This document shows, piece after piece, positions 1 to 64,000 of a stretch of DNA of 64,000 nucleotides. Numbering within the stretch: position 1 is the stretch's first letter; each line of letters opens with the position of its first letter. A program made the translations under genes and the position numbers. The DNA comes from Vibrio sp. HB236076. Lineage in GTDB: Bacteria; Pseudomonadota; Gammaproteobacteria; Enterobacterales; Vibrionaceae. Under the pieces are notes generated by a model, which saw only the letters and a program-made list of their open reading frames with translations, made no database searches and was not told the origin of the DNA. Location: NCBI RefSeq assembly GCF_040957575.1, contig NZ_CP162601.1:682001-746000 (forward strand), given 5' to 3'.

Positions 1-1022
1 GTCGCTTTTTGCGTTTTCATTAGCAGCGCAGCAACGATGAAGGAAACCGCGGTTGCAGCAGCGATAGAAAGCAATACGCCAACGATAGACGCCTTAGGAG
101 TCATCAAGAGTACCGCGAAGATAGAACCTGGAGACGCTGGAGACACAAGACCTGCGTTGAACATAGTCAGTGTGAATACGCCTGTCATACCACCAGCGAT
201 CGCCGCTAGGATAAGACGTGGGTTCATCAGAATGTATGGGAAGTAGATCTCGTGGATACCGCCCAAGAAGTGGATGATCGATGCACCACCAGCCGTTTGA
301 CGAGCAGTACCTTTACCAAACACCATGTAAGCCAACAAGATACCAAAACCAGGACCTGGGTTTGCTTCGATAAGGAAGAAGATCGATTGACCCATGTCAT
401 CAGCTTGTTGGATACCAAGCGGAGTGAAGATGCCGTGGTTGATGGCGTTGTTCAAGAAGAGAACTTTCGCTGGTTCAACAAAGATTGAAGTCAGAGGAAG
501 AAGACCAGCGCTGACTAGGACATCAACACCTGCAGCAAGGACGTTAGATAGGCCTTTGACAAATGGACCGATAACCATAAAGGCGATGATCGCACAGATC
601 ATACCAATGATACCGGCAGAGAAGTTGTTTACCAACATCTCAAAACCACTTTTTACTTTACCGTCAACTTTTTGGTCAAACGTTTTAATTGCCCAGCCAC
701 CAAGAGGACCGACAATCATTGCGCCCATGAACATTGGAATGTCAGTACCGACAATCACACCCATGGTCGTGATAGCACCGACAACGGCGCCGCGTTCGCC
801 ACCGATTAATTTACCACCGGTGTAACCGATGAGTAATGGCAGCAAGTAAGTGATCATTGGACCAACGAGTTTTGACAAAGTCTCGTTAGGAATCCAACCT
901 GTTGGAATAAATAGTGCGGTGATAAATCCCCATGCAATAAAGGCGCCGATATTCGGCATGACCATATTGGAGAGGAAGCGGCCAAAGTTTTGCACTTTGA
1001 TCTTAGCTTCTGGTGAAATCAT
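1..1022 (-). CDS. mtlA: PTS mannitol transporter subunit EIICBA, N-terminal part (runs off the window)
   Basis: This gene is cut by the left edge; the first 340 codons are visible. The protein begins [20 protein letters not shown] and continues through [31 protein letters not shown] and [15 protein letters not shown], which are typical of the EIIC membrane domain of MtlA. It would import mannitol across the inner membrane and phosphorylate it to mannitol 1-phosphate using the PTS phosphorelay. The glycine/alanine-rich segments are the membrane spans, and the conserved [15 protein letters not shown] segment is present. The EIIB and EIIA domains and the expected downstream mtlD and mtlR lie outside the window. 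The start at 1022 is the recognisable MtlA N-terminus. A long leader with CRP-type sites precedes it. Confidence 0.95.
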
Positions 1023-1430
1023 GCTTGTTCCCCGTTTTGATGTTCAATGGTTTACGTTGGTTGACTCAGGTGAGTCTTTATTGGTTTGAGTGAAATTTAG
1101 CACAGTCGGCGCAAGTTTAAAGGGATGAGAAATTTTTGTGATCAATCGTCTAATAAAGAAGCACTATTTCGGCAGTTTAGTGATCTGTGTCTCAAAAATG
1201 GAGGTAATTATGATACAAAAAGGCGTCACTTTATAAGTCAAGGTGTACTTTATTGATTCGAATCACACAAATACCAATTTTTCTTTGTTTATTTGTGTGA
1301 TTTTGCTCACTTAACAGGCGCTTTGGAGCTTGGTGAAATTCTAAAAATGTGATCTATGTCACTTTTGGGGGGTGATTTCATCGCAGCCATTCGTCATTGT
1401 GTAATTTACGACCTCAATTTTGTAATTTTA
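1023..1430 (-). promoter_or_regulatory. Long mtlA leader/promoter region with two CRP-type sites
   Basis: No gene was found in these 408 bases. Two good matches to the CRP consensus (TGTGA-N6-TCACA) are present: TGTGA-N6-TCACT at 1296-1311 and again at 1348-1363, about 275 and 325 bases before the mtlA start. A perfect 12-base palindrome, TGATTCGAATCA, lies at about 1252-1265. CRP control is expected for a PTS sugar gene. The distance implies a 5' leader of perhaps 200 bases. In Vibrio cholerae the equivalent leader is overlapped by the antisense small RNA MtlS; whether it exists here cannot be decided by eye. Confidence 0.6.
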
Positions 1431-2741
1431 CTACATTTGATCTCGATCTCTATTTGGTTGATTTATTGAGCGGTTAGGGGCGGTTTGTTGACTAAAATCC
1501 AACCAAATACTGCGGCCTTGAGGATGCTTTTGCACTTGATAAGACCATTGTTGTTGGCGAATAATCCGCTCGGCGAGCTCGAGTCCTAAGCCAAAGCCCA
1601 ATTCCGCTTCCTTGGAAAGTTCACTTTGATTGTGGTTGACGATTTCGAGCTCAGAGCCCTGCTGTTTGATGAGTACGTGACCGCAGTGCGTGTGTTGAAA
1701 AGCGTTGCGAATTAAGTTGCTGATCACGATGCGCGCTAAGGTCTTGACACACAGGCAAGTATAAGGCGTGGTGATGATGTCGACGTGAACCGGTTTGTCT
1801 TTACTCAGGTAATCGAGTTCATGAGCGATTTGCGATACCAGCTTATCCAACTCGAGGGATTGAATGGGCAGCTTTTCGTTGGTGCGGCGATTGAGCCACA
1901 GCAAGGTTTCGCACAAGTCGGTCATGGTTAGCCCAGCGCGTTGGATGCGGTTTAATGCACTCTCTTGTTTGTCTTGAGTGTTGGGCAGTGCAATCATTTT
2001 TTTCATCAATTCGCTGTTGCTGCGCACCACAGCGATGGGGGTCCTGAGTTCATGACTGGCGTAGGACAAAAACTGTTGCTCGCGCTTTAATGAGTCTTGC
2101 ACTGTGGTCATACTGGCGATGATCAGCTCTGCTAAGGTGTTGAGTTCGGTATAGCGAAAGTCAGGGATATCGTCTTGTAAGTTCTCTTTGTTTAAGCTTT
2201 TGGTCCAATCCAGCATGCGTTCCATCGGCTTGGCAATGCGATGGAAAATAAAAAACAACATGATCACAAACAAGGTGATACCGATAAAGCCGATGCAGAT
2301 CAGTTGTCGATAAAACGTCGGTTTCTCCATGGTTTTATCGTTTTTGATGTCGTTAAACTCTCGGGTGATATAAATGGTTTGATTTTTTGGCGTGTCATAA
2401 CGAGCAATAATGATGACCCGATTTGGAGGCGTAAACCAAAATGGCCAAGTGTCAGACCATTTGTTCAATTGTGATGACGACTGGGGGCGCTCGACATTTT
2501 CTGAGATGGCACTTGGGATATCTTCCCAGTTTCTGTATAGGTTATAGCCCAACACATTGGCTTGTTTGCGTTCTGCCATGTCGGTGTTTTTGGCAATGTC
2601 GATCATGGCATAGCGAATGGCCCGATCCATGCCGTCGATGTAATAGCTGCCACTGATGGTGGTCAAACTGGCGATGGTAATGATCCCCATTAGGATCATG
2701 GCGCAAAAAAGATAAATCTTAACACTGCGGCGAATTTTCAT
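1431..2741 (-). CDS. Sensor histidine kinase of a two-component system
   Basis: This is a membrane histidine kinase of 436 residues. A transmembrane segment lies at about residues 8-30, a periplasmic sensor region at about 31-145, and a second transmembrane segment at about 146-168. A HAMP-like linker follows, then the H-box SHELRTPIAVVRSN with the phospho-accepting His230. The ATP-binding domain shows an N-box (NLIRNAFQHT) and a G-box (GFGLGLELAERII). It would autophosphorylate and pass phosphate to the response regulator encoded immediately upstream; the two genes are one base apart and co-transcribed. The signal sensed is not evident. It could belong to one of the named Vibrio systems such as CarRS/VprAB, but I cannot place it. 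Confidence 0.9.
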   Translation of the reverse strand: MKIRRSVKIYLFCAMILMGIITIASLTTISGSYYIDGMDRAIRYAMIDIAKNTDMAERKQANVLGYNLYRNWEDIPSAISENVERPQSSSQLNKWSDTWPFWFTPPNRVIIIARYDTPKNQTIYITREFNDIKNDKTMEKPTFYRQLICIGFIGITLFVIMLFFIFHRIAKPMERMLDWTKSLNKENLQDDIPDFRYTELNTLAELIIASMTTVQDSLKREQQFLSYASHELRTPIAVVRSNSELMKKMIALPNTQDKQESALNRIQRAGLTMTDLCETLLWLNRRTNEKLPIQSLELDKLVSQIAHELDYLSKDKPVHVDIITTPYTCLCVKTLARIVISNLIRNAFQHTHCGHVLIKQQGSELEIVNHNQSELSKEAELGFGLGLELAERIIRQQQWSYQVQKHPQGRSIWLDFSQQTAPNRSINQPNRDRDQM

Positions 2742-2742
2742 A

Positions 2743-3411
2743 TTAGCTCTCTTCGCGAAGCACGAAGCCTTGACCCGCGACAGTGTGAAGTAGGGCAGGG
2801 CCGTGGGCGTTAATTTGTTTTCTCAAGTTGTAGATGTGGACTTTTAAGCTGTTGCTATCGGGTTGCTCCTCGCCCCAGACGCCATTGATCAAGGTCTCGC
2901 GGGTGACACAACTTGGTGAGGCACGCATCAAAATCTCCAGTAATTGACTGGCAATCGGCGAGAGTTTTAAGCGCCCTTCGCCGCGCGTCACCTCGCCTAG
3001 AGTGAGATCAAAGATCAAATCGGCGACTTGCAGTTTGGTGACTTGCCCGCTGCGCCTTTTAGACAACGCTTTAAGACGCGCGACTAATTCTTCCATATCA
3101 AAGGGTTTGACCAGGTAGTCGTCGGCGCCTTTATCAAAGCCGTTGAGTTTGTCTTCGAGGGTGTCTTTGGCGGTCAGCATTAAAATGGGCGTGGCGATCC
3201 CTTGGCTTCGCAAACGCTCACACACGCTCAGCCCCTGTAAACCCGGTAAATTGAGGTCGAGAATCATCACTTGGTAATCCTGACTCTGACCTAAGTTTAA
3301 GCCGACCAGCCCATCGGCGGCAAAATCGCATTCGATGTCTTCTAGAGCTAAATAGTCGATTAATGTTGAGGCCAGATCGATGTCGTCTTCGACCAAAAGC
3401 GCTTTTAACAT
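2743..3411 (-). CDS. OmpR/PhoB-family response regulator
   Basis: The protein has 222 residues. The receiver domain (about 1-115) has the acidic pair near residues 8-10, the phospho-acceptor Asp52 in MILDLNLPG and the conserved Lys in LVKPFD. The C-terminal winged-helix DNA-binding domain (about 125-220) contains LSPIASQLLEILM and SNSLKVHIYNLRKQI, typical of the OmpR/PhoB class. It is the first gene of a two-gene operon with the histidine kinase downstream and should be that kinase's partner. Target genes are unknown; the nearby olsF is a possible but unsupported target. Confidence 0.93.
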   Translation of the reverse strand: MLKALLVEDDIDLASTLIDYLALEDIECDFAADGLVGLNLGQSQDYQVMILDLNLPGLQGLSVCERLRSQGIATPILMLTAKDTLEDKLNGFDKGADDYLVKPFDMEELVARLKALSKRRSGQVTKLQVADLIFDLTLGEVTRGEGRLKLSPIASQLLEILMRASPSCVTRETLINGVWGEEQPDSNSLKVHIYNLRKQINAHGPALLHTVAGQGFVLREES

Positions 3412-3558
3412 GCGGGTGTCTCACTTGTGGTTGGGAACAAAAATCGCCATCGGTGGCGAAAGGCGCAGTGTATCGCAATACGTCGGTTTATTTCTCGAAC
3501 AGTGTTTGATTTTTGGTGACTGAATGTCGGCTCACACGTCAACGGGGCGTGGATAAAA

Positions 3559-3585
3559 AAACCATTGGTATTGCACCAATGGTTT
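3559..3585 (-). terminator. Rho-independent terminator downstream of olsF
   Basis: An 11-base perfect stem AAACCATTGGT/ACCAATGGTTT with a 5-base loop is followed on the minus strand by a run of T. It lies between the olsF stop codon and the response-regulator gene, so it should end the olsF transcript. Confidence 0.85.
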
Positions 3586-3622
3586 AGGGTAATGGCTGAG
3601 TGGTTAACACGCGGTTAACAAC

Positions 3623-5380
3623 TCAGTCGATGGCGTGATATTGCAAATAGTGCTCGGCCGCTTCTAAGCCCATGTAGCGCGCGAGTGTTTTAACCGGGAC
3701 GTCGGTTAAATCGACCATGATCAGGCCATCGAGGGCATCATTAAAGTCGGGGTCGACGTTAAAAGAGACAATTTTTCCATTGAGCCCTAGGTATTGGCGC
3801 AATAGAACCGGTACCCCTTTGCCGTTGTCCATGCGAGAGAGCACGCGTGACAGCAGTTGCAAATCGCCAAGCGCCGTGAGCATGCCGGTGTTCCAGTGAC
3901 GGGTGTCTGGTAAGGGGTTAGACGGCAATACGTATTCGGCGCTTTGATCGTCGTAGTAGTGCAGGGTCATGGATTGAGCCAATAATTGACGCGCTTCTAA
4001 GCTGTAGTCATTACTGATACTGACCGGCCCAAATAAATGGGTGTAATCGGGGTGTCGAGCCACGAAAGTTGCAATGCCTTTCCAGAGTAATAGCAGGGCA
4101 CTCATGCTTTTTTGGTATTCTTTTGCCACCACGGAGCGGCCCATTTCAATCGACTTGCCCATGGTATTTAAAAAGCGCTCGTCGTAGTGAAATAAGGTGC
4201 GCGAATACAAGCCTTTCACGCCTTTTTGGCTGAGGATTTGATCGACCAATCCCAACCGGTATGCGCCAACAAATCGCTGCGCTTCGCGGTCCCAAACAAA
4301 GAGGTGGTAATAATCGTGATCAAAATCGTCCATGTCGAGGGCTAAGCCGGTGCCTTCGCCCACATCGCGAAAGTTGATTTCGCGCTGGCGAGCGATTTCG
4401 TGAATCATAGAAGGCAGTTGATCGCTGGTGGCACAGTAAACGTCAAACTCGCCACTTGACACCATGTGTGCTTCGCGAGGCAGTGATTGAATGTCTTGCA
4501 ACAAGGCGGTCAACGGCAAAGGGTCGGCAATCGGCAACGCTTGACTTTGATCCCCAGAAGTCGCTAGAGCAGGTGGTTGGGTGTACTTTTGCATCAAATA
4601 GGTATTGAGACGCAGATAACTGACTAACTGTTGGTCGTCGAGTTTGTTGAGCTCTTTGTATTTGATGGTTTCGCCAATGGCTAATTCAATCGTTTGCTGG
4701 CCTTTGTTAAGCAATTCACGCCCGAGCATTAAAGTGCGTAATAAAGGGTGGATTTTTCCCGCCATATAAAAGCGTTGTGAATTGTGGCCGTTGATGAAGA
4801 CCGGGACCGCTTGCGCTTTGTTTTTGCGGATCAGGCTGCTGACCGAGCGGCTCCACTCTTTGTCTTCTAGGCGTTTTTCTTTGCGGTTGACTAATTGAGA
4901 CACTTCGCCGGCGGGAAACATGAGCAGCAAGCCGCCTTCTGCCAGGTGCTTGTTGGCTTGGCGCAGCGCTTTTAGGTTGGCTTTTGCCGCATTTTGCCCT
5001 TCAAAGACATCGACACCAATGAATAATTGGTCGAGCTCAGGAACCGTTTTGAGGTATTGGTTAGCTAAAATTTGCACATCAGGGCGAATCATCAATAGGA
5101 TTTCGGCTAAGATCACCCCTTCAACACAGCCCAGTGGGTGGTTGGCCATCACCACGGTGGCCCCGTGTTTGGGGATGGAATCAACCGCACCGCGAACGAC
5201 TTGATAATCGATGTTCAGCACACTTAGGGTGTAGCGCAAAAATTCTTCCGTGCTGCAGTTGGCAGGGCGAGTTTGATAAAACGTATCCAGTTTGCTCAGT
5301 CCCGTCGCCCACTCTGCGATGTTTTCACCGACCCCAAAAGGCGTTTTTCGGGGCAGTCTGAATGGCGATTTCTGTTCCAT
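3623..5380 (-). CDS. olsF: OlsF-like bifunctional ornithine lipid synthase (PlsC-type plus GNAT-type acyltransferase)
   Basis: The predicted protein has 585 residues. The N-terminal half is a PlsC-type acyltransferase, with NHPLGCVEG as the acyl-binding/catalytic block (His81) and FPAGEVS as the glycerol-phosphate-type motif. The C-terminal half resembles the GNAT/hemolysin-type N-acyltransferase of ornithine-lipid synthesis (DVGEGTGLALDMDDFD, EMGRSVVAKEYQ). This domain order is that of OlsF, described in Serratia, Flavobacterium and Vibrio, which makes phosphorus-free ornithine lipids. The open frame extends to a TTG at 5470, but I chose ATG 5380. It has a GAGG ribosome-binding site, and the TTG lies inside a PHO-box-like element. 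Either half alone could be misread as a hemolysin, the common older annotation. Confidence 0.78.
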   Translation of the reverse strand: MEQKSPFRLPRKTPFGVGENIAEWATGLSKLDTFYQTRPANCSTEEFLRYTLSVLNIDYQVVRGAVDSIPKHGATVVMANHPLGCVEGVILAEILLMIRPDVQILANQYLKTVPELDQLFIGVDVFEGQNAAKANLKALRQANKHLAEGGLLLMFPAGEVSQLVNRKEKRLEDKEWSRSVSSLIRKNKAQAVPVFINGHNSQRFYMAGKIHPLLRTLMLGRELLNKGQQTIELAIGETIKYKELNKLDDQQLVSYLRLNTYLMQKYTQPPALATSGDQSQALPIADPLPLTALLQDIQSLPREAHMVSSGEFDVYCATSDQLPSMIHEIARQREINFRDVGEGTGLALDMDDFDHDYYHLFVWDREAQRFVGAYRLGLVDQILSQKGVKGLYSRTLFHYDERFLNTMGKSIEMGRSVVAKEYQKSMSALLLLWKGIATFVARHPDYTHLFGPVSISNDYSLEARQLLAQSMTLHYYDDQSAEYVLPSNPLPDTRHWNTGMLTALGDLQLLSRVLSRMDNGKGVPVLLRQYLGLNGKIVSFNVDPDFNDALDGLIMVDLTDVPVKTLARYMGLEAAEHYLQYHAID

Positions 5381-5463
5381 ATAATTAGTTACCTCAATGA
5401 CCTCATGCTGTTGGATTGTAAGTGGCTCATGTGTCAGTTCCACGGCAGAAAAATGAGTTTCTA

Positions 5464-5481
5464 GTGACAAAAAGATGACGA
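5464..5481 (-). promoter_or_regulatory. PHO-box-like PhoB site upstream of olsF
   Basis: On the minus strand the sequence is TCGTCAT-CTTT-TTGTCAC. Two 7-base half-sites sit 11 bases apart, matching the CTGTCAT-N4-CTGTCAT layout of PhoB sites at GTCAT and TGTCA. It lies 84-101 bases upstream of the chosen olsF start. Ornithine lipids replace phospholipids when phosphate is scarce, so PhoB control makes biological sense. A correctly placed -10 element is not obvious. Confidence 0.5.
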
Positions 5482-5624
5482 TTTGATGTCGTTATTCTAT
5501 TGAAAAGTAAATCGCATCCGGCCTCAAGAAGCGGTGACATTTTGTACACACAATTCACCAAAACTTGTAAGTGTCTTTACAAAGACCTGTTAATGTAAGA
5601 AAAAATTTCAACATGGAGAGAGAA

Positions 5625-6614
5625 ATGTCTGCTTTGATATCCATCGTTGTGCCTTGTTTTAATGAAAGTGAAGTGATTGATCAAACCGTGAGTGAGTTAC
5701 TGGCTTTTGGCAGCCACATGCGCGGTTATCAGTTTGAATTTGTTTTCGTCAATGACGGCAGCAGTGATGACACGGAAAGTAAATTGTTAGCGCATAGCCA
5801 GGCCCATGATGCCATTCGAGTGATTTCTTTTTCGCGTAACTTTGGTCATCAAGTGGCGGTGAGCGCCGGAATCGATGCCAGTTTAGGCGAGGCGGTGGTC
5901 TTGATTGATGCCGATCTGCAAGACCCGCCAGCGGTGATCGAGCAAATGATAGAAAAGTGGCAAGCCGGTTACGATGTGGTGTACGGCACACGCGAAAGTC
6001 GCGAGGGCGAATCGGGCTTTAAACGTTGGTCGGCCAAAGCGTTTTATCGGGTACTTAACCGGTTATCGGAAGTGCCTATCCCACTCGATACTGGGGATTT
6101 TCGCTTAATGGATCGCGAGGTGGTCGAGCAGCTAAAAGCCATGCCGGAGAAATCGCGATTTATTCGCGGTATGGTCAGCTGGGTGGGCTTTAATCAAACT
6201 TCGGTGAGTTATCAGCGTGCCCCTCGTTTTGCTGGTGAGACCAAATACCCACTGAAGAAAATGATTAAATTCGCCCTCGATGGCATTTTGTCTTTTTCTG
6301 TTAAACCGCTGAAAATCTCGATTGCCCTTGGGTTTATGAGCTCAGGTATCGCCTTTGTGATGTTGATTTATTCGGTGATCAATCGCTTGATCTCTGATCA
6401 CTGGGTCTCAGGCTGGACATCGCTGTTGGTGTCTGTGCTGTTCATGGGCGGAGTGCAGCTGATTTCGATTGGGATCCTAGGCGAATACGTGGCCAGGATT
6501 TACAAGCAATCACAAGGCCGGCCCTTGTACATTGTTAAAAAGACGCCCGGTGAGTCTGGCCGTGATAAGAACCACAGTCCCTGTGATTCAGAGTTAAGCG
6601 ATCGCCATGAGTAA
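5625..6614 (+). CDS. gtrB: GtrB-type bactoprenol glucosyltransferase (GT2)
   Basis: The protein has 329 residues. A GT2 domain (about 1-220) shows SIVVPCFNES, FVFVNDGSSDDT (nucleotide binding) and LIDADLQDPP (the DxD-like motif). Two C-terminal transmembrane helices follow (about 230-285), then QLISIGILGEYVARIYKQ, a signature of DPM1/GtrB proteins. It would transfer glucose from UDP-glucose to undecaprenyl phosphate on the cytoplasmic side. I set the start at 5625 because GGAGAG lies just upstream; the frame is open back to 5571. It is the first gene of a three-gene cluster, and its stop overlaps the start of the GtrA-like gene by 8 bases. Confidence 0.87.
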   Translation: MSALISIVVPCFNESEVIDQTVSELLAFGSHMRGYQFEFVFVNDGSSDDTESKLLAHSQAHDAIRVISFSRNFGHQVAVSAGIDASLGEAVVLIDADLQDPPAVIEQMIEKWQAGYDVVYGTRESREGESGFKRWSAKAFYRVLNRLSEVPIPLDTGDFRLMDREVVEQLKAMPEKSRFIRGMVSWVGFNQTSVSYQRAPRFAGETKYPLKKMIKFALDGILSFSVKPLKISIALGFMSSGIAFVMLIYSVINRLISDHWVSGWTSLLVSVLFMGGVQLISIGILGEYVARIYKQSQGRPLYIVKKTPGESGRDKNHSPCDSELSDRHE

Positions 6615-7077
6615 CGCAAAATGGCCCGCTCACGCCAACCAGAGCAGTAAGGCGGAGAGTGATAGGGAAGAAAAGCACCCCGATGCCAAGGCCGAGCAGA
6701 AAAAAGCCGATTGGTTGCCATGGGGGCAAGTGCTGCGTTTTGCGATGGTTGGCGCGATCAACAGTTCCGTGAGCTATGTGAGCTTTGTTTTGTTGCACTG
6801 GTGGTTGGGGCTTTATCTATTGGCTTCGGTGGCGGCGTACGGCATTGGGGTTATGGTGAGCTTTTTTCTCAATCGCCATTTTGTCTTCCAAGCGCAAAAA
6901 CGCGCCGGGCAGGTTGGGGCGTTTATTGCGGTGAATGGCACCTCGTTATTGATCAGTACCGCATTGCTTTACGTTTTGGTCGATGGGGTGGGTATCAATG
7001 TCTATGTTGGACAAGGCGTTGCCATGCTTAGCTCAATGACAGTGAATTATTTGGGCTACCGAATGGTGTTTCGCTAA
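6607..7077 (+). CDS. gtrA: GtrA-family membrane protein (putative lipid-linked glucose flippase)
   Basis: This is a 156-residue protein with a charged, lysine/glutamate-rich N-terminal extension of about 40 residues. It is followed by four hydrophobic segments typical of GtrA (PF04138): RFAMVGAINSSVSYVSFVLL, a second span ending FFLNRHFVF, and two more before the MTVNYLGYRMVFR end. GtrA proteins are proposed to flip bactoprenol-linked glucose to the periplasm. It overlaps gtrB by 8 bases and precedes the third cluster gene by 9. The extension is longer than in the phage GtrA proteins I know; a shorter start inside it cannot be excluded. Confidence 0.85.
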   Translation: MSNAKWPAHANQSSKAESDREEKHPDAKAEQKKADWLPWGQVLRFAMVGAINSSVSYVSFVLLHWWLGLYLLASVAAYGIGVMVSFFLNRHFVFQAQKRAGQVGAFIAVNGTSLLISTALLYVLVDGVGINVYVGQGVAMLSSMTVNYLGYRMVFR

Positions 7078-7086
7078 GGAGAGACG

Positions 7087-8475
7087 ATGAATCAAGTATG
7101 TCAGTCTTGGGCTTTACGTTGGTCTAAACTGCAAGGCGAGCAAAAAATGCACGGCTTGTATTGGGGGGTTACTGTACTGGTGGCCGTGCTGAGCGGGTAT
7201 AACCTACACATCTCTTTGATTGAAAATGTCGCCCACGATGCGCTCAGTTACATGCCGAGCTACACCGAGAAGTTTATCTCAGAAGGGCGTTGGATTAACT
7301 TTGCCTTGTTTGAGGGGCTCAAACGCATGCCTCCGGATCTGGCCGCGCTACTGAGCAACGCGTTTTTGTTTGTCTTTAGCTTTGTCGTTGCCCATCGCTT
7401 TCGTCCGGTGTTGTGGTCTTCTGTGTTGTTTGCTCTGGTGGCGTTAAACATCCCTTATTTTACCATGCTGTTTAAATGGCCAATGACCTTAGTGCCGGGG
7501 ACCTTGATGATGGCGCTGTTTGCTTTATTGAGCAATAAGATGTCCCGTACGGTCTTGTTACTGACGGCTGGGGTACTGTTTTTTGCAACCTATCCGGCGT
7601 TTTACTTTTTAATGCCCTTGCTGTTTGTTGGCCCACTGCAGCGCGCCTCTTGGCCAGAGCTGTTGCGGTTTGTCGCGGTGTGGATTGCCGGTTATGTGTT
7701 GGGGTATGGCGTGTCACAAGCTTCGGTGTATTTGTACACCACTCTTGCCACTGACCATGGGCATTGGATTGAGTTTGCCCAATGGCGAAAGTCGACCCCG
7801 ATGCACGATGTGGCTTCTCTGTGGCAAAACGTATTGAAAAGCAGTGGTAATTTTGAACGCAATGCCCGTTATATTGCCGATCTCAGTGGGTGGTTTTACT
7901 TGCCGGTGTTGGCGGTAATGCTTTGGGCTTTGGGTCAAGAGTTCAAGTATTGTGTACTGGTGTTTATGGTGATTTTTTCTATTTACGCCAGTGTTCTTGT
8001 CTTAGGGGTGAACGTGCCGTTGCGCTCTGGGATCACCTTACCCTTAGGGTTGATGATGTTTGCTTTGTTGGTTAAGACCGACTGGGCTCGCGGCGCTTTA
8101 CTGCTGTGTTTGTGCGTGCCCTTTGCCTACAAAATGCATGACTACAATTTTGGCTATAACCATAAGCGCATTTACATGGCTCAGTTGTTTAACGCCAATG
8201 ATGCACGTCATTACCTCAAGCAACCCCAGCAATTTAAGCGTATTGTCGTCACCCTTGATGAACGAAAAATGAGTGATTATTTTTATGATTTGACTCGCTC
8301 AAGAACCTTTATTAATCGCCACAATTTACGCGAGCACTACATCAAGCCGTTTTTGTATAAAAACGGGTGGGGATTTGATCAGATCCAAGTGAAAAATATC
8401 AAACGGCCTGAGACCCCAGTCGGTAAAGCCAAGGTGCAAAAACAAGGCAATACTTTGTTGATGACATTGGAATAA
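7087..8475 (+). CDS. GtrII-like polytopic glucosyltransferase, third gene of the gtr cluster
   Basis: This 462-residue protein has about ten hydrophobic segments and a hydrophilic tail of about 90 residues. After the first span, an acidic and aromatic loop with HDALSYMPSYTEKFISEGRW resembles the periplasmic loop of GtrII-type type-specific glucosyltransferases (PF14264). Together with GtrB and GtrA it would add glucose to a surface polysaccharide, as in phage-encoded O-antigen conversion clusters. A start codon follows the GGAGA ribosome-binding site. The stop codon abuts the convergent LysR gene with no space between them. The acceptor polysaccharide is unknown and no LPS genes are nearby. 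Confidence 0.62.
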   Translation: MNQVCQSWALRWSKLQGEQKMHGLYWGVTVLVAVLSGYNLHISLIENVAHDALSYMPSYTEKFISEGRWINFALFEGLKRMPPDLAALLSNAFLFVFSFVVAHRFRPVLWSSVLFALVALNIPYFTMLFKWPMTLVPGTLMMALFALLSNKMSRTVLLLTAGVLFFATYPAFYFLMPLLFVGPLQRASWPELLRFVAVWIAGYVLGYGVSQASVYLYTTLATDHGHWIEFAQWRKSTPMHDVASLWQNVLKSSGNFERNARYIADLSGWFYLPVLAVMLWALGQEFKYCVLVFMVIFSIYASVLVLGVNVPLRSGITLPLGLMMFALLVKTDWARGALLLCLCVPFAYKMHDYNFGYNHKRIYMAQLFNANDARHYLKQPQQFKRIVVTLDERKMSDYFYDLTRSRTFINRHNLREHYIKPFLYKNGWGFDQIQVKNIKRPETPVGKAKVQKQGNTLLMTLE

Positions 8476-9402
8476 TCACGACGCATTGCTAAGTTCGAGC
8501 GTGTCTTTAATGCGCTGTTTTAGTTTTGTAAAACGCTCAGGTAACGGGCGATGGCGCTTAGTCACCCAATACAAGGGCTCTTTGACCGGGTGTTGTGGCT
8601 CTAAAATTTGCACTTGGTGATGGCGGCTGAAACTGTCGAGCGCCGATTGTGGCAAGACTGTGAACCCCAGCCCCTCGGCGACCGGTTCGAGGATTTGATG
8701 AATCTGGTTGATGTAGGCTTTTTTGGCAAAGTGGTGCACCGTTAATGTTTTGAGTTCGGTGAGCGCCGTTTTGCCAAGGTACAGCGATAAGTAATGCTCA
8801 ATGTCGGGGTGGTGAATTAACCCCAGTGACAATAATTTCTCGACCAGGGTATCGACAGACGAGGTCTGCACCTTTGCAGGGACAATTAAACAGAGCGGTT
8901 CATAGCCAATCAACTCACTGTCGTATAAGCCTTCACTTGGGGTCGATGTCACTAAGGCAACATCAAGCGTGCCATTTTTCACGCCCTGTAACATCTGGTG
9001 ATTCGGCGCGGCTTCTAAGTGGGTCAGCAATTTGGGGTATTGTCGTTGCAAGGTAAGCAACACGGGAAAGAGCCGCAACGCCAGTGCGCCAGAGCAGGCG
9101 AGTCGATACTCACCGCTGTATGGGTCTTGCTGGTTGATGGTTTCAATCAACTCGCGTTCCAGCTTTTGGGCTTTTAATGCATAGTGATAGACTTTTTTAC
9201 CCGCATCGGTGATGTGGCATTGTTTGTTGACTCTCGAAATCAGGGCTTGGCCACACGCTTCCTCGAGCTTTTTGACATGCTGACTGACACCCGGTTGAGT
9301 CATAAATAAAATTTCAGCCGTGCGGGTAAAGTGGCCGGTTTCCACTAAGGTGGTGAACGTTTTCAACCACGTCGGGTGAAGGCGTTTGTTGTCAAGAGAC
9401 AT
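8476..9402 (-). CDS. LysR-family transcriptional regulator
   Basis: The protein has 308 residues. The N-terminal winged helix-turn-helix is recognisable in GHFTRTAEILFMTQPGVSQHVKKLEE. A co-inducer-binding domain follows, with the usual YEPLCLIVP and EGLGFTVLPQSALD segments. The gene is transcribed toward the gtr cluster and touches it end to end. Upstream it faces a 375-base gap and then the GGDEF-EAL gene, so no divergent enzyme gene suggests its regulon. The ligand and targets are unknown. Confidence 0.9.
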   Translation of the reverse strand: MSLDNKRLHPTWLKTFTTLVETGHFTRTAEILFMTQPGVSQHVKKLEEACGQALISRVNKQCHITDAGKKVYHYALKAQKLERELIETINQQDPYSGEYRLACSGALALRLFPVLLTLQRQYPKLLTHLEAAPNHQMLQGVKNGTLDVALVTSTPSEGLYDSELIGYEPLCLIVPAKVQTSSVDTLVEKLLSLGLIHHPDIEHYLSLYLGKTALTELKTLTVHHFAKKAYINQIHQILEPVAEGLGFTVLPQSALDSFSRHHQVQILEPQHPVKEPLYWVTKRHRPLPERFTKLKQRIKDTLELSNAS

Positions 9403-9777
9403 GGCATTTCCTTTGTGCAGTTCGAGCGCTTTTTATCATCATAACTTTTTATTATCAAAGCAATGATAAAATATAATTTTAGCTCTTTATGGCAGTTGAG
9501 TAATCTAGCTTAGATCGTGAGAACGCCAGAGTAGCGGCTAAAATAGAGGGCTGAAAACTGGGTGCGAAACCGGTGTTGTCCTTGGCGATGACCTTAGCGC
9601 TACTGTGATTCTTGAAGTTATAAGATAATGATTTTGCGATTGATTTAAATGGCTGATTTTTTCTTTACGTCACTGTAAGGCAAAAATGCCACTATGGCCA
9701 CAATACAGTAATGCAAAAAGTTAACTTTGATCCTATACTTTTGGCATTGACCCCCGACTGTTTGTGGCCATTTCTTA
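9403..9777. other. Intergenic region without a recognised gene
   Basis: This gap separates the LysR gene and the GGDEF-EAL gene, which are divergent, so it should hold both promoters. An AT-rich stretch near 9440-9480 is the likely LysR promoter. Small open frames on both strands here look like chance. I saw no clear operator, RNA gene or repeat. Confidence 0.4.
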
Positions 9778-11385
9778 ATGCAATTATTGATCATCGGTCT
9801 TCTTCTCGTTGGTTTGATGTTTTTGTTGTGCACCCTTCGAGAAACCACTCGTATTTGCCGGCGTACTGCTTTGCCACAGTGGCGATTTTTATGGGCTTTT
9901 GTCGCTCTGTTTATTCTTGGGTACCTCGGCTGTATCGGCTATTTTTTAATAATGCCATTCAACTCGTTTTATCTTGTCTTTGCTCTGATTATGTTTTTAG
10001 GTGGCGTGTTCGCCTGTCTGATCACTGGGTTGAGCCGCACCAGCCTAGATAAAATTTCTCAAAGCGCTGAGCAAGCGTATTTTCACGCCCATCACGACAG
10101 CTTAACCGGGCTAAAAAATCGCAAGGCGTTTATCGATGACACGAATAAACTTATCGATGAGAATGGGGCTTTCGTTTTGCTGTTGATCGACCTAAATCAA
10201 TTCAAGCAAATCAATGATGGCTTAGGGCATTATTTCGGTGACAAGGTGCTTAGTATTATCGCCGATCGCTTGAGTGCGCAGCTCAAACCAGGGTGCATGT
10301 TGTATCGGATGGGCGGGGATGAATTTACCCTGGTGTGGCGCGATGAGCTTGAGAAAACTCCCTTTTCTCTTGAACAACTGATCGACGCAATACATGTTTC
10401 CCTCGCCCCGTCAATCCTTGTTGAAGATCACTCGTTTACCATTGGCGCCAGTATTGGCATCAGTTGTTTCCCTCATTGCAGTCAAACGTTAGAACAATTA
10501 TTGCAACGGGCCGATATTGCCATGTATCACTCTAAGCGTCAGCACTTGCCTTATGCCATTTTTAACGAAGCGCTAGAACAAGGCGTCAAACAGCGTCTCG
10601 AGATCGCGGCCAAAATTAAGCAAGCACTGAAAAACGATGAGTTTGAACTGTATTTTCAGCCTCTTGTGTGTATGAAAAGCCAAACGATTGAAGGGGCGGA
10701 GCTGTTAATACGCTGGCCACAACCCGATGGCACTTTTATTGGTCCTGACATTTTCATTCCGATTGCCGAGCAAACCGACATGATCGGTGATATCACCACT
10801 TGGGTACTTGGCCGTTGTCTTCGCGACCAAACCTGGTTAGCCGAAAGAGGGTTTAAGGGCATTTTGCACTTTAATTTATCGGCCAAAGATCTGCACCAAC
10901 CCAAATTGGTTGAGCAACTGAGTCAAGCGATTGCGCAATACCCAGAAATGGTGGCACAGCATTTGATTTTAGAAGTGACCGAAAGCGACATGATGACGGA
11001 TGTAGAGCAAGTCACCTTGCACATGAATCACCTCGCCAAGTTAGGCTTTACCTTCAGTATTGACGACTTTGGCACCGGGTATTCCTCTTTGTCGTTACTG
11101 CGTAAATTGCCGGTTTCCCAATTAAAGATCGATCGCTCTTTTGTGCAAAACATGCTTAACAATCACGCCGACCGCTCGATTGTCGAATCGGTGATATATC
11201 TTGCTAAGGCACTGGGTTTTAGTGTGGTCGCTGAAGGGGTGGAAACCCTAGAAGCCAGTCAGCAACTGATGCAACTAGGGTGTGATTTTCAGCAGGGCTA
11301 TTATTTTAGCCCTGCGGTGCCCAAAGCGGCTTTTTGGGATTACTGCCAAGCGTACAAACACCAAGTAAACGCCTCAAGTGCTTGA
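9778..11385 (+). CDS. Membrane-anchored GGDEF-EAL protein (c-di-GMP turnover)
   Basis: The protein has 535 residues. Two transmembrane helices are at about 2-20 and 38-85. The GGDEF domain (about 105-260) has the intact catalytic motif GGDEF near residue 179. The EAL domain (about 275-530) has AELLIRW in place of EALVRW, so the first Glu is kept but the central Ala is replaced. The other catalytic blocks LEVTESDMM, DDFGTGYSSL, KIDRSFV and VVAEGVET are present. Both diguanylate cyclase and phosphodiesterase activity are therefore possible. No PAS or other sensor domain is seen. The start codon has only a weak ribosome-binding site. Confidence 0.88.
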   Translation: MQLLIIGLLLVGLMFLLCTLRETTRICRRTALPQWRFLWAFVALFILGYLGCIGYFLIMPFNSFYLVFALIMFLGGVFACLITGLSRTSLDKISQSAEQAYFHAHHDSLTGLKNRKAFIDDTNKLIDENGAFVLLLIDLNQFKQINDGLGHYFGDKVLSIIADRLSAQLKPGCMLYRMGGDEFTLVWRDELEKTPFSLEQLIDAIHVSLAPSILVEDHSFTIGASIGISCFPHCSQTLEQLLQRADIAMYHSKRQHLPYAIFNEALEQGVKQRLEIAAKIKQALKNDEFELYFQPLVCMKSQTIEGAELLIRWPQPDGTFIGPDIFIPIAEQTDMIGDITTWVLGRCLRDQTWLAERGFKGILHFNLSAKDLHQPKLVEQLSQAIAQYPEMVAQHLILEVTESDMMTDVEQVTLHMNHLAKLGFTFSIDDFGTGYSSLSLLRKLPVSQLKIDRSFVQNMLNNHADRSIVESVIYLAKALGFSVVAEGVETLEASQQLMQLGCDFQQGYYFSPAVPKAAFWDYCQAYKHQVNASSA

Positions 11386-11414
11386 TTTAAAATTTTAATT
11401 ATTAGGTATTGTCG

Positions 11415-12374
11415 TTATAAATTGTTTATTTTTTCAACGTAATAAGCGATGTTTTCATCTTTCATTGCTTCGTCAAATAAGGGCTTTACTTTGTTTCTGA
11501 ACGCTTGTTTGTCCGAACGAATAAAGGTGACACCTTGATTTCTGGCATTGGCGATATTTTTTATCTCTAACCGGTTCCAAATTTTAATTTCTTCATCAAG
11601 TGAGTCCGACGCTGCTTGTTTTAAGATCCGCTGCTCTACTTTCGATAACTTATTCCAAGTCGACTCAGAGATGATCAAGACATCGGGGCTCATGGTGTGC
11701 TGATTGGTTGAGTAAAACTTGGTCAGGTCGGCATGCTGCATTTCAACTAAAGTGGATATGTCATTTTCCGCCACATCAATAAGGCCTTGCTCTAAACTGT
11801 CGTACACCTTAGGCAGCGGCATTAAAACCGGCTCGGCGTTAAAGGCTTCAACCATTTGGAGCATGGTGGGGGATTCGGGGACGCGAATTTTTTTGCCGTG
11901 TAAGTCGTCAGGTGAGGTGATAGGCTCAGTCGAGTAAAAACTGCGTGAGCCTGAGTCGTAAAAAGTGAGGCCAATAAAGCCTTTCCCTGAACTTGAGTGT
12001 AAAATTTCTTGAGCAACCTCACTGCGGATAAAGCTTCTCATGTGCGCGGTATTGCGAAATAAAAACGGCAGAGATAAGGCCGTGTAATTGGGCTCAAAGG
12101 CCTCGGCTAATGAACCGTTTATCTTGGCGATGTCCAAGTTGCCATTGATCACGTGTTCGGCCAATTTACGACCGTAACCAAACTCTGAATTGGCTTTGAT
12201 CTCTACCGTTAACTCTCCATAGGATTTTTGTTGTACCTTGTCGGCAAAAATAACCATACCTTGGTGCGCGGCACTGTCTAAACTCATTGCATGACTGAGC
12301 ACTAAGGTTTTGGCTTGCAGTGACAGACTGGCGGTGACACAGGCTGCAATCAAGAGAAATATTGACGTTTTCAT
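11415..12374 (-). CDS. TRAP transporter substrate-binding protein DctP-type, copy 1
   Basis: This periplasmic binding protein has 319 residues and a signal peptide (MKTSIFLLIAACVTASLSLQA). The DctP fold is recognised from LSHAMSLDSAAHQGM, DIAKINGSLAE, GLTFYDSGSRSFYS and KIRVPESPTM; the Arg in the last motif usually pairs with the substrate carboxylate. The frame runs back to 12476, but the start at 12374 begins the signal peptide. It is one of three paralogs in this TRAP locus and lies farthest downstream. A strong terminator separates it from copy 2, so it probably has its own promoter. Substrate unknown, probably an organic or sugar acid. Confidence 0.9.
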   Translation of the reverse strand: MKTSIFLLIAACVTASLSLQAKTLVLSHAMSLDSAAHQGMVIFADKVQQKSYGELTVEIKANSEFGYGRKLAEHVINGNLDIAKINGSLAEAFEPNYTALSLPFLFRNTAHMRSFIRSEVAQEILHSSSGKGFIGLTFYDSGSRSFYSTEPITSPDDLHGKKIRVPESPTMLQMVEAFNAEPVLMPLPKVYDSLEQGLIDVAENDISTLVEMQHADLTKFYSTNQHTMSPDVLIISESTWNKLSKVEQRILKQAASDSLDEEIKIWNRLEIKNIANARNQGVTFIRSDKQAFRNKVKPLFDEAMKDENIAYYVEKINNL

Positions 12375-12595
12375 GGTTAACCTTATTCCTAATCTAATGG
12401 TATCAAGGGTGGCTTGATGGGATTGAAATGAGTATCGAACTGCACTAAGTGTGGAAGTGATAAGCAACTTTACCAATAGATGCTGGAGGTTTTTTGATAG
12501 AACTCACATTAAGTGCCAATGCTGTGATTAAATCTGCGCAAAAGATCAAACTTATCTCTTAATTGGCATCTATCCGTGCTTGGTAGTACAGAGAA

Positions 12596-12635
12596 AAGTA
12601 CTCAATCAACGATGGGAAAACGCGATTGAGTACTT
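12596..12635 (-). terminator. Hairpin terminator downstream of TRAP binding protein copy 2
   Basis: A 12-base perfect inverted repeat, AAGTACTCAATC/GATTGAGTACTT, has a 16-base loop and is followed on the minus strand by TTCTCT. It lies 13 bases past the stop of copy 2 and should insulate it from copy 1. Confidence 0.75.
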
Positions 12636-12648
12636 GGGCGAGTCAGGC

Positions 12649-13611
12649 TCAGAGGTTTTGAATTTGTTCAATATAAGGGGCAATATCGGGATTGTTGCGC
12701 GCTTTTTCCATGATCGGCCGCATTTTCTCTTTAAAGGCGTGTTTGTCGACCGAGACGAAGTGAATCCCCATTGATTGCGCTTTGGCGATGTTTTGTTTTT
12801 CCGTTTTATCCCACAATTTTATCTCTTGCTCTAGAGAGTCGATGGCAGCGAGTTTGAGGACAGTTTGCTGCTTAAAAGAGAGCGTTCGCCATACTTTTTC
12901 TGAAATAATCAGTATGTCTGGCGTCATGGTGTGTTGATCTATCGAGTAATACTTAACCACATTGGCGTGCTTCATTTCGACCAGACTCGATAGGTTGTTC
13001 TCGGCTGAATCCACCACGCCCTCTTTTAGCCCCTGATACACTTTGGTGTAAGGCATGGCGATGGCCTTAGCGCCGAGCAGTTCAACCATTTCTAGCATCG
13101 TTGGGGATTTGGGCACCCTAACAGTTAGCCCTTGCATGTCTTGTGGGGTTTTAATCGGCTTATTGGAATAAAAACTGCGTGAGCCGGAGTCGTAAAAGGT
13201 TAAGCCGCGAAAGCCTTTGTCTGTTGTTGAGTCCAGCATTTCTTGAGCGGTGTGGCTGTGAAGAAAGGTTCTCATGTGTGCGGTATTGCGAAAGAGATAG
13301 GGAATGGAGATGGTTTTAAACACCGGGGCGTAGGATTCGGCAAGTGAGCCGTTTATTTTGGCTAAAGCGAGCTGCCCGGTGATGACTTTTTCGGTCAATA
13401 CGCGCTCTGAGCCTTGTTCTGCATTCGGTGAGATATGGATGGTGAGCTCACCATTGGAGCGTTGTTTTACTCGTTCTGCAAAGACCAGCATACCTTGATG
13501 TACTGCGCTATCTGTTGACATGGCATGGCCGAGAGTCAGTGTTTGGGCATAAAGAGAGACACTCATTGATGCAGAGAGTATAAGCAGTGATAGCAATTTT
13601 TTTGTTGTCAT
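12649..13611 (-). CDS. TRAP transporter substrate-binding protein DctP-type, copy 2
   Basis: This is a 320-residue periplasmic binding protein with a signal peptide ending near VSLYAQ. It shares the DctP motifs of its two neighbours (LGHAMSTDSAVHQGM, GLTFYDSGSRSFYS, TVRVPKSPTM), but the last motif has Lys where the others have Glu. The substrate Arg is retained. It lies downstream of dctM in the same orientation with a 241-base gap and is followed by a terminator. It is likely a divergent duplicate that broadens the substrate range or is expressed separately. Confidence 0.9.
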   Translation of the reverse strand: MTTKKLLSLLILSASMSVSLYAQTLTLGHAMSTDSAVHQGMLVFAERVKQRSNGELTIHISPNAEQGSERVLTEKVITGQLALAKINGSLAESYAPVFKTISIPYLFRNTAHMRTFLHSHTAQEMLDSTTDKGFRGLTFYDSGSRSFYSNKPIKTPQDMQGLTVRVPKSPTMLEMVELLGAKAIAMPYTKVYQGLKEGVVDSAENNLSSLVEMKHANVVKYYSIDQHTMTPDILIISEKVWRTLSFKQQTVLKLAAIDSLEQEIKLWDKTEKQNIAKAQSMGIHFVSVDKHAFKEKMRPIMEKARNNPDIAPYIEQIQNL

Positions 13612-13800
13612 AGAAAACCTTTACCTACGAACGTTTATGAAATTATTTGCTCTGCATTAAGTTTTTTTTAATCGGTGGGAATTTCAAATTTGCTCCGCTT
13701 AAATTGAGCACAAGATCACGGCTCTTGTTAACCATGAAATAAATTTGTGTTCGCGATCAATAAACTGCCATAGGTAACGGGTCTTGGTGTGTGGGGCAAT

Positions 13801-13829
13801 CATTGACGCCTGAGTTGCAAGCGCCAATG
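13801..13829 (-). terminator. Possible hairpin after dctM
   Basis: CATTGACGC and GCGCCAATG pair over 9 bases with one mismatch and an 11-base loop, 24 bases past the dctM stop codon. There is no T-run, so it may be a weak terminator or an mRNA-stabilising hairpin. Confidence 0.4.
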
Positions 13830-13852
13830 AAAAGCGGGGAAAAAAGAGGTGT

Positions 13853-15160
13853 TTACGGTATTAGCCCAAATAGGCGAGGCAGGAATAAACTGATGTCAGG
13901 GATAAAGGTAATCAGCATTAAAGTGGCAATTAACACCGCGCAAAATGGCCAAATGGCTTTGATCACCTGCTCAATTTTGGCCCCGCTGACACTGCAACCA
14001 ACAAACAGCGCCGTGCCAACCGGTGGGGTGGCAATCCCGATGCACAAGTTAAAAATAATCATCATCGCGAAATGGACATCGTGCATTCCTAACTGATTGG
14101 CAATCGGCATAAAAATAGGAGTGAAGATCAGCAGCGCAGGGGTTAAATCCATAAACATCCCGACCACCAATAAGATGATATTCATCAAAATAAAGATCAT
14201 GATAGGGTTGTCTGAGATCGATAACATCCAATCACTGATCAGTGTCGGTAAACCTGTGAAAGCCATTGCCCAAGACATAATGGTTGAAGCGCCAATCAAA
14301 AATAACATGATGGCGGTAATTTCAGTACTTTCAATACAGATGGTTTTGATGTCTTTTATGCTTAACGAGCGGTAGCACAATGACAGGGTTAGGGCGTAAA
14401 GCACGGCGATACAGGCCCCCTCAGTTGCCGTAAATACCCCTCCGGTGATCCCGCCAATGACAACGACAATCAAACCTAAACTCGGAAGTGCTTGCCACAG
14501 GGTGGTCAGGACTTGAGAAAAGGTCGGACGCTGATAGGTTTGGACGCCATAGCCTTTGCGTTTAGCGATAAAGTAGGCCACGAGCATACAACTTAACCCC
14601 ATTAAAATCCCAGGGACATACCCGGCGATGAACAAGGCCGCGACAGACGTCCCGCCACTGACAACAGAAAAGACAATCAATGAGTTACTCGGTGGGATCA
14701 ATAACCCTGCCGGGCACGATGCGACATTGACCGCGGTGGTAAATGATTTGTCGTAACCTTCTTTTTCAATTTGGGGTGACAGTGTTTTCCCCACGGCGGC
14801 GGCGGCGGCTACCGCTGACCCCGATACTGAGCCAAACATCATGTTGGACAAAACATTGACCTGAGATAAAGAGCCAGGAAGACGCCCGACCAGCAGTTTG
14901 GCAAAATTGACCAGCCTAGCGGCGATACCTCCGCGGTTCATGATGTTGCCTGCCAAAATGAAAAAAGGAATGGCCAGCAAACTGAAGCTGTCGACCCCAG
15001 TGACCATTTTTTGCCCAGCGGTCATGACGGCGACATCAAACGGCAAAATGGTAAACATAATGATCAGCGAAGAAAGCGCAATGGCCACGGCAATGGGGAC
15101 ACTCAATGCTGTCATGAGAAGAAATAAACACAACAACCAAAATCCAATCGAAATATCCAT
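13853..15160 (-). CDS. dctM: TRAP transporter large permease subunit DctM
   Basis: The protein has 435 residues and about twelve hydrophobic segments. The DctM family is recognised from VDSFSLLAIPFFILAGN, the NMMFGSVSGSAVAAAAAVG stretch, the Pro/Asn-rich LLIPPSNSLIVFS and NLCIGIATPPVGTALFVG near the C-terminus. It forms the sodium-driven channel subunit with DctQ. The frame extends to 15226, but ATG 15160 has an AAAGGGA ribosome-binding site and starts at the first membrane span. It follows dctQ by 19 bases. Confidence 0.95.
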   Translation of the reverse strand: MDISIGFWLLCLFLLMTALSVPIAVAIALSSLIIMFTILPFDVAVMTAGQKMVTGVDSFSLLAIPFFILAGNIMNRGGIAARLVNFAKLLVGRLPGSLSQVNVLSNMMFGSVSGSAVAAAAAVGKTLSPQIEKEGYDKSFTTAVNVASCPAGLLIPPSNSLIVFSVVSGGTSVAALFIAGYVPGILMGLSCMLVAYFIAKRKGYGVQTYQRPTFSQVLTTLWQALPSLGLIVVVIGGITGGVFTATEGACIAVLYALTLSLCYRSLSIKDIKTICIESTEITAIMLFLIGASTIMSWAMAFTGLPTLISDWMLSISDNPIMIFILMNIILLVVGMFMDLTPALLIFTPIFMPIANQLGMHDVHFAMMIIFNLCIGIATPPVGTALFVGCSVSGAKIEQVIKAIWPFCAVLIATLMLITFIPDISLFLPRLFGLIP

Positions 15161-15179
15161 AGTGTTTTCCCTTTCTCGC

Positions 15180-15677
15180 TTAAGTGAGATCGTTATTTTG
15201 GTCTGAGCAGAACATCTCAACGACATTTAAAATGATGTAGAGGGCCATTAATGAGCCAGCGAGAGGCAAGATGGTGTAGACATACGCCATAGGGAGTTGC
15301 AGCGAGGGTGAAAATTGATGCCAAGTTCGGCTTATCAATGCCAACCCCCCTTTGATCATGGCCAGAGAGACAAATGCGAGAGACAACAGGTGGATAAGGG
15401 TAAGTAAAAAGCGCTTATATTGACGAGGCAATGACTCGGGCAGTAGGGTAATGGCGAGATGACCATTTTTGCCAAATAAATAACTGGCACCGAGCAGGCC
15501 AAGCCAAATCATGGTATAGCGAGCCAGTTCATCGGTAAACGAGCTCGGATCATTGAGAATATAACGACTGAACACCTGCCAAGTTACCGCGATAACCAGC
15601 ACGAATAACGCCGCGCCACACACACAAAGTAAGCTGTTATCGAGGCCTCGGCGAAAACAATCAAGACGGTTTTTCAT
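15180..15677 (-). CDS. dctQ: TRAP transporter small permease subunit DctQ
   Basis: The protein has 165 residues and four hydrophobic segments. WQVFSRYILNDPSSFTDELARY is the DctQ signature, and GLLGASYLFGKNGHLAI follows. It couples the binding protein to DctM. The frame continues to an ATG at 15716, but that codon lies in the loop of a stem-loop, so I chose 15677. It is located between dctP copy 3 and dctM in one operon. Confidence 0.93.
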   Translation of the reverse strand: MKNRLDCFRRGLDNSLLCVCGAALFVLVIAVTWQVFSRYILNDPSSFTDELARYTMIWLGLLGASYLFGKNGHLAITLLPESLPRQYKRFLLTLIHLLSLAFVSLAMIKGGLALISRTWHQFSPSLQLPMAYVYTILPLAGSLMALYIILNVVEMFCSDQNNDLT

Positions 15678-15702
15678 AGATAAACTCACAAACAATGACA
15701 AT

Positions 15703-15726
15703 GCCAGGTGATTCATGACACCTGGC
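15703..15726 (-). promoter_or_regulatory. Intercistronic stem-loop between dctP and dctQ
   Basis: GCCAGGTG and CACCTGGC form a perfect 8-base stem with an 8-base loop, 20 bases after the dctP copy 3 stop codon. No T-run follows. Such hairpins often protect the upstream message or partly terminate, giving more binding protein than permease. Confidence 0.6.
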
Positions 15727-15745
15727 TTTAAAGGGAAAATCGAGA

Positions 15746-16705
15746 TTAGAGCGCGTTGATCTGGTCAATATAGCCAGAGAGTTTCGGATCCTGCATCGCT
15801 TCGTCAAGCATAGGTTTTACCTTTTCTCTGAAGGCGGCTTTATCAACCTGGACAAAGGTCACGCCCATTTCTTTGGCTTTCGCTCGGTTGGCCGTTTCAA
15901 TTTGCTCCCACAGTTTGATTTCTTCATCAAGAGAGTGAGCGGCGGCTTTCGATACAATGTCTTGCTGCGCTTTCGACAGGCTGTTCCAGGTGGACTCTGA
16001 AATGATGATCAAATCCGGGCTCATGGTGTGCTGATCGGTCGAATAGTACTTGGCCACTTCGGAATGTCTCATCTCAACCAGGCTAGACACGTTGTTCTCA
16101 GCTGCATCAATGACCCCTTGTTGTAAGCCGGTATACACTTCAGTGAAAGGCAGTGGCGTGGCTTTGGCACCGAGTAAATTGATCATTTGCATCATGGTTG
16201 GCGATTCTGGCACCCGAACTTTCATGCCTTTGAGATCGTCTGGGGTTTTAATCGGTTTACTGGCGTAAAAGCTGCGCGACCCCGAGTCATAAAACGTCAA
16301 ACCCAAAAAGCCTTTACCTTGACTCGATTGCAACATGGCTTTGGCGGCATCACTGTGCATGAACTTGTGCATGTGCTCGGTACTTTGGAATAAGAAAGGA
16401 ATCGAGATCGCTTTAAACGTGGGTTCGAACGACTCGGCCAGTGAACCATTTATCTTGGCCATATCGAGTGCCCCTGTGACCACTTGTTCCGCTTGATCTC
16501 TCTCTGAGCCTAACTGAGCATTGGGAAATATTTTCACCTTGAGATCGCCATCGGAAAGCTTGTCGACCTGCTCGGCAAAAATCACCATGCCTTTGTGAGC
16601 GGCGTTATCGAGTGACATGGCGTGACCGAGTGTCAAGGTGCGAGCTTGAGCCCCCACACTGGCAATGACCGAGGCGGCAAGGACGGTTAACAGTGTTTTT
16701 TTCAT
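15746..16705 (-). CDS. dctP: TRAP transporter substrate-binding protein DctP-type, copy 3 (operon copy)
   Basis: This 319-residue periplasmic binding protein has a signal peptide (cleavage after VGAQA). DctP motifs are LGHAMSLDNAAHKGM, DMAKINGSLAE, GLTFYDSGSRSFYA and KVRVPESPTMM, with the conserved substrate-binding Arg. It is the first gene of the dctPQM operon and so the likely main binding protein. It is clearly paralogous along its whole length to the two copies at 12649 and 11415. The substrate is probably a carboxylate or sugar acid but is not identified. The divergent chemoreceptor may respond to the same compound. Confidence 0.93.
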   Translation of the reverse strand: MKKTLLTVLAASVIASVGAQARTLTLGHAMSLDNAAHKGMVIFAEQVDKLSDGDLKVKIFPNAQLGSERDQAEQVVTGALDMAKINGSLAESFEPTFKAISIPFLFQSTEHMHKFMHSDAAKAMLQSSQGKGFLGLTFYDSGSRSFYASKPIKTPDDLKGMKVRVPESPTMMQMINLLGAKATPLPFTEVYTGLQQGVIDAAENNVSSLVEMRHSEVAKYYSTDQHTMSPDLIIISESTWNSLSKAQQDIVSKAAAHSLDEEIKLWEQIETANRAKAKEMGVTFVQVDKAAFREKVKPMLDEAMQDPKLSGYIDQINAL

Positions 16706-17087
16706 GGTGGATACCTATTTCAACGTTATGGAATGATTTTGTTATAGTTAAAACGTAACTTAATGTTACTTCGGTATTCATAGCAATCTTGTTATTGTAT
16801 TACAAATTTGCCTAGCGTGTTATTTGAGCAGTCTCACCTTTGTGTGTTTAGTTGAATTGCAAATTGTGGCTTTGATCAAACAAAAAACACCCGATATTTG
16901 GCTGGAAAATCGGCTTGCAAACGGATTTTGGTCACAAAATAGAAGAGTTCATCAGGCCTAAGTTATCAATTTCGACAATATTCACTGGCCATAGCATAAC
17001 AAATTTATATTATTTGTATGAATTATAACTAGAAATCGAGCCGGGTTACCTTACCGGTTACCGAGTCGTTCAAGACGTGGACAAATT
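16706..17087. promoter_or_regulatory. Divergent promoter region between dctP and a chemoreceptor
   Basis: No gene was seen in these 382 bases. An inverted repeat GTAAC-TTAAT-GTTAC at 16755-16769 lies about 50 bases upstream of the dctP start and is a candidate operator. A direct repeat GGTTACC-N5-GGTTACC occurs at about 17043-17061, just before the chemoreceptor start. A weak CRP-like sequence is near 16866. No regulator gene of a type that usually controls TRAP operons is adjacent. Confidence 0.4.
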
Positions 17088-19082
17088 ATGAAACTATCAG
17101 TGATTCAACGAACTTCAACGGGCTTTTTCGTCTTATTTGCATTAATTGTCATTACTATCGTGATGAGCTTGTGGAGCTTGTCGTCAATCAACCATCAACT
17201 TGAACACACCATAGATACCTTAGTCCCTAAAGCTGAGCAAAGTAACCGTTTATCGGGGCTACTGCTCAACATCAACCGACTGGTCAGTTTGCATCGCATT
17301 GAGTCGCAAGAAGACAACCGAGACAAGTTTAAGTCTCAAGCGCAGCAGATGCAGTCTGCCTATCAAACCACGATACAAGCGTTACAACAGCGAGCCATGG
17401 CCAATGACAGCCAACATTTTGCCCCTTTGATCACAAAGATCCATCAGCACGCTCAATCACTGTTTACCTTGGTTGATCAACAATTTTTATTGCGTGAACA
17501 GTCTCTAAAAGCGGAGGCGATACAGCAACAATTGGCCGATGATTTTAGTAATGAATGGGCGTTTTTTAAAGACGACAGCCAATATGTTGTTGATGAAACG
17601 GCGCCCGTTAATCAATGGCTCGCGGAGGGTTTGAAAAACGATGGCTTGTTGTTGGGGCGAGCGGTGGAGCAGGCACTGTTTACGCAAGACTTACAGGCTC
17701 AGCAAACCTATTTACTCGCGATTACATCACATTATCAAGCGATGCTTTCTAAGCGCAGTCAGTTACAGGCCAGTGGCGAGGTTGACCTAGAGATCATTGC
17801 GCCTTACTTTGAATTGGTGGAAAAATCGATTGAGCCGGGCGGTTTGGTTGACTCTATCACCAATAACAGCCAATTTTTATCGCAGCAAAAACAGTTGCTG
17901 ACAGAGATTGATAGGACGACAGAGCAAGTTTTGCCATTGATCAAACAAGCCAATGATCTCGTGACACAAGAGCTGGCGGCCACCAAACAGCGTGCCGAAG
18001 ACAAGGGGCAAGTCATCTGGTTAAAGATGGCACTTGTGGCGGTGGCTTCGGTCGTGGTGTCTTTGCTGATCACTTGGAATGTCGTCACCGTGATTCGTCG
18101 AGGATTAAAGCAGACTTTAAATCAAATTCAATACTTGGTGGATGGTGATTTTTCCCACCAACAAACCAAGCTCCAACAAGGGGACGAATTTGGTTTGTTG
18201 AGCGATAAGCTTTCGGAGTTGACGGCGCAGCTTAGTTCGATAGTGGGCTCGGTTAGCCAAAATGCTTCCGAGCTGGCAAAAGGGGCCAAACAAGGGTTAG
18301 CCAGCAGTCAAACCAGCCAGAGCTTAATTGCCGAGCAGCGCGATCAAATTGCTCAAGCAGCGACTGCTATTGAAGCGATGAATGACGGAATTATCGATGT
18401 GTCGACCTTGGCCAGCGGCGCTAAAGACGACATCGAAAACGTGGTCGATTTAGCCTATCATGGCCAGCAAGACATCCAATTAACGCATCGGTTAACCTTA
18501 GAGCTTCGCAACCTCATGGGCGATGGCGTGCAAATCTCCGATGGTTTACGTCAGCGCTCTGAAGATATTGCCAGCACCTTAACCATTATTCAAAGCATTG
18601 CCGAGCAAACCAATTTACTCGCCTTGAATGCGGCGATTGAAGCAGCGCGTGCTGGTGAACAAGGTCGCGGGTTTGCTGTGGTCGCGGATGAAGTCCGTGT
18701 TTTGGCTGGGCGTACTCAAAAAGCGACCGTGGATATCATGGCGGTCATTGACTCATTGCAGCAAGCGTGTCAGCAAGCGGTGAGTATTATGAACCGGGGG
18801 GATCAGATGGTCGGTGAGTGCTCAGCGCACACGGAAAAAAACCAACAACAGTTACATACCATTGCCACCCACTTAGACAAAGCAAAGCAAAGCAGTGTAT
18901 CGATTGCCCAAACCGCAGAAGATAAGCTGGCGGTGGCTAAACAGGTTAATTGTATTATCCAACAGATTGTTGACTTGGGCACTTCAACGGTCAACGAGGC
19001 GGATAACAATGCCAAGGTCAGCTTAGCACTGCAAAAACTCGCCGATCAGCAACGTTCGCAAATCGCGCATTTTCGCTTATAA
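17088..19082 (+). CDS. Methyl-accepting chemotaxis protein with large periplasmic domain
   Basis: The protein has 664 residues. Transmembrane segments lie at about 10-32 and 307-332, flanking a helical periplasmic ligand-binding region of about 275 residues. A HAMP domain follows (about 333-385). The signalling hairpin tip is recognisable at about residues 504-540 ([20 protein letters not shown], then [12 protein letters not shown]). It would signal through CheW/CheA to the flagellar motor. It is divergent from the dctPQM operon, suggesting, without proof, that it senses the same ligand or its binding protein. Confidence 0.93.
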
Positions 19083-19093
19083 ATTGCAGTAAA

Positions 19094-19454
19094 GGACATC
19101 CACGACCTCAGGACACCCATGTTATGCCCTTGATATCGGGACAGTCATCCTATCTCAGGACAGCCATACTTTATGGGAAACTTGTACCGTAAAGTGAAGT
19201 GATAATGGGTGTCCCGTGATGTCTTAATATGGGTGTCCAAAGCGATACCAGGACAAAGCGACCTCAGGACACCCATGTTATGCCCTTGATATCGGTGTGG
19301 TATCGGGACAGTCATCCTATCTCAGGAAAGTCATACTTTATGAAGAGCCTTTACCGCAAAGAGCAGTGACCAAATGGGTGTCCTGTGATGTCTTAATATG
19401 GGTGTCCAGGTTTTTGGACATCCAGGTTTTGGGCAGATCAGGAGATGGGTGTCC
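19094..19454. repeat. Cluster A of the GGACANYCA/TGGGTGTCC motif family, with a duplicated ~140-base unit
   Basis: About thirteen copies of a 9-base motif fill this gap. GGACA-type copies are at 19094, 19111, 19139, 19158, 19267, 19306, 19325 (degenerate) and 19416. TGGGTGTCC copies are at 19206, 19230, 19375, 19399 and 19446. Two imperfect direct repeats, 19104-19238 and 19260-19407, each carry GGACA-type copies on the left and two inverted TGGGTGTCC copies on the right; the second has a ~10-base insertion. The facing arrangement resembles REP doublets. No protein is encoded. The same motif recurs around the RAYT gene about 12 kb away. Confidence 0.85.
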
Positions 19455-19483
19455 TGTGCTTGGTGATTGAGTGCTAATAAAAA

Positions 19484-19510
19484 AGCCAAGCTCTAATGGA
19501 GAGCTTGGCT
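19484..19510 (-). terminator. Rho-independent terminator downstream of the OYE gene
   Basis: An 11-base perfect stem AGCCAAGCTCT/AGAGCTTGGCT with a 5-base loop is followed on the minus strand by six T. It is 17 bases after the stop codon of the Old Yellow Enzyme gene. Confidence 0.92.
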
Positions 19511-19526
19511 CAAACTTGCTGAGTGA

Positions 19527-20603
19527 TCAGTTATCTAAACGAGGGTAATCGGTATAGCCAGGGGCACCGCCAAGATAAAATAGCTCTGGCTTGGCGTCAT
19601 TGAGTGGCGCGTCGGCTTTAAAGCGCTCAACTAAATCTGGGTTAGCGATAAAGGGAACGCCAAATGCAACGGTGTCGGCTTGATGGTTTGCGATGACTTG
19701 ATTCGCCTCTTCTTTGCTGTAGCCCATATTGGTCATCAGGTTGCCTTGATAAATCTCACGAGCTGTTGGGATGACATCGGCTTTTTGCTCTCCTTTGAAG
19801 TCGGCGCGCATCACATGCCAGTAAGCTAAGTCGTAGCGGTTAACCTGCTCTGCCAGGTAGCGAATGAGCCCAACAGGATCGCTGTCTTTCATGTCGTTAA
19901 AGCCGTTGAGCGGTGAAGTGCGAAGCCCAACACGACCGTTTCCCCAAACCTCGGTGACCGCATCTAGGATCTCAAATAACAAGCGTGCGCGATTTTCGAT
20001 TGAACCACCGTATTGGTCTGTGCGTTGGTTCGAGCTTTCACGTAAGAAATTATCGATTAAGTAACCATTGGCACCGTGAACTTCAATCCCATCGAACCCT
20101 GCCGCTTTAGCGTTGATTGCACCTTGTTTAAAAGCGGCGACGATCTCTGGGATCTCACTGGTTTCTAATGCGCGTGGCACGGTGTAATTTTGCTTGCCCG
20201 ATGGTGTGTGCACTTGTTCATTTTCGATCGCAATGGCACTGGCAGCCACTGGGGTTGCGCCTTGGTTGAGTTCGGGGTGACAAGCTCGGCCAGCGTGCCA
20301 AATTTGCATGACAATTTTACCGCCTTTGGCGTGGACGGCGTCGGTGACTTTCTTCCATGCGGCAATTTGTTGATCATTATAAATGCCAGGTTCTGCATAA
20401 AATGCCGAAGTGCCTTCTTTGACCATAGTACACTCAGTGATCAACAGGCCCGCACTGGCGCGTTGTGCGTAGTACTCGACCATGAGATCGTTGGGCATAT
20501 GATCCTCAGGGTTGGCACGAGCGCGAGTGAGCGGCGCCATTACAGCACGGTTGCTCAATTCGATTTGACCAAGTGAAATGGGTGAAAATAAATCTAAAGA
20601 CAT
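19527..20603 (-). CDS. Old Yellow Enzyme-family ene-reductase (NemA-like)
   Basis: This is a 358-residue FMN-dependent TIM-barrel oxidoreductase. Recognisable segments are RAVMAPLTRARA (FMN phosphate side), QIWHAGRACHP, FDGIEVHGANGYLIDNFL with the His/Asn pair that binds substrate carbonyls, and RTDQYGGSIENRARL. It would reduce the C=C bond of N-ethylmaleimide, quinones or other enones using NADPH. It is divergent from a LysR gene 84 bases away, the usual arrangement for an electrophile-inducible reductase. The physiological substrate is unknown. Confidence 0.92.
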   Translation of the reverse strand: MSLDLFSPISLGQIELSNRAVMAPLTRARANPEDHMPNDLMVEYYAQRASAGLLITECTMVKEGTSAFYAEPGIYNDQQIAAWKKVTDAVHAKGGKIVMQIWHAGRACHPELNQGATPVAASAIAIENEQVHTPSGKQNYTVPRALETSEIPEIVAAFKQGAINAKAAGFDGIEVHGANGYLIDNFLRESSNQRTDQYGGSIENRARLLFEILDAVTEVWGNGRVGLRTSPLNGFNDMKDSDPVGLIRYLAEQVNRYDLAYWHVMRADFKGEQKADVIPTAREIYQGNLMTNMGYSKEEANQVIANHQADTVAFGVPFIANPDLVERFKADAPLNDAKPELFYLGGAPGYTDYPRLDN

Positions 20604-20687
20604 GTTTGAACCTCTATCTAATGGAGAAATACACGTTGTCGAATACGATTTTTACAGCCTATAATCATATCAATAATGAAACAATAG

Positions 20688-21662
20688 GTGTTTTGGAAAG
20701 TGATTGTTCGTGATTTGGCAACAATAGATTTTAGAACCTTAAGTATTTTTGTCCTCAGTTGTCGACGTTTGAGTTTGACCCAGTGTGCCCAAGAGTTAAA
20801 TTTACCGAAATCGAGTGTCAGCAAAGCGATTGCGAAACTTGAGCAGCATTTCAGTGCGCAATTACTCGAGCGGTCGACGCGGCGATTGGTGATCACGGAA
20901 GTGGGTCAGATGGTGTTAGATAGAGCTGAACATTTGTTGGAAGAGTTTCACTCATTGGGGCATGATGTGCAAAATATGGAACAGCAAATTCAAGGTCGAC
21001 TGCGTATTTCTGCCCCTCCTGCGTTTGATTCCTATTTGTCTGAGCATATTTTTCTGCCGTTTCTTAACCAGTGGCCTAAAGTGCAAGTGACGCTTGAATC
21101 AACCGATGAGTTTATGGATTTATTTTCTCATGCGATCGATATGGCCATTCGGGTTGGTAAGGTGGTGGATGAGCGGTTAGTGGCCAAAAAGCTCGGTTAT
21201 ACGACTCGCGTTTTAGCCGCCAGCCCCGATTACTTGGCTCGGATGGGCACCCCGCATACCCCTGAGCAATTGGCAACTCATAATGGTCTTCGTTATCAGT
21301 CTGCTGCTGATGTTGGGCCGTGGAGCCTCATTTCGCACCATGAAACGGTCAATGTTGAAATCAACAGTAACTTTTCGAGCTCCACGATTGAAGCGGTGTT
21401 AAAAGCGGCAATCAATGGGTTAGGGATTGCCAATTTACCGCTCAAAAATTTGACCAATGAACTCGAAAACGGTCGGTTAGTTCGCGTGTTGCCACAATGG
21501 CACGCGATTCCGATGCCCATTTATTTGGTTTATCGTCCCGGTGCGAATAAACCGCGCCGGGTACAAGCCATGATTGAGCATATTACTCGTTTGCAAGACC
21601 AATTTCAGTTTGGTCCAAGTCACGGCTTGTGTTGTGGCCAACCTGGGCAATGTGAGAATTAA
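20688..21662 (+). CDS. LysR-family regulator divergent from the OYE gene
   Basis: The protein has up to 324 residues. The N-terminal helix-turn-helix (LSLTQCAQELNLPKSSVSKAIAKLEQ) and RSTRRLVITEVGQ place it in the LysR family, close to the CrgA/DsdC-like group that often controls reductases. The C-terminal effector domain is complete, and the tail has four Cys, two in GLCCGQPGQCEN, unusual for the family. The frame starts with a GTG at 20688; a second GTG at 20700 is equally plausible. The gene overlaps the convergent Lrp-family gene by 4 bases. It likely regulates the Old Yellow Enzyme gene. Confidence 0.9.
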   Translation: MFWKVIVRDLATIDFRTLSIFVLSCRRLSLTQCAQELNLPKSSVSKAIAKLEQHFSAQLLERSTRRLVITEVGQMVLDRAEHLLEEFHSLGHDVQNMEQQIQGRLRISAPPAFDSYLSEHIFLPFLNQWPKVQVTLESTDEFMDLFSHAIDMAIRVGKVVDERLVAKKLGYTTRVLAASPDYLARMGTPHTPEQLATHNGLRYQSAADVGPWSLISHHETVNVEINSNFSSSTIEAVLKAAINGLGIANLPLKNLTNELENGRLVRVLPQWHAIPMPIYLVYRPGANKPRRVQAMIEHITRLQDQFQFGPSHGLCCGQPGQCEN

Positions 21663-22099
21663 CGAATGTCCTTAGGCGAGTCCATGACCACCATGGTCGT
21701 GATTTCTCTCACCTGAGGAATATCGCCGAGCACGTTTGAATGAAAACGCTTGTAGGCGGCAAGGTCTTTGGTTTCCACTCGTAATAAATATTCCGTGCCC
21801 CCGGTAATGTTGTGGCACTCGGTCACCTCTGAACAAAACTGAACGTGCTCTTCAAACGCCAATTGCGCCTTTTTGCTGTGATCGGCCAAACCAATCGCGA
21901 TGTAGGCGATAAAACCAATCGATAATTTTTGTTTATCAATGATGGCTCGGTAGCCTTTGATAATACCGCTTCGCTCGAGCTCTTGTACACGACGCAAGGT
22001 GGCGGAGGGGGATAAGCCAACTTTGTCTGCCAAGTCGACATTCGCGATTCTGCCGTTTATGTCTAGCTCGCGCAATATTCTTTCGTCAATTCGGTCCAT
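21659..22099 (-). CDS. Lrp/AsnC-family transcriptional regulator
   Basis: The protein has 146 residues. An N-terminal helix-turn-helix (NVDLADKVGLSPSATLRRVQELE) is followed by a RAM/AsnC ligand-binding domain (about 65-140) containing TECHNITGGTEYLLRVE. It starts MDRIDERILREL, as is usual. It is divergent from a LysE-type exporter gene, a very common pairing in which the Lrp-like protein controls amino-acid export. Confidence 0.93.
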   Translation of the reverse strand: MDRIDERILRELDINGRIANVDLADKVGLSPSATLRRVQELERSGIIKGYRAIIDKQKLSIGFIAYIAIGLADHSKKAQLAFEEHVQFCSEVTECHNITGGTEYLLRVETKDLAAYKRFHSNVLGDIPQVREITTMVVMDSPKDIR

Positions 22100-22205
22100 A
22101 GTTATCTTTTGTTGTTATTTTTTCGCGTTGAGTATCAATAAAAGCACAAACTTGCTGAGCTTTCCAGTTAGGATTGACATCTAACCATCGATAAGAGTTA
22201 TAGGT

Positions 22206-22790
22206 ATGTTTGAGTCAATTATCCCGTTGATCGCATTTGCGTTTGTTACTACGTTCACCCCTGGGCCAAATAATCTGATGTTGATGACTTCAGGTGCCAA
22301 TATCGGCTTTATTCGCTCTTTACCTCATGTATTCGGGGTGGTGTTTGGCTTTGGTTTTATGGTGTTTCTCGTTGGTTTAGGCGCCAGCGAAGTCTTTGCG
22401 TTTTTTCCTTGGTTACATCCATTGTTAAGTTTTGCTTGTATGGGGTATTTGCTGTTTCTTGCCTATAAAATTGCCACCAGTAATCCCAATTTAGCCACGC
22501 AACAATATCAACCGATGCGATTTGTTTCGGCAATGATGTTTCAGTGGGTGAACCCGAAAAGTTGGTCAATGGCGTTGACCGCAGTGAGTGTTTATAACCC
22601 ATCGGCAAGTGGTTCTGGCTTAGTGTTGGTCACGGCGGTCTTTATGTTAGTCAATTTTCCCTCGACCACCGCTTGGGTTGTTGCCGGTAAAAAAGTTCGC
22701 GGTTGGCTCACTCACGAGTATGCCATCCGACGTTTTAATTGGGCGATGGCTTTATTGCTGTTGTTTTCTACTTTGCCGGTGATGTTTTGA
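22206..22790 (+). CDS. LysE/RhtB-family amino-acid exporter
   Basis: This 194-residue inner-membrane protein has six hydrophobic segments. The family signature FTPGPNNLMLMTSG is at residues about 18-31, and FQWVNPKSWSMALTAVSVY is the second conserved block. It would export an amino acid or derivative. The 106-base divergent gap to the Lrp-family gene should hold the regulated promoter. The substrate cannot be read from the sequence. Confidence 0.93.
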   Translation: MFESIIPLIAFAFVTTFTPGPNNLMLMTSGANIGFIRSLPHVFGVVFGFGFMVFLVGLGASEVFAFFPWLHPLLSFACMGYLLFLAYKIATSNPNLATQQYQPMRFVSAMMFQWVNPKSWSMALTAVSVYNPSASGSGLVLVTAVFMLVNFPSTTAWVVAGKKVRGWLTHEYAIRRFNWAMALLLLFSTLPVMF

Positions 22791-22944
22791 GGCTTTATCT
22801 TGACAAAAAAAGTGGCGCGAACCTTTATTCCGTACGCAAGGCCCCGTAAAAGTAAGACTTTGACTTGCTGCTGATGTAAAAAAATAAAAAGTGTTTATTC
22901 TTTCACCATGATTATTTATTTTTTCCATCACAAAGGGATGCGTT

Positions 22945-24198
22945 ATGTCATTTCACGTTAGTTTTAGCACTAAACCTTTGCTCCTTGGTGTATTGGCTGT
23001 TGGAGCGGTGTCGTTAGCCGCATTGAGCTTTGCCGATCAAGAGAGTTCGCAATCTGAAGAGATCGTCGCGGGCCAAGAGCAAAGTTTGCCCAATGGCCCT
23101 GGCGCTTCAGATCATCAAGGGCCACCTCCTGGGCCGCCGCCGAGTGCAGAAGATGAAGCGGTTCGTGCTCGTATGGGGGATACCAGTACCTTGATGGGCA
23201 CAATATCCATCCCAGACACCGTCAAAACGTGTGGCACTGATGCGGGTTATGAGCGCTTGGTGTGTTTGACCAATGTTTTGAAAGAGACCTTATCTGATGA
23301 GCAACTGGCATTGACACAACTCGATTACTCGATTGAAAAAGCCAAAACGTGGAGTAACTTGCCAGCCGGTGCCGTACCTTCTCGGCCTGGGATTTTCTTA
23401 GGCGAGCTCAGCGTTAAGCAGCGTGGCATTGTGAAAGCCATTATGATGGAAGCAACGGGAAGCGACACCAATGAAGGCTTTGATGAAATGGTGCAGACCC
23501 TCAACGCCGATGATTACATTGGTACGATCAGCACGGATTATAAAGCGGGTTATTCATCGTTTAATACCAAGTTTGCTTTTTTAGGCGACCCGAGCTCGGA
23601 TGAAGTGTGGCAACTGTATTATGGAGGTCACCATTTGGCTTTTACCAATACGTATAAAAATGGTCACATGATTGGCGCCACCCCATCGTTTCGCGGTATT
23701 GAACCTTTCCCTGCTTTCGATATGAATGGGCGCACGAATATCCCGATGCAACAAGAGCGAGATGCTTTTGCCGCTATGCTAAATTCTCTTAGCCAAGATC
23801 AGCGTCAACAGGCCAAGTTAGCCGGAGTTTATCGAGATATTTTGGCTGGCCCTCAAGAGGATGATGCGATTCCCGAGACACAAGAGGGGGTGTCTGTCTC
23901 TCAATTGAACGATGAGCAAAAAGCCTTGGTTATGGCGGCGATAGAAACTTACGTCGGTGATATTGATGAAGCCGATGCCAATGCTTATATGGAGAAGTAC
24001 CGCAGTGAATTGGACGACACAACGATTGGTTATTCAGGCACTGTTGAGATGAATAGTGAAGATGACTATGTGCGTATTCATGGTCCGAGTGTGTGGATTG
24101 AATTCTCGTTGCAGTCGAACAAGTCAACCAACAAAGTCGGTATTCACCCGCATTCGGTATGGCGTGATCGCACCGATGATTATGGAGGCCAGCAGTGA
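22945..24198 (+). CDS. Secreted DUF3500-family protein
   Basis: The protein has 417 residues. A signal peptide or N-terminal anchor (about 1-30, ending SFADQ) is followed by a Pro/Gly-rich linker (GPPPGPPPSAED) and then a large globular domain. GGHHLAFTNTY, SFRGIEPFPAF and the C-terminal HPHSVWRDRTDDYGG are hallmarks of DUF3500 (PF12006). The conserved His residues suggest metal binding or catalysis, but no activity is established as far as I know. The last bases overlap the next gene (GTGA), so the two are translationally coupled. Confidence 0.82.
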   Translation: MSFHVSFSTKPLLLGVLAVGAVSLAALSFADQESSQSEEIVAGQEQSLPNGPGASDHQGPPPGPPPSAEDEAVRARMGDTSTLMGTISIPDTVKTCGTDAGYERLVCLTNVLKETLSDEQLALTQLDYSIEKAKTWSNLPAGAVPSRPGIFLGELSVKQRGIVKAIMMEATGSDTNEGFDEMVQTLNADDYIGTISTDYKAGYSSFNTKFAFLGDPSSDEVWQLYYGGHHLAFTNTYKNGHMIGATPSFRGIEPFPAFDMNGRTNIPMQQERDAFAAMLNSLSQDQRQQAKLAGVYRDILAGPQEDDAIPETQEGVSVSQLNDEQKALVMAAIETYVGDIDEADANAYMEKYRSELDDTTIGYSGTVEMNSEDDYVRIHGPSVWIEFSLQSNKSTNKVGIHPHSVWRDRTDDYGGQQ

Positions 24199-24776
24199 GG
24201 TTAAAGGCATACTCGGTACGCGGCTATGCGATTCGTGTTTGGCTTGTGCTCGGCGCATTAATGATGAGTGTCCACAGTTGGGCACATTCATTGCCGGGCA
24301 GTCAGCTAGTGCTGTCGCATCAAAAAGATCAACCCTTGATACTGACACTGCAATTTCCATTGGAAGAGGCGATCATAGCCAATCCTAAATTGACGTCACT
24401 CAATGACGAGACAGTTGGAGAGGCCATATCTCAAAAGGGCGCACACGCGTTGGGCGAATACCTTGGTCAGCATGTACAATTGCGGCAAGGGAAAAATGCG
24501 CTGCCCATGACGATGACCAAAGCCAGTGTTGAAACGGGCTACAATGCTCATGTGGGGGAGTTTAAACAATTAAATATTGACTATGAACTGCCTTTAGTAC
24601 GTGAGCAAGCGTTACCCTTGCTATTGAACTATAATGCTATATTACACCAAATCCGCAGTCATAAGGTGGATGTGTATTGGCAAAACCCCGGGGGGGATAA
24701 GCTGAGATTGGCTCACTTTGGTTATCACCTGCAGGATGGAAAACCCAAATCGTACTTATTGACGGCGCCTCAATAG
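24195..24776 (+). CDS. Periplasmic protein of unknown function, coupled to the DUF3500 gene
   Basis: The protein has 193 residues and begins with a GTG that overlaps the DUF3500 stop codon by 4 bases. A signal peptide covers about residues 1-30 (cleavage probably after HSWA). The mature part has no motif I recognise; it is soluble and mixed alpha/beta in composition, with LRLAHFGYHLQDGKP near the end. Coupling implies it works with the DUF3500 protein, for example as a chaperone or partner subunit. This is inference only. Confidence 0.7.
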   Translation: MRLKAYSVRGYAIRVWLVLGALMMSVHSWAHSLPGSQLVLSHQKDQPLILTLQFPLEEAIIANPKLTSLNDETVGEAISQKGAHALGEYLGQHVQLRQGKNALPMTMTKASVETGYNAHVGEFKQLNIDYELPLVREQALPLLLNYNAILHQIRSHKVDVYWQNPGGDKLRLAHFGYHLQDGKPKSYLLTAPQ

Positions 24777-24812
24777 CGATTGGTCATTCGTTTCTAAAGT
24801 GTCAAGCCAAGT

Positions 24813-24848
24813 AAAAACCTGATGACCGTCGGTGGTCAGCAGGTTTTT
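24813..24848. terminator. Bidirectional terminator between the DUF3500 operon and the alginate lyase gene
   Basis: AAAAACCTG...CAGGTTTTT plus TGACC/GGTCA form a long hairpin with one interior mismatch and A/T runs at both ends. It lies between convergent genes. Confidence 0.85.
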
Positions 24849-24882
24849 ACACAATTGGCTTAAGTAAGGTAATACTACTCGA

Positions 24883-25740
24883 TTATGGCGTTTTCACGTG
24901 ATAACTGAGCTCGGTAAAATGCGCTTCGCTTTCACCATTGGTAAATTGGTTATAGACCCCTGCTTTAAAGTAGCTGAGCAGGTGACGCCAGTAATCAATG
25001 TCTTTTTCTACCATGCGCTGGCCATTGACGTCTATCGCCAGGGTTTTGTTGCCAACGGTGATCGTGAAATCGGTACTTTTGCCTTGCGGGGCTGGCCCGA
25101 GGTCGATTTTCGAATAGGCAACATCGGCACGACACATTTCTTTGTCTTTATTTTTCTTACCAAAACTGCCTTTACAGATCACCGCATTGTTTTTGGTGAT
25201 GGCCCAAAAATGACCTTTTACCCCTTGATTGTCCTCTTTCCACACCACACGCAATAAAGGGTGAGGGACATTGTGAGTGCCTAAATCATCCAAGCCTTTA
25301 TTGTGTACCTGTAAGAAGGTGATCTCGTTTTGTTTAGACGTTGAATTGGCCATGCTTTGTTGTGGGTGCATGATTTCGACATTGGCATTTAGAGTATAGA
25401 AATGATCGGGTAAATCGGTGCGAAAGTTTTTTTGCACTCTCAGCTCGTTGCGCAAGTGATCATTGGCCATTTTAAATACCAGAGCTTGGCTTTGTTTGTC
25501 GACGTAAAAGTTGTCGTTCACGATGCCGGTAAAGTCATTATCAAGGCCAAAGTATTCTTTATTGCCTTTTTTGCCATTGGGATCGGAGATTTGCAGCTCA
25601 GAAGCGTTGAGAATATTGGCAAATTGAGAGTAATTAGCAGGCTCGCCGAGTTGACCGGATGGGTTAGAAAATTCAACACCAGCATAACTCATTGATGACA
25701 TGACCGCTAAGCCAGAAACGACAAGGTTTGATTTTATCAT
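24883..25740 (-). CDS. Secreted polysaccharide lyase family 7 (alginate lyase)
   Basis: The protein has 285 residues and a signal peptide (MIKSNLVVSGLAVMSS to about residue 20). The three PL7 active-site blocks are present: RNELRV, QVH and YFKAGVYNQ. Family members cleave alginate by beta-elimination; the His of QVH and a Tyr of the YFKAG block are catalytic. A Val in QVH is generally linked with polymannuronate or mixed preference, Ile with polyguluronate. I chose 25740 (AAGG site 7 bases upstream) over the frame start at 25770. No other alginate genes are adjacent. Confidence 0.92.
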   Translation of the reverse strand: MIKSNLVVSGLAVMSSMSYAGVEFSNPSGQLGEPANYSQFANILNASELQISDPNGKKGNKEYFGLDNDFTGIVNDNFYVDKQSQALVFKMANDHLRNELRVQKNFRTDLPDHFYTLNANVEIMHPQQSMANSTSKQNEITFLQVHNKGLDDLGTHNVPHPLLRVVWKEDNQGVKGHFWAITKNNAVICKGSFGKKNKDKEMCRADVAYSKIDLGPAPQGKSTDFTITVGNKTLAIDVNGQRMVEKDIDYWRHLLSYFKAGVYNQFTNGESEAHFTELSYHVKTP

Positions 25741-25963
25741 AGTAGGGCCTTTTGTATTATAATAGTTCAAAAGTGGGTATTTTTTATCACAAGTGGATTT
25801 AAGATAAAAATGGCGGGCTAAAAAGTGTGCGTTAATGCACTTTTCATCTCGGTTTAGGTATTACTTAGCTCACAAAAATCACCTTCAAGAAAGCGTGCCT
25901 GTCGTGATTGCTCTCGTTTGTGCGTATGCTGATAGTCTTGCCAACGACAGTGATGTTTATAAG

Positions 25964-26437
25964 ATGGAAATTATTCAAGCGCAACCATGTCATTTACCAC
26001 AATTGGTGCCAGTTTTTGATGCTTATCGTGTTTTTTATCAACAAGAGAGCGATCTTAACTTGGCTGAAGCCTTCCTTCGCCAACGAATAGAAAAGCAAGA
26101 GTCGGTCATTTTTCTTGCAATTGATGAGAAAGGAAAGGCATTGGGCTTTACCCAGCTTTATCCCAATTTTTCATCGGTCTCAGCCAAAAGAACCTGGCAG
26201 CTGAATGATCTGTATGTGGTGAAGTCTGCGAGAAGGCAAGGGGTCGCGAAGGCTTTGATGGAACACGCGTGCCAGTTCGCCAAGCGAGGCGGCGTGAAGG
26301 GGATTGCGCTTGAAACGGCCGAGTCAAACCATTCTGCACAGCGCCTTTATGAGTCATTAGGGTATGTGAAAGAACGTGGTACCTATCACTATTTTTTGTC
26401 GTTCATTGAGCCTGAAAGCACACCAAAATCACAATAA
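25964..26437 (+). CDS. GNAT-family N-acetyltransferase
   Basis: The protein has 157 residues. The acetyl-CoA-binding motif A is seen in LNDLYVVKSARRQGVAKALM (R-x-x-G-x-A), followed by NHSAQRLYESLGY in motif B. The frame extends upstream to 25835, but the domain starts at the ATG 25964. The substrate is unknown. It is 14 bases upstream of the ACT-domain gene and probably heads a three-gene operon ending in glycerate kinase. Confidence 0.88.
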   Translation: MEIIQAQPCHLPQLVPVFDAYRVFYQQESDLNLAEAFLRQRIEKQESVIFLAIDEKGKALGFTQLYPNFSSVSAKRTWQLNDLYVVKSARRQGVAKALMEHACQFAKRGGVKGIALETAESNHSAQRLYESLGYVKERGTYHYFLSFIEPESTPKSQ

Positions 26438-26451
26438 ATCAAGGCGGAAAA

Positions 26452-26868
26452 ATGCTTGGCATTACCGAACTAAAGACACTCCTGGCGCAGATGTCACCAG
26501 AGCTTGATGACAAACAGTATGTGTTTTGCCTGTTTGACGGCTCGCTTGTACAAGCTTGTCAGTATCAACCTATCGCCACGTTTGTGGAAGAGGAAGGGTT
26601 AACCTTAGTTATTGAGCAAGTGCGGGCTCAGCAGGCGGGATTGAAGTGGGTGTCCAGCTTTAGAAAAATCACCTTAAAAGTACATTCGAGTTTAGATGCG
26701 GTGGGGCTTACTGCCGCAGTGGCACGGGCTTTGGCTGAGCAAGGGATCAGTGCCAATGTTATTGCCGCTTACTATCACGATCACATTTTCGTTCCGAGCC
26801 AAGAGGCAAAGCGGGCGATGAGTACCCTACAAGCATTGAGCCATCAGTTTAAAACCACAGAGGATTGA
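26452..26868 (+). CDS. ACT-domain protein (ACT_7/DUF2241 type)
   Basis: The protein has 138 residues with two tandem ACT-like halves, as in the small stand-alone ACT family with the C-terminal motif YHDHIFVP. Such proteins are thought to bind amino acids or other small ligands; no enzyme activity is expected. It is followed after one base by the glycerate kinase gene, so it is co-translated. An exact TGGGTGTCC occurs inside the coding sequence at 26647. Confidence 0.85.
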   Translation: MLGITELKTLLAQMSPELDDKQYVFCLFDGSLVQACQYQPIATFVEEEGLTLVIEQVRAQQAGLKWVSSFRKITLKVHSSLDAVGLTAAVARALAEQGISANVIAAYYHDHIFVPSQEAKRAMSTLQALSHQFKTTED

Positions 26869-26869
26869 G

Positions 26870-28009
26870 ATGAAAATCGTCATCGCGCCAGATTCATTTA
26901 AAGAAAGTTTAACCGCTCAGCAAGTGTGTGAAGCCGTAAAAGAAGGTTTGATTCGCGTGTGGCCGCACGCTGATTTACACGCCGTACCGGTTGCTGATGG
27001 TGGGGAAGGCACGGCACAGGCTTTGCTCGATGCCACGGGGGGAACCTGGCAAACGGTGGAAGTGACAGGACCACTGGGCAATCAAGTGACGGCCAAATAC
27101 GCGCAGTTGGGGGACGGTAAAACCGCAGCGATTGAAATGGCCGAAGCATGTGGCCTGCATTTGGTGCCCAGAGATCAGCGCGATCCAGAACGCACCACCA
27201 GTTATGGCATGGGAGAATTGGTCAAACACGCCTTGGATCACGGGTTTCGCCATTTGATTATCGGCCTGGGTGGCAGTGCGACCAACGATGGAGGCTGTGG
27301 CATGTTAATGGCTCTTGGCGCCAAATGTTACCAAGCCGACGGTCATGAGATTGAACTTGGCGGGGCGGGGTTGGCTGCGTTATCTCGTCTTGATGTCTCC
27401 GGTTTAGATACCAGGCTGTTTGATTGCGACATCGACGTTGCTTGCGATGTCGACAACCCATTGTGTGGCCCGCGAGGCGCATCGGCGATTTTTGGGCCGC
27501 AAAAAGGAGCGAATGAGCAACAAGTCACAAAGCTCGATAAGGCGTTACACCACTTTGGTCAATTAGTCGAAAAGGTAACCGGCCGTAAGGTTATCGATGT
27601 CAAGGGGGCCGGCGCTGCAGGTGGTATGGGGGCGGCTTGGCTGGGCTTGACTTCCGCAAACCTAAAACCTGGGGTCGAGATCGTGTTGCAAACCACAGCG
27701 CTGGCATCACAACTATCTCAAGCCCAATTAGTGATCACCGGAGAAGGGCGCATCGATGGCCAAACGGTCTTTGGCAAAACCCCCATTGGGGTTGCGAAAT
27801 TGGCCAAAGCACAAGGAATCGCGGTTATTGCGATTGCAGGTTGCGTCGGTGATGGCTACCAAGCCGTTTACCAACACGGTATTGATGCGGTGTTTACCTG
27901 TCTTCCCAAGGTCATGCCTTTATCCGAAGCTCTTGAACAAGCACACGACAATATTGCCAATGTGGCAGAAAACATTGCCAGAAGCTTACAACTCAACTTA
28001 GTGAAGTAA
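26870..28009 (+). CDS. glxK: Glycerate 2-kinase (GarK/GlxK type)
   Basis: The protein has 379 residues. The family start MKIVIAPDSFKESLTA, PVADGGEGTAQ and LGGSATNDGGCGMLMALGA are characteristic of bacterial glycerate kinase (PF02595). It phosphorylates D-glycerate at the expense of ATP to give 2-phosphoglycerate. The gene ends the GNAT-ACT-kinase operon and is followed by a hairpin. No tartronate semialdehyde reductase or glyoxylate carboligase gene is nearby, so the source of glycerate is not shown here. Confidence 0.93.
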   Translation: MKIVIAPDSFKESLTAQQVCEAVKEGLIRVWPHADLHAVPVADGGEGTAQALLDATGGTWQTVEVTGPLGNQVTAKYAQLGDGKTAAIEMAEACGLHLVPRDQRDPERTTSYGMGELVKHALDHGFRHLIIGLGGSATNDGGCGMLMALGAKCYQADGHEIELGGAGLAALSRLDVSGLDTRLFDCDIDVACDVDNPLCGPRGASAIFGPQKGANEQQVTKLDKALHHFGQLVEKVTGRKVIDVKGAGAAGGMGAAWLGLTSANLKPGVEIVLQTTALASQLSQAQLVITGEGRIDGQTVFGKTPIGVAKLAKAQGIAVIAIAGCVGDGYQAVYQHGIDAVFTCLPKVMPLSEALEQAHDNIANVAENIARSLQLNLVK

Positions 28010-28033
28010 GGTCACTCGTTATGTGCCGGTAAA

Positions 28034-28068
28034 GCAAAGCGCTCAACGGTTGTTATTTGGCGCTTTGC
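28034..28068 (+). terminator. Hairpin after the glycerate kinase gene
   Basis: GCAAAGCGC and GCGCTTTGC form a perfect 9-base stem with a 17-base loop, 25 bases past the stop codon. There is no T-run, so termination is only probable. Confidence 0.55.
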
Positions 28069-28114
28069 AACGACAGAGTATGGTTTGTCTTAGCTCAATT
28101 TGCTGTTATCGCGA

Positions 28115-28453
28115 TTAGGCGAGGTGAACAGGGCCGTGATCATCACAGTGATCGCCATGCTGGTGATGAAGCCGACCATCGACGATATAATCGATGTGAT
28201 CGCCGTGTTGAATCGCTTCATGCCCACAACCAGGGCCGTGCACATGCTCGCCACAAGAATGAGTTGGGTGACAGCCCTCTGGGTTATCGGAGGTGACCTG
28301 TAATTGGTGCTCATCACAGTGATCACCGTGTGGGTGATGCAGCTTGCCATCGACTAGATAGTCAACATGTCCATCGTGCTCAATGGCTGTGTGCCCACAA
28401 TCTGGGCCATGAGTGTGGGTTGTGTGGCTATGGGGTTTAGAACATGACATCAC
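28115..28453 (-). CDS. Cys/His-rich putative metal-binding protein with a tandem duplication
   Basis: The protein has 112 residues, roughly a quarter of them His or Cys. It consists of two similar copies of a ~35-residue unit: HGPDCGHTAIEHDGHVDYLV..HPHGDHCDEH and HGPGCGHEAIQHGDHIDYIV..HQHGDHCDDH. Single-unit relatives exist in other proteobacteria under misleading names such as zinc transporter permease. No signal peptide or membrane span is present. It probably binds zinc, nickel or cobalt in the cytoplasm as a store or buffer. The upstream gap holds a cluster of the GGACANCCA motifs. Confidence 0.75.
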   Translation of the reverse strand: MMSCSKPHSHTTHTHGPDCGHTAIEHDGHVDYLVDGKLHHPHGDHCDEHQLQVTSDNPEGCHPTHSCGEHVHGPGCGHEAIQHGDHIDYIVDGRLHHQHGDHCDDHGPVHLA

Positions 28454-28548
28454 AAGTCTCCTGATTGATAAACCTCTTAAAGTTTAGACGAGTCTCAATT
28501 TTTTGCCGGCCGCACATCAAAAAATTTCATGCGTAAAACTTGTTACTC

Positions 28549-28829
28549 GGACACCCATAGCTTTAGGACATCGCTTTTAGGACACCCATAACTTGTTTCC
28601 TAGACCCCTATTATTTCCTGGGCACCCATAGATAGATTCATTTTTGGATCCCATCATTTATTTGAGGACACCCACCATCAGGGGACACTCACTTTCTGGA
28701 GATACCCACGAGATAGTTTTGAAATGGTTATCTGGACCGCCACTTTGTATCGCTTTTGAATTTGCTTGGACAGCCATAAAACGTGTATTAATCCGTTCAA
28801 AACACGTACAACACGCTCTGGACACTCAT
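28549..28829 (+). repeat. Cluster B of the GGACANCCA motif family
   Basis: Exact GGACACCCA occurs at 28549, 28580 and 28667. Variants are GGGCACCCA at about 28620, GGACACTCA at 28683 and 28820, GGAGATACCCA near 28699, GGACCGCCA at 28734 and GGACAGCCA at 28768. All read in the same direction on the plus strand. They lie in the 487-base gap between the divergent Cys/His-rich and OmpV-like genes. Apart from promoters, nothing else was recognised in this gap. Confidence 0.8.
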
Positions 28830-28940
28830 CTTAGTCATGGAATTTCAAGTATTGACTGAGTAAATGACAATATGAGTACCATGAAGTGAAATAAAAAAAG
28901 TCTTTGCCTGTTCTTTTATATTGAACAGAGGAGATGGAAG

Positions 28941-29678
28941 ATGGAATTAAAAGCAAATCTTATTTGGCGTTTTGGTGTGTTGGGTATGAGCGTGTTCTCT
29001 CCCCCCGTTGTTTCACAGGTTTTATTTGATGATTTGACCTTTATTGGCGCTGGCGTCAGTGTTGGCGAGTCGGTCTTTAGTCGTGAAGACGATGCTCAGT
29101 TGAATTTACAGCCCTATGTTTTTCACCACAGCGATGATGGCTTTATCGATGGAACATTGGGAAATTACTCGTTTTTGCCTTGGTTTGGTATTAGCGGCAA
29201 CCTTCGTGTTTCACCTGTCTCTGATGATTTTAATGACATTCCTGTCGGTATTCAGGATCGGGACAGCAGTGGCGAACTGGGCGTGACACTGGGTACTCTT
29301 GGAGCGCGCTTAACTTATTTGCACGATGTGACCGATGTTCATGATGGCTATGAACTTCAACTGCATTTAGGTCGAGGATTTACCACTCCTATTGAGGGGT
29401 TTACGGTATCCCCATATGTTGAAGTAGATTATCGAGACAAAAATTTATCAAGCCATTTATATTCAGTGTCTTCTGATGAATCAACGGCTTCCGGGTTATC
29501 AGCGTTTGAGGCAAGTAGCACTTGGGTGTACAAAACAGGCGTGATTGGTTTGTACGATTTTAGCTCGCATCTCGTTGGTATTAGCCGTTTTGACTTAGAA
29601 CATCACGACAGCGCCAGTCCTCTATTACAGCGTGACCTAGGTTGGACATTCAGCATTGGAGCCGCCTATCGATTTTAA
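28941..29678 (+). CDS. MipA/OmpV-family outer membrane protein
   Basis: The protein has 245 residues and a signal peptide (about 1-26). The mature chain alternates polar and hydrophobic residues as in a beta-barrel and ends in Phe (GAAYRF). Segments such as GAGVSVGESVFS and DLGWTFSIGAAYRF fit PF06629. Family members are scaffold or porin-like proteins of the outer membrane. A GGAG site precedes the start. It is monocistronic, with motif copies in both flanking gaps. Confidence 0.85.
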   Translation: MELKANLIWRFGVLGMSVFSPPVVSQVLFDDLTFIGAGVSVGESVFSREDDAQLNLQPYVFHHSDDGFIDGTLGNYSFLPWFGISGNLRVSPVSDDFNDIPVGIQDRDSSGELGVTLGTLGARLTYLHDVTDVHDGYELQLHLGRGFTTPIEGFTVSPYVEVDYRDKNLSSHLYSVSSDESTASGLSAFEASSTWVYKTGVIGLYDFSSHLVGISRFDLEHHDSASPLLQRDLGWTFSIGAAYRF

Positions 29679-29711
29679 TTAACCAAGGTGGGCGCTCTGA
29701 AAAATTTACAC

Positions 29712-29743
29712 GGACACCCACTTAAGATTGATAAGGACAGCCA
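29712..29743 (+). repeat. Two GGACANCCA motif copies downstream of the OmpV-like gene
   Basis: GGACACCCA at 29712 and GGACAGCCA at 29735 lie in direct orientation 23 bases apart, in the convergent gap before the homocysteine methyltransferase-like gene. They share orientation with cluster B. Confidence 0.75.
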
Positions 29744-29880
29744 CTTTATAAAAAGGTTATCGGTCTAGCTTGATAAACCATAGTACGGGCAGAAAGTGAC
29801 GGTAAAGACAAGGTCAGCGGTAGATTCTCTTCAGTGGCTGGGTCGTTATCTTTGCATTGACATCAATCAAGTTAAAATTA

Positions 29881-29910
29881 TAGAAAGAGATCCTCTTCAA
29901 CCTCTTTCTA
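29881..29910 (-). terminator. Hairpin after the homocysteine methyltransferase-like gene
   Basis: TAGAAAGAG/CTCTTTCTA form a perfect 9-base stem with a 12-base loop, 10 bases past the stop codon. The following minus-strand bases are AT-rich but not a clean T-run. Confidence 0.55.
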
Positions 29911-29919
29911 ATCAGCGAA

Positions 29920-30822
29920 CTATGAGTTGTTAAGTGTTTGTTTCCAATCGCTAATGACTTTAATGTGCTCAGGGCCAATACCACAACAGCCGCCAATAAC
30001 TCTTGCTCCGAGTTGGTACCATAACTGTGCGTATTCCAAATGCTCTGCTGGTGAAACGGCCCGCATTTCTTGAAGTGTGCCGTTGGCTTGATGGCCTGCT
30101 CTAATCGGGCTAAAGCTATTGGCAAAGACACCAATGATTGGCGTTGTCGGTAGTGATTTTATCTCGTCCTTGATGGCTTCAATGGCAGGGGCAATCACTT
30201 CTGGAATGGAGCAGTTAAAGAACACCCCATCGATTCGCTGTTGTGAAAGTCGTTCGACTACATCGACAAGCGGTTCACCCGAACGCAGCGCTGGTGATTG
30301 CTCTGTATCATCTCTAAGTGAGAACGACAGATACACCGGCTTATCACTGCCTTTAACGACATCGAGAATGACATCGACTTCGGCTAGGCTAGAAATGGTT
30401 TCTGCTAACCAGAGATCAACATAGGGCGCTTGAGCCTGATACAGGGTTTCTAAAATTACCCTTGCTTTATTTTCCTCAAATAAATCAGGGCGGTAAGAAC
30501 CGAGTGCAGGTGGAAGAGAAGCTGCAACCTTGACTGTGTGAGTCGCTTTATCTGCTGTGTCTCGGGCGATTTTAGCCGCCGTCTGAGCTAACGTTGCGCC
30601 TTGCTGGTCAAACCGTTCTTGACCTAAGTGAAAAGGGACACAGGCGTAACTGTTGGCGGTAATAATCTCAGCACCCGCGGCAATGAAATTTTGGTGTGCC
30701 TGTTGAACGGCATCGGTAGCTTCGATGAGCGCTTGAGCACTCCATAGCGGCTGTGAAAACGGCGCGCCTATTCGCTTGAGTTCGCGTCCCATGCCGCCAT
30801 CTAAAATTGTCAGTGTCGTCAT
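29920..30822 (-). CDS. Homocysteine S-methyltransferase family protein
   Basis: The protein has 300 residues. The N-terminal LDGGMGRELKRIG and the C-terminal GGCCGIGPEHI (zinc-binding Cys pair) define the family; a third Cys is in FFNCSIPE. Relatives such as MmuM methylate homocysteine from S-methylmethionine in the cytoplasm. The true methyl donor is not evident here, and no mmuP permease is adjacent. It is a stand-alone gene next to the RAYT gene on the same strand, 137 bases away. Confidence 0.87.
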   Translation of the reverse strand: MTTLTILDGGMGRELKRIGAPFSQPLWSAQALIEATDAVQQAHQNFIAAGAEIITANSYACVPFHLGQERFDQQGATLAQTAAKIARDTADKATHTVKVAASLPPALGSYRPDLFEENKARVILETLYQAQAPYVDLWLAETISSLAEVDVILDVVKGSDKPVYLSFSLRDDTEQSPALRSGEPLVDVVERLSQQRIDGVFFNCSIPEVIAPAIEAIKDEIKSLPTTPIIGVFANSFSPIRAGHQANGTLQEMRAVSPAEHLEYAQLWYQLGARVIGGCCGIGPEHIKVISDWKQTLNNS

Positions 30823-30959
30823 TCTTACATTCTTTACTACTCAATTTACATGCCGTGGATTCAAGCATATTTTTTGTTTTGGGAAAATAACTTTTTCGTC
30901 TAAAACGGTGAGCAATTTACAGGTAGCGTGTCACTCATTCCGTTATCGATGTTTTTCAT

Positions 30960-31928
30960 TTAAGCTCGCTGTTTGTGATAATGGAGACGGCGAAGTTCTG
31001 CAACACCGCAAACTGCCGTTTTAAAATGGCGTCCAAAACTTTCTGATAACAAGAGCCAATCGTCTGTGTCCATGTCTAAACGTGTTAAAATGGGGCTTGC
31101 GGGAGTGGTGAGGTGCCCGAGTTTATCTGGACGAACAATCTGACCGAGTGTTTCTACCAGCGCTAAATAATCGAGAAAAGAATATTCAATTCCTGTGCTT
31201 ATTTGGTTTTGTCTCTGATTGCCTATAAACCCAAATAACGGCTTTTTAGGTAGAGAGTCAAGTTGCCCAAGTCTGCGATCGCCTTGACAGCTCACACTAT
31301 GTATTCGTTCATAAATTGACGTGAATTCATTTTCTTCTAAAGAGCTCGCTTCTCCAGATCGCACGGGGTTTAAGTCGACATAAACCATGCAACTTAATAA
31401 GGTTTGTTCATCTAATAACGCTTGCGATTTAAATCTTCCTTCCCAAAAACGCCCTTTACAATCATCTTCCTTATTCGCACGTCGCGCGAGGTATTCGTTT
31501 ATATTGCGCATAAACCACGAAATACTCATCAACTGTTGACGCCAACGTTCAATGATGAGCTCGACTTGAAAACGCTCTTCTTTAGGTAGAGAAGGCTGTA
31601 TTAACCACCTTTGGATGATCGGAGGTGCCCGGTATAGGGAAGTCCAGCGTTTAACTACGTCTTGGTCGCTCCATGTAAGGGCTTGCTTTTGGTCGACGTG
31701 TAACACCAAGTGATAGTGATTAGACATAATGGCATAGGCACAAATATCAATGGCGAAGACTTGGCTCAGCAGTCTAAGTCTTTCAATGACCCATACACGG
31801 CGATGTTCGAAATTCTTGCCTGAATAATCATCTTTACCACACAGATAAGCTCGTCTGACACAGCGGGAAATGCAATGGTAATAGCAAGTGTCTTGAAGGG
31901 AAATAATCGAAGAACGAGGCTGAGTCAT
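30960..31928 (-). CDS. REP-associated tyrosine transposase-like protein (RAYT, Y1/HUH family)
   Basis: The protein has 322 residues. The Y1 transposase core is evident: an N-terminal YYHCISRCVRRAYLC, the HUH motif in MSNHYHLVLHVD, and the catalytic Tyr in INEYLARRAN followed by GRFWEGRFKSQALLD. A C-terminal region of about 120 residues follows, longer than in IS200/IS605 TnpA. RAYTs are domesticated, single-copy relatives of TnpA that in several bacteria recognise dispersed REP palindromes. No terminal inverted repeats or target duplications were seen around the gene. It lies within the territory of the GGACANCCA motif family, its probable partner. Confidence 0.88.
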   Translation of the reverse strand: MTQPRSSIISLQDTCYYHCISRCVRRAYLCGKDDYSGKNFEHRRVWVIERLRLLSQVFAIDICAYAIMSNHYHLVLHVDQKQALTWSDQDVVKRWTSLYRAPPIIQRWLIQPSLPKEERFQVELIIERWRQQLMSISWFMRNINEYLARRANKEDDCKGRFWEGRFKSQALLDEQTLLSCMVYVDLNPVRSGEASSLEENEFTSIYERIHSVSCQGDRRLGQLDSLPKKPLFGFIGNQRQNQISTGIEYSFLDYLALVETLGQIVRPDKLGHLTTPASPILTRLDMDTDDWLLLSESFGRHFKTAVCGVAELRRLHYHKQRA

Positions 31929-32129
31929 GTGATTACCTTTGCTGTTTATTTATACAGTTAATTAAACTTAGCCATCATTTTAGTCTTGGTCAAGGAATGA
32001 CCAGTTATTTTTTGACGTGAGGTGACGAAGACGGAAAGCATAATAGCGTCAACATGCCAAGAAGGTATTAAGAGCATCGAGCAACGGCTGATTTATCTTG
32101 ATAATTCTTATGACTTGGTAAAAAGAAAG

Positions 32130-32159
32130 TGGGTGTCCTTTCGTTTTAAATGAGTGTCC
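32130..32159 (+). repeat. Two TGGGTGTCC-type motifs upstream of the RAYT gene
   Basis: TGGGTGTCC at 32130 and TGAGTGTCC at 32151 are 21 bases apart in direct orientation, in the gap between the divergent RAYT and ABC-transporter genes. Their orientation is opposite to that of the copies at 28.5-29.7 kb. The rest of the 342-base gap (31929-32270) holds the ABC promoter described separately. Confidence 0.8.
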
Positions 32160-32208
32160 GGTGAGTAGGCCTGCTCTGTATTTCCAGTCCTGATTTTCAT
32201 GACAAAGA

Positions 32209-32247
32209 TTGATGTTACCCTTTTTTATTGTTATGTTATAACGTAAC
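32209..32247 (+). promoter_or_regulatory. Promoter with overlapping Zur-like palindrome before the FecBCD-type importer
   Basis: TTGATG at 32209-32214 and TATGTT at 32232-32237 are 17 bases apart. Over the -10 lies an 18-base palindrome with one mismatched pair, GTTATGTTATAACGTAAC (32230-32247). Its core GTTATGTTATAAC differs at one base from the gammaproteobacterial Zur consensus GTTATANTATAAC. A repressor bound here would block transcription. Zinc control is an inference from the motif alone. Confidence 0.5.
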
Positions 32248-32270
32248 TATTGTTTCTTGTCTCAATTGTG

Positions 32271-33086
32271 ATGAAAGATTTTATTGTGCCAATGGTGGTT
32301 GCCAATGGCTTATCAGCGAAAAGCCCACAGGGTTGGCAGGCATTACGAAGCGCGGATTTTATGCTTTACCCAGGCGAATGTGTGGCGGTGATTGGACCTA
32401 ATGGCAGTGGTAAATCGAGCCTCTTGAAGTGTTTGTCGGGGGAGTATTCACCCTGTAGAGGAAAGCTTTTTCTTGAAGGAATGAGTATGGAGCAAATCTC
32501 AGTGTCTGAGCTGGCTAAAAAAGTGGCACTGGTTTCGCAGCACGAGTACTTCGATCCAAGATTGACCGTGTGTGAGTATGTTCAGCTTGGCCGGATCCCA
32601 CACACATTTTGTTGTTCTGTATCAACGCATCAGCAGGCGGTAGACCTGGCACTTTCTGATGTGGGCTTGTTGGAAAAAGCAAATCGAAAGATGGGTGTCC
32701 TATCTGGCGGTGAGCAACAAAGGGCGAATATTGCTCGGGCATTGGCTCAGCATCCACAACTCTTACTGCTCGATGAACCAACCAATCATCTAGACCCTTT
32801 AGCGCGTATTGAAATTCTTGATTTAATTAAAAGAAAAGGCATTACAGCTATTGCGGTTTTACACGATTTGCCTTTGGTTGCCCCATTCGCTGACAAAGTC
32901 ATTTTAATGTCGGAACAAAGAATGACCGTTTGTGGCCCGACAACCGATGTTCTTACCAATACGTACATAGAGCCTATCTTTGGGCTAAACGTGATGACCT
33001 TTATTCACCCTTACACGCGCGAAACGGTTTATCACTTTGAAGCGTCGTGTACCCCAACTTGTCATGTATCAAAAGGAGCTGCTTAA
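32271..33086 (+). CDS. ABC transporter ATP-binding protein, FecE/BtuD type
   Basis: The protein has 271 residues. The Walker A motif GPNGSGKSS, signature LSGGEQQR, Walker B LLLLDEPTNHLD and switch His in VLHDLP are all intact. It belongs to the group serving siderophore, cobalamin or heme importers and would energise the permease encoded two genes downstream. The frame begins at a TTG (32250), but I chose ATG 32271 because the TTG lies immediately after the operator. No clear ribosome-binding site is seen for either. The stop overlaps the next start codon (TAATG). Confidence 0.9.
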   Translation: MKDFIVPMVVANGLSAKSPQGWQALRSADFMLYPGECVAVIGPNGSGKSSLLKCLSGEYSPCRGKLFLEGMSMEQISVSELAKKVALVSQHEYFDPRLTVCEYVQLGRIPHTFCCSVSTHQQAVDLALSDVGLLEKANRKMGVLSGGEQQRANIARALAQHPQLLLLDEPTNHLDPLARIEILDLIKRKGITAIAVLHDLPLVAPFADKVILMSEQRMTVCGPTTDVLTNTYIEPIFGLNVMTFIHPYTRETVYHFEASCTPTCHVSKGAA

Positions 33087-34048
33087 TGAAGTGGTCTGTT
33101 TTCTCAACGTTATTGTGTTCCACCTTTATATCTCAATATGCCTTGGCTGAAAAAACGCAATACCCAGTCACCTTAGAAAACTGTGGTTATCCGATCACCA
33201 TTGATCAAGCCCCGACGAGAGCAATCTTTCATGACATTAACATGAGTGAAATGGCGTTTTCTCTTGGTCTGCAAGCCCAAACCATTGGTGTGACGGGCAT
33301 TACAGGTTGGTATAAAATGTCGCCTTCTTTTCAGCAGCAATTGGGTGACATTCCTGAGTTAGCCGCCAAATACCCCTCTTTAGAAACCATGGTGGCGGCC
33401 AAGCCGGATTTCTTTTTCGCCGGCTGGAATTACGGTATGAAAGTAGGCGGTGACGTTACCCCTCAAACCTTAAAGCCTTACGGTATTAATACTCTGATTT
33501 TATCGGAAAGCTGTAGCCATGTGGGTAAAACGGAAAAAGCGAGCTTAAATCTTCTTTATCAAGATATGACTAACCTAGGTATTATTTTCGACCAACAAGA
33601 TAAAGCGCAGCAACTGATTCAATCTTGGCAAGTAAGAGTTGACCATGTAAAGCAACGTGCTAATCAGTTTGAAGGAGAGACACCAAAAGTATTCTTGTAT
33701 GACTCGGGAACGGATAAGCCTTTCACTGCCGGTAAATATGCGATGCCGACCGCTTTGATTGAGGCCGCAGGTGGGAAAAATATCACCGATAACCTCGCTG
33801 CAAGTTGGGCAACGACATCGTGGGAAAACGTGGCAACACAGGACCCTGAAATCATCATTTTATTAGACTATCAATCGGCAAACGGTGCTGACGACCTTAA
33901 ACATTTTTTAGAGCAGCATCCTTTAATGAAACACACTCGCGCGGTCAAAAACAGCCGTTACGTCAAACTTCGTTATGAAGAGTTAACCCCTGGGCCGGCA
34001 AATATTGAAGCTATCGAGTCGCTTTCCGCCGCTTTCTTCCCTAAATAA
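33086..34048 (+). CDS. Periplasmic substrate-binding protein of a FecBCD-type importer
   Basis: The protein has 320 residues with a signal peptide (about 1-22, ending ALAE). It has the class III two-lobe fold: an N-terminal YPVTLENCGYPITIDQAPTR, a long backbone helix in the middle (TEKASLNLLYQDMTNLG..) and a C-terminal TPGPANIEAIESLSAAF. Such proteins bind metal chelates, cobalamin or heme. The start at 33086 has an AGGAG site 7 bases upstream and overlaps the ATPase stop. The ligand is unknown. The Zur-like operator points to zinc or a zinc chelate, but iron chelates remain possible. Confidence 0.88.
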   Translation: MKWSVFSTLLCSTFISQYALAEKTQYPVTLENCGYPITIDQAPTRAIFHDINMSEMAFSLGLQAQTIGVTGITGWYKMSPSFQQQLGDIPELAAKYPSLETMVAAKPDFFFAGWNYGMKVGGDVTPQTLKPYGINTLILSESCSHVGKTEKASLNLLYQDMTNLGIIFDQQDKAQQLIQSWQVRVDHVKQRANQFEGETPKVFLYDSGTDKPFTAGKYAMPTALIEAAGGKNITDNLAASWATTSWENVATQDPEIIILLDYQSANGADDLKHFLEQHPLMKHTRAVKNSRYVKLRYEELTPGPANIEAIESLSAAFFPK

Positions 34049-34073
34049 GCGACCAAAGGTTGAATAATTAACG

Positions 34074-35075
34074 GTGCGTATTTCTAAGTATCAGCTAGCA
34101 TGGGGTATCGGTGTGCTGGCTGTTTTTTTGGTGTTTGGTTTGAGTTTAATGTTGGGCTCAGTGACCTTAACGGTTCAACAAATTACCTGGGGGCTATGGC
34201 ATTTTTTTGCGCAAGATGTCGATATTTCGCAGCGAATTTTAATTGATATCCGTGTCCCTCGCGCCTTACTTGCTCTTATCGCTGGAGCAGGGTTGGCCAT
34301 GGTTGGGGGGTTATTGCAAACGGCAACAAAAAATGACCTAGCGGATCCGTTTTTATTTGGTCTTTCATCTGGCGCATCTGCTGGAGCCGTGCTGGTGATC
34401 ACGCAATTTGGCCAAGTATTGGGTTTGTGGTCCCTGCCTATTGCGGCTTTTATCGGCGGTATTGTCTCGGCGGGAACGGTATTAGTATTGTTTGCAATGC
34501 AGAAAAAGCGCGGTCATCAAGATCTCATACTATGCGGCTTGGCGATTTCATTTTTATTTGGTGCCTTAACCAGTTTTTTGATTTTTTCTGGTGATCAGCG
34601 AGCCGCAAGCTCAATTTTGTTTTGGACAATGGGCGGGCTGGGCTTAGCCCGTTGGGATAATCTACTGTTTGTTATTGTGGGTGTCCTGGCTGTTGTGGTA
34701 CTGGTGGTGCGTTATCGAGAACTGGACACCCTTTTAGTGAGTGAGCAAACTACGCGCTCATTGGGGATCGATGTCAATCGCTTGCGGACTGAAATCTTTT
34801 TGTGTTGTGCTTTTTGTACCGCCGCTATTGTTGCTTTGACGGGCGTTATCGGCTTTATCGGTTTAATGGTGCCTCATTTGGTTAGGCCTTTTTCGGGAAT
34901 GACACACAAGCTGTCAATGCCACTTATCGCGCTTTGGGGCGCCGTGATATTGTCGGTTGGTGACATAGCCAGTCGTACTCTACTCGCTCCCCAAGAGTTG
35001 CCAATTGGCATTGTTACTGGGGCGATCGGTGGGGTATTTGTCTTGTATTTACTTTTACAGCGCCCGAGTGGATAA
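34074..35075 (+). CDS. FecCD/BtuC-type ABC transporter permease
   Basis: The protein has 333 residues and about ten membrane segments. Family landmarks are DIRVPRALLALIAGAGLAM, the TKNDLADPFLFGLSSGASAGA region and GVIGFIGLMVPHLVR, which contacts the ATPase. The start is a GTG at 34074 with a distant ribosome-binding site. It completes an operon in the order ATPase, binding protein, permease. No TonB-dependent receptor gene is present in the window. Confidence 0.92.
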   Translation: MRISKYQLAWGIGVLAVFLVFGLSLMLGSVTLTVQQITWGLWHFFAQDVDISQRILIDIRVPRALLALIAGAGLAMVGGLLQTATKNDLADPFLFGLSSGASAGAVLVITQFGQVLGLWSLPIAAFIGGIVSAGTVLVLFAMQKKRGHQDLILCGLAISFLFGALTSFLIFSGDQRAASSILFWTMGGLGLARWDNLLFVIVGVLAVVVLVVRYRELDTLLVSEQTTRSLGIDVNRLRTEIFLCCAFCTAAIVALTGVIGFIGLMVPHLVRPFSGMTHKLSMPLIALWGAVILSVGDIASRTLLAPQELPIGIVTGAIGGVFVLYLLLQRPSG

Positions 35076-35084
35076 AGCTCACGT

Positions 35085-35119
35085 TGGCCGTATCAAGCAA
35101 CAACAAATTGATACGGCCA
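35085..35119. terminator. Hairpin between the convergent permease and msrA genes
   Basis: TGGCCGTATCAA/TTGATACGGCCA form a perfect 12-base stem with an 11-base loop between two convergent genes. T-runs are not immediate on either side, but the stem is strong. Confidence 0.75.
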
Positions 35120-35124
35120 GGGTG

Positions 35125-35745
35125 TTAGGTGTTTTTACTAACCACTTCTCCCCATAAGCTTTTGATTTTACTATCACGACCACAGCTTGCGCGGTAGAAT
35201 TTGTATTTTAGTGAATGCGTTTGGTAGTAATTTTGGTGGAAATCTTCTGCGGGATAGAAGGTCTTGGCAGGCAGAATTTGTGTCACGATGTCATCTTTAA
35301 AAGGTTTGGATTGTTGCAGGTCTTGTAACGATGCCTCAAAAGCCGTTTGTTGTTTATCGTTTTGATAAAACAGAGCGGTTTTGTAAGGTGACCCTTTATC
35401 GCAGAACTGACCATTAGCGTCAGTAGGGTCGATGGTTTTCCAGTAGTAATCCACTAAGGTCTCAAGCGTGATCTTGTCGTCATCATAATGAATTTCAACC
35501 GCCTCAAAGTGACCAGTACGCTTGCCGGCCACCTGTTGATAGGTCGGGTTTGGAGTATCACCGCCAGTGTAACCAGAGATGGCTTCTGTAACGCCCTCTA
35601 ATGCTTCAAAGTCAGATTCAACACACCAAAAACACCCACCGGCAACGATCAGGGTTTGTGGTGCCGCGTAACTCATCGTTAAAGACGACCCTAATAGCAG
35701 GCCACTAGCTAGGAGTGGCCGAATATATTTCTTTTGGATTTTCAT
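35125..35745 (-). CDS. msrA: Exported peptide-methionine (S)-S-oxide reductase MsrA
   Basis: The protein has 206 residues. A signal peptide (about 1-27, MSYAAP cleavage region) indicates a periplasmic form. The catalytic motif GCFWC follows directly, with YTGGDTPNPTYQQV and the conserved FHQNYY further on. It reduces the S epimer of methionine sulfoxide in proteins. A resolving Cys is likely the one in YRASCGRD near the C-terminus. Because of the signal peptide it is probably not the main cytoplasmic MsrA. Confidence 0.93.
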   Translation of the reverse strand: MKIQKKYIRPLLASGLLLGSSLTMSYAAPQTLIVAGGCFWCVESDFEALEGVTEAISGYTGGDTPNPTYQQVAGKRTGHFEAVEIHYDDDKITLETLVDYYWKTIDPTDANGQFCDKGSPYKTALFYQNDKQQTAFEASLQDLQQSKPFKDDIVTQILPAKTFYPAEDFHQNYYQTHSLKYKFYRASCGRDSKIKSLWGEVVSKNT

Positions 35746-35871
35746 TGTTGTGAGCTCACTTTTATTAAGTACCTCATTATAATGACCGGCATTGTCAGAA
35801 ATAATTTCAGCACCAGTAAATCAATCGATGCCATTTTTAGCTCGCGACGTGGCCATTTAGTGAACACTCGC

Positions 35872-36300
35872 TCACGTTTTAGACCTTGGGTTTTCGGCGT
35901 TGGTAAGCTGTAACAAATCCCATTTATTGCCGTATAAGTCTTCAAAAACGACGACAGTGCCGTACGCTTCTTCTCTTGGCTGTTCATGAAATACCACGCC
36001 ACGTTGTTGCATCATTTTATAATCTCGCCAAAAGTCATTGGTTTGCAAAAATAAAAAAACGCGCCCACCGGTTTGATTGCCCACAGCGTTTTTCTGCGTT
36101 GGGGTAGAGGCTTGTGCCAATAACAAATTGGTGCCGTTTGAATTAGGCGGTGAGACGAGTACCCAGCGTTTTCCATCTCCTAAATCAGTATCTTCGATGA
36201 GTGTGAATGCCAATTTTTGGGTGTAAAACTCAATGGCTTCATCATAGTCATCTACGACAAGGGCAACGTTTCCGATCTGTTGTTTGATCAATTCTGTCAT
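35872..36300 (-). CDS. Glyoxalase/bleomycin-resistance fold protein
   Basis: The protein has 142 residues of the vicinal oxygen chelate fold. It has NVALVVDDYDEAIEFYTQKL at the start, WVLVSPP.NGTNLLLAQA in the middle and GTVVVFEDLYGNKWDLLQL at the end. The expected metal ligands of the family (His/Glu) are only partly evident. Its reaction is unknown. The frame is open back to 36486 through the motif cluster, but ATG 36300 has a strong AAGGAG site. Confidence 0.88.
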   Translation of the reverse strand: MTELIKQQIGNVALVVDDYDEAIEFYTQKLAFTLIEDTDLGDGKRWVLVSPPNSNGTNLLLAQASTPTQKNAVGNQTGGRVFLFLQTNDFWRDYKMMQQRGVVFHEQPREEAYGTVVVFEDLYGNKWDLLQLTNAENPRSKT

Positions 36301-36345
36301 GGAGAGCTCCTTTGTATCAGCGTTAACTTTGACTGATCGTTCTAT

Positions 36346-36600
36346 GACTGTCCAGAGAATATAATGACTGTCCCAGAACCGATATAGAGGTGTAAGCGGC
36401 GACTGTCCTAGAACTTGTGCGGTGGGTGTCCGATACATATGTTTTACAACATGGGTGTCCCAATTAGATGTGGGTGTCCAATCCAAAGAAGCACTTGAAT
36501 GATTCGACTTTGATCGGCTCTCAATATAGATGGCTGTCCTTTGATATTCAGTCTGACGAGAGCAACTTTGGTCGTGTAATGCTCTATAATGTGGCTGTCC
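36346..36600 (+). repeat. Cluster E of the TGNNTGTCC motif family
   Basis: Eight copies lie in the 365-base gap between the divergent glyoxalase-like and rof genes. TGACTGTCC occurs at about 36345 and 36364, CGACTGTCC at about 36400, TGGGTGTCC at 36423, 36452 and 36471, and TGGCTGTCC at 36531 and 36592. All read in the same orientation, with spacings of about 19-60 bases. This is the orientation of the copies at 32130 and opposite to that of cluster B. Confidence 0.82.
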
Positions 36601-36665
36601 AGTGTGAAAAGAGCGGTGACATTGGCGATGGACTCTCTCGTCAATGACTTAGCCTAGGGGGAAGT

Positions 36666-36911
36666 ATGATTCGTTGCGGTCATTATGATTATATTGAGTT
36701 GGTGTGTTTATTTCGTTACCCCATAGAGCTGACGCTGAAGTCGGGTGAGGTGATGACCGGGGTCGCGCGCGATACCGTCAGAAATCAAGCTCGAGAGGAG
36801 TGTATTTTACTGTGCGGTGAAACTGGGGAGGCGTTGATTATACTGGATCGCATTCACAAGCTGAAAGTCTTAGTCGAAAACCCTCATTTAAAAGAAGTGG
36901 TTTTGGAGTGA
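36666..36911 (+). CDS. rof: Rho-binding antiterminator Rof
   Basis: The protein has 81 residues of the Rof/YaeO family (PF07073). MIRCGHYDYIELVCLFRYP at the start and the beta-strand-rich remainder (LTLKSGEVMTGVA, LDRIHKLKVL) match. Rof binds the primary RNA site of Rho and inhibits termination. A strong AGGGGGAA ribosome-binding site precedes the ATG. Its 3' end is overlapped by the SMEK-like remnant on the other strand. Confidence 0.88.
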   Translation: MIRCGHYDYIELVCLFRYPIELTLKSGEVMTGVARDTVRNQAREECILLCGETGEALIILDRIHKLKVLVENPHLKEVVLE

Positions 36912-37093
36912 GGGCAAGTGGGTGTCCTTGTGGTGCGCAGGTTGTATGCAACGTTGAGAATATCAATAAAGAGTCTTTCAGCACTCTTATTAATATCATT
37001 AAAACCAGCTCTGTTCTGAGTTGTCACCACATTGGCGAATATCGCAAATCTTTCCGCTAACGACTTAAGGGAATCTTCTCGCTTTATGTTCAT
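36884..37093 (-). pseudogene. Truncated SMEK-domain gene (N-terminal remnant)
   Basis: The frame encodes 69 residues. The first 52 (RFAIFANVV, GFNDINKSAERLFIDILNVAYNL) look like the start of the SMEK domain found at the N-terminus of larger proteins, many in defence-like loci. After residue 52 (near 36938) the similarity stops and the frame continues as RTTRTPTCPHSK through a TGGGTGTCC motif at 36919 and into the end of rof. The rest of the gene is missing. Ten bases separate the break from the motif. Confidence 0.6.
36918..36927 (+). repeat. Single GTGGGTGTCC motif at the edge of a truncated gene
   Basis: This copy lies 6 bases past the rof stop codon and about 10 bases from where the SMEK-like similarity ends on the other strand. 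It has the same orientation as cluster E. Confidence 0.75.
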
Positions 37094-37195
37094 AGCTCTA
37101 CTTTTTCTGTTTGAGATATAAAAACTTACATGTACATCAGGCTTTCCTACGTGACCAAAAGGTTTCGCACTACTCAGATAAACTTCTGTACCTAA

Positions 37196-37693
37196 CTAAA
37201 GGTTGTTGGAGAACTTTTTAAACTCCCTCCAAGTCACATAAAACTCTTTAAAGGCAATAATCAGAATCCCAACACCAAATTGAGCAAACAAACATGCATA
37301 TAAGTAAGTTTGCTGACTATCCCCCTCTCCGATATTTAACGTTAAAGAGTCAGGGATAAACATAGTAATAAGAAAGACAACACAAACGGCTAACAACCAT
37401 CCCATAGTTGAGTGCAACTTGGATGTAAGAGTCTTCAGATACCCCGTTTTCTTTGTATTTTCAACTAAAGCATGAGAAGACGAAGTCAGCAAAGTAATTG
37501 ACCCCATTGCAAAACCAAAAAGAATTCCAGCAAATGTTGCGACCGTTGAAGCAATAGGCTGCAAATGTGCCATCTTCAATTGGCTAATAATTGGCCAAGA
37601 AAAATACATAATTAATAATGTGCAAGGATACACGCTTAGGCTTGCTAAACGTGTTAAGTTAAAACCCTTTGTCGTTGCACTTTTATCAATCAT
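37196..37693 (-). CDS. Four-helix membrane protein of unknown function
   Basis: The protein has 165 residues with hydrophobic segments at about 18-36, 44-68, 95-113 and 128-150. The second contains a Gly-rich run (TFAGILFGFAMGSITLL). I do not recognise the family. It follows the 304-residue gene after two bases and is surely co-transcribed. A soluble protein followed by a small four-helix membrane protein is a layout seen in phage-defence effector pairs, but no homology was established. The AT-rich DNA differs from the housekeeping genes to the right. Confidence 0.7.
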   Translation of the reverse strand: MIDKSATTKGFNLTRLASLSVYPCTLLIMYFSWPIISQLKMAHLQPIASTVATFAGILFGFAMGSITLLTSSSHALVENTKKTGYLKTLTSKLHSTMGWLLAVCVVFLITMFIPDSLTLNIGEGDSQQTYLYACLFAQFGVGILIIAFKEFYVTWREFKKFSNNL

Positions 37694-37695
37694 AC

Positions 37696-38610
37696 TTATG
37701 CCAATCTATCGTTTAACTCGCCAAAAAAGCTGATTAACTCAGGTTCTTTAGCGTGCCTAGCTTCTTCTAACTTATCCCACATATCAAATCCATTAGGATA
37801 ACGAGCATTCATATCTACAGAATCATAGTGCATCAATCTATCTGTAACCAAATCAATAGGGTGCTCAATTCCAGTCTGTTCATGCTCAGTTACCAAGTCT
37901 AGTTTTTTTACTTCTAGAGTTTCTTGAAGCTCTCTCAAAGCCCTCTTAAAACTGCTATCCAAATAACGTTCTACTGGGTCATCAGAACGAGCATCACCTC
38001 TGAACACTAAATTCATACTTGCCGAACGCGTACCATTAAGAGCTGCAATAATGGAGTTATTAAAATCGTGTTCTATATCGCGGAGTAGTTCAGGATTTCT
38101 AGGACGAGCGATTGTGATTTTTGCTGACTTTACCTGAACATGACCATCAGCAAGCCATGCCAAGTTAGCAGGCTCAATAATCGGGTTTAGAACTGTGGTG
38201 TAATTTGCTGGAGACAGGTAAGCTCCCAATGTCTGCCAGTTTACACACAACCTATTCCGTTGAATGATAAGAAGTGAGTAATCTTGATAGTAGACAAAAT
38301 GAGTCTTTTCCAAAAGATTCTCATTCTCCTCTAACGGCAACTCTCTCTCTTCTCCTCCTGCAATAGCCGCATGAGGAAGATTATTCTTTCTATGTCGCCC
38401 GATAACACCTCGATATCCGTAATCTGTTTCTCGGATATCTCTTAGCTCTACCAATTGATTCTTTACTGTTTTTACTGTGTTCTCTCGCCCTTGCTGAAAC
38501 AGGTCAAACAGTTGCCTAAACGCTCCTGTTGTATCAAGAGGCAAAGCATTAGCTAATGATGTTTGAGTCTCACATGCATAGAAATCGAAGAAAAAAGTTT
38601 TTGTCGCCAT
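37696..38610 (-). CDS. Soluble protein of unknown function, first gene of a two-gene module
   Basis: The protein has 304 residues with no signal peptide or membrane span. Notable segments are FFFDFYACETQ at the start, YGYRGVIGRHRKNNLPHAAI, EKTHFVYYQDYSLLIIQRN and a charged C-terminal third. It might belong to one of the DUF families of ~300-residue proteins found in mobile regions (DUF6731 is my weak guess). Start 38610 has a GGAGA site 4 bases upstream; the frame is open to 38703. The base composition is AT-rich. It sits between a hipA remnant and the membrane-protein gene. Confidence 0.72.
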   Translation of the reverse strand: MATKTFFFDFYACETQTSLANALPLDTTGAFRQLFDLFQQGRENTVKTVKNQLVELRDIRETDYGYRGVIGRHRKNNLPHAAIAGGEERELPLEENENLLEKTHFVYYQDYSLLIIQRNRLCVNWQTLGAYLSPANYTTVLNPIIEPANLAWLADGHVQVKSAKITIARPRNPELLRDIEHDFNNSIIAALNGTRSASMNLVFRGDARSDDPVERYLDSSFKRALRELQETLEVKKLDLVTEHEQTGIEHPIDLVTDRLMHYDSVDMNARYPNGFDMWDKLEEARHAKEPELISFFGELNDRLA

Positions 38611-38738
38611 AAAATCTCCAACTAACTGCGATAGTCGTGTGATTATGTTATATGCAACTATAATACATGAGATGTGAGCATCTTTGAATGCAATACCTTG
38701 CATTGCGTGGAATTTAGCCTCATAGATTTAGGGGAGGT

Positions 38739-38867
38739 TTACACAGTGTGTTTCCATTCATTTTCATAGATGAATGAGAACTCTGTTTCTGTTCCGACAG
38801 GAAGAATCAAACGACCAATTTTGGTATTCGTACCGATAAACACGTCTAACTGTTGTAACTTACTCAT
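38739..38867 (-). pseudogene. hipA: hipA remnant (first 42 residues only)
   Basis: The short frame encodes 42 residues: MSKLQQLDVFIGTN, then IGRLILPVGTETEFSFIYENEWKHTV and stop. This resembles the N-terminal subdomain of HipA kinase toxins, which run to about 400-440 residues. It starts inside the end of the hipB-like gene (8-base overlap), exactly as in hipBA operons. No kinase domain follows; the downstream DNA belongs to the unknown two-gene module. The toxin has therefore been lost by truncation. Confidence 0.7.
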
Positions 38868-39195
38868 ACCAACCGTCCTCATTGCTTCTCACGCTGTTTT
38901 CAGCTTGGGAGGTTATTTGGCTATGTGGACGAACAAATAGGTTTAAATCGATAAGGCGTAAAGATAGCCCTAAGATGTCCATGAGGACGAGTACATTGGC
39001 AAAGGTGACACTGGTATCGCCTTTTTCTACCTTTATGACGGTTCTACGAGATAAGTTGGCTTTTGAAGCGAGATCATCAATACGCCAGCCTCTATCGGTG
39101 CGCTTTGAGCGAATGGCGCTCCCCAGCGTTTCCATACTGAACTCGGTATTCAAATCAGGCATAGGTTGTGCCTTTACCATCTTACCTTTTTTCAT
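38860..39195 (-). CDS. hipB: HipB-like XRE-family antitoxin/regulator
   Basis: The protein has 111 residues. A helix-turn-helix of the XRE type spans about 22-82: LGSAIRSKRTDRGWRIDDLA, then LSRRTVIKVEKGDTSVTFANVLVLMDILGL. This matches HipB-like antitoxins and other orphan XRE regulators. Its stop codon overlaps the start of the hipA remnant. With the toxin gone, it would be an orphan DNA-binding protein that may still repress its own promoter (39196-39300, AT-rich). Confidence 0.8.
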   Translation of the reverse strand: MKKGKMVKAQPMPDLNTEFSMETLGSAIRSKRTDRGWRIDDLASKANLSRRTVIKVEKGDTSVTFANVLVLMDILGLSLRLIDLNLFVRPHSQITSQAENSVRSNEDGWYE

Positions 39196-39490
39196 AAGTG
39201 CCTTTTAATGTACTTTTGTCACTATTGGATTCGTCTTAATATATAAGTTCACTATAACTCACTTTTGTTGTGACTGTATAAGAAATTAGCTATAAGTGCA
39301 ATTTAAGTTACTTATGGTTGGTTTGCGAGTTTAATACCTCTCTTTGTTCTCTATGAGAGAGTTTTATCAGCCAGAACGACATATTTGGCAACAGCGTAGT
39401 ATTCGGATTAGTATTGGAAGAAGACAGAGAAGAGTGCGTGATCGGGGCTTACCTGACCCATTACCTGACCCAAAATCGTCAGGTACAAAA
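39196..39490. other. Intergenic stretch between the hipB-like gene and tRNA-Ile2
   Basis: No convincing gene was seen. The AT-rich left part (39200-39310) should hold the hipB promoter; ACTTTTGT and ACTTATGG-like repeats there might be operators. A perfect 12-base tandem duplication, TTACCTGACCCA twice, occurs at 39449-39472. A 48-codon open frame from 39353 runs into the tRNA terminator and is probably chance. Confidence 0.4.
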
Positions 39491-39491
39491 A

Positions 39492-39522
39492 AAGGTTAGT
39501 AAACACTACGCTTACTAACCTT
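39492..39522 (-). terminator. Rho-independent terminator of tRNA-Ile2
   Basis: A perfect 11-base stem AAGGTTAGTAA/TTACTAACCTT with a 9-base loop is followed on the minus strand by seven T. It is 9 bases past the tRNA CCA end. Confidence 0.92.
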
Positions 39523-39530
39523 CTGGAATT

Positions 39531-39606
39531 TGGTGGCCCCTCGCAGACTTGAACTGCGGACCAATCGATTATGAGTCGACTGCTCTAACCACTGAGCTAA
39601 GGGGCC
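39531..39606 (-). tRNA. ileX: tRNA-Ile2 (anticodon CAU, lysidine type)
   Basis: Seventy-six bases fold as a tRNA with an encoded CCA end. The acceptor stem GGCCCCT pairs with AGGGGCC, the D loop contains AGCTCAGTGGTTAGAGC, the anticodon loop is CTCATAA, and the T loop is GTTCAAGTC. The sequence closely resembles E. coli ileX/ileY, whose CAU anticodon is modified to read AUA. Automated annotation may call it tRNA-Met. It lies downstream of rpoD, and the accessory patch begins past its 3' end. Confidence 0.92.
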
Positions 39607-39618
39607 ATTTGAGGTGAG

Positions 39619-39647
39619 ATTATAGGGGAACAGAGCGGGGCTGTCTA
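39619..39647 (-). promoter_or_regulatory. Sigma-70 promoter of tRNA-Ile2
   Basis: On the minus strand TAGACA (39642-39647) and TATAAT (39619-39624) are separated by 17 bases, 12 bases before the tRNA. The -10 is a perfect consensus and the spacing ideal. Confidence 0.8.
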
Positions 39648-39703
39648 GTTAGTAAGGGACGAATTGCGCTTATAATTTATTCACTTAGCGATGCGGATAA
39701 CAA

Positions 39704-39728
39704 AAAAGGCGAGCTATTGCTCACCTTT
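39704..39728 (-). terminator. Rho-independent terminator of the rpsU-dnaG-rpoD operon
   Basis: AAAAGGCGAGC and GCTCACCTTTT pair with one mismatch over a 4-base loop, followed by a T-run on the minus strand. It lies 30 bases past the rpoD stop codon. Confidence 0.85.
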
Positions 39729-39757
39729 TGTTCAGTCGATAAAGCCAACGTTTTCTG

Positions 39758-41647
39758 TTATTCGTCTAAGAAGCTGCGCAGAGTTTCTGAACGGCTAGGG
39801 TGACGAAGTTTACGCAAGGCTTTCGCTTCAATCTGACGAATACGCTCACGGGTTACATCAAACTGTTTACCCACTTCTTCTAGCGTGTGATCGGTATTCA
39901 TATCGATACCAAAACGCATGCGCAGAACTTTCGCTTCACGTGGCGTTAGGCCAGAAAGAACGTCTTTGGTTGCCAACTTGAGGCTGGTTGCCGTCGCAGA
40001 ATCTAACGGCAGCTCAAGCGTGGTATCTTCAATGAAATCACCAAGATGAGAATCTTCATCATCACCAATTGGGGTTTCCATAGAGATAGGCTCTTTCGCG
40101 ATTTTCAATACCTTACGGATCTTGTCTTCAGGCATTTGCATGCGCTCTGCCAATTCTTCTGGCAATGGCTCACGACCCATTTCTTGTAGCATTTGACGAG
40201 AGATACGGTTTAGCTTGTTGATCGTCTCAATCATGTGCACCGGGATACGAATCGTACGCGCTTGGTCAGCAATCGAACGAGTAATCGCCTGACGGATCCA
40301 CCATGTTGCATAAGTCGAGAACTTGTAACCGCGACGGTATTCAAACTTATCCACCGCCTTCATCAAACCAATGTTACCTTCTTGAATCAAATCCAAGAAC
40401 TGTAGACCGCGGTTGGTGTACTTTTTGGCAATCGAAATCACCAAACGCAAGTTCGCTTCAACCATCTCTTTTTTCGCACGGCGGGCTTTGGCTTCACCGA
40501 TAGACATACGACGGCTGATGTCTTTAATGCTTTGTACCGTTAGAGACGTTTCTTCTTCAATCGATTTTAACTTGGCAATCGAGCGGCGAATGTCGTCTTC
40601 ATAACGGCGGATCTTGTCGGCGTAAGGTTTGTCTGACGCTAAGACTTCATCAAGCCAAGCTTCCGTCGACTCATTACCGGTAAACAAGGCGATGAACGAT
40701 TTCTTCGGCATTTTGCCGTATTCAACCGTAGCACGCATGATCAAACGCTCTTGGGTACGAACGCGATCCATCGAGGTGCGCAATTCGTTAACCAAGTAAT
40801 CAAATTGTTTTGGCGTTAGGCGGAACTCGCGGAAAACGTCCAATAACAATTCGCGGGCGATCGTCGATTTAGGTGCGTCAGAGCCGTGCTCATTCACCGA
40901 CAACTGGTAGTTTTGGAAGGTGTTGCGAAGCTGGGTAAATTTCTCAAGCGCAAGCTCGGGATCAATACCGGTTTCTTCTTCATCTTCGTTATCGTCGTTG
41001 TCGCTGTCTTCATCTTCATCGTCGTCGTCGCTATCATCGTCTTTTTTACGAGATTTTAGCTCGTCGTCTTCGATGTCGGTTTCAGACAACTCAGAGCCGA
41101 TGTGTGTTGCGGTTGGCGCAGCAGCATCGTCAGCATCAGGGTCAACAAAGCCAGAAACCAGATCCGTAAGACGCAATTCTTCGGCTTGGACCTTATCAAA
41201 TTGCTCTAGGATGTATGGAATCGTACCTGGGTATTCAGCAACCGACGACTGAACTTGGTTGATACCGTCTTCGATGCGTTTAGCGATGTCGATTTCGCCT
41301 TCGCGGGTTAACAGTTCAACGGTACCCATTTCACGCATGTACATGCGAACGGGATCGGTCGTGCGGCCAATTTCACTTTCTACACTAGAAAGTGCTGCAG
41401 CAGCAGCTTCGGCGGCATCTTCATCTGTGATGTTATTATCATCGTTTAAGGCAAGATCATCGGCATCTGGGGCGGTTTCTACGACCTTAATGCCCATGTC
41501 ATTGATCATCTGAATGATGTCTTCTACCTGTTCTGAATCGACGATTTCAGCGGGTAGGTGGTCATTGACTTCGGCGTAGGTCAGATAGCCTTGCTCTTTG
41601 CCCTTGATGACTAGGAGTTTTAGCTGTGACTGCGGATTTTGATCCAT
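39758..41647 (-). CDS. rpoD: RNA polymerase primary sigma factor RpoD (sigma-70)
   Basis: The protein has 629 residues. Region 1.1 is at the N-terminus ([20 protein letters not shown]), region 1.2 has [21 protein letters not shown], and region 2 contains [21 protein letters not shown] and the -10-binding [17 protein letters not shown]. Region 4 ends with [20 protein letters not shown] and LRSFLDE. It directs transcription of housekeeping genes. A very acidic tract (Asp/Glu/Ser, about residues 205-232) lies in the non-conserved region. The frame opens at 41704, but ATG 41647 gives the family start. It is the last gene of the macromolecular synthesis operon. Confidence 0.98.
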
Positions 41648-41746
41648 AGACGGTATCCAACTTCGTAATCTGGTAAAGGAATCAGTATGCGAAATGCAAA
41701 CCACTTATTATAACAAATTAAATTGTTGCTGACTAATTAATCAGGG

Positions 41747-43516
41747 TTACGCTTTTAAATCTAACGTTAACGCTAGCAGCTCCCTTTTCTCATCGGTTGA
41801 TAAACCGACGCTTCTGGCTTTGGCCTGCAGTTCTTCAATTTGTTTTTCGACACATTGAGATAATATTTTATCCAATGAGTCCAAAAATACTTCTTGTTGT
41901 ATCTCCTCGGCTAACGGGAGATCCCAACTCGCTAAGCGAGCAATTAGCGCCCCTTGAGGGTGATCTCGCCAATGTTCCAACAATTGGCCTGTATTGATAT
42001 TGGGATGCGATTGGCAAAAATCAAGCACGACTAACAATAAATTCAATCCTGGCAGCGATAAATGTCGCACACTGTCAAGGTTTGGCACCATGTCTGCGTA
42101 ATGAGGATTTTGCAAAAGCAGGGCAATGACCTCGCGCATTGGAGTGCGTTTGAGCTCTTTATGAGGTTGAGGACGCGTTGGCGTCGCATGGTTCTGAACT
42201 TTATTAAGGCTAGACTGTATCGCCTCAGAACTCAAACCGGTGCGCAGAGAAAGTTCATCCCACAAAAACAATTTGAGTGACTCATCTTTCACTGAGTTGA
42301 TCAGTGGCTCTGCCAAGTGGACCACTCGAAAGCGCCCCTCACGGCTGCTGTTGTCGACCACTTTTTCCATCAGACCGCGAAAGAAAAAGTCAGACAGTGG
42401 CATGGCTTGCTGAACTTGTTGTTCAAATACGGCTTTGCCCTGGGTGCGAATAAAGGAGTCGGGATCTTCTTTATCGGGCAAAAACATAAACTTCAGCGTT
42501 TTGTTGCCATTGAGGTAGGGCAGGGCGTTTTCCAGCGCACGCCACGCTGCCTCGCGACCTGCTCGGTCACCGTCATAGCAACACACGACGGTCGCGCTTT
42601 GTCGAAACAACAACTGCAAGTGATCGGCGGTGGTGGAGGTGCCAAGCGAGGCGACGGCATAATCGACGCCAAATTGCGCCAACGCCACCACATCCATATA
42701 GCCTTCGACCACCAAAATCTGTGGTGGCTCGCGATAAGCCTGCATCACTTCATACAAGCCGTACAGCTCTTTGCCCTTGTGAAAGATCGGCGTTTCTGGC
42801 GAGTTTAGGTATTTCGGAGTCCCATCGCCAATCACTCGTCCGCCAAAAGCGATCACTCGGCCGCGACGGTCGCGGATCGGAAACATCACCCGCCCGCGAA
42901 AACGATCGTAGCGATTGCCGTTGTCGTTTTCGATCAGCATGCCACCGCTGATCAGCGCTTGCTGAGCCTGGGGGCTTTGGCCAAACTGCTTACGCACATT
43001 GTCCCACTCATCGGTGACATAGCCGATGTTAAATTTATCGACCACTTCTTTTGATAAGCCGCGCTGTTTGAGGTAATCAATCGCTACCTTACTGTGCGGT
43101 TTACTCAATTGTTGGCGGTAAAATTGGGCAATGGCGGTGAGCAGATCGTACAAAGAACGCTTTTGTTCTTTGTTGGCCTGTGGCGCGTTGTTGTTGTTTT
43201 GGTATCCGGGGCGTTGTTCTCTTGGTACGTCAAGACCGATTGAGGATGCCAGCTCTTCAATCGCTTCGGGAAAGTCGAGGCGTTCGTACTCCATCATAAA
43301 ATCGATGGCATTACCGTGAACACCACAGCCAAAGCAATGGTAAAACTGTTTGTCTTGACTGACGCTAAAAGACGGGGTTTTTTCGTTGTGAAACGGGCAG
43401 CAGGCGGAGTAGTTTTTCCCTTTTTTCTTCAGTTTTACGCGTGCATCAATGATGTCGACAATATCGAGTCGAGCCAGTAAGTCATCAATAAAACTGCGAG
43501 GGATGTGTCCAGCCAT
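41747..43516 (-). CDS. dnaG: DNA primase DnaG
   Basis: The protein has 589 residues. The N-terminal zinc finger CPFHNEKTPSF...CFGCG is at about 40-65, the TOPRIM domain contains VVEGYMDVVAL and the acidic CYDGDRAG, and a helicase-binding domain forms the C-terminal ~140 residues. It makes RNA primers at the replication fork. It lies between yqeY and rpoD, as in many gammaproteobacteria; the 99 bases before rpoD may hold extra rpoD promoters. Confidence 0.98.
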   Translation of the reverse strand: MAGHIPRSFIDDLLARLDIVDIIDARVKLKKKGKNYSACCPFHNEKTPSFSVSQDKQFYHCFGCGVHGNAIDFMMEYERLDFPEAIEELASSIGLDVPREQRPGYQNNNNAPQANKEQKRSLYDLLTAIAQFYRQQLSKPHSKVAIDYLKQRGLSKEVVDKFNIGYVTDEWDNVRKQFGQSPQAQQALISGGMLIENDNGNRYDRFRGRVMFPIRDRRGRVIAFGGRVIGDGTPKYLNSPETPIFHKGKELYGLYEVMQAYREPPQILVVEGYMDVVALAQFGVDYAVASLGTSTTADHLQLLFRQSATVVCCYDGDRAGREAAWRALENALPYLNGNKTLKFMFLPDKEDPDSFIRTQGKAVFEQQVQQAMPLSDFFFRGLMEKVVDNSSREGRFRVVHLAEPLINSVKDESLKLFLWDELSLRTGLSSEAIQSSLNKVQNHATPTRPQPHKELKRTPMREVIALLLQNPHYADMVPNLDSVRHLSLPGLNLLLVVLDFCQSHPNINTGQLLEHWRDHPQGALIARLASWDLPLAEEIQQEVFLDSLDKILSQCVEKQIEELQAKARSVGLSTDEKRELLALTLDLKA

Positions 43517-43769
43517 AAAACCTTTGTCACATTGAATAAACAGAAAGTCATACCAGTCTGATTGCGCATGCGGTCAGTGATAGCAAAGACAACGTGATAA
43601 CAAGGCAAACTTTTCTTCTACAACACGAAGCGAAATCGTGATTCTACAAGCGATGGATTGACACTGTTATCGAGCTTGCTACTCGCGAGAGCAACTTGCT
43701 AAAGCATGAGATTGGTATGAGTTTACAGCGGCTCAACCAAGCGCGCTGTCTTCTTTTGCCTAGATACAA

Positions 43770-43805
43770 ACAAGCCGTGCAGTTCCAAAGAAGAGCACGG
43801 CTTGT
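43770..43805 (-). terminator. Hairpin between yqeY and dnaG
   Basis: ACAAGCCGTGC/GCACGGCTTGT form an 11-base perfect stem with a 14-base loop, 18 bases after the yqeY stop. The T-run is weak. In E. coli an intra-operon terminator lies before dnaG, so partial termination fits. The remaining part of the 307-base gap (43517-43823) shows no gene. Confidence 0.65.
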
Positions 43806-43823
43806 TGCATAAGCATATTGGGA

Positions 43824-44267
43824 TTAGCCTAGTTGAGCTTTGACAAGACCACTGACTTTTCCCATATCTGCACGCCCCTGAATCTTAGGTTTGAGTTCGG
43901 CCATAACCTTACCCATGTCTTGCATGCCTGCAGCACCAGAATCTGTAATTGCCTGCGCAATAAAGGCAGTAATTTCATCTTCGCTGAGCGCTTGTGGCAT
44001 GAAATCTTCAAGAACCTTGATTTCAGCACTTTCTGCATCCGCTAAGTCTTGACGACCCGCCGATTCATATTGAGCGACAGAATCGCGACGTTGTTTCACC
44101 ATTTTGGTCAATACCGCTAAGATGTCGTCGTCGGAAAGAGTGATCTTTTCGTCAACTTCTCTTTGCTTAATCGCCGAAAGGGCTAAACGAATTGTGCCAA
44201 GGCGTAATTTATCCTTGGCTTTCATCGCTAATTTTTGCTCTTCTTTGAGTTGTTCAATCAGAGCCAT
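43824..44267 (-). CDS. yqeY: YqeY/GatB-domain protein
   Basis: The protein has 147 residues, beginning MALIEQLKEEQKLAMKAKD and ending with the helical tail VMAELKPKIQGRADMGKVSGLVKAQLG. This is the GatB/YqeY family, related to the tail domain of the amidotransferase subunit GatB. Its exact role is not established. It is encoded between rpsU and dnaG in Vibrio-type macromolecular synthesis operons, 25 bases after rpsU. Confidence 0.95.
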   Translation of the reverse strand: MALIEQLKEEQKLAMKAKDKLRLGTIRLALSAIKQREVDEKITLSDDDILAVLTKMVKQRRDSVAQYESAGRQDLADAESAEIKVLEDFMPQALSEDEITAFIAQAITDSGAAGMQDMGKVMAELKPKIQGRADMGKVSGLVKAQLG

Positions 44268-44292
44268 AACTGTTCTCTCTTGAGTTCAGTTA

Positions 44293-44508
44293 TTAGTACA
44301 GGCGAACGCGACGTGCGTTTTCGCGAGCAAGCTTTTTAGCGTGACGCTTTTGAGCTGCTGCTTTAGCGCGTTTGCGAACGGTAGTTGGTTTCTCGTAGTG
44401 CTCACGACGACGCACTTCAGAAAGGATACCTGCTTTTTCGCAAGAGCGCTTGAAACGACGTAGAGCAACGTCGAACGGTTCGTTTTCACGTACTTTAACT
44501 ACTGGCAT
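44293..44508 (-). CDS. rpsU: 30S ribosomal protein S21
   Basis: The protein has 71 residues, beginning [21 protein letters not shown] and ending with a basic tail rich in Lys and Arg, identical in plan to E. coli S21. S21 helps the 30S subunit base-pair with the Shine-Dalgarno sequence. It is the first gene of the rpsU-yqeY-dnaG-rpoD operon; its promoter lies in the 227-base divergent gap with tsaD. Confidence 0.98.
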
Positions 44509-44735
44509 ATGCCTTTCACCTCAGGGGTTATTCGTTAGCGCTGGTAATCTTGGGCGGCAAACAGCATTTTGTTTGCGGCTTAACCAGCTAGATCAAAAAT
44601 GGTGCGGAATTTTAATCCGATTTGATGGCCTTTGTAAAGCCTTTTGTCGTTTATTGTCTGTACAAAATTTGTTTACCACGACAATGCACGTTAATATAGC
44701 GTCAATTTTTAAGTTGAGTACAAACAGAGAATAGC

Positions 44736-45767
44736 ATGCGCATAATTGGGATTGAAACATCTTGCGATGAAACGGGCATTGCCATCTACGATGATGAAAA
44801 AGGGTTATTAGCGCATCAGTTATACAGCCAAGTTAAGTTGCACGCCGATTATGGCGGGGTGGTCCCTGAGCTGGCTTCGCGCGATCACGTCAAAAAAACC
44901 ATTCCTTTGATCAAGGCCGCGCTCACAGAAGCCAACTTGACCAAAGATGACATCGACGGCATTGCCTATACGGCTGGGCCTGGGTTAGTCGGCGCCTTAT
45001 TGGTGGGGGCCACGATTGGCCGCAGTTTGGCGTTTGCCTGGGGGGTACCGGCGGTGCCTGTCCATCACATGGAAGGGCATTTGTTGGCGCCAATGCTCGA
45101 AGATACAGCGCCAGAGTTTCCCTTTGTGGCGGTGTTGGTATCGGGGGGACACTCGATGATCGTCGAAGTTCGCGGCATTGGTGAATACACCATTTTAGGC
45201 GAATCGATAGACGATGCTGCTGGCGAAGCCTTTGATAAAACAGCGAAATTAATGGGCTTGGATTACCCAGGCGGCCCGTTGTTATCAAAGCTTGCCGAAC
45301 AGGGCACACCAGGGCGTTTTAAGTTTCCGCGTCCAATGACCGACAGACCTGGGCTTGATATGAGCTTTTCTGGGCTCAAGACGTTTACCGCCAATACCAT
45401 CGCGGCCAATGGCGATGATGAGCAAACGCACGCCGACATTGCGTTGGCCTTTGAAGAGGCAGTGTGTGCAACTCTGGCGATTAAATGCCGCCGCGCTCTA
45501 GAGCAAACGGGCTTAAAGCGGATTGTGATGGCGGGCGGTGTCAGTGCCAATCGACGTTTGCGCGCCGAGCTTGCCCAGTTGGCCGACAAAATCGGTGGCG
45601 AGGTTTTTTACCCGCGTACCGAGTTTTGTACTGATAACGGGGCCATGATCGCCTATGCCGGCATGCAGCGGTTGAAAAATGGCGATGTGGCGGATTTATC
45701 GGTGCAGGCGCGTCCGCGTTGGCCGATTGATGAGCTGCCCCCATTAAACGCCGCGTCTCAATCATAA
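44736..45767 (+). CDS. tsaD: tRNA N6-threonylcarbamoyladenosine synthase subunit TsaD
   Basis: The protein has 343 residues of the ASKHA fold. [20 protein letters not shown] starts the protein, the metal-binding motif HHMEGH is at residues 110-115, and [22 protein letters not shown] and [12 protein letters not shown] follow. With TsaB and TsaE it attaches threonylcarbamoyl to A37 of ANN-decoding tRNAs. It is divergent from rpsU, a widely conserved arrangement, and followed by a strong terminator. Confidence 0.98.
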
Positions 45768-45789
45768 CGCTTTGGCGACACGCAACGAC

Positions 45790-45816
45790 AAAACCGCGGT
45801 GAAATACCGCGGTTTT
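45790..45816. terminator. Bidirectional terminator between tsaD and plsY
   Basis: AAAACCGCGGT/ACCGCGGTTTT form a perfect 11-base stem with a 5-base loop, with a T-run on the plus strand and A residues on the other side. It separates convergent genes. Confidence 0.92.
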
Positions 45817-45875
45817 TTGTTGGCAGTAAGCTTATCCCCGCGCTGTCATTGAGCACCTACTTAATCAGTTTGGTA

Positions 45876-46478
45876 CTACTCTGACGATGACGACTTGTGG
45901 CCAATTTTGGGCTCTTGGCCCGACCACAGACGGCGGATGTTTTTGTGGTGGCGCAAAATGATCAAGCAGCACAACATGCTTACTGGCAAGGTATAGTGGG
46001 GCTTAAAGGTCCAGGTATACAGAGGGGCGAGCAACACGGTGACAATCGCCGCTAAAGAGGAATAGCGAAAGAGCCAAGCCACGCACAGCCAGGTCGCCAT
46101 TAAGAGCGCCGTGAGATCCAACCCTATCGGGGCAATGGCACCCAGTGCGGTTGCCACTCCTTTTCCGCCGCGAAAGTGAAAGAAGATCGGGTACATATGT
46201 CCCAAGCAGGCCGCAATGGCAATCAGGCCTAGGTAGAGCGTATCGACGCCGAGAAAGTAACTGCCCCAAACCGGGATCGTGCCTTTGAGCATATCGAAAA
46301 TCAGCACGGCCGCCGCGATTTTTTTACCGCCGCTGCGCATCACATTGGTGGCGCCTGGGTTGTGGGAGCCGACATTTCTGGGATCGGGTAAGTGAAAGGC
46401 ACGACAGATGAGCACGGCACTGGATACCGAGCCGAGCAAGTAGGCTGCTATCATCATCACGAGTGTGGTGGCATCCAT
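45876..46478 (-). CDS. plsY: Glycerol-3-phosphate acyltransferase PlsY
   Basis: The protein has 200 residues and five hydrophobic segments. The three PlsY motifs are [24 protein letters not shown] and [12 protein letters not shown]. It transfers acyl groups from acyl phosphate to glycerol 3-phosphate at the inner membrane, the first step of phospholipid synthesis with PlsX. It is convergent with tsaD and divergent from folB. Confidence 0.97.
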
Positions 46479-46698
46479 CGTTTGTCCTTTTTATGGTGAC
46501 TGAACTTGAATATTGTGCGTTTGGAATTGCTTAACTTTCGTGTGAGCCCTGAAATTTCGTCGATTGTTGACTTCATTTTGAACATTCAGCCAAGCTGACA
46601 AGTAAATCTCATGCACAGGGTTGCAATCATAACGTGAACCTTACCATAATACGATGGTTTCAGCCCAATTGGGTATCCGACCTCTACAGGGATTTCAC

Positions 46699-47058
46699 AT
46701 GTCATTGGACAAAGTATTTATCGAAGGTTTGACCGTTATTACCACGATCGGCGTGTACGATTGGGAACAAACCATACAACAAAAACTGGTGTTAGATATT
46801 GAGATGGCGCATGACAACCGTCCTGCCGGCCACAGCGATAACGTTGAACAAGCACTGGATTACGCCACCGTGAGTCAAGCGGTGATTGATCACATTGAAG
46901 GCGGTCGCTTTTTATTGGTTGAACGCGTGGCCGAAGAAGTCGCCGAGCTTATCATGAGTCGGTTCTCTGTGCCTTGGGTCAAAATCCGCCTTGCCAAACC
47001 AGGCGCGGTTGCCAAGGCGACGTCGGTAGGGGTTGTGATAGAACGCGGTCAGCAATGA
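46699..47058 (+). CDS. folB: Dihydroneopterin aldolase FolB
   Basis: The protein has 119 residues. MSLDKVFIEGLTVITTIGVYDWEQ, LDYATVSQAVIDHIEG and the final VKIRLAKPGAVAKATSVGV are typical of FolB; Glu in the YDWE region and Lys in LAKPGA are active-site residues. It cleaves dihydroneopterin to 6-hydroxymethyldihydropterin in folate synthesis. The frame opens at 46654, but the ATG at 46699 has an AGGG site. Its stop overlaps the folK start by 4 bases (ATGA). Confidence 0.95.
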   Translation: MSLDKVFIEGLTVITTIGVYDWEQTIQQKLVLDIEMAHDNRPAGHSDNVEQALDYATVSQAVIDHIEGGRFLLVERVAEEVAELIMSRFSVPWVKIRLAKPGAVAKATSVGVVIERGQQ

Positions 47059-47552
47059 GTGGCCCTCACACCCGAGTTTATATCGGGGTAGGCAGTAACA
47101 TTGAGCCGGTACGCCATGTGCAAATCGCATGGCGTGAGTTGGCGAAGTTTGGTCAGGGGCGACGCGCTTCTTCTGTGTATCAATGTGAGGCGCAAGGGTT
47201 TGATGGCCCGCTCTTTTACAATTATGTGATCGCCCTGGACACCCATTTATCACTTGCCACGCTCAAACAACAATTGCGCGACATCGAAGTGCGTTGGGGA
47301 AGGCCGTCACAGCCGCAAAAGAACCAAAGCCGCTGTTTGGATTTAGACATTTTGCTCTATGGCGATACCGTGTGCGAGCAACCGGTGACCTTGCCAAGGC
47401 CAGATGTCTTTTGCTATGACTTTGTCATTTATCCCTTGCAAGAGCTGCAAAGTGACTTAATTATCCCCGGTGATGGGCGCACCATCGGCGAGATAGCGAA
47501 GACCCTACCAGCCAACCCCAGTTTACAGGTGGTGTCGGTAGCGCTTGATTGA
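47055..47552 (+). CDS. folK: 2-amino-4-hydroxy-6-hydroxymethyldihydropteridine pyrophosphokinase FolK
   Basis: The protein has 165 residues. RVYIGVGSNIEPV, FYNYVIALDT, RWGRPSQPQKNQSRCLDLDILLYG and LPRPDVFCYDFVIYPLQEL are the HPPK landmarks, with the acidic DLDIL binding magnesium. It transfers pyrophosphate from ATP to the FolB product. It is translationally coupled to folB. The residues around the pterin contact (PRPDVFCYDFV) differ from the usual PHP.x.R.FVL, so this may be a divergent second-type FolK. Confidence 0.92.
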   Translation: MSGPHTRVYIGVGSNIEPVRHVQIAWRELAKFGQGRRASSVYQCEAQGFDGPLFYNYVIALDTHLSLATLKQQLRDIEVRWGRPSQPQKNQSRCLDLDILLYGDTVCEQPVTLPRPDVFCYDFVIYPLQELQSDLIIPGDGRTIGEIAKTLPANPSLQVVSVALD

Positions 47553-47586
47553 TCTTAGGCGCTCATTTATCTGATCTCACGTGCCG

Positions 47587-48702
47587 TTAACGCGGGCTTA
47601 AGAGCGCCGTCTCGATCGCTTGCTGGCGCTGTTGATTGAGAGCGTCCTTGATCGCGGCGCCTTTTACCCCAGTGGCGATAATATCTTGAACATCAATGCT
47701 CAATGCGGCGTGTAACGCCTGACGGTGGCGATCAAGCCACGGTGTGGGCAGCATCTGAAACGCACAAAAATGCGCCAGCCCAGTCAGCAGTCGCTCGCTT
47801 TTTCGCCATGCATCAACCCCCTGACACAATTGAAAAAAGGCGTCACTGTCTCGGTGTTGCGCTGGCTTGGCGTACTCGGTTTGGTATTGGTTCAGTTTGT
47901 CGATGATCATCAACGCATCACAGTACTCACGAGGCACTTTGAGCGTTTGCACCAAGGATTGCCAGTGAGGCGTGGCCAATGCGCCAAGTCCTAATGCCAG
48001 TCGCCACGGTAAAGAGGGGCACGTTTGGGCTGCCAAATCGAGACGCTGGCCAATACAGCGGGCCTCATCCTCGGTTAACGCCGTGAGAGCAAATAAGGCT
48101 TGGCAATCGCTTAACGCACGCACGAAATGACCGGGCTTATCGCTGGCTAAGGCTTTTTGCCACTCTTGCCAAACGCGTTCTGCCGGTAAACTCGATAGCT
48201 CACCAGAGGCACTCATGGCGGTCATCAGCGCTTGTGTTGGCGCGGCGATGGTAAAGTGAAAAGGCGCTAAAGTGGCGTAAAAGCGGGCCACGCGCAAGAC
48301 ACGCAATGGATCTTCGACAAAGGCATCAGAGACGTGGCGCAGTTTTCGAGCGTTTAAGTCTTGCTGGCCTTGATAGGGATCGTAAATTTGCCCATGCTCG
48401 TCGATGGCCATCGCATTGATGGTTAAGTCTCGCCGTGATAAATCCTGCTCAAGGGTGACATCCTTGGCAAAGTAGCAGTCAAATCCGGTGTAGCCCACGC
48501 CGTTCTTGCGTTCAATTCTGGCCAATGCGTATTCTTGTTTACTCTTAGGGTGCAAAAAGACAGGGAAGCTTTTCCCGACAGCGGTATAGCCAAGGGCGAG
48601 CATTTCTTCAGGTGAACTGCCGACTACGACATAGTCTTTATCTGCGACTTCTTTTCCGAGCAGTTGATCGCGAACCGCTCCGCCGACTAAATAAACTTGC
48701 AC
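47587..48702 (-). CDS. cca: CCA tRNA nucleotidyltransferase with degenerate HD region
   Basis: The protein has 371 residues, against about 410 for E. coli Cca. The nucleotidyltransferase head is intact: VYLVGGAVRDQLLG, ADKDYVVVG with the catalytic acidic pair, RRDLTINAMA and LRVLRVARFYA. It adds CCA to tRNA 3' ends. The region equivalent to the E. coli HD phosphohydrolase motif (CHDLGKG) reads LGALATP and adjacent sequence is missing, so phosphatase activity should be absent. The start is a GTG with a strong AAGGGGGAA site. Confidence 0.93.
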   Translation of the reverse strand: MQVYLVGGAVRDQLLGKEVADKDYVVVGSSPEEMLALGYTAVGKSFPVFLHPKSKQEYALARIERKNGVGYTGFDCYFAKDVTLEQDLSRRDLTINAMAIDEHGQIYDPYQGQQDLNARKLRHVSDAFVEDPLRVLRVARFYATLAPFHFTIAAPTQALMTAMSASGELSSLPAERVWQEWQKALASDKPGHFVRALSDCQALFALTALTEDEARCIGQRLDLAAQTCPSLPWRLALGLGALATPHWQSLVQTLKVPREYCDALMIIDKLNQYQTEYAKPAQHRDSDAFFQLCQGVDAWRKSERLLTGLAHFCAFQMLPTPWLDRHRQALHAALSIDVQDIIATGVKGAAIKDALNQQRQQAIETALLSPR

Positions 48703-48805
48703 TTTTCCCCCTTAACTTGTCTAACACGCTGGACTTTATCATTGGCAATGGTAGTTTCTCACGTATATCCCTGACAAGGGAAGGGAACCTTTAATTGGAA
48801 TCACT

Positions 48806-50518
48806 ATGTATTTAGAGTTTTTTGACTTAAAAGAGCGGCCGTTTTCGATTGTTCCGACCGCTCGTTATTTCTTTTTGAGTCAACGCCATCAAGAGGCGAT
48901 TACCCACTTGCAACACGGTTTGGATGATGCGGGGGGAGTGGCGATGCTCACCGGAGAGGTCGGGACCGGTAAAACGACCATCGCGAAATCCTTATTGGCG
49001 AGTTTAGATGCCAACACACAAGCGGTGTTTTTATTAACGCCCACGTTAGAGCGCAGTGAGCTTCTCGAGACCTTGTGTGACGAGTTCGGCCTTGAGTACG
49101 CGGTGAATGCCACGCAAAAAACGCTCCATCAATTGCTCAAACGCTTTTTAGAGCACAATGCCTCGCAGGGGAAAAAAACCTTGTTGGTGATCGATGAAGC
49201 GCAGCACTTATCAGCTGACGTGCTTGAGCAGTTGAGGTTGCTGACCAATTTAGACAATGATAAGCACCGGCTATTAAAGGTATTGCTCGTCGGTCAGCCC
49301 GAATTACAACAGCGCCTGCAAACCACGGCGTTGCGACAATTGGCACAGCGCATCACAGGTCGTTATCACTTGTTGCCGCTCAACGCCGATGAAACTAATG
49401 ATTACTTGCAGTTTCGCTTACACACCGCTGGGGCAAGTGAGCCACTTTTTACTATCAAAGCGGCGAAAATGATCGCTGAGTACAGTCATGGTATTCCGCG
49501 TTTGATCAATTTAATCGCCGATAAAACCTTGCAACTGGCTTATCAAGATGGTGATAAAGCGCTTGATTTAACACGAGTGGAACAAGCGTGCCAGAGTGTG
49601 ATGGCGTTTCAAGCCACTATTTATCAGCAGCCTCACGTCACCACTCGCTCTGTACATGATGGGGATGGCGGGCTAACTCGTCAGGTTAATCGCGATCAAT
49701 GGGTGATATCGACGCGCTCGGTTTTGGCGTTTTGTAGCGTGGGCAGCCTTATTCTCAGTGCGTCGGTGTATGTTTATGCGCCGAGTTGGATTGAACGCTT
49801 TTTTCCAACACCGCCGCCAGAGGTGATAGAGCAAGTGGTCAAGCAGCAACACCTGACCAGTGAACAGCGCAATGTGTTGTTGGCGGAGCGACAACAAGCG
49901 CGCAGTGTTGAGCAACTGTATCGCATTTGGGGGTATCATGCCGACGGCAGCGCAGGGTTGTGTTTACCAGAGGAGCAACGCGCTTTTCAATGTCAGCGCC
50001 ACACGTTGGACTTAACGCAAATCGAGCAGCGCAACCGGCCAGTGGTGCTGGTGCTTAATGATGACCATCTCAGTCGCTACGCCTTATTAGTTGGAGTGAA
50101 TCGCGAGCAGGTGTTAATGCAAATCGGCAATCAACAAGTCGCGATGCCCAAAGCCTGGCTCGATGAGTATTGGCAGGGCGAGGTGATAAGCTTGCTCTAT
50201 CGACCGTTACAGAACACGTTAAAACTCGGTATGCAAGGGCCAGAGGTGGCGTTGCTGGATACGCTCTTAGCGCGCGCTTTAAAACAGGCGCCCTTTCATG
50301 ATGGCCAGGCAAGTGATGTACTCTTTGACGATAACTTAGCGCAGCGCGTCAAGCTGTTTCAGCAATGGCAAGGCATGAGTGTCGATGGCGTTGCAGGGCC
50401 GGCGACCTTATCGCGCCTACAAGATATCGCGGCGCCGCAAGCCCCGTCGTTACAAGCCATGAGCACGCCTTTGAACTCTCAAGCGGCCTTACAGCATGCG
50501 AATAAGGAGGGGGCGTAA
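48806..50518 (+). CDS. gspA: ExeA/GspA-type AAA ATPase with peptidoglycan-binding domain
   Basis: The protein has 570 residues. The cytoplasmic AAA domain (about 1-265) begins MYLEFFDLKERPFSI and has Walker A GEVGTGKTT (about 49-57) and Walker B LLVIDEAQH. A transmembrane segment lies at about 305-325. The periplasmic part ends in a PG_binding_1 domain (LGMQGPEVALLDTLL, MSVDGVAGPATLSRLQ). With GspB it remodels peptidoglycan to place the type II secretion secretin in the outer membrane. The stop overlaps the gspB start (TAATG). Confidence 0.92.
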   Translation: MYLEFFDLKERPFSIVPTARYFFLSQRHQEAITHLQHGLDDAGGVAMLTGEVGTGKTTIAKSLLASLDANTQAVFLLTPTLERSELLETLCDEFGLEYAVNATQKTLHQLLKRFLEHNASQGKKTLLVIDEAQHLSADVLEQLRLLTNLDNDKHRLLKVLLVGQPELQQRLQTTALRQLAQRITGRYHLLPLNADETNDYLQFRLHTAGASEPLFTIKAAKMIAEYSHGIPRLINLIADKTLQLAYQDGDKALDLTRVEQACQSVMAFQATIYQQPHVTTRSVHDGDGGLTRQVNRDQWVISTRSVLAFCSVGSLILSASVYVYAPSWIERFFPTPPPEVIEQVVKQQHLTSEQRNVLLAERQQARSVEQLYRIWGYHADGSAGLCLPEEQRAFQCQRHTLDLTQIEQRNRPVVLVLNDDHLSRYALLVGVNREQVLMQIGNQQVAMPKAWLDEYWQGEVISLLYRPLQNTLKLGMQGPEVALLDTLLARALKQAPFHDGQASDVLFDDNLAQRVKLFQQWQGMSVDGVAGPATLSRLQDIAAPQAPSLQAMSTPLNSQAALQHANKEGA

Positions 50519-51318
50519 TGGCGATGTCAAATTCAAATATGCGCGGCATACTGACATTATTGGCGGTGATACCGGTTGGTGTATTTGCCTATCAGTGGTG
50601 GCAACTTAGCCCGCTGGATCTCCCTGAGCCGGTGGTAAAAACGCGTACGATAGCACAAGCTTCGCTTCGCGTGGTGGCGCCGATAGAACCTCAGACCTTG
50701 TCGCCGTTACCGAGAAAGCCCGGCTACGAGCGCCATGCGTTCGGCGCCGCGGATGAGCAAGGCGTGAAGGCAACCGATGTCGACGAGCCTGGCGATGTGC
50801 AAGACGTGTCCAATGACGCCGCGGGGTCAGAGTCGACTGTCACGCCGTCTTCAGTGACGTTGGCTCCTCAAGTCAGTGAAGAGAGCTTGGGCAAGCCGGT
50901 GAGCTCACAAAGCACGCAAATTAGCCAAGCTTCTGAGCGCAGCGATTTGTCCCTCAATGAGATCGATCTTTCTTCTCTGCCCGACGATTTGGCTTACCAG
51001 GTGCAAGCGGCGTTGTCAGACCATAGCCCAGCCCCTCAGCCACAGAGTGCCTCGGCGGGCGAAGAGGGGGAAAGCGTCAGTCAGCTGGATATTGAGCGCA
51101 GTCAATGGCGGGGGAAACTACCGGCGATGGATTTTCAAACTCATATCTACTCCAGCCGCAACGACAAGCGCTGGGTAAGAGTCAATGGTGAGGAGTATCA
51201 TCAGGGGGATGAGATAGCCGATGGCGTTCGACTTGAGGCCATTCGCCCTCAATCGGTGATCGTCAGTTTTGAGCAGCAGCGTATCGAAATTCCCGCCCTG
51301 TTTGATTGGCAAGGTTAA
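50518..51318 (+). CDS. gspB: GspB/ExeB-type general secretion pathway protein
   Basis: The protein has 266 residues. One N-terminal transmembrane segment (about 9-27) is followed by a long low-complexity Ser/Glu/Pro-rich periplasmic linker and a C-terminal globular domain of about 70 residues (MDFQTHIYSSRNDKRWVRVNG, EEYHQGDEIADGVRLEAI) that matches the T2SSB family. It is translationally coupled to gspA and would form the complex with it. The other T2SS genes are elsewhere, as usual in Vibrio. Confidence 0.9.
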   Translation: MAMSNSNMRGILTLLAVIPVGVFAYQWWQLSPLDLPEPVVKTRTIAQASLRVVAPIEPQTLSPLPRKPGYERHAFGAADEQGVKATDVDEPGDVQDVSNDAAGSESTVTPSSVTLAPQVSEESLGKPVSSQSTQISQASERSDLSLNEIDLSSLPDDLAYQVQAALSDHSPAPQPQSASAGEEGESVSQLDIERSQWRGKLPAMDFQTHIYSSRNDKRWVRVNGEEYHQGDEIADGVRLEAIRPQSVIVSFEQQRIEIPALFDWQG

Positions 51319-51381
51319 CCGCATGGCGGGTCAGTTTGGTCAGGGCGGCGAGTGGCGCGCTGTTTTCTAAACCAATCACAC

Positions 51382-51412
51382 AAAAAATGGCACTCAATGA
51401 GTGCCATTTTTT
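51382..51412. terminator. Bidirectional terminator after gspB
   Basis: AAAAAATGGCACT/AGTGCCATTTTTT form a near-perfect palindrome with a short loop, with an A-run on one side and a T-run on the other. It lies between convergent gspB and the YgiM-like gene. Confidence 0.92.
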
Positions 51413-51482
51413 ATGATTTGCTTCGGCGTCTGTTTACGTACAGAAGAGGGCTAGTGCAAAAGCGCCATCTCAAAGCGAACGA

Positions 51483-52094
51483 TTAAGCCCAACCAGAAGG
51501 GGACTTTTTACGACGTGGAATAAGGTGAGGCAAAATAAGACCGAGTAGTAACCCGCCGCCCGCAACACCACCGCCGTAAGTAAAATACTTGAGCAATAGA
51601 TCGTCTTTTTGGGTGTCCAAACGCGCGCGCAGTTGGCGATTGTCCGATTGGGCAGCAATCAATTGTTGGTTAATCTCATTGAATTTGGTTTCCAGTTCAG
51701 AGATCTGTTGATTGCGAGTGTCGAGAGATTCGACCAAACCGGCTTTCTCAACATCGGCATTCTTTCGCGCATTGGCCAGTTGTGATTTGACTTTTTCCAG
51801 CTCTTTTTCGACGCGAGGTAAGCGAATTGCGATGCTTTCATTACCGCTGATGAATTTGCTCTGCACCCAGCCTTTGCGGCCTTTACCGTCAACAATTTGG
51901 GTAAAACCAGTTTCTTTATTGCTCGAAATCAGTTGTACCTTTTCACCAGCATTGACACTGCCGATAATGCGATAGTTGTTGGTTGGGCCTGAGTGCATGT
52001 AAGTAAATAAGTCATCAGAGATATAGTAATCCTGAGCCAGTGCGGCTGGAATAGCCAGCATGGATAAGAGAATCATGCCAATCAGTTTTTTCAC
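51483..52094 (-). CDS. ygiM: YgiM-like SH3-domain protein, membrane-anchored
   Basis: The protein has 203 residues. A signal peptide (about 1-20, ALAQ) is followed by a bacterial SH3 domain (about 22-90; YYISDDLFTYMHSGPTNNYR, GWVQSKFI), a coiled coil (about 95-165; VEKELEKVKSQLANARKNAD) and one C-terminal transmembrane helix ending in RRKKSPSGWA. This is the plan of the TIGR04211/YgiM family. The function is not established; cell-envelope localisation is expected. In many gammaproteobacteria it lies near ygiF and glnE, as here. Confidence 0.9.
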   Translation of the reverse strand: MKKLIGMILLSMLAIPAALAQDYYISDDLFTYMHSGPTNNYRIIGSVNAGEKVQLISSNKETGFTQIVDGKGRKGWVQSKFISGNESIAIRLPRVEKELEKVKSQLANARKNADVEKAGLVESLDTRNQQISELETKFNEINQQLIAAQSDNRQLRARLDTQKDDLLLKYFTYGGGVAGGGLLLGLILPHLIPRRKKSPSGWA

Positions 52095-52244
52095 GGTAAA
52101 TCCTTTAGCAATTTAGTCGGGGTTTAAGGTGTGGTACCAATCTGATGTCGTTGAGTGTTTCATCTGGCTAGCCAGACAGGCCATTCGGTGAGATTGGTAA
52201 CATTTATTGCATAGTAAAAACTTTCGCCCCGAGGTGCAACAAAG

Positions 52245-52265
52245 AAGGGAGGCAAAGCCTCCCTT
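52245..52265 (-). terminator. Hairpin after the Pit transporter gene
   Basis: AAGGGAGGC/GCCTCCCTT form a perfect 9-base stem with a 3-base loop, followed by TTCTTTG on the minus strand, 70 bases past the stop codon. Apart from this hairpin and the YgiM promoter, no feature was seen in the 241-base gap. Confidence 0.65.
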
Positions 52266-52335
52266 ATGACGATTTTCAGAAAAACATGACATTCATTTAA
52301 CAGAATTGCCGGTCAAATGAACAGATTTTCGGCGA

Positions 52336-53598
52336 TTAGGCTCCAAATACCGCAACCATCGCGTAGTAGAATAAGACCGCTAACAAGGCGCCGGCTGGTA
52401 AGGTGATGATCCACGAGGCAACGATATTGCGAACGACGCCAAGGTTAAGTGCACCGATACCACGAGCAAAGCCAACCCCCAATACGGCACCAACGAGGGT
52501 TTGCGTGGTTGAGATGGGCAAACCAGTACCGGATGCCAGTACCACGGTTGACGCGGTAGCCAATTGCGCGGCAAAGCCTCGGCTTGGGGTCAATTCTGTA
52601 ATGCCGGTGCCGACCGTTGCCATCACGCGATGCCCCATGGTTGCAAGGCCAACGACAATACCAATGCCACCCAAAGGCAATATCCACCACGCGATGCTGC
52701 TTTGCGCGGCAATTTGCCCTAGGTTATCTACGGTGGCGACCACGGCAGACAAAGGCCCAATGGCGTTGGCCACATCGTTCGAGCCATGAGCAAACGCCAT
52801 AGCACACGCGGTGATCACCATCAAAACGCTAAAAATGCTTTCAACGCCCGAGAAGTTGCGTTCTTCTTCGCGGTGAGCAAAGCGCTTTTGAATGTAAAGG
52901 TAGCCGCCGAGCATCACTAGAGCCGATAGCGCGATTGAAATGCCCCAAGCTTCGGCAGTACTGATGTGTAAGCCCAAGTGCGTTAAGCCCTTTTTGATGG
53001 TCACAAGCGCAATCACTATGGTGGTGATAAACATGTAGACCGGTACATAACGCTTGGCATTTTGCAAAGGACGCTCTGTGTCAAAGATCAGCTTTTGCGC
53101 ACTAATAAAGATAAAATAAGCGAACAGGCCAGAAATAAAAGGCGTGATCACCCAACTACCGACAATGCTTTGCACAGAATGCCAGTCGACCGCGTGAGTA
53201 CCGACGGACACACAGGCAAAGCCTATGATAGCTCCGATAATAGAGTGGGTGGTTGAGACCGGCCAGCCCATGTATGACGCCAACAGTAGCCAAGTCCCTG
53301 CCGCCAACAAGGCTGACATCATGCCATAGACCAATACTTCGGGGTTTTGGGTAAATAATGAGGTTTCGATTACGCCTTTGCGAATCGTGTCAGTCACTTC
53401 ACCACCGGCGAGGTAGGCCCCGGCAAACTCAAAAATCATCGCGATAAAAATCGCTTGTTTGACCGTAAGCGCTTTCGAGCCCACGGAGGTGCCCATAGCG
53501 TTAGCAACGTCATTGGCACCAATACCAATAGCCATTAAAAAACCAAATACGGCTGCAACAATAATCAGAACCGTACCGTAATTTGCGAGGATATCCAT
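52336..53598 (-). CDS. pit: Inorganic phosphate transporter of the Pit family
   Basis: The protein has 420 residues and about ten membrane segments. The two Pit signature repeats, GANDVANAMGTSVGSKAL near residue 26 and HGSNDVANAIGPLSAV in the second half, are intact. It imports phosphate as a metal-phosphate complex driven by the ion gradient. It follows the DUF47 (PhoU-like) gene on the same strand with a 237-base gap, the usual partner in this position. Confidence 0.95.
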   Translation of the reverse strand: MDILANYGTVLIIVAAVFGFLMAIGIGANDVANAMGTSVGSKALTVKQAIFIAMIFEFAGAYLAGGEVTDTIRKGVIETSLFTQNPEVLVYGMMSALLAAGTWLLLASYMGWPVSTTHSIIGAIIGFACVSVGTHAVDWHSVQSIVGSWVITPFISGLFAYFIFISAQKLIFDTERPLQNAKRYVPVYMFITTIVIALVTIKKGLTHLGLHISTAEAWGISIALSALVMLGGYLYIQKRFAHREEERNFSGVESIFSVLMVITACAMAFAHGSNDVANAIGPLSAVVATVDNLGQIAAQSSIAWWILPLGGIGIVVGLATMGHRVMATVGTGITELTPSRGFAAQLATASTVVLASGTGLPISTTQTLVGAVLGVGFARGIGALNLGVVRNIVASWIITLPAGALLAVLFYYAMVAVFGA

Positions 53599-53835
53599 CG
53601 TATTACCTAAATGTTTACTACTATCGATACCGGCTAATGGCCAAGCTTGACTCGGGAATTAAGCAAAAGGAGCAGAGGACACATTCTGCGCCTTATTCAT
53701 TTACCGAGATAAGGTTGAGCGATAGCGCTGATCGATTTTACCAAATGACAATCTACGCCCGGCCGAAACATTTTCTGACCAAGTGTTAACATTGCCTACG
53801 TTCGTCGTATGAAAACCCGTCAATTGGGCTCAATA

Positions 53836-54516
53836 CTATGAACGAGAAAGCATGACTTCCAATCGCGCGCCTACGCGTTGCGCTTGATCGGCAATTGCGC
53901 CCACCCATTCAAAAATCTTATACAAGAAAATGACATCGATAGGGTTCATTTCATTTTCCAGTTTCATTAGTTGCTGGCGCAGTCCGACTTGCATGGTATC
54001 CGTATCATCCTCGATACGATCGAGTTCGTTAATCATGTCCGCGACGATGGTGAGCTCTCGACCTCTGAATCCGGTTTCGAGTAATTCATCGAGCTCGTTG
54101 ATCACTTTTTGCGCTTGGTTCGCGGCGTCTAAGCAGCGTTGAACATAGGCGAGAAAGTCTTCTTGCATCGTTGGGGGAATGATTAACTGACGTCCAAAGA
54201 CTCGCCCTGAGACATCTTTGGCTAAGTTGGCCAGTTTGTCTTGTTGGGTGAGCAGTTCGAGCATGTCTGTGCGATCAACTGGCAAGAAAAGTCCGCGCGG
54301 CAGAGTGAGGCGGATTTCACGCTTTAGCACATCGGCTTCTCGCTCAAGGTGGTTGATTTGGGCGCGAATTTCTTCGGCTTTTTCCCAGTCACCGGTGACG
54401 CTGACTTCAAAAAAAGTCATTAAGTGTGAACAACATTCGTTAACACAAACAATATGACGTTGTAGCGGTTGGATCGGGGACTTTGCAAACAATCCCATAA
54501 TGGTATTCATTGGCAT
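53836..54516 (-). CDS. DUF47/TIGR00153 PhoU-like protein, Pit partner
   Basis: The protein has 226 residues, nearly all helical, starting MPMNTIMGLFAKSPIQPLQRH. ADVLKREIRLTLPRGLFLPVDR and DRIEDDTDTMQVGLRQQL are family features with conserved Glu/Asp residues thought to bind metal clusters. It is expected to regulate Pit-type phosphate uptake. It is encoded directly upstream of pit. The start could also be the ATG two codons downstream (MNTIMG). Confidence 0.92.
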   Translation of the reverse strand: MPMNTIMGLFAKSPIQPLQRHIVCVNECCSHLMTFFEVSVTGDWEKAEEIRAQINHLEREADVLKREIRLTLPRGLFLPVDRTDMLELLTQQDKLANLAKDVSGRVFGRQLIIPPTMQEDFLAYVQRCLDAANQAQKVINELDELLETGFRGRELTIVADMINELDRIEDDTDTMQVGLRQQLMKLENEMNPIDVIFLYKIFEWVGAIADQAQRVGARLEVMLSRS

Positions 54517-54723
54517 GCTCTTTTGACCTAGTTACTATAACCTGACGAGTATCATATCACCTTTCAGTGATGAAATGTTAAGCTCAAGCTACGACGGCGC
54601 GCATGTTAACCCATTACTAGACGCATGAAAACTGTTTTACTTGATCCCCTGTGTGATAAATGACACTTGCCCCGACGACGCTTAAGCAATATCCTGTGGC
54701 TAATCGCTTGTTAAGGGACCATT

Positions 54724-56238
54724 ATGGAAACCGAAATAGAACTGAAGTTTTTTGTTTCTCCTGAATTTTCAGATGTTTTATTGGCAAAGATTTCTGAAAA
54801 CAAAGTGCTTCAGCACAGCCGCCGAGAACTCGGCAACCTCTATTTTGATACGGCCGATACCTGGCTTCGCCAACACGATATCGGCTTGCGCATTCGTCGT
54901 TTCGACGATGTGTTTGTTCAGACTGTTAAGACCGCTGGCCGTGTTGTGGCTGGCTTACACCAAAGGCCAGAATACAACGCTGAGCACGACTCAGACGTGC
55001 CTAAGCTCGATTTGCACCCCGATGATATTTGGCCGGTCGGCAAGAGCGTCGAAGAACTCGAAGCGCAGTTAACGCCTTTGTTTGAGACCAACTTTACCCG
55101 CGAACAATGGCTCGTCGCTTTGCCTGACGGCAGTCAAATTGAAGTGGCGTTTGATCAAGGCGAAGTGATTGCCAAAGACAAGCGCGAACCGATTTGTGAA
55201 GTTGAACTGGAGCTGCGCTCGGGCCAAACCGAAGCCTTGTTCACTTTGGCGCGCACCCTGAGTGAAGGCGGTGGTATGCGCCTGGGTAACTTGAGCAAAG
55301 CGGCGCGCGGCTATCGCTTGGCGTTCGACTACCCCGGCGATAAACCCTACGAGCTCGATGTGGTGGATGTCGACGCGGACGATTCGGTGGAGTTGAGCTT
55401 TATTCAGTCGTTAGAGCACGCGTTGGCCCATTGGCAATACCACGAGCAGGTGTATATGGCTCAGCGTGACGTTCAAGCCCTGCATCAAGTACTGCATGCC
55501 TTAACTTTTATTCGGCAAATATTTTCTACCTATGGCAACCGAGTACCGAGGCGCGCGAGTGTATTGCTTCGTCAAGAAGTCAAATGGCTTGAAGATGAGC
55601 TCGCCTGGGTTGAACAACACGCTCAATTGCATGCTCTGGTCGATGATAAAGGCCACAAATTGAGAAAGCTCGATGGGCGCAAGGTGTTGCTGGCGCTTCT
55701 CAATGAGCGCTTTGACACCCTGCCGACGGAAGATGAGGTGGTGCAACTGTTGACCTGTGGGCGCTATACCGGTTTGCTGCTAGATTTGAGTCGTTGGGTA
55801 CTGTCGCGCGGTTGGCAACCGTTTTTAGACGATAAAGCCAAAGAGAAAATGAACCGCCCGGTTACGGAGTATTCCCAAAAACAACTGCAGAAATTGTGGC
55901 TTGAATTACAAGACACCTTTGCCGATGACGCTCCGATGAGCGCTCAAGCTTTTATCGATCAAAAATACCGCTTACAACGCAATCTCTATACGGGGTTTAG
56001 TTTTGCCGCGCTTTATGACAGCGAAGAGCGCAACAGTTTTCGTTTGCCTTGGGCCGATTTGATCCACGGCATCGACGATTTGTTGTTGCTCGAACAAGTT
56101 GAGCACTTTAAGGAGCATTTAGAAGGCGACGAAAAAGAGCAATTAGCGCGTTGGCTGATCCGCAAGCAAAGCTCGATTTTACACGCAATGGAGCAAACCC
56201 TCAGCATGGCGAAATCCGCGCAGCCTTATTGGCAATAA
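54724..56238 (+). CDS. ygiF: CYTH-CHAD protein, YgiF-like inorganic triphosphatase
   Basis: The protein has 504 residues. The CYTH domain (about 1-205) opens with METEIELKFFV, the ExExK motif, followed by paired basic and acidic strands (VQTVKTAGR, EVELELRSG) of the triphosphate tunnel. The CHAD domain (about 225-500) is helical and rich in conserved His, Arg and Lys. YgiF of E. coli hydrolyses inorganic triphosphate; CHAD domains bind polyphosphate. An AAGGGACC ribosome-binding site precedes the ATG. The gene lies opposite the DUF47-pit pair. Confidence 0.92.
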   Translation: METEIELKFFVSPEFSDVLLAKISENKVLQHSRRELGNLYFDTADTWLRQHDIGLRIRRFDDVFVQTVKTAGRVVAGLHQRPEYNAEHDSDVPKLDLHPDDIWPVGKSVEELEAQLTPLFETNFTREQWLVALPDGSQIEVAFDQGEVIAKDKREPICEVELELRSGQTEALFTLARTLSEGGGMRLGNLSKAARGYRLAFDYPGDKPYELDVVDVDADDSVELSFIQSLEHALAHWQYHEQVYMAQRDVQALHQVLHALTFIRQIFSTYGNRVPRRASVLLRQEVKWLEDELAWVEQHAQLHALVDDKGHKLRKLDGRKVLLALLNERFDTLPTEDEVVQLLTCGRYTGLLLDLSRWVLSRGWQPFLDDKAKEKMNRPVTEYSQKQLQKLWLELQDTFADDAPMSAQAFIDQKYRLQRNLYTGFSFAALYDSEERNSFRLPWADLIHGIDDLLLLEQVEHFKEHLEGDEKEQLARWLIRKQSSILHAMEQTLSMAKSAQPYWQ

Positions 56239-56273
56239 AGCCAAGCGCCTCACGCGCGTGATAAGCTAGCATT

Positions 56274-56297
56274 AAAAAGGGCAGTGATGCCCTTTTT
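56274..56297 (+). terminator. Rho-independent terminator of ygiF
   Basis: AAAAAGGGCA/TGCCCTTTTT form a perfect 10-base stem with a GTGA loop and a T-run, 36 bases past the stop codon. Confidence 0.92.
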
Positions 56298-56578
56298 TGT
56301 TGCATGTAACCCAATTAATTTTTTGATTTAAATCACACTTCAAGCGCTTTTTGTCTTAAATTACTCAATTTACTTTTGCTGACTCATTTCATAGTAGATG
56401 ACTTTGTTATACTGCCAAGCACGTAAAATTCCCCTACAACCATAGGGTTATTTGGCTTAATGTGCTGACTTGGCAAGCGGGAGCCACATTGACTCCCCCC
56501 TTCTTAAGTCAACAACAATACAACCTTGTCTTTAGCGATATAACAGCGATAACAATAAAAAGCGGATTGGAGATGGAA

Positions 56579-57835
56579 ATGGAAAAAGTGGTTTTTAAGC
56601 CATGGGAAAGAGTGGTCAGTGATGTCCGCTTGGTGCCTAAAATGATTATTTTGATGCTCGGTAGCACCATTATGATTGTTTTGAAACAGTTGTGGGATGC
56701 CGAGACCTTTTACCAGGCGCTGCTGTCTGCCACGCAAAGTGTCGAAGTGGCGAAAGCCCATTACCACCAGTATTTAGTGCGAGTGGCATGGCAAACCGCG
56801 GCGCTTATTCTTGCCTTTTGGGTAATATTAATGGGCACGGCTCGCGTTATGCTTAAACAAATCCGTTATCTGACCGCCGCCATCGACCGCCTCGCTGAGA
56901 AAAATTTGTCTCAACCGATTTCACTGGTTTGTAAAGACGAGTACGGCGACTTAGCCAAAGCGCTAGAAACTTCGCGCCTGCAACTGCAAGACATGATTCG
57001 CTTACAAGCCGATGCCTCGAAAGAATTGATGGACTTAAGTGAAGTGATGACGATTTGCATGGTCGAGGCCAAATCATCGGCCCAAGAAGAGTTTAGTGAA
57101 ATTGACCAACTGGCCACCGCAATGAGCGAAATGAGCTCGACGGTACAAACCGTGGCAAGCAATGCGGGCAATGCGTCATCGATCACTGAAAGCGCGGCTT
57201 CACAAGCGGCTCAAGGCCAGCAGTTCTTACGAGATACGGTGGCAAAAATGAACGCCTTATCGGGGGACATTGCTTCCTCTGCTCAAGTGGTGGAAGAAGT
57301 TCAACAACGCGTTGAGCAGATCGGCAGCATGGTGGGAACCATCCAAAGCATTTCTGAACAAACGAACTTGTTGGCGCTCAATGCCGCGATTGAAGCCGCT
57401 AGGGCCGGAGAAGCGGGGCGCGGTTTTGCTGTGGTTGCCGATGAAGTGCGCAACCTTGCCAAACGCACCCAAGATGCCACAGTGGAAATTCAAGCCATGA
57501 TTGGTCAGTTGCAAAGCAGCACCGTGAATGCCGTAACCTTAATGGAAAAAAGCGTGGTAGAAACCGCCGAGGGAGTGGCGTTGGTCACTCAGGCTGGGTC
57601 TGAGCTCGATAGCATCGTGATACAAGTTCAAGACATCAATGATATGAACTTCCAAATCGCTTCTGCCGCGAGCCAGCAAAGCACTGTGGCTGAAGAGATG
57701 AACGCCAATTTAACCAATGTCCGCGGTTTAGTGGAAGCCTCGGTGACCGTGATGAGTGAACTTCACGAAAGCTCAGAAACCATGCACAACAATACCGAAC
57801 AGCTCGATAGCAAAATCCAATCTTTCCAAGTGTGA
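56579..57835 (+). CDS. Methyl-accepting chemotaxis protein with a very short periplasmic loop
   Basis: The protein has 418 residues. Transmembrane helices lie at about 20-38 and 72-92 with only about 35 residues between them, too few for a usual ligand-binding domain. A HAMP-like region (about 93-150) leads to the signalling domain with [20 protein letters not shown] and [17 protein letters not shown]. It may sense a membrane or cytoplasmic signal, or an energy-linked cue. Two ATGs at 56573 and 56579 compete; GGAG sits 6 bases before the second, so I chose it. A longer frame from 56462 lacks a ribosome-binding site. The 280-base gap before it shows no gene. Confidence 0.88.
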
Positions 57836-57843
57836 TGTATTAC

Positions 57844-57861
57844 GGCCCGCCATCGCGGGCC
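57844..57861 (+). terminator. GC-rich hairpin between the chemoreceptor gene and glnE
   Basis: GGCCCGC/GCGGGCC form a perfect 7-base stem with a CATC loop followed by TGTTT, 8 bases past the stop and 16 before glnE. It is a probable terminator or attenuator. Confidence 0.65.
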
Positions 57862-57877
57862 TGTTTAAAGGTGGTTT

Positions 57878-60736
57878 ATGTCATTTCCAGCCAAACTCGC
57901 CGCGTATGCTTTACGCAACCTTGACGTCATCTCTGAGCAGTGTGACGATTTTTCTTTTCCGAAGTCGCGTCAACACGAGCTCGAATGCGTTGTGGCGGTC
58001 AGTGATTTTGTCACGGAAGCGCTCGCTCGTGATGCGCATCTGCGAGCCGCGTTGCCCACGATGCTGGAAGACAGCGAGCGAAAAAGCCAGTATCGCCGCG
58101 CGTTAGCCACGGCGTTAAACGACTGTCGCGACGAAGCACAAGGGATGACCGTGTTACGCGAGTTTCGCCGTCGTGAAATGGTCTACATTGCTTGGCGAGA
58201 TGTGATGGCATCTTGGAGCGTGCCGGAGAGTTTATCGCATTTGTCGCAACTGGCTGAGGCGATGATCATTGAAACCTATCACTGGCAATATCAGTTGTGT
58301 TGTCAATTGTGGGGCACGCCTTGTAATGCCAAGGGCGAAGCCCAACCTATGCTGATCATCGGCATGGGCAAACTCGGCGGGGGAGAGCTGAATTTTTCTT
58401 CTGATATCGATCTGATTTTCACTTATCCTGAAAACGGTGAAACCCAAGGTGCGCGACGCGCTTTGGCCAATGCGCAATTTTTCACTCGCTTGGGGCAAAG
58501 GATCATCAAATCGCTTGATCAACACACGGTAGACGGGTTTTGTTATCGAGTTGATATGCGTTTGCGGCCATTTGGAGAGAGCGGCCCCTTGGTGATGAGC
58601 TTTGCTGCCTTAGAAGATTACTATCAAGAGCAAGGTCGGGATTGGGAGCGCTATGCGATGGTGAAAGCTCGGGCGATGGGGCAAACCGACAGCGAACACT
58701 ACCTAGAATTGCAAACGATGTTACGCCCGTTTGTCTTTCGTCGTTACATCGACTTTAGTGCCATCCAGTCACTGCGACGGATGAAAAGTATGATCCGCGC
58801 GGAAGTGCGTCGACGCGGTTTGACCAATAACATCAAACTCGGCGCGGGTGGCATCCGTGAAATTGAATTTATTGCTCAGGTCTTTCAACTGATCCGCGGC
58901 GGTCGTGAGCCGTCTTTGTGTCAGCGCGGGCTATTGGCAACCTTATCGGCCATTGAAGAATTGCAGCTATTGGCGGCGCAAGAAGTCAGCCAATTAAAAG
59001 CCGCGTACCTGTTTTTACGCCGCTTAGAAAATGTGATGCAAGCAATCGATGATAAACAAACTCAGACCCTGCCCGACAACGAGCAAGACCAAACTCGTCT
59101 TGCCTGGGTCATGGGCTGCGAAGATTGGCCGGCACTGTATGCCGATATTCAGGCTCACATGCAGCAAGTACACGACATTTTCGACGGTTTGATTGGCGAC
59201 AGTCACGAAGCGACAGAAGACGAGGTCGAAGAGGTCTACGCCGAGCTTTGGCATCAGGTCGAGCACCGCGATGCCTTACATTTGGTATTGTCGTCTTTAT
59301 GCGAACCGGTACATCAAGAGGCGTTGTGTGACGACTTGATCCATTTTCAACAAGACATCAATAAAAAAACCTTGGGACCACGTGGCCGAGAAGTGCTCAA
59401 TCGCTTAATGCCCAAGGTGTTTGAACAAGTCTTCGCTCATCCAGAGGCGCCGTTTGGCCTGGCGCGCGTACTGCACTTACTGCGACAAATTGTGACCCGA
59501 ACCACCTACCTCGAGTTACTCGATGAGCACCCGATGGCGCTTAAGCAGTTGGTGCGCCTTTGTACGGCCAGTCCGATGATCTCTGAGCAGTTGGCGCGTT
59601 ATCCCATTTTGCTCGATGAGCTTATCGACCCTCAGCAGCTTTATATTCCGGTTGCGCTTGATTGTTATCACTCGGAGCTGCGCGACTTTATGGCACGCAT
59701 CCCGGAAGATGACATGGAGCAGCAAATGGAAGGGCTGCGTCAGTTTAAGCAAATTTGTATGCTGCGGATTGCCGCCGCCGATGTCGCGGGCGCGTTATCG
59801 GTCATGAAGGTCAGCGATCACTTAACCTATCTAGCAGAAGCGGTGATTGAGGCGGTGGTCGCGCAAGCTTGGCTTCAGGTCAAAGAGAAATACGGTGAGC
59901 CGCAACACTTGTCATTACACGAGGGGCAATCGCGCGGTTTTGCTGTCGTGGGCTATGGCAAAGTCGGCGGCTGGGAGCTTGGTTACCACTCCGATCTCGA
60001 TCTGGTGTTTATTCACGATTGCCCGAGCAGTAGTGAAACCAGCGGGGTGAAACGCATCGACAGTCGTCAGTTTTATTTGCGTTTGGCTCAGCGCATTGTC
60101 CATTTGTTCTCGACGCGAACCCCTTCTGGTGTACTTTACGAAGTCGATATGCGGTTGAGACCATCGGGAGCGTCTGGGCTGCTTGTGTCACCGATTGAAT
60201 CTTTTGCCGAGTACCAGCAACAAGAGGCCTGGACTTGGGAGCACCAAGCCATGGTTCGCTCTCGAGTGGTTTATGGTCACTCGCCGCTGCGTGAACAGTT
60301 TGAGCAAGTACGGCGTCAAGTATTGTCCTTGCCTCGAGACGGCGACGCGCTGCGCACGGCGGTGTATGAGATGAGGAAAAAAATGCGTTCGCATCTGGCC
60401 AATAAAAAAACCGGTCGCTTTATGCTCAAGCAAGATCAAGGCGGTATCACCGACATTGAATTTTTAGCCCAGTATTTGGTCTTACGCTTCAGCTGCCAGT
60501 ATCCTAGCCTTGCCACTTGGTCTGACAATGTGCGTATTTTTGAAAGTTTGGCCAGTGAAGGGTTAGTGGCCGAGCACCAAGCGCAGCAGTTGATCAGCGC
60601 GTATACGACGATGAGAAATGAAATCCACCGTCGCAACTTACTCGATTTGTCGACCGACGTCGCTCCCGACAAATTCGCTGAGCAACGCCAGTGGGTCATC
60701 GAGGCTTGGAATGCGTGGTTTGACGAGTTACCGTAA
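57878..60736 (+). CDS. glnE: Bifunctional glutamine synthetase adenylyltransferase/deadenylylase
   Basis: The protein has 952 residues. Two homologous nucleotidyltransferase domains are recognised by GMGKLGGGELNFSSDIDLI in the N-terminal half (deadenylylase) and GYGKVGGWELGYHSDLDLV in the C-terminal half (adenylylase). Both carry the acidic DxD pair. Each is followed by its R-rich block (DMRLRPFGESGPLV and DMRLRPSGASGLLV). It switches glutamine synthetase off and on in response to PII proteins. It precedes hldE by 50 bases, as in E. coli. Confidence 0.97.
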   Translation: MSFPAKLAAYALRNLDVISEQCDDFSFPKSRQHELECVVAVSDFVTEALARDAHLRAALPTMLEDSERKSQYRRALATALNDCRDEAQGMTVLREFRRREMVYIAWRDVMASWSVPESLSHLSQLAEAMIIETYHWQYQLCCQLWGTPCNAKGEAQPMLIIGMGKLGGGELNFSSDIDLIFTYPENGETQGARRALANAQFFTRLGQRIIKSLDQHTVDGFCYRVDMRLRPFGESGPLVMSFAALEDYYQEQGRDWERYAMVKARAMGQTDSEHYLELQTMLRPFVFRRYIDFSAIQSLRRMKSMIRAEVRRRGLTNNIKLGAGGIREIEFIAQVFQLIRGGREPSLCQRGLLATLSAIEELQLLAAQEVSQLKAAYLFLRRLENVMQAIDDKQTQTLPDNEQDQTRLAWVMGCEDWPALYADIQAHMQQVHDIFDGLIGDSHEATEDEVEEVYAELWHQVEHRDALHLVLSSLCEPVHQEALCDDLIHFQQDINKKTLGPRGREVLNRLMPKVFEQVFAHPEAPFGLARVLHLLRQIVTRTTYLELLDEHPMALKQLVRLCTASPMISEQLARYPILLDELIDPQQLYIPVALDCYHSELRDFMARIPEDDMEQQMEGLRQFKQICMLRIAAADVAGALSVMKVSDHLTYLAEAVIEAVVAQAWLQVKEKYGEPQHLSLHEGQSRGFAVVGYGKVGGWELGYHSDLDLVFIHDCPSSSETSGVKRIDSRQFYLRLAQRIVHLFSTRTPSGVLYEVDMRLRPSGASGLLVSPIESFAEYQQQEAWTWEHQAMVRSRVVYGHSPLREQFEQVRRQVLSLPRDGDALRTAVYEMRKKMRSHLANKKTGRFMLKQDQGGITDIEFLAQYLVLRFSCQYPSLATWSDNVRIFESLASEGLVAEHQAQQLISAYTTMRNEIHRRNLLDLSTDVAPDKFAEQRQWVIEAWNAWFDELP

Positions 60737-60786
60737 CGGCTGAGCTGTGTTACACTCTGGCCAATTTCTCATGTTGGAGACCTTAG

Positions 60787-62220
60787 ATGAAACCCATTTT
60801 ACCTGATTATAAACAAGCAGGTGTTTTGATTGTTGGCGATGTGATGTTAGATCGCTACTGGTATGGTCCGACAGGGCGTATCTCTCCTGAAGCGCCGGTG
60901 CCTGTGGTGAAAGTGGAAAACAACGAAGAGCGTCCTGGCGGTGCGGCTAATGTCGCGATGAACATTGCTTCGTTAGGCGCGCAATCTCATTTAATTGGCC
61001 TAACCGGAAATGACGAGCCTGCCGAGGTGCTGAGTCAAACGCTATCGGCACTTAAGGTGGATTGTGATTTTATTGCGCTCGATGACTATCCGACGATCAC
61101 CAAATTGCGAGTAATGAGTCGCGGACAGCAATTGATCCGCCTCGACTTTGAAGACAAATTCCAAGGTACCGACCCCAAGTTGGTGACCGACCGCATGAAA
61201 GCCAAACTCGCTGACGTAAAAGCGGTGATTTTCTCTGATTATGCCAAAGGGGCCTTAGAGCACGTCCAGAGCTACATTCAATGTGCCAAAGCGGCCAATG
61301 TGCCGGTGCTCATCGACCCGAAAGGCGCGGATTTTGAGCCTTATCGCGGGGCGACCTTGTTGACGCCAAACCTGCTCGAGTTTGAAATGGTCGCAGGAAA
61401 AGTCCGTAGCGAAGAGGATCTGATCGAAAAAGGCTTGGCCCTGATTGAACAATACGATCTTGAGGCGCTATTGGTGACGCGCAGCGAACACGGTATGACC
61501 TTATTGCGCCGCAACGCTAAGCCTTTCCACCTGCCAACACAAGCCAAAGAAGTCTACGACGTTACGGGGGCTGGCGATACGGTGATTTCCACCTTGGCCG
61601 CGTCGATTGCCGCCGGGAAATCGTTTGAAGAAGCCTGTGTACTGGCCAATGCCGCCGCTGGTGTGGTGGTGGGTAAGCTCGGCACGTCAACCGTTTCGAC
61701 CATCGAGTTGGCCGAGGCTATCCATGGCGCGAAAGATACAGACTATGGTGTGATCAGCGAAAAAGCGCTCATCGATGCGGTGAAAGTGGCGCAAGCCAAA
61801 GGTGAGAAAGTGGTGATGACCAATGGGTGTTTTGACATTTTACACGCCGGCCACGTTTCTTACCTCAATCACGCCGCCGAGCTCGGTGACCGTTTGATTG
61901 TGGCGGTCAACACCGATGAATCAGTAAAGCAGCTCAAAGGCCCAGGGCGCCCGGTCAACCCAACGGACCGACGCATGGCGGTATTGGCTGGCCTTGGCGC
62001 GGTCGACTGGGTGGTGCCTTTTAACGAGCAAACGCCTCAGCGCTTAATTGCCTCCGTGTTACCGGATTTATTGGTCAAAGGTGGCGATTACCGCCCCGAA
62101 GAGATCGCCGGTGGCAAAGAAGTGATCGAAGCCGGTGGCGAAGTCAAAGTACTCAACTTTGAAGAAGGCTGCTCGACCTCTGAAATCATTGCGGCCATCA
62201 AAGGGGGCGAGAAGGGGTAA
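60787..62220 (+). CDS. hldE: Bifunctional heptose 7-phosphate kinase/heptose 1-phosphate adenylyltransferase
   Basis: The protein has 477 residues. The N-terminal ribokinase-type domain (about 1-320) has [31 protein letters not shown] and the catalytic GAGDTV. The C-terminal cytidylyltransferase-like domain (about 340-477) has [15 protein letters not shown] and NTDESV. It makes ADP-heptose precursors for the LPS inner core. The glnE-hldE order is conserved in gammaproteobacteria. A strong terminator follows. Confidence 0.98.
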
Positions 62221-62263
62221 TCCCAATACGCCCCAACGAGTGTTTACTTGAGTGAAAAACAAT

Positions 62264-62285
62264 AATGCCAGCGTTTGCTGGCATT
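62264..62285. terminator. Terminator between hldE and tolC
   Basis: AATGCCAGC/GCTGGCATT form a perfect 9-base stem with a GTTT loop and a T-run on the plus strand; A residues on the left allow some activity on the minus strand too. The genes are convergent. Confidence 0.92.
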
Positions 62286-62311
62286 TTTTTGGGCGGATGG
62301 TTTTCTCTTAA

Positions 62312-63616
62312 TCAATCAATCAATCCAGCGCTGATATCGAGTACGTCTTGTTCGCTTAAGGTCCCGACTGCTTGACGAAGCTCTAGTACACTCATGATGT
62401 AGTCATAGCGAGCACTCGACAGGTTAGAGCGCGCATCGTACAAGGTTTGCGTGGCATCGAGCACATCGACAATGGTGCGAGTCCCCACTTCGTAGCCGGC
62501 TTCGGTCGCTTCTAGTGCGGATTTCGCTGAGATCACTGACTGCTGATAAGCGCGAATTGAGCCGATGGCGCCGGTGATGTTGTTGTTAAACGCGTGCACG
62601 TTTTTCACCACACTGCGATAGGTTTTCTCAAGCGTTTGACTGGTAGATACATAGGCGTATTCCGCTTGTTTCACCAACGACGTGGTATTGCCGCCGGAGT
62701 ACAATGGCACGTTGAGATCCAGACCAAACGCCAACTCGTTACGAGAGCCAAAGTAGCTTGCATCGCTATTTTGTTGATCGGTGTAGTCGTAATCAGCGGT
62801 GAAGTTCAAGGTTGGCAAGTGGCCGGTTTTGGCCGATTTGATGTCGTCTTTAGCGATGTCTTGGGCAATGCGCGCGGACAATAGGCTTAAGTTTTTGGTT
62901 TCTGCATCCTTGAGCAGGGCGGTCAAATCGGTCGCCGGTTTGGTGGCACTAAAGCGTTGTGTGTCGAGTTTGCTGAGCTTGTTGGGTTCTTGACCGGTGA
63001 TTTCACGCAAGGCTTCGTAACTGTTGGTCAAGGTGTTTTGCGCTTGCACTTCATCGGCGAGTACGCTGTCGTATTGCGCCTGGGCGTCGTGAACATCGGT
63101 GATCGCGGTCAGGCCCACTTCAAAACGCTGTTTGATTTGATCCAGTTGGCGGTAGACCGCTTTTTTCTCAGCGCGAACAAAACTCAAATTGTCTTCGGCT
63201 TCTAAAATATCAAAATACGCCTGGGCAACGCGAATGATTAAGTCTTGCTGAGCGGAAGCATAGCTGGCGTCTTGTTGGCGCGCCAATTTTTCACTGCTGT
63301 CAAGCGCCACCCAAGACGATGGGTCGTATAAGGCTTGAGTCAACGAGACTCCGGCGGTTAACGCATCACTGCGCAAAGACGAAAAATCACTGCGCTCGAC
63401 ATCGTAACCCGCATCCAAATCGATTTGTGGTAACAAGCTGCTGCGCGATGAATTGATTGCTTCAAATGCTTGATCGCGGTCGGCTTTTGCGCCGAGTAAA
63501 GTGGGATCGTTTTGCTTAGCCAGGTCATAAATCTGTGCAAGTGATTCAGCCCAAGCAGAAGTGGTGACGACACTGCCTAGGGCGGCACTGATGACGAGTG
63601 GAAGCAGCTTTCTCAT
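62312..63616 (-). CDS. tolC: Outer membrane efflux channel TolC
   Basis: The protein has 434 residues. The signal peptide is about 1-23 (SAWA cleavage). The mature chain shows the two TolC repeats with long coiled-coil helices: LAQIYDLAKQNDPTLLGAKAD opens the first, and LDLNVPLYSGGNTTSLVKQAEY and YEVGTRTIVDVLDATQTLYDA belong to the second. It is a trimeric exit duct for tripartite efflux pumps and type I secretion. It is divergent from the nudF-like gene, the Vibrio arrangement. Confidence 0.97.
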   Translation of the reverse strand: MRKLLPLVISAALGSVVTTSAWAESLAQIYDLAKQNDPTLLGAKADRDQAFEAINSSRSSLLPQIDLDAGYDVERSDFSSLRSDALTAGVSLTQALYDPSSWVALDSSEKLARQQDASYASAQQDLIIRVAQAYFDILEAEDNLSFVRAEKKAVYRQLDQIKQRFEVGLTAITDVHDAQAQYDSVLADEVQAQNTLTNSYEALREITGQEPNKLSKLDTQRFSATKPATDLTALLKDAETKNLSLLSARIAQDIAKDDIKSAKTGHLPTLNFTADYDYTDQQNSDASYFGSRNELAFGLDLNVPLYSGGNTTSLVKQAEYAYVSTSQTLEKTYRSVVKNVHAFNNNITGAIGSIRAYQQSVISAKSALEATEAGYEVGTRTIVDVLDATQTLYDARSNLSSARYDYIMSVLELRQAVGTLSEQDVLDISAGLID

Positions 63617-63951
63617 GGTTAATTCCTGCCGTTTATAAGACTTAAGTTTGTAGTAGTTTACCGCAAATGGGCGATGAATGATTCAAAAGATTATCTTTTT
63701 TACACCCAATGATGCAAATAGGCAATGGGTTTAATTCGATGTTTCGGGTGGGCTTCAATCGGCCCTGTCGGTTGTCAAATCACGGGGCGAACGGCGCTTT
63801 GGGGTTTTTATCTCAAAGGGCTAACGCGATGACTTTTTTCTCATTAACAGGTTTTATCCATGGCTGAAATCGAAAAAAATGACGGTTCGACATTGGAGCT
63901 AAAGTGAAACTGCCGTTACACTAGACGGCCAGCAGTTAAGAAGGGGTTAAC
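63617..63951. other. Divergent promoter region between tolC and the nudF-like gene
   Basis: No gene was seen in these 335 bases. It should hold both promoters; the AT-rich stretch near 63630-63720 fits a tolC promoter. No clear operator was recognised. Confidence 0.45.
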
Positions 63952-64000
63952 ATGTCGAATTTTCGCAAAGAAAAAGCAAGCTTTGATGTCAATGATGTTG
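63952..64000 (+). CDS. nudF: Start of a probable ADP-ribose pyrophosphatase (cut by the window edge)
   Basis: Only 16 codons are visible, MSNFRKEKASFDVNDV, preceded by a strong AAGGGG ribosome-binding site 5 bases upstream of the ATG. The FDVNDV segment resembles the FGKNDV start of E. coli NudF, and nudF is divergent from tolC in Vibrio and E. coli. The identification rests mostly on position. Confidence 0.6.
   Translation, partial: MSNFRKEKASFDVNDV

Follow-up and report, generated by a model that had tools for sequence, protein, structure and literature searches.

A nine-base motif as the likely terminal recognition sequence of an IS-like element with a subclass 2.3 TnpA_Y1 transposase in Vibrio sp. 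HB236076

Among the systems closest to the locus described here, IS200/IS605 elements (IS608, ISDra2) have the same catalytic fold, and are reported to be without terminal inverted repeats (PMC2817692) and to be recognized via subterminal secondary structures (PMC6006769). RAYT/REP systems, with REPtrons and REPINs, are likewise based on a Y1 HUH fold and (Nunvar 2010, PMC2817692; group 2/3 TnpAREP, PMC8266576) resemble the present case in that the gene is flanked by two inverted repeats and gene-less derivatives are found between genes. TIRYT/TIRtron systems (Di Nocera 2013, PMC3733652) share with it a Y1 transposase, terminal inverted repeats that have no relation to GTAG REPs and repeat families of moderate abundance. 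In a later classification 20 of the 26 TIRYTs belong to subclass 2.1, and GGGGWSAS is the motif in many of these (Quentin et al., PMC6006769). The base frequencies of the ends described here give a motif other than GGGGWSAS, which is reported to be shared by only some TIRs, and neither TGTCC nor GGACA occurs as a string in the main text of PMC3733652. For TnpA_Y1 subclass 2.3 the same 2018 survey (Quentin et al., PMC6006769) found no flanking or REP-like sequences, whereas most of the subclass 2.3 loci examined here carry short inverted ends that point outward. Among the literature matches listed for GGACACCCA and TGGGTGTCC, none, judged by title and abstract opening, deals with such a system.

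The window, namely the whole 64-kb stretch of DNA that was analysed, contains a Y1 transposase gene (table 1) at the position given by the original prediction. Its product carries the signatures NHYH (residues 70-73), WE (162-163) and YVDLNP (183-188) listed for subclass 2.3 in Table 1 of PMC6006769, and with 322 residues, including a long C-terminal part, is close to the subclass median of 325. It matches Pfam Y1_Tnp (E 7e-6) and the fold of the E. coli RAYT, with helices predicted by the structural model past the Y motif. Residues Y183-P188, H71 and H73 are invariant in 42 sequences, and some relatives have NHLH or YADLNP in place of the standard motifs. The HUH histidines and the tyrosine are kept, and the enzyme probably cleaves single-stranded DNA at the ends and joins it again. 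The host genome has ten protein matches at nine loci, the tenth being a fragment of one of them, and the other copies are 43-65% identical to the window protein, in line with the several diverged copies per genome described for subclass 2.3 in marine gammaproteobacteria. The gene is not the only one of its kind at the level of the genome, and the earlier description of the transposase as domesticated is not supported, in view of the nine loci, of four in-frame stops in one of them and of the IS-like ends.

Table 1. Positions of the transposase gene and of the intergenic motif copies in the window.
Feature	Position	Strand	Details
Subclass 2.3 TnpA_Y1 (HUH/Y1 tyrosine) transposase gene	30960..31928	-	322 aa
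Outward end copies, low side (downstream of gene)	29712..29743	-	two copies, TGGGTGTCC and TGGCTGTCC
Outward end copies, high side (upstream of gene)	32130..32159	+	two copies, TGGGTGTCC and TGAGTGTCC, 202 and 223 bp from gene
Outer low-side array	28549..28828	-	6 copies, all outward
Outer high-side array	36345..36600	+	7 copies, all outward
Single outward copy	36919..36927	+	TGGGTGTCC
Distant cluster	19094..19454		12 copies, mixed orientation; partly duplicated segment; BIME-like piece

The motif TGNNTGTCC is found 42 times in the window, against a mean of 7.34 in shuffled versions (sd 2.60, maximum 17), none of 100 shuffles reaching at least 42. The predicted enrichment is therefore confirmed, with 30 rather than about 35 intergenic copies when open reading frames of at least 100 aa between 15 and 42 kb are taken as reference. 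This count includes five of the seven copies at 36.3-36.6 kb that overlap the TTG-started form of the ORF at 35872-36486, because the ATG at 36300 was taken as its start. Seven further matches lie within long ORFs (15097, 24265, 25226, 26647, 29644, 32692 and 34678), and another is at 11506, the ORF list spanning 15-42 kb. Between 39.6 and 64 kb all four matches (45055, 47237, 51610, 53206) fall in ORFs of at least 120 aa. Orientation is uniform around the gene: all 18 intergenic copies between 28.5 and 36.9 kb face away from it (low side, 8 of 8 on the minus strand; high side, 10 of 10 on the plus strand). No Rfam family covers the arrays at gathering score.

The association is also seen at 80 loci of relatives, which are not independent, several of them coming from one genome. 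Of all 1,024 five-letter words, TGTCC has the strongest outward bias at distances of up to 500 bp from the gene (209 outward, 52 inward), and TG stands four bases ahead of it in 153 of the 209 outward copies versus 6 of the 52 inward ones. For the core TGNNTGTC, outward copies prevail at 71 loci and inward ones at one, with ties at eight, against 10, 10 and 60 for its reversed control; the full TGNNTGTCC shows no excess either way at 25 of the 80 loci and is inward at one. Inverted flanking ends, which start with GGAC or, in one lineage, GCCA and not with the GT[AG]G tetranucleotide of REPtron repeats, are present within 600 bp on both sides at 35 of the 80 loci and on at least one side at 55, and the upstream and downstream ends belong to the same class at 51 of 57 (25.7 expected; 0 of 20,000 shuffles). 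TGNNTGTCC has a density of 2.05 per kb in the first 0.5 kb, which drops to 0.10 per kb by 6-10 kb; the values for the reversed control are 0.07-0.12. When the loci are pooled, TGTCC shows no outward bias between 500 bp and 4 kb (49/49, 89/99, 157/163); the bias comes back at 4-7 kb (249/185) and then fades (219/202).

Where several copies could be compared within one genome (G003), homology between them ends at GGACA, and the motif is therefore an end of the element. At the left boundary identity is 0.85 to 0.66 inside (bases 12-60) and 0.25 to 0.35 outside, in a sample of eight copies out of 12 fetched and 17 matches; the copies had been lined up on the first 10 bases, and a free MAFFT alignment gives the same left edge. 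The right boundary is not as well defined, with an identity over 60 bases of 0.44 inside and 0.28 outside. A search of the host genome for exact empty sites gave no convincing non-self junction, as nearly every spanning match was a site aligned to itself across a gap, and the sole other one was between L010_496203 and L013 (74%). At one Pseudoalteromonas locus, two P. shioyasakiensis strains have element-sized extra DNA that CF6-2, HL-AS2 and THAF3 lack between the corresponding pair of genes; this comparison, between species at 78-90% identity and thus too divergent for base accuracy, yielded no base-exact empty site. When HL-AS1 is set against HL-AS2, a 63-bp sequence flanks the element on both sides, so that this junction is not clean.

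In the host genome TGGGTGTCC occurs 92 times, versus 17 for the reversed pattern, and 78 of the 92 copies lie within 30 kb of one of the nine paralogous loci (11% expected). Two paralogues are each ringed mainly by their own dinucleotide variant, in a table in which only GG, GC, AC, CC and TG were counted. Arrays at the host-genome loci are outward in 27 cases, inward in seven and tied in four, with loci 563940 and 514151 left out and the low side of 1977276 included only in part. By distance, outward and inward copies number only 19 and 11 at 0-1.5 kb, 57 and 12 at 1.5-6.5 kb, and 26 and 22 at 6.5-15 kb. In a second genome (G010) six genes have 60 of the 91 TGTGTGTCC copies no more than 20 kb away (4.8% expected), with weak polarity past 1.5 kb (10 to 5, then 16 to 13). 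As to how the variants might be distinguished by the protein, Lys/Arg at residue 141 ranks first among 546 residue states by independent pairs (first stored pairings only); its relation to end class gives p 0.125 in a sign test on a quick tree without mixture, the residue having been picked from many columns.

A correlation between motif number and presence of the gene across genomes had been proposed as a test of the link, and the trend is in the right direction, weakly so on whole-genome counts. The combined motif/control ratio has a median of 1.11 in 18 genomes with at least three protein matches versus 0.63 in 33 without (p 0.0025), the same comparison gives p 0.055 for TGGGTGTCC alone, and TGTGTGTCC is raised in two genomes without a protein match (G006, 25; G004, 22).

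The link between motif and transposase, originally drawn from proximity, is now based on where the copies lie and how they are oriented, on the boundaries of the element and on variants linked to the paralogue. What the data show is the motif and its orientation, a left boundary that is sharp in one multi-copy genome, the clustering of copies, variants that follow the paralogue and the catalytic residues. We consider it likely that an IS-like element with a subclass 2.3 TnpA_Y1 has this motif as its terminal recognition sequence, with short linear ends and local accumulation. That the gene instead moves GTAG-type palindromes as in canonical RAYT/REP or REPIN systems, the 9-mer being merely a piece of them, appears improbable. 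The shared enzyme fold, the inverted flanking repeats and inverted pairs of 36-42 bp, of which the fetched parts of the host genome contain 22 (strict and relaxed patterns together), would fit it; against it, TGTCC tops the word ranking, and neither GTAG nor CTAC occurs in any of the top words listed (six of five letters, twelve of six). Moreover, the 45 nt beside single ends have no folding advantage over controls (mean z -0.15, n=80, versus -0.49, n=80, beyond the end and -0.48, n=60, in the control; sampled mononucleotide shuffles), whereas the four inverted pairs that were folded do form stems. Close neighbours run in the same direction in 89 of 99 pairs at the 80 loci and in 68 of 104 in the examined parts of the host genome, unlike the alternation of a BIME, with the cluster at 19.1-19.45 kb being mixed. 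The name 'REP class' in its strict sense is thus not retained, and in comparison with the RAYT/REP systems the present one differs also in its 9-base end, with two variable bases tied to enzyme lineage, and in copies that stay near the gene in arrays mostly of one direction. Even less probable, to the point of being remote, is a regulatory or terminator-like site, such as an operator that serves the transposase and adjacent genes: copies do lie mostly between genes and TTTTT is outward-biased near the gene as well (479 to 303), but homology between copies ends at the motif, variants follow the paralogue, and there are copies at kilobase distances, which form arrays and inverted pairs.

A more serious alternative, which we still deem unlikely, accepts mobile ends and ascribes clusters and polarity to segmental duplication, tandem slippage or inherited old composite units rather than to local transposition. 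It draws on the partly duplicated cluster at 19.1-19.45 kb (repeat copies spaced 156-169 bp, with a 39-bp inverted pair at 19416-19454), on near-identical tandem ends at some loci (L151, L163, L077) and on an accessory ABC operon between two arrays of the window. The outer arrays speak against it, since they show no tandem unit, TRF finds no array there, and only short repeats, 67-93% alike, surround the motif itself. The ABC permease was matched in four of 22 other genomes of the genus searched (one partially); in the three examined (G003, G018, G022) the operon has other neighbours than in the window, within the fetched 19.5 kb, which with regard to composite cargo is no more than suggestive.

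For the proposed IS-like element, the full unit would be GGACANNCA-gene-TGNNTGTCC with core TGNNTGTC, the two variable bases following the enzyme lineage; cleavage of single-stranded DNA at these ends and movement are inferred. Derivatives that lack the gene occur as single ends, as arrays of one direction and as inverted pairs of 36-42 bp similar to REPINs or MITEs. They pile up around the parent gene, within about 30 kb and for the most part facing outward, and local reinsertion may account for the clustering. If any pair of outward ends could be used, nested shells of ends around host genes would be explained. A more detailed version, which we hold tentatively and rate somewhat short of an even chance, is that subclass 2.3 enzymes are active transposases acting on a short, hairpin-free linear end whose two variable bases are read by the protein via residue 141 (Arg for the G-class, Lys for the C/T-class), perhaps with residue 160, local transposition giving rise to the nested outward shells.

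The present analysis would supply the missing DNA partner for a transposase subclass reported without one, and the sequence pattern makes it possible to test the association in many marine genomes. The two-base variation, along with the candidate residues, offers a handle on hairpin-free DNA recognition by Y1 enzymes, and the local, outward and paralogue-linked build-up would be a natural experiment in target choice by a single-strand transposase. If the more detailed version above is correct, host genes lying between shells may become mobile.

The motif TGNNTGTCC is matched 42 times in the window, against 7.34 on average and never more than 17 in 100 dinucleotide shuffles. Thirty copies are intergenic within 19,094-36,927 when checked against the ORF list (with 36300 taken as the start of ORF 35872), so that the intergenic copies announced across this zone by the original prediction are in substance borne out; at 39.6-64 kb all four matches are within ORFs. 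Genome-wide, TGGGTGTCC is found 92 times versus 17 for the reversed pattern. Exact TGGGTGTCC copies are also present within coding sequence close to the transposase gene, at 26647, 32692 and 34678. Among the neighbouring features, the permease of the ABC transporter operon was matched in four of the 22 other same-genus genomes searched, one match being partial, and has other neighbours in the three genomes examined.

Features of the window in and around the repeat zone
Feature	Coordinates	Remark
Subclass 2.3 TnpA_Y1 transposase gene	30960-31928 (-)	322 aa
ABC transporter operon	32250-35075	between two arrays
Small His- and Cys-rich protein	28115-28453	two similar repeats
tRNA-Met gene (anticodon CAT)	39531-39606	between repeat zone and rpoD

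The genome contains ten matches to the transposase at nine loci, one of which carries four in-frame stops. Within 30 kb of a paralogous locus, where 11.1% of random positions fall, are 78 of 92 TGGGTGTCC, 28 of 40 TGCCTGTCC, 24 of 36 TGTGTGTCC, 30 of 50 TGACTGTCC and 9 of 18 TGGCTGTCC. Three TGCCTGTCC at an exact 129 bp spacing (C1:342090-342356), distant from every paralogue, are possibly a coding tandem repeat. With these five variants counted within 15 kb, paralogue 554613 has only CC (19/19) and paralogue 1298839 only TG (19/19), the window's gene has GG 19, GC 5, AC 4 and CC 1, and AC accounts for 10 of 16 at gene C2:864270. When every NN in the fetched DNA is considered, three others (TT, TA, TC) appear among 14 at 554613, and TG is found in 11 of 11 at 1298839. 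In a second genome, G010, 60 of 91 TGTGTGTCC lie within 20 kb of six genes (those with listed positions, of seven matches) versus 4.8% expected.

The copies are also oriented. All 18 intergenic copies at 28.5-36.9 kb of the window point away from the transposase gene, as do all 19 TGCCTGTCC within 6.5 kb of the 554613 gene. With the five variants summed over the nine loci, the counts of outward versus inward copies are 19:11 at 0-1.5 kb, 57:12 at 1.5-6.5 kb, 26:22 at 6.5-15 kb and 12:10 at 15-40 kb; by array, in seven paralogue neighbourhoods, 27 are outward, seven inward and four tied (p 0.0008). In G010, only the first 1.5 kb shows clear polarity (13 outward versus 3 inward).

A scan with one genome per species yielded at least 563 relatives among at least 591 matched stretches, of which the best 80 loci, several from some genomes, were retained; they are gammaproteobacterial wherever record titles tell. 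The best of the relatives with a name is Vibrio renipiscarius and the window's genome has two replicons, which makes Vibrio its probable genus. Within 500 bp of the gene in these best 80 loci, TGTCC ranks first of 1,024 five-letter words for outward bias (209 outward versus 52 inward), the corresponding values being 49/49, 89/99 and 157/163 between 500 bp and 4 kb, 249/185 between 4 and 7 kb, and 219/202 between 7 and 10 kb. Per locus, the full TGNNTGTCC is mostly outward in 54 of the 80, inward in one and tied or empty in 25, and the core TGNNTGTC is mostly outward in 71, inward in one and tied or empty in eight, versus 10, 10 and 60 for the core read backwards. Beside the gene in the same 80 loci the density of TGNNTGTCC is 2.05 per kb; by 6-10 kb it has dropped to 0.10, that of the reversed control being flat (0.07-0.12). 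Of the 53 loci with an upstream end within 600 bp, 45 have the nearest one 68-124 bp ahead of the match start. Different endings are found in the G015 copies (ATGGGTGGC), at two Shewanella metallivivens loci (GGGTGGC) and in Pseudoalteromonas shioyasakiensis (TGGGTGTCT or TGGGTGTCA). No such end was recognised in 20 examined regions (L090-L109) of the 36 scored protein matches of G058, whose end sequence seems to differ from the motif.

Element boundaries were sought in G003 (17 matches, 12 regions fetched), where eight copies of one subgroup were aligned at GGACACACAC. At the left end, identity in the successive 12-base blocks after the first is 0.85, 0.72, 0.71 and 0.66 inside, and outside it is 0.35 adjoining the end and 0.25-0.27 farther. 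Free alignment places the left edge at the same point. The motif is thus the terminus of a discrete element. The right end reads GTGTGTC(C/T) in seven copies, with identity of 0.44 inside versus 0.28 outside over 60 bases. In two P. shioyasakiensis records an element of approximately 1.4 kb separates the genes for isocitrate dehydrogenase and acetolactate synthase; Pseudoalteromonas CF6-2, HL-AS2 and THAF3 lack it at this position, with flanks too diverged for an exact junction. In HL-AS2, a 63-bp intergenic repeat flanks an element on both sides (region L208, 2240-2302 and 3731-3794); the repeat occurs once in HL-AS1.

Pooling every search gave 165 loci, of which 57 carry the full motif on both sides at a distance of no more than 450 bp. 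With ends classed by the first variable base (G, C/T or A), the nearest ends agree at 51 of these 57, a value never reached in 20,000 shuffles (average 25.7), although the loci are not independent because close paralogues are among them. On a quick protein tree of 85 rows the two-state class needs seven changes. Position 141 (G-class, Arg 42/45 and Lys 1/45; C/T-class, Lys 32/40 and Arg 8/40) heads the ranking of 546 residue states, 3.5 pairs agreeing and none opposing, but the sign test reaches only p 0.125. Residue 160, near the W motif, also tracks class (G-class, Arg 43/45; C/T-class, His 29/40, Arg 7/40 and Lys 4/40), except that Arg is retained in Alcanivorax C/T-class rows. In E. coli the GTAG guide is read by the W-motif region (PMC6006769), a role that by analogy may carry over to subclass 2.3.

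Across 60 relatives, 18 have at least three protein matches (fragments counted), nine one or two and 33 none. The correlation of motif number with gene presence goes in the expected direction, though weakly on counts over whole genomes, the median combined motif/control ratio being 1.11 in the 18 versus 0.63 in the 33 (p 0.0025; single variants, TGTGTGTCC p 0.018, TGGGTGTCC p 0.055). The group of nine resembles the 33 without a match. Among genomes with no protein match, G006 has 25 TGTGTGTCC versus 15 reversed controls, G004 has 22 versus 8, and G013 has the highest combined ratio (1.42).

A serious rival explanation is that part of the arrays stems from duplication and old composite units. 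The 19.1-19.45 kb group holds a partial duplication, a BIME-like piece at 19103-19408 whose repeats recur at spacings of 156, 167 and 169 bp, and farther groups, this one included, are mixed in orientation. Unlike in BIMEs, close neighbours of this motif mostly run in the same direction (68/104 in the examined parts of the window's genome; 89/99 in the best 80 loci). Inverted pairs of 36-42 bp resemble minimal elements; the fetched parts of the window's genome hold 22, strict and relaxed patterns together, most of them at 477-510 and 579-585 kb. Four of them folded with DNA parameters gave −5.7 to −8.9 kcal/mol. Single ends show no folding excess above mononucleotide shuffles, in agreement with the weak stems remarked on earlier. 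At locus L020 (C1:1298591 and 1303292), the bases outside two inverted pairs are mutually complementary (TATCG/CGATA, TAACG/CGTTA), as if the pairs had inserted into small palindromes.

RAYTs flanked by inverted REPs (Nunvar 2010, PMC2817692) and TIRYTs with other inverted repeats (Di Nocera 2013, PMC3733652) have been described, and 20 of the 26 TIRYTs belong to subclass 2.1 according to Quentin (PMC6006769). As judged from titles and the beginnings of abstracts, no earlier report of the present end motif was found in searches of an open-access library. PMC8266576 describes group 2 and 3 TnpAREP as cleaving single-stranded DNA at CT or CA adjoining their repeats, with GTAG helping to choose the site. 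Subclass 2.3 may cut at TGNNTGTC(C), where we infer both the use of single-stranded DNA and the position of the cut, and the cleavage products would reinsert close by. Thus formulated, the short end itself would replace GTAG plus hairpin in this subclass.
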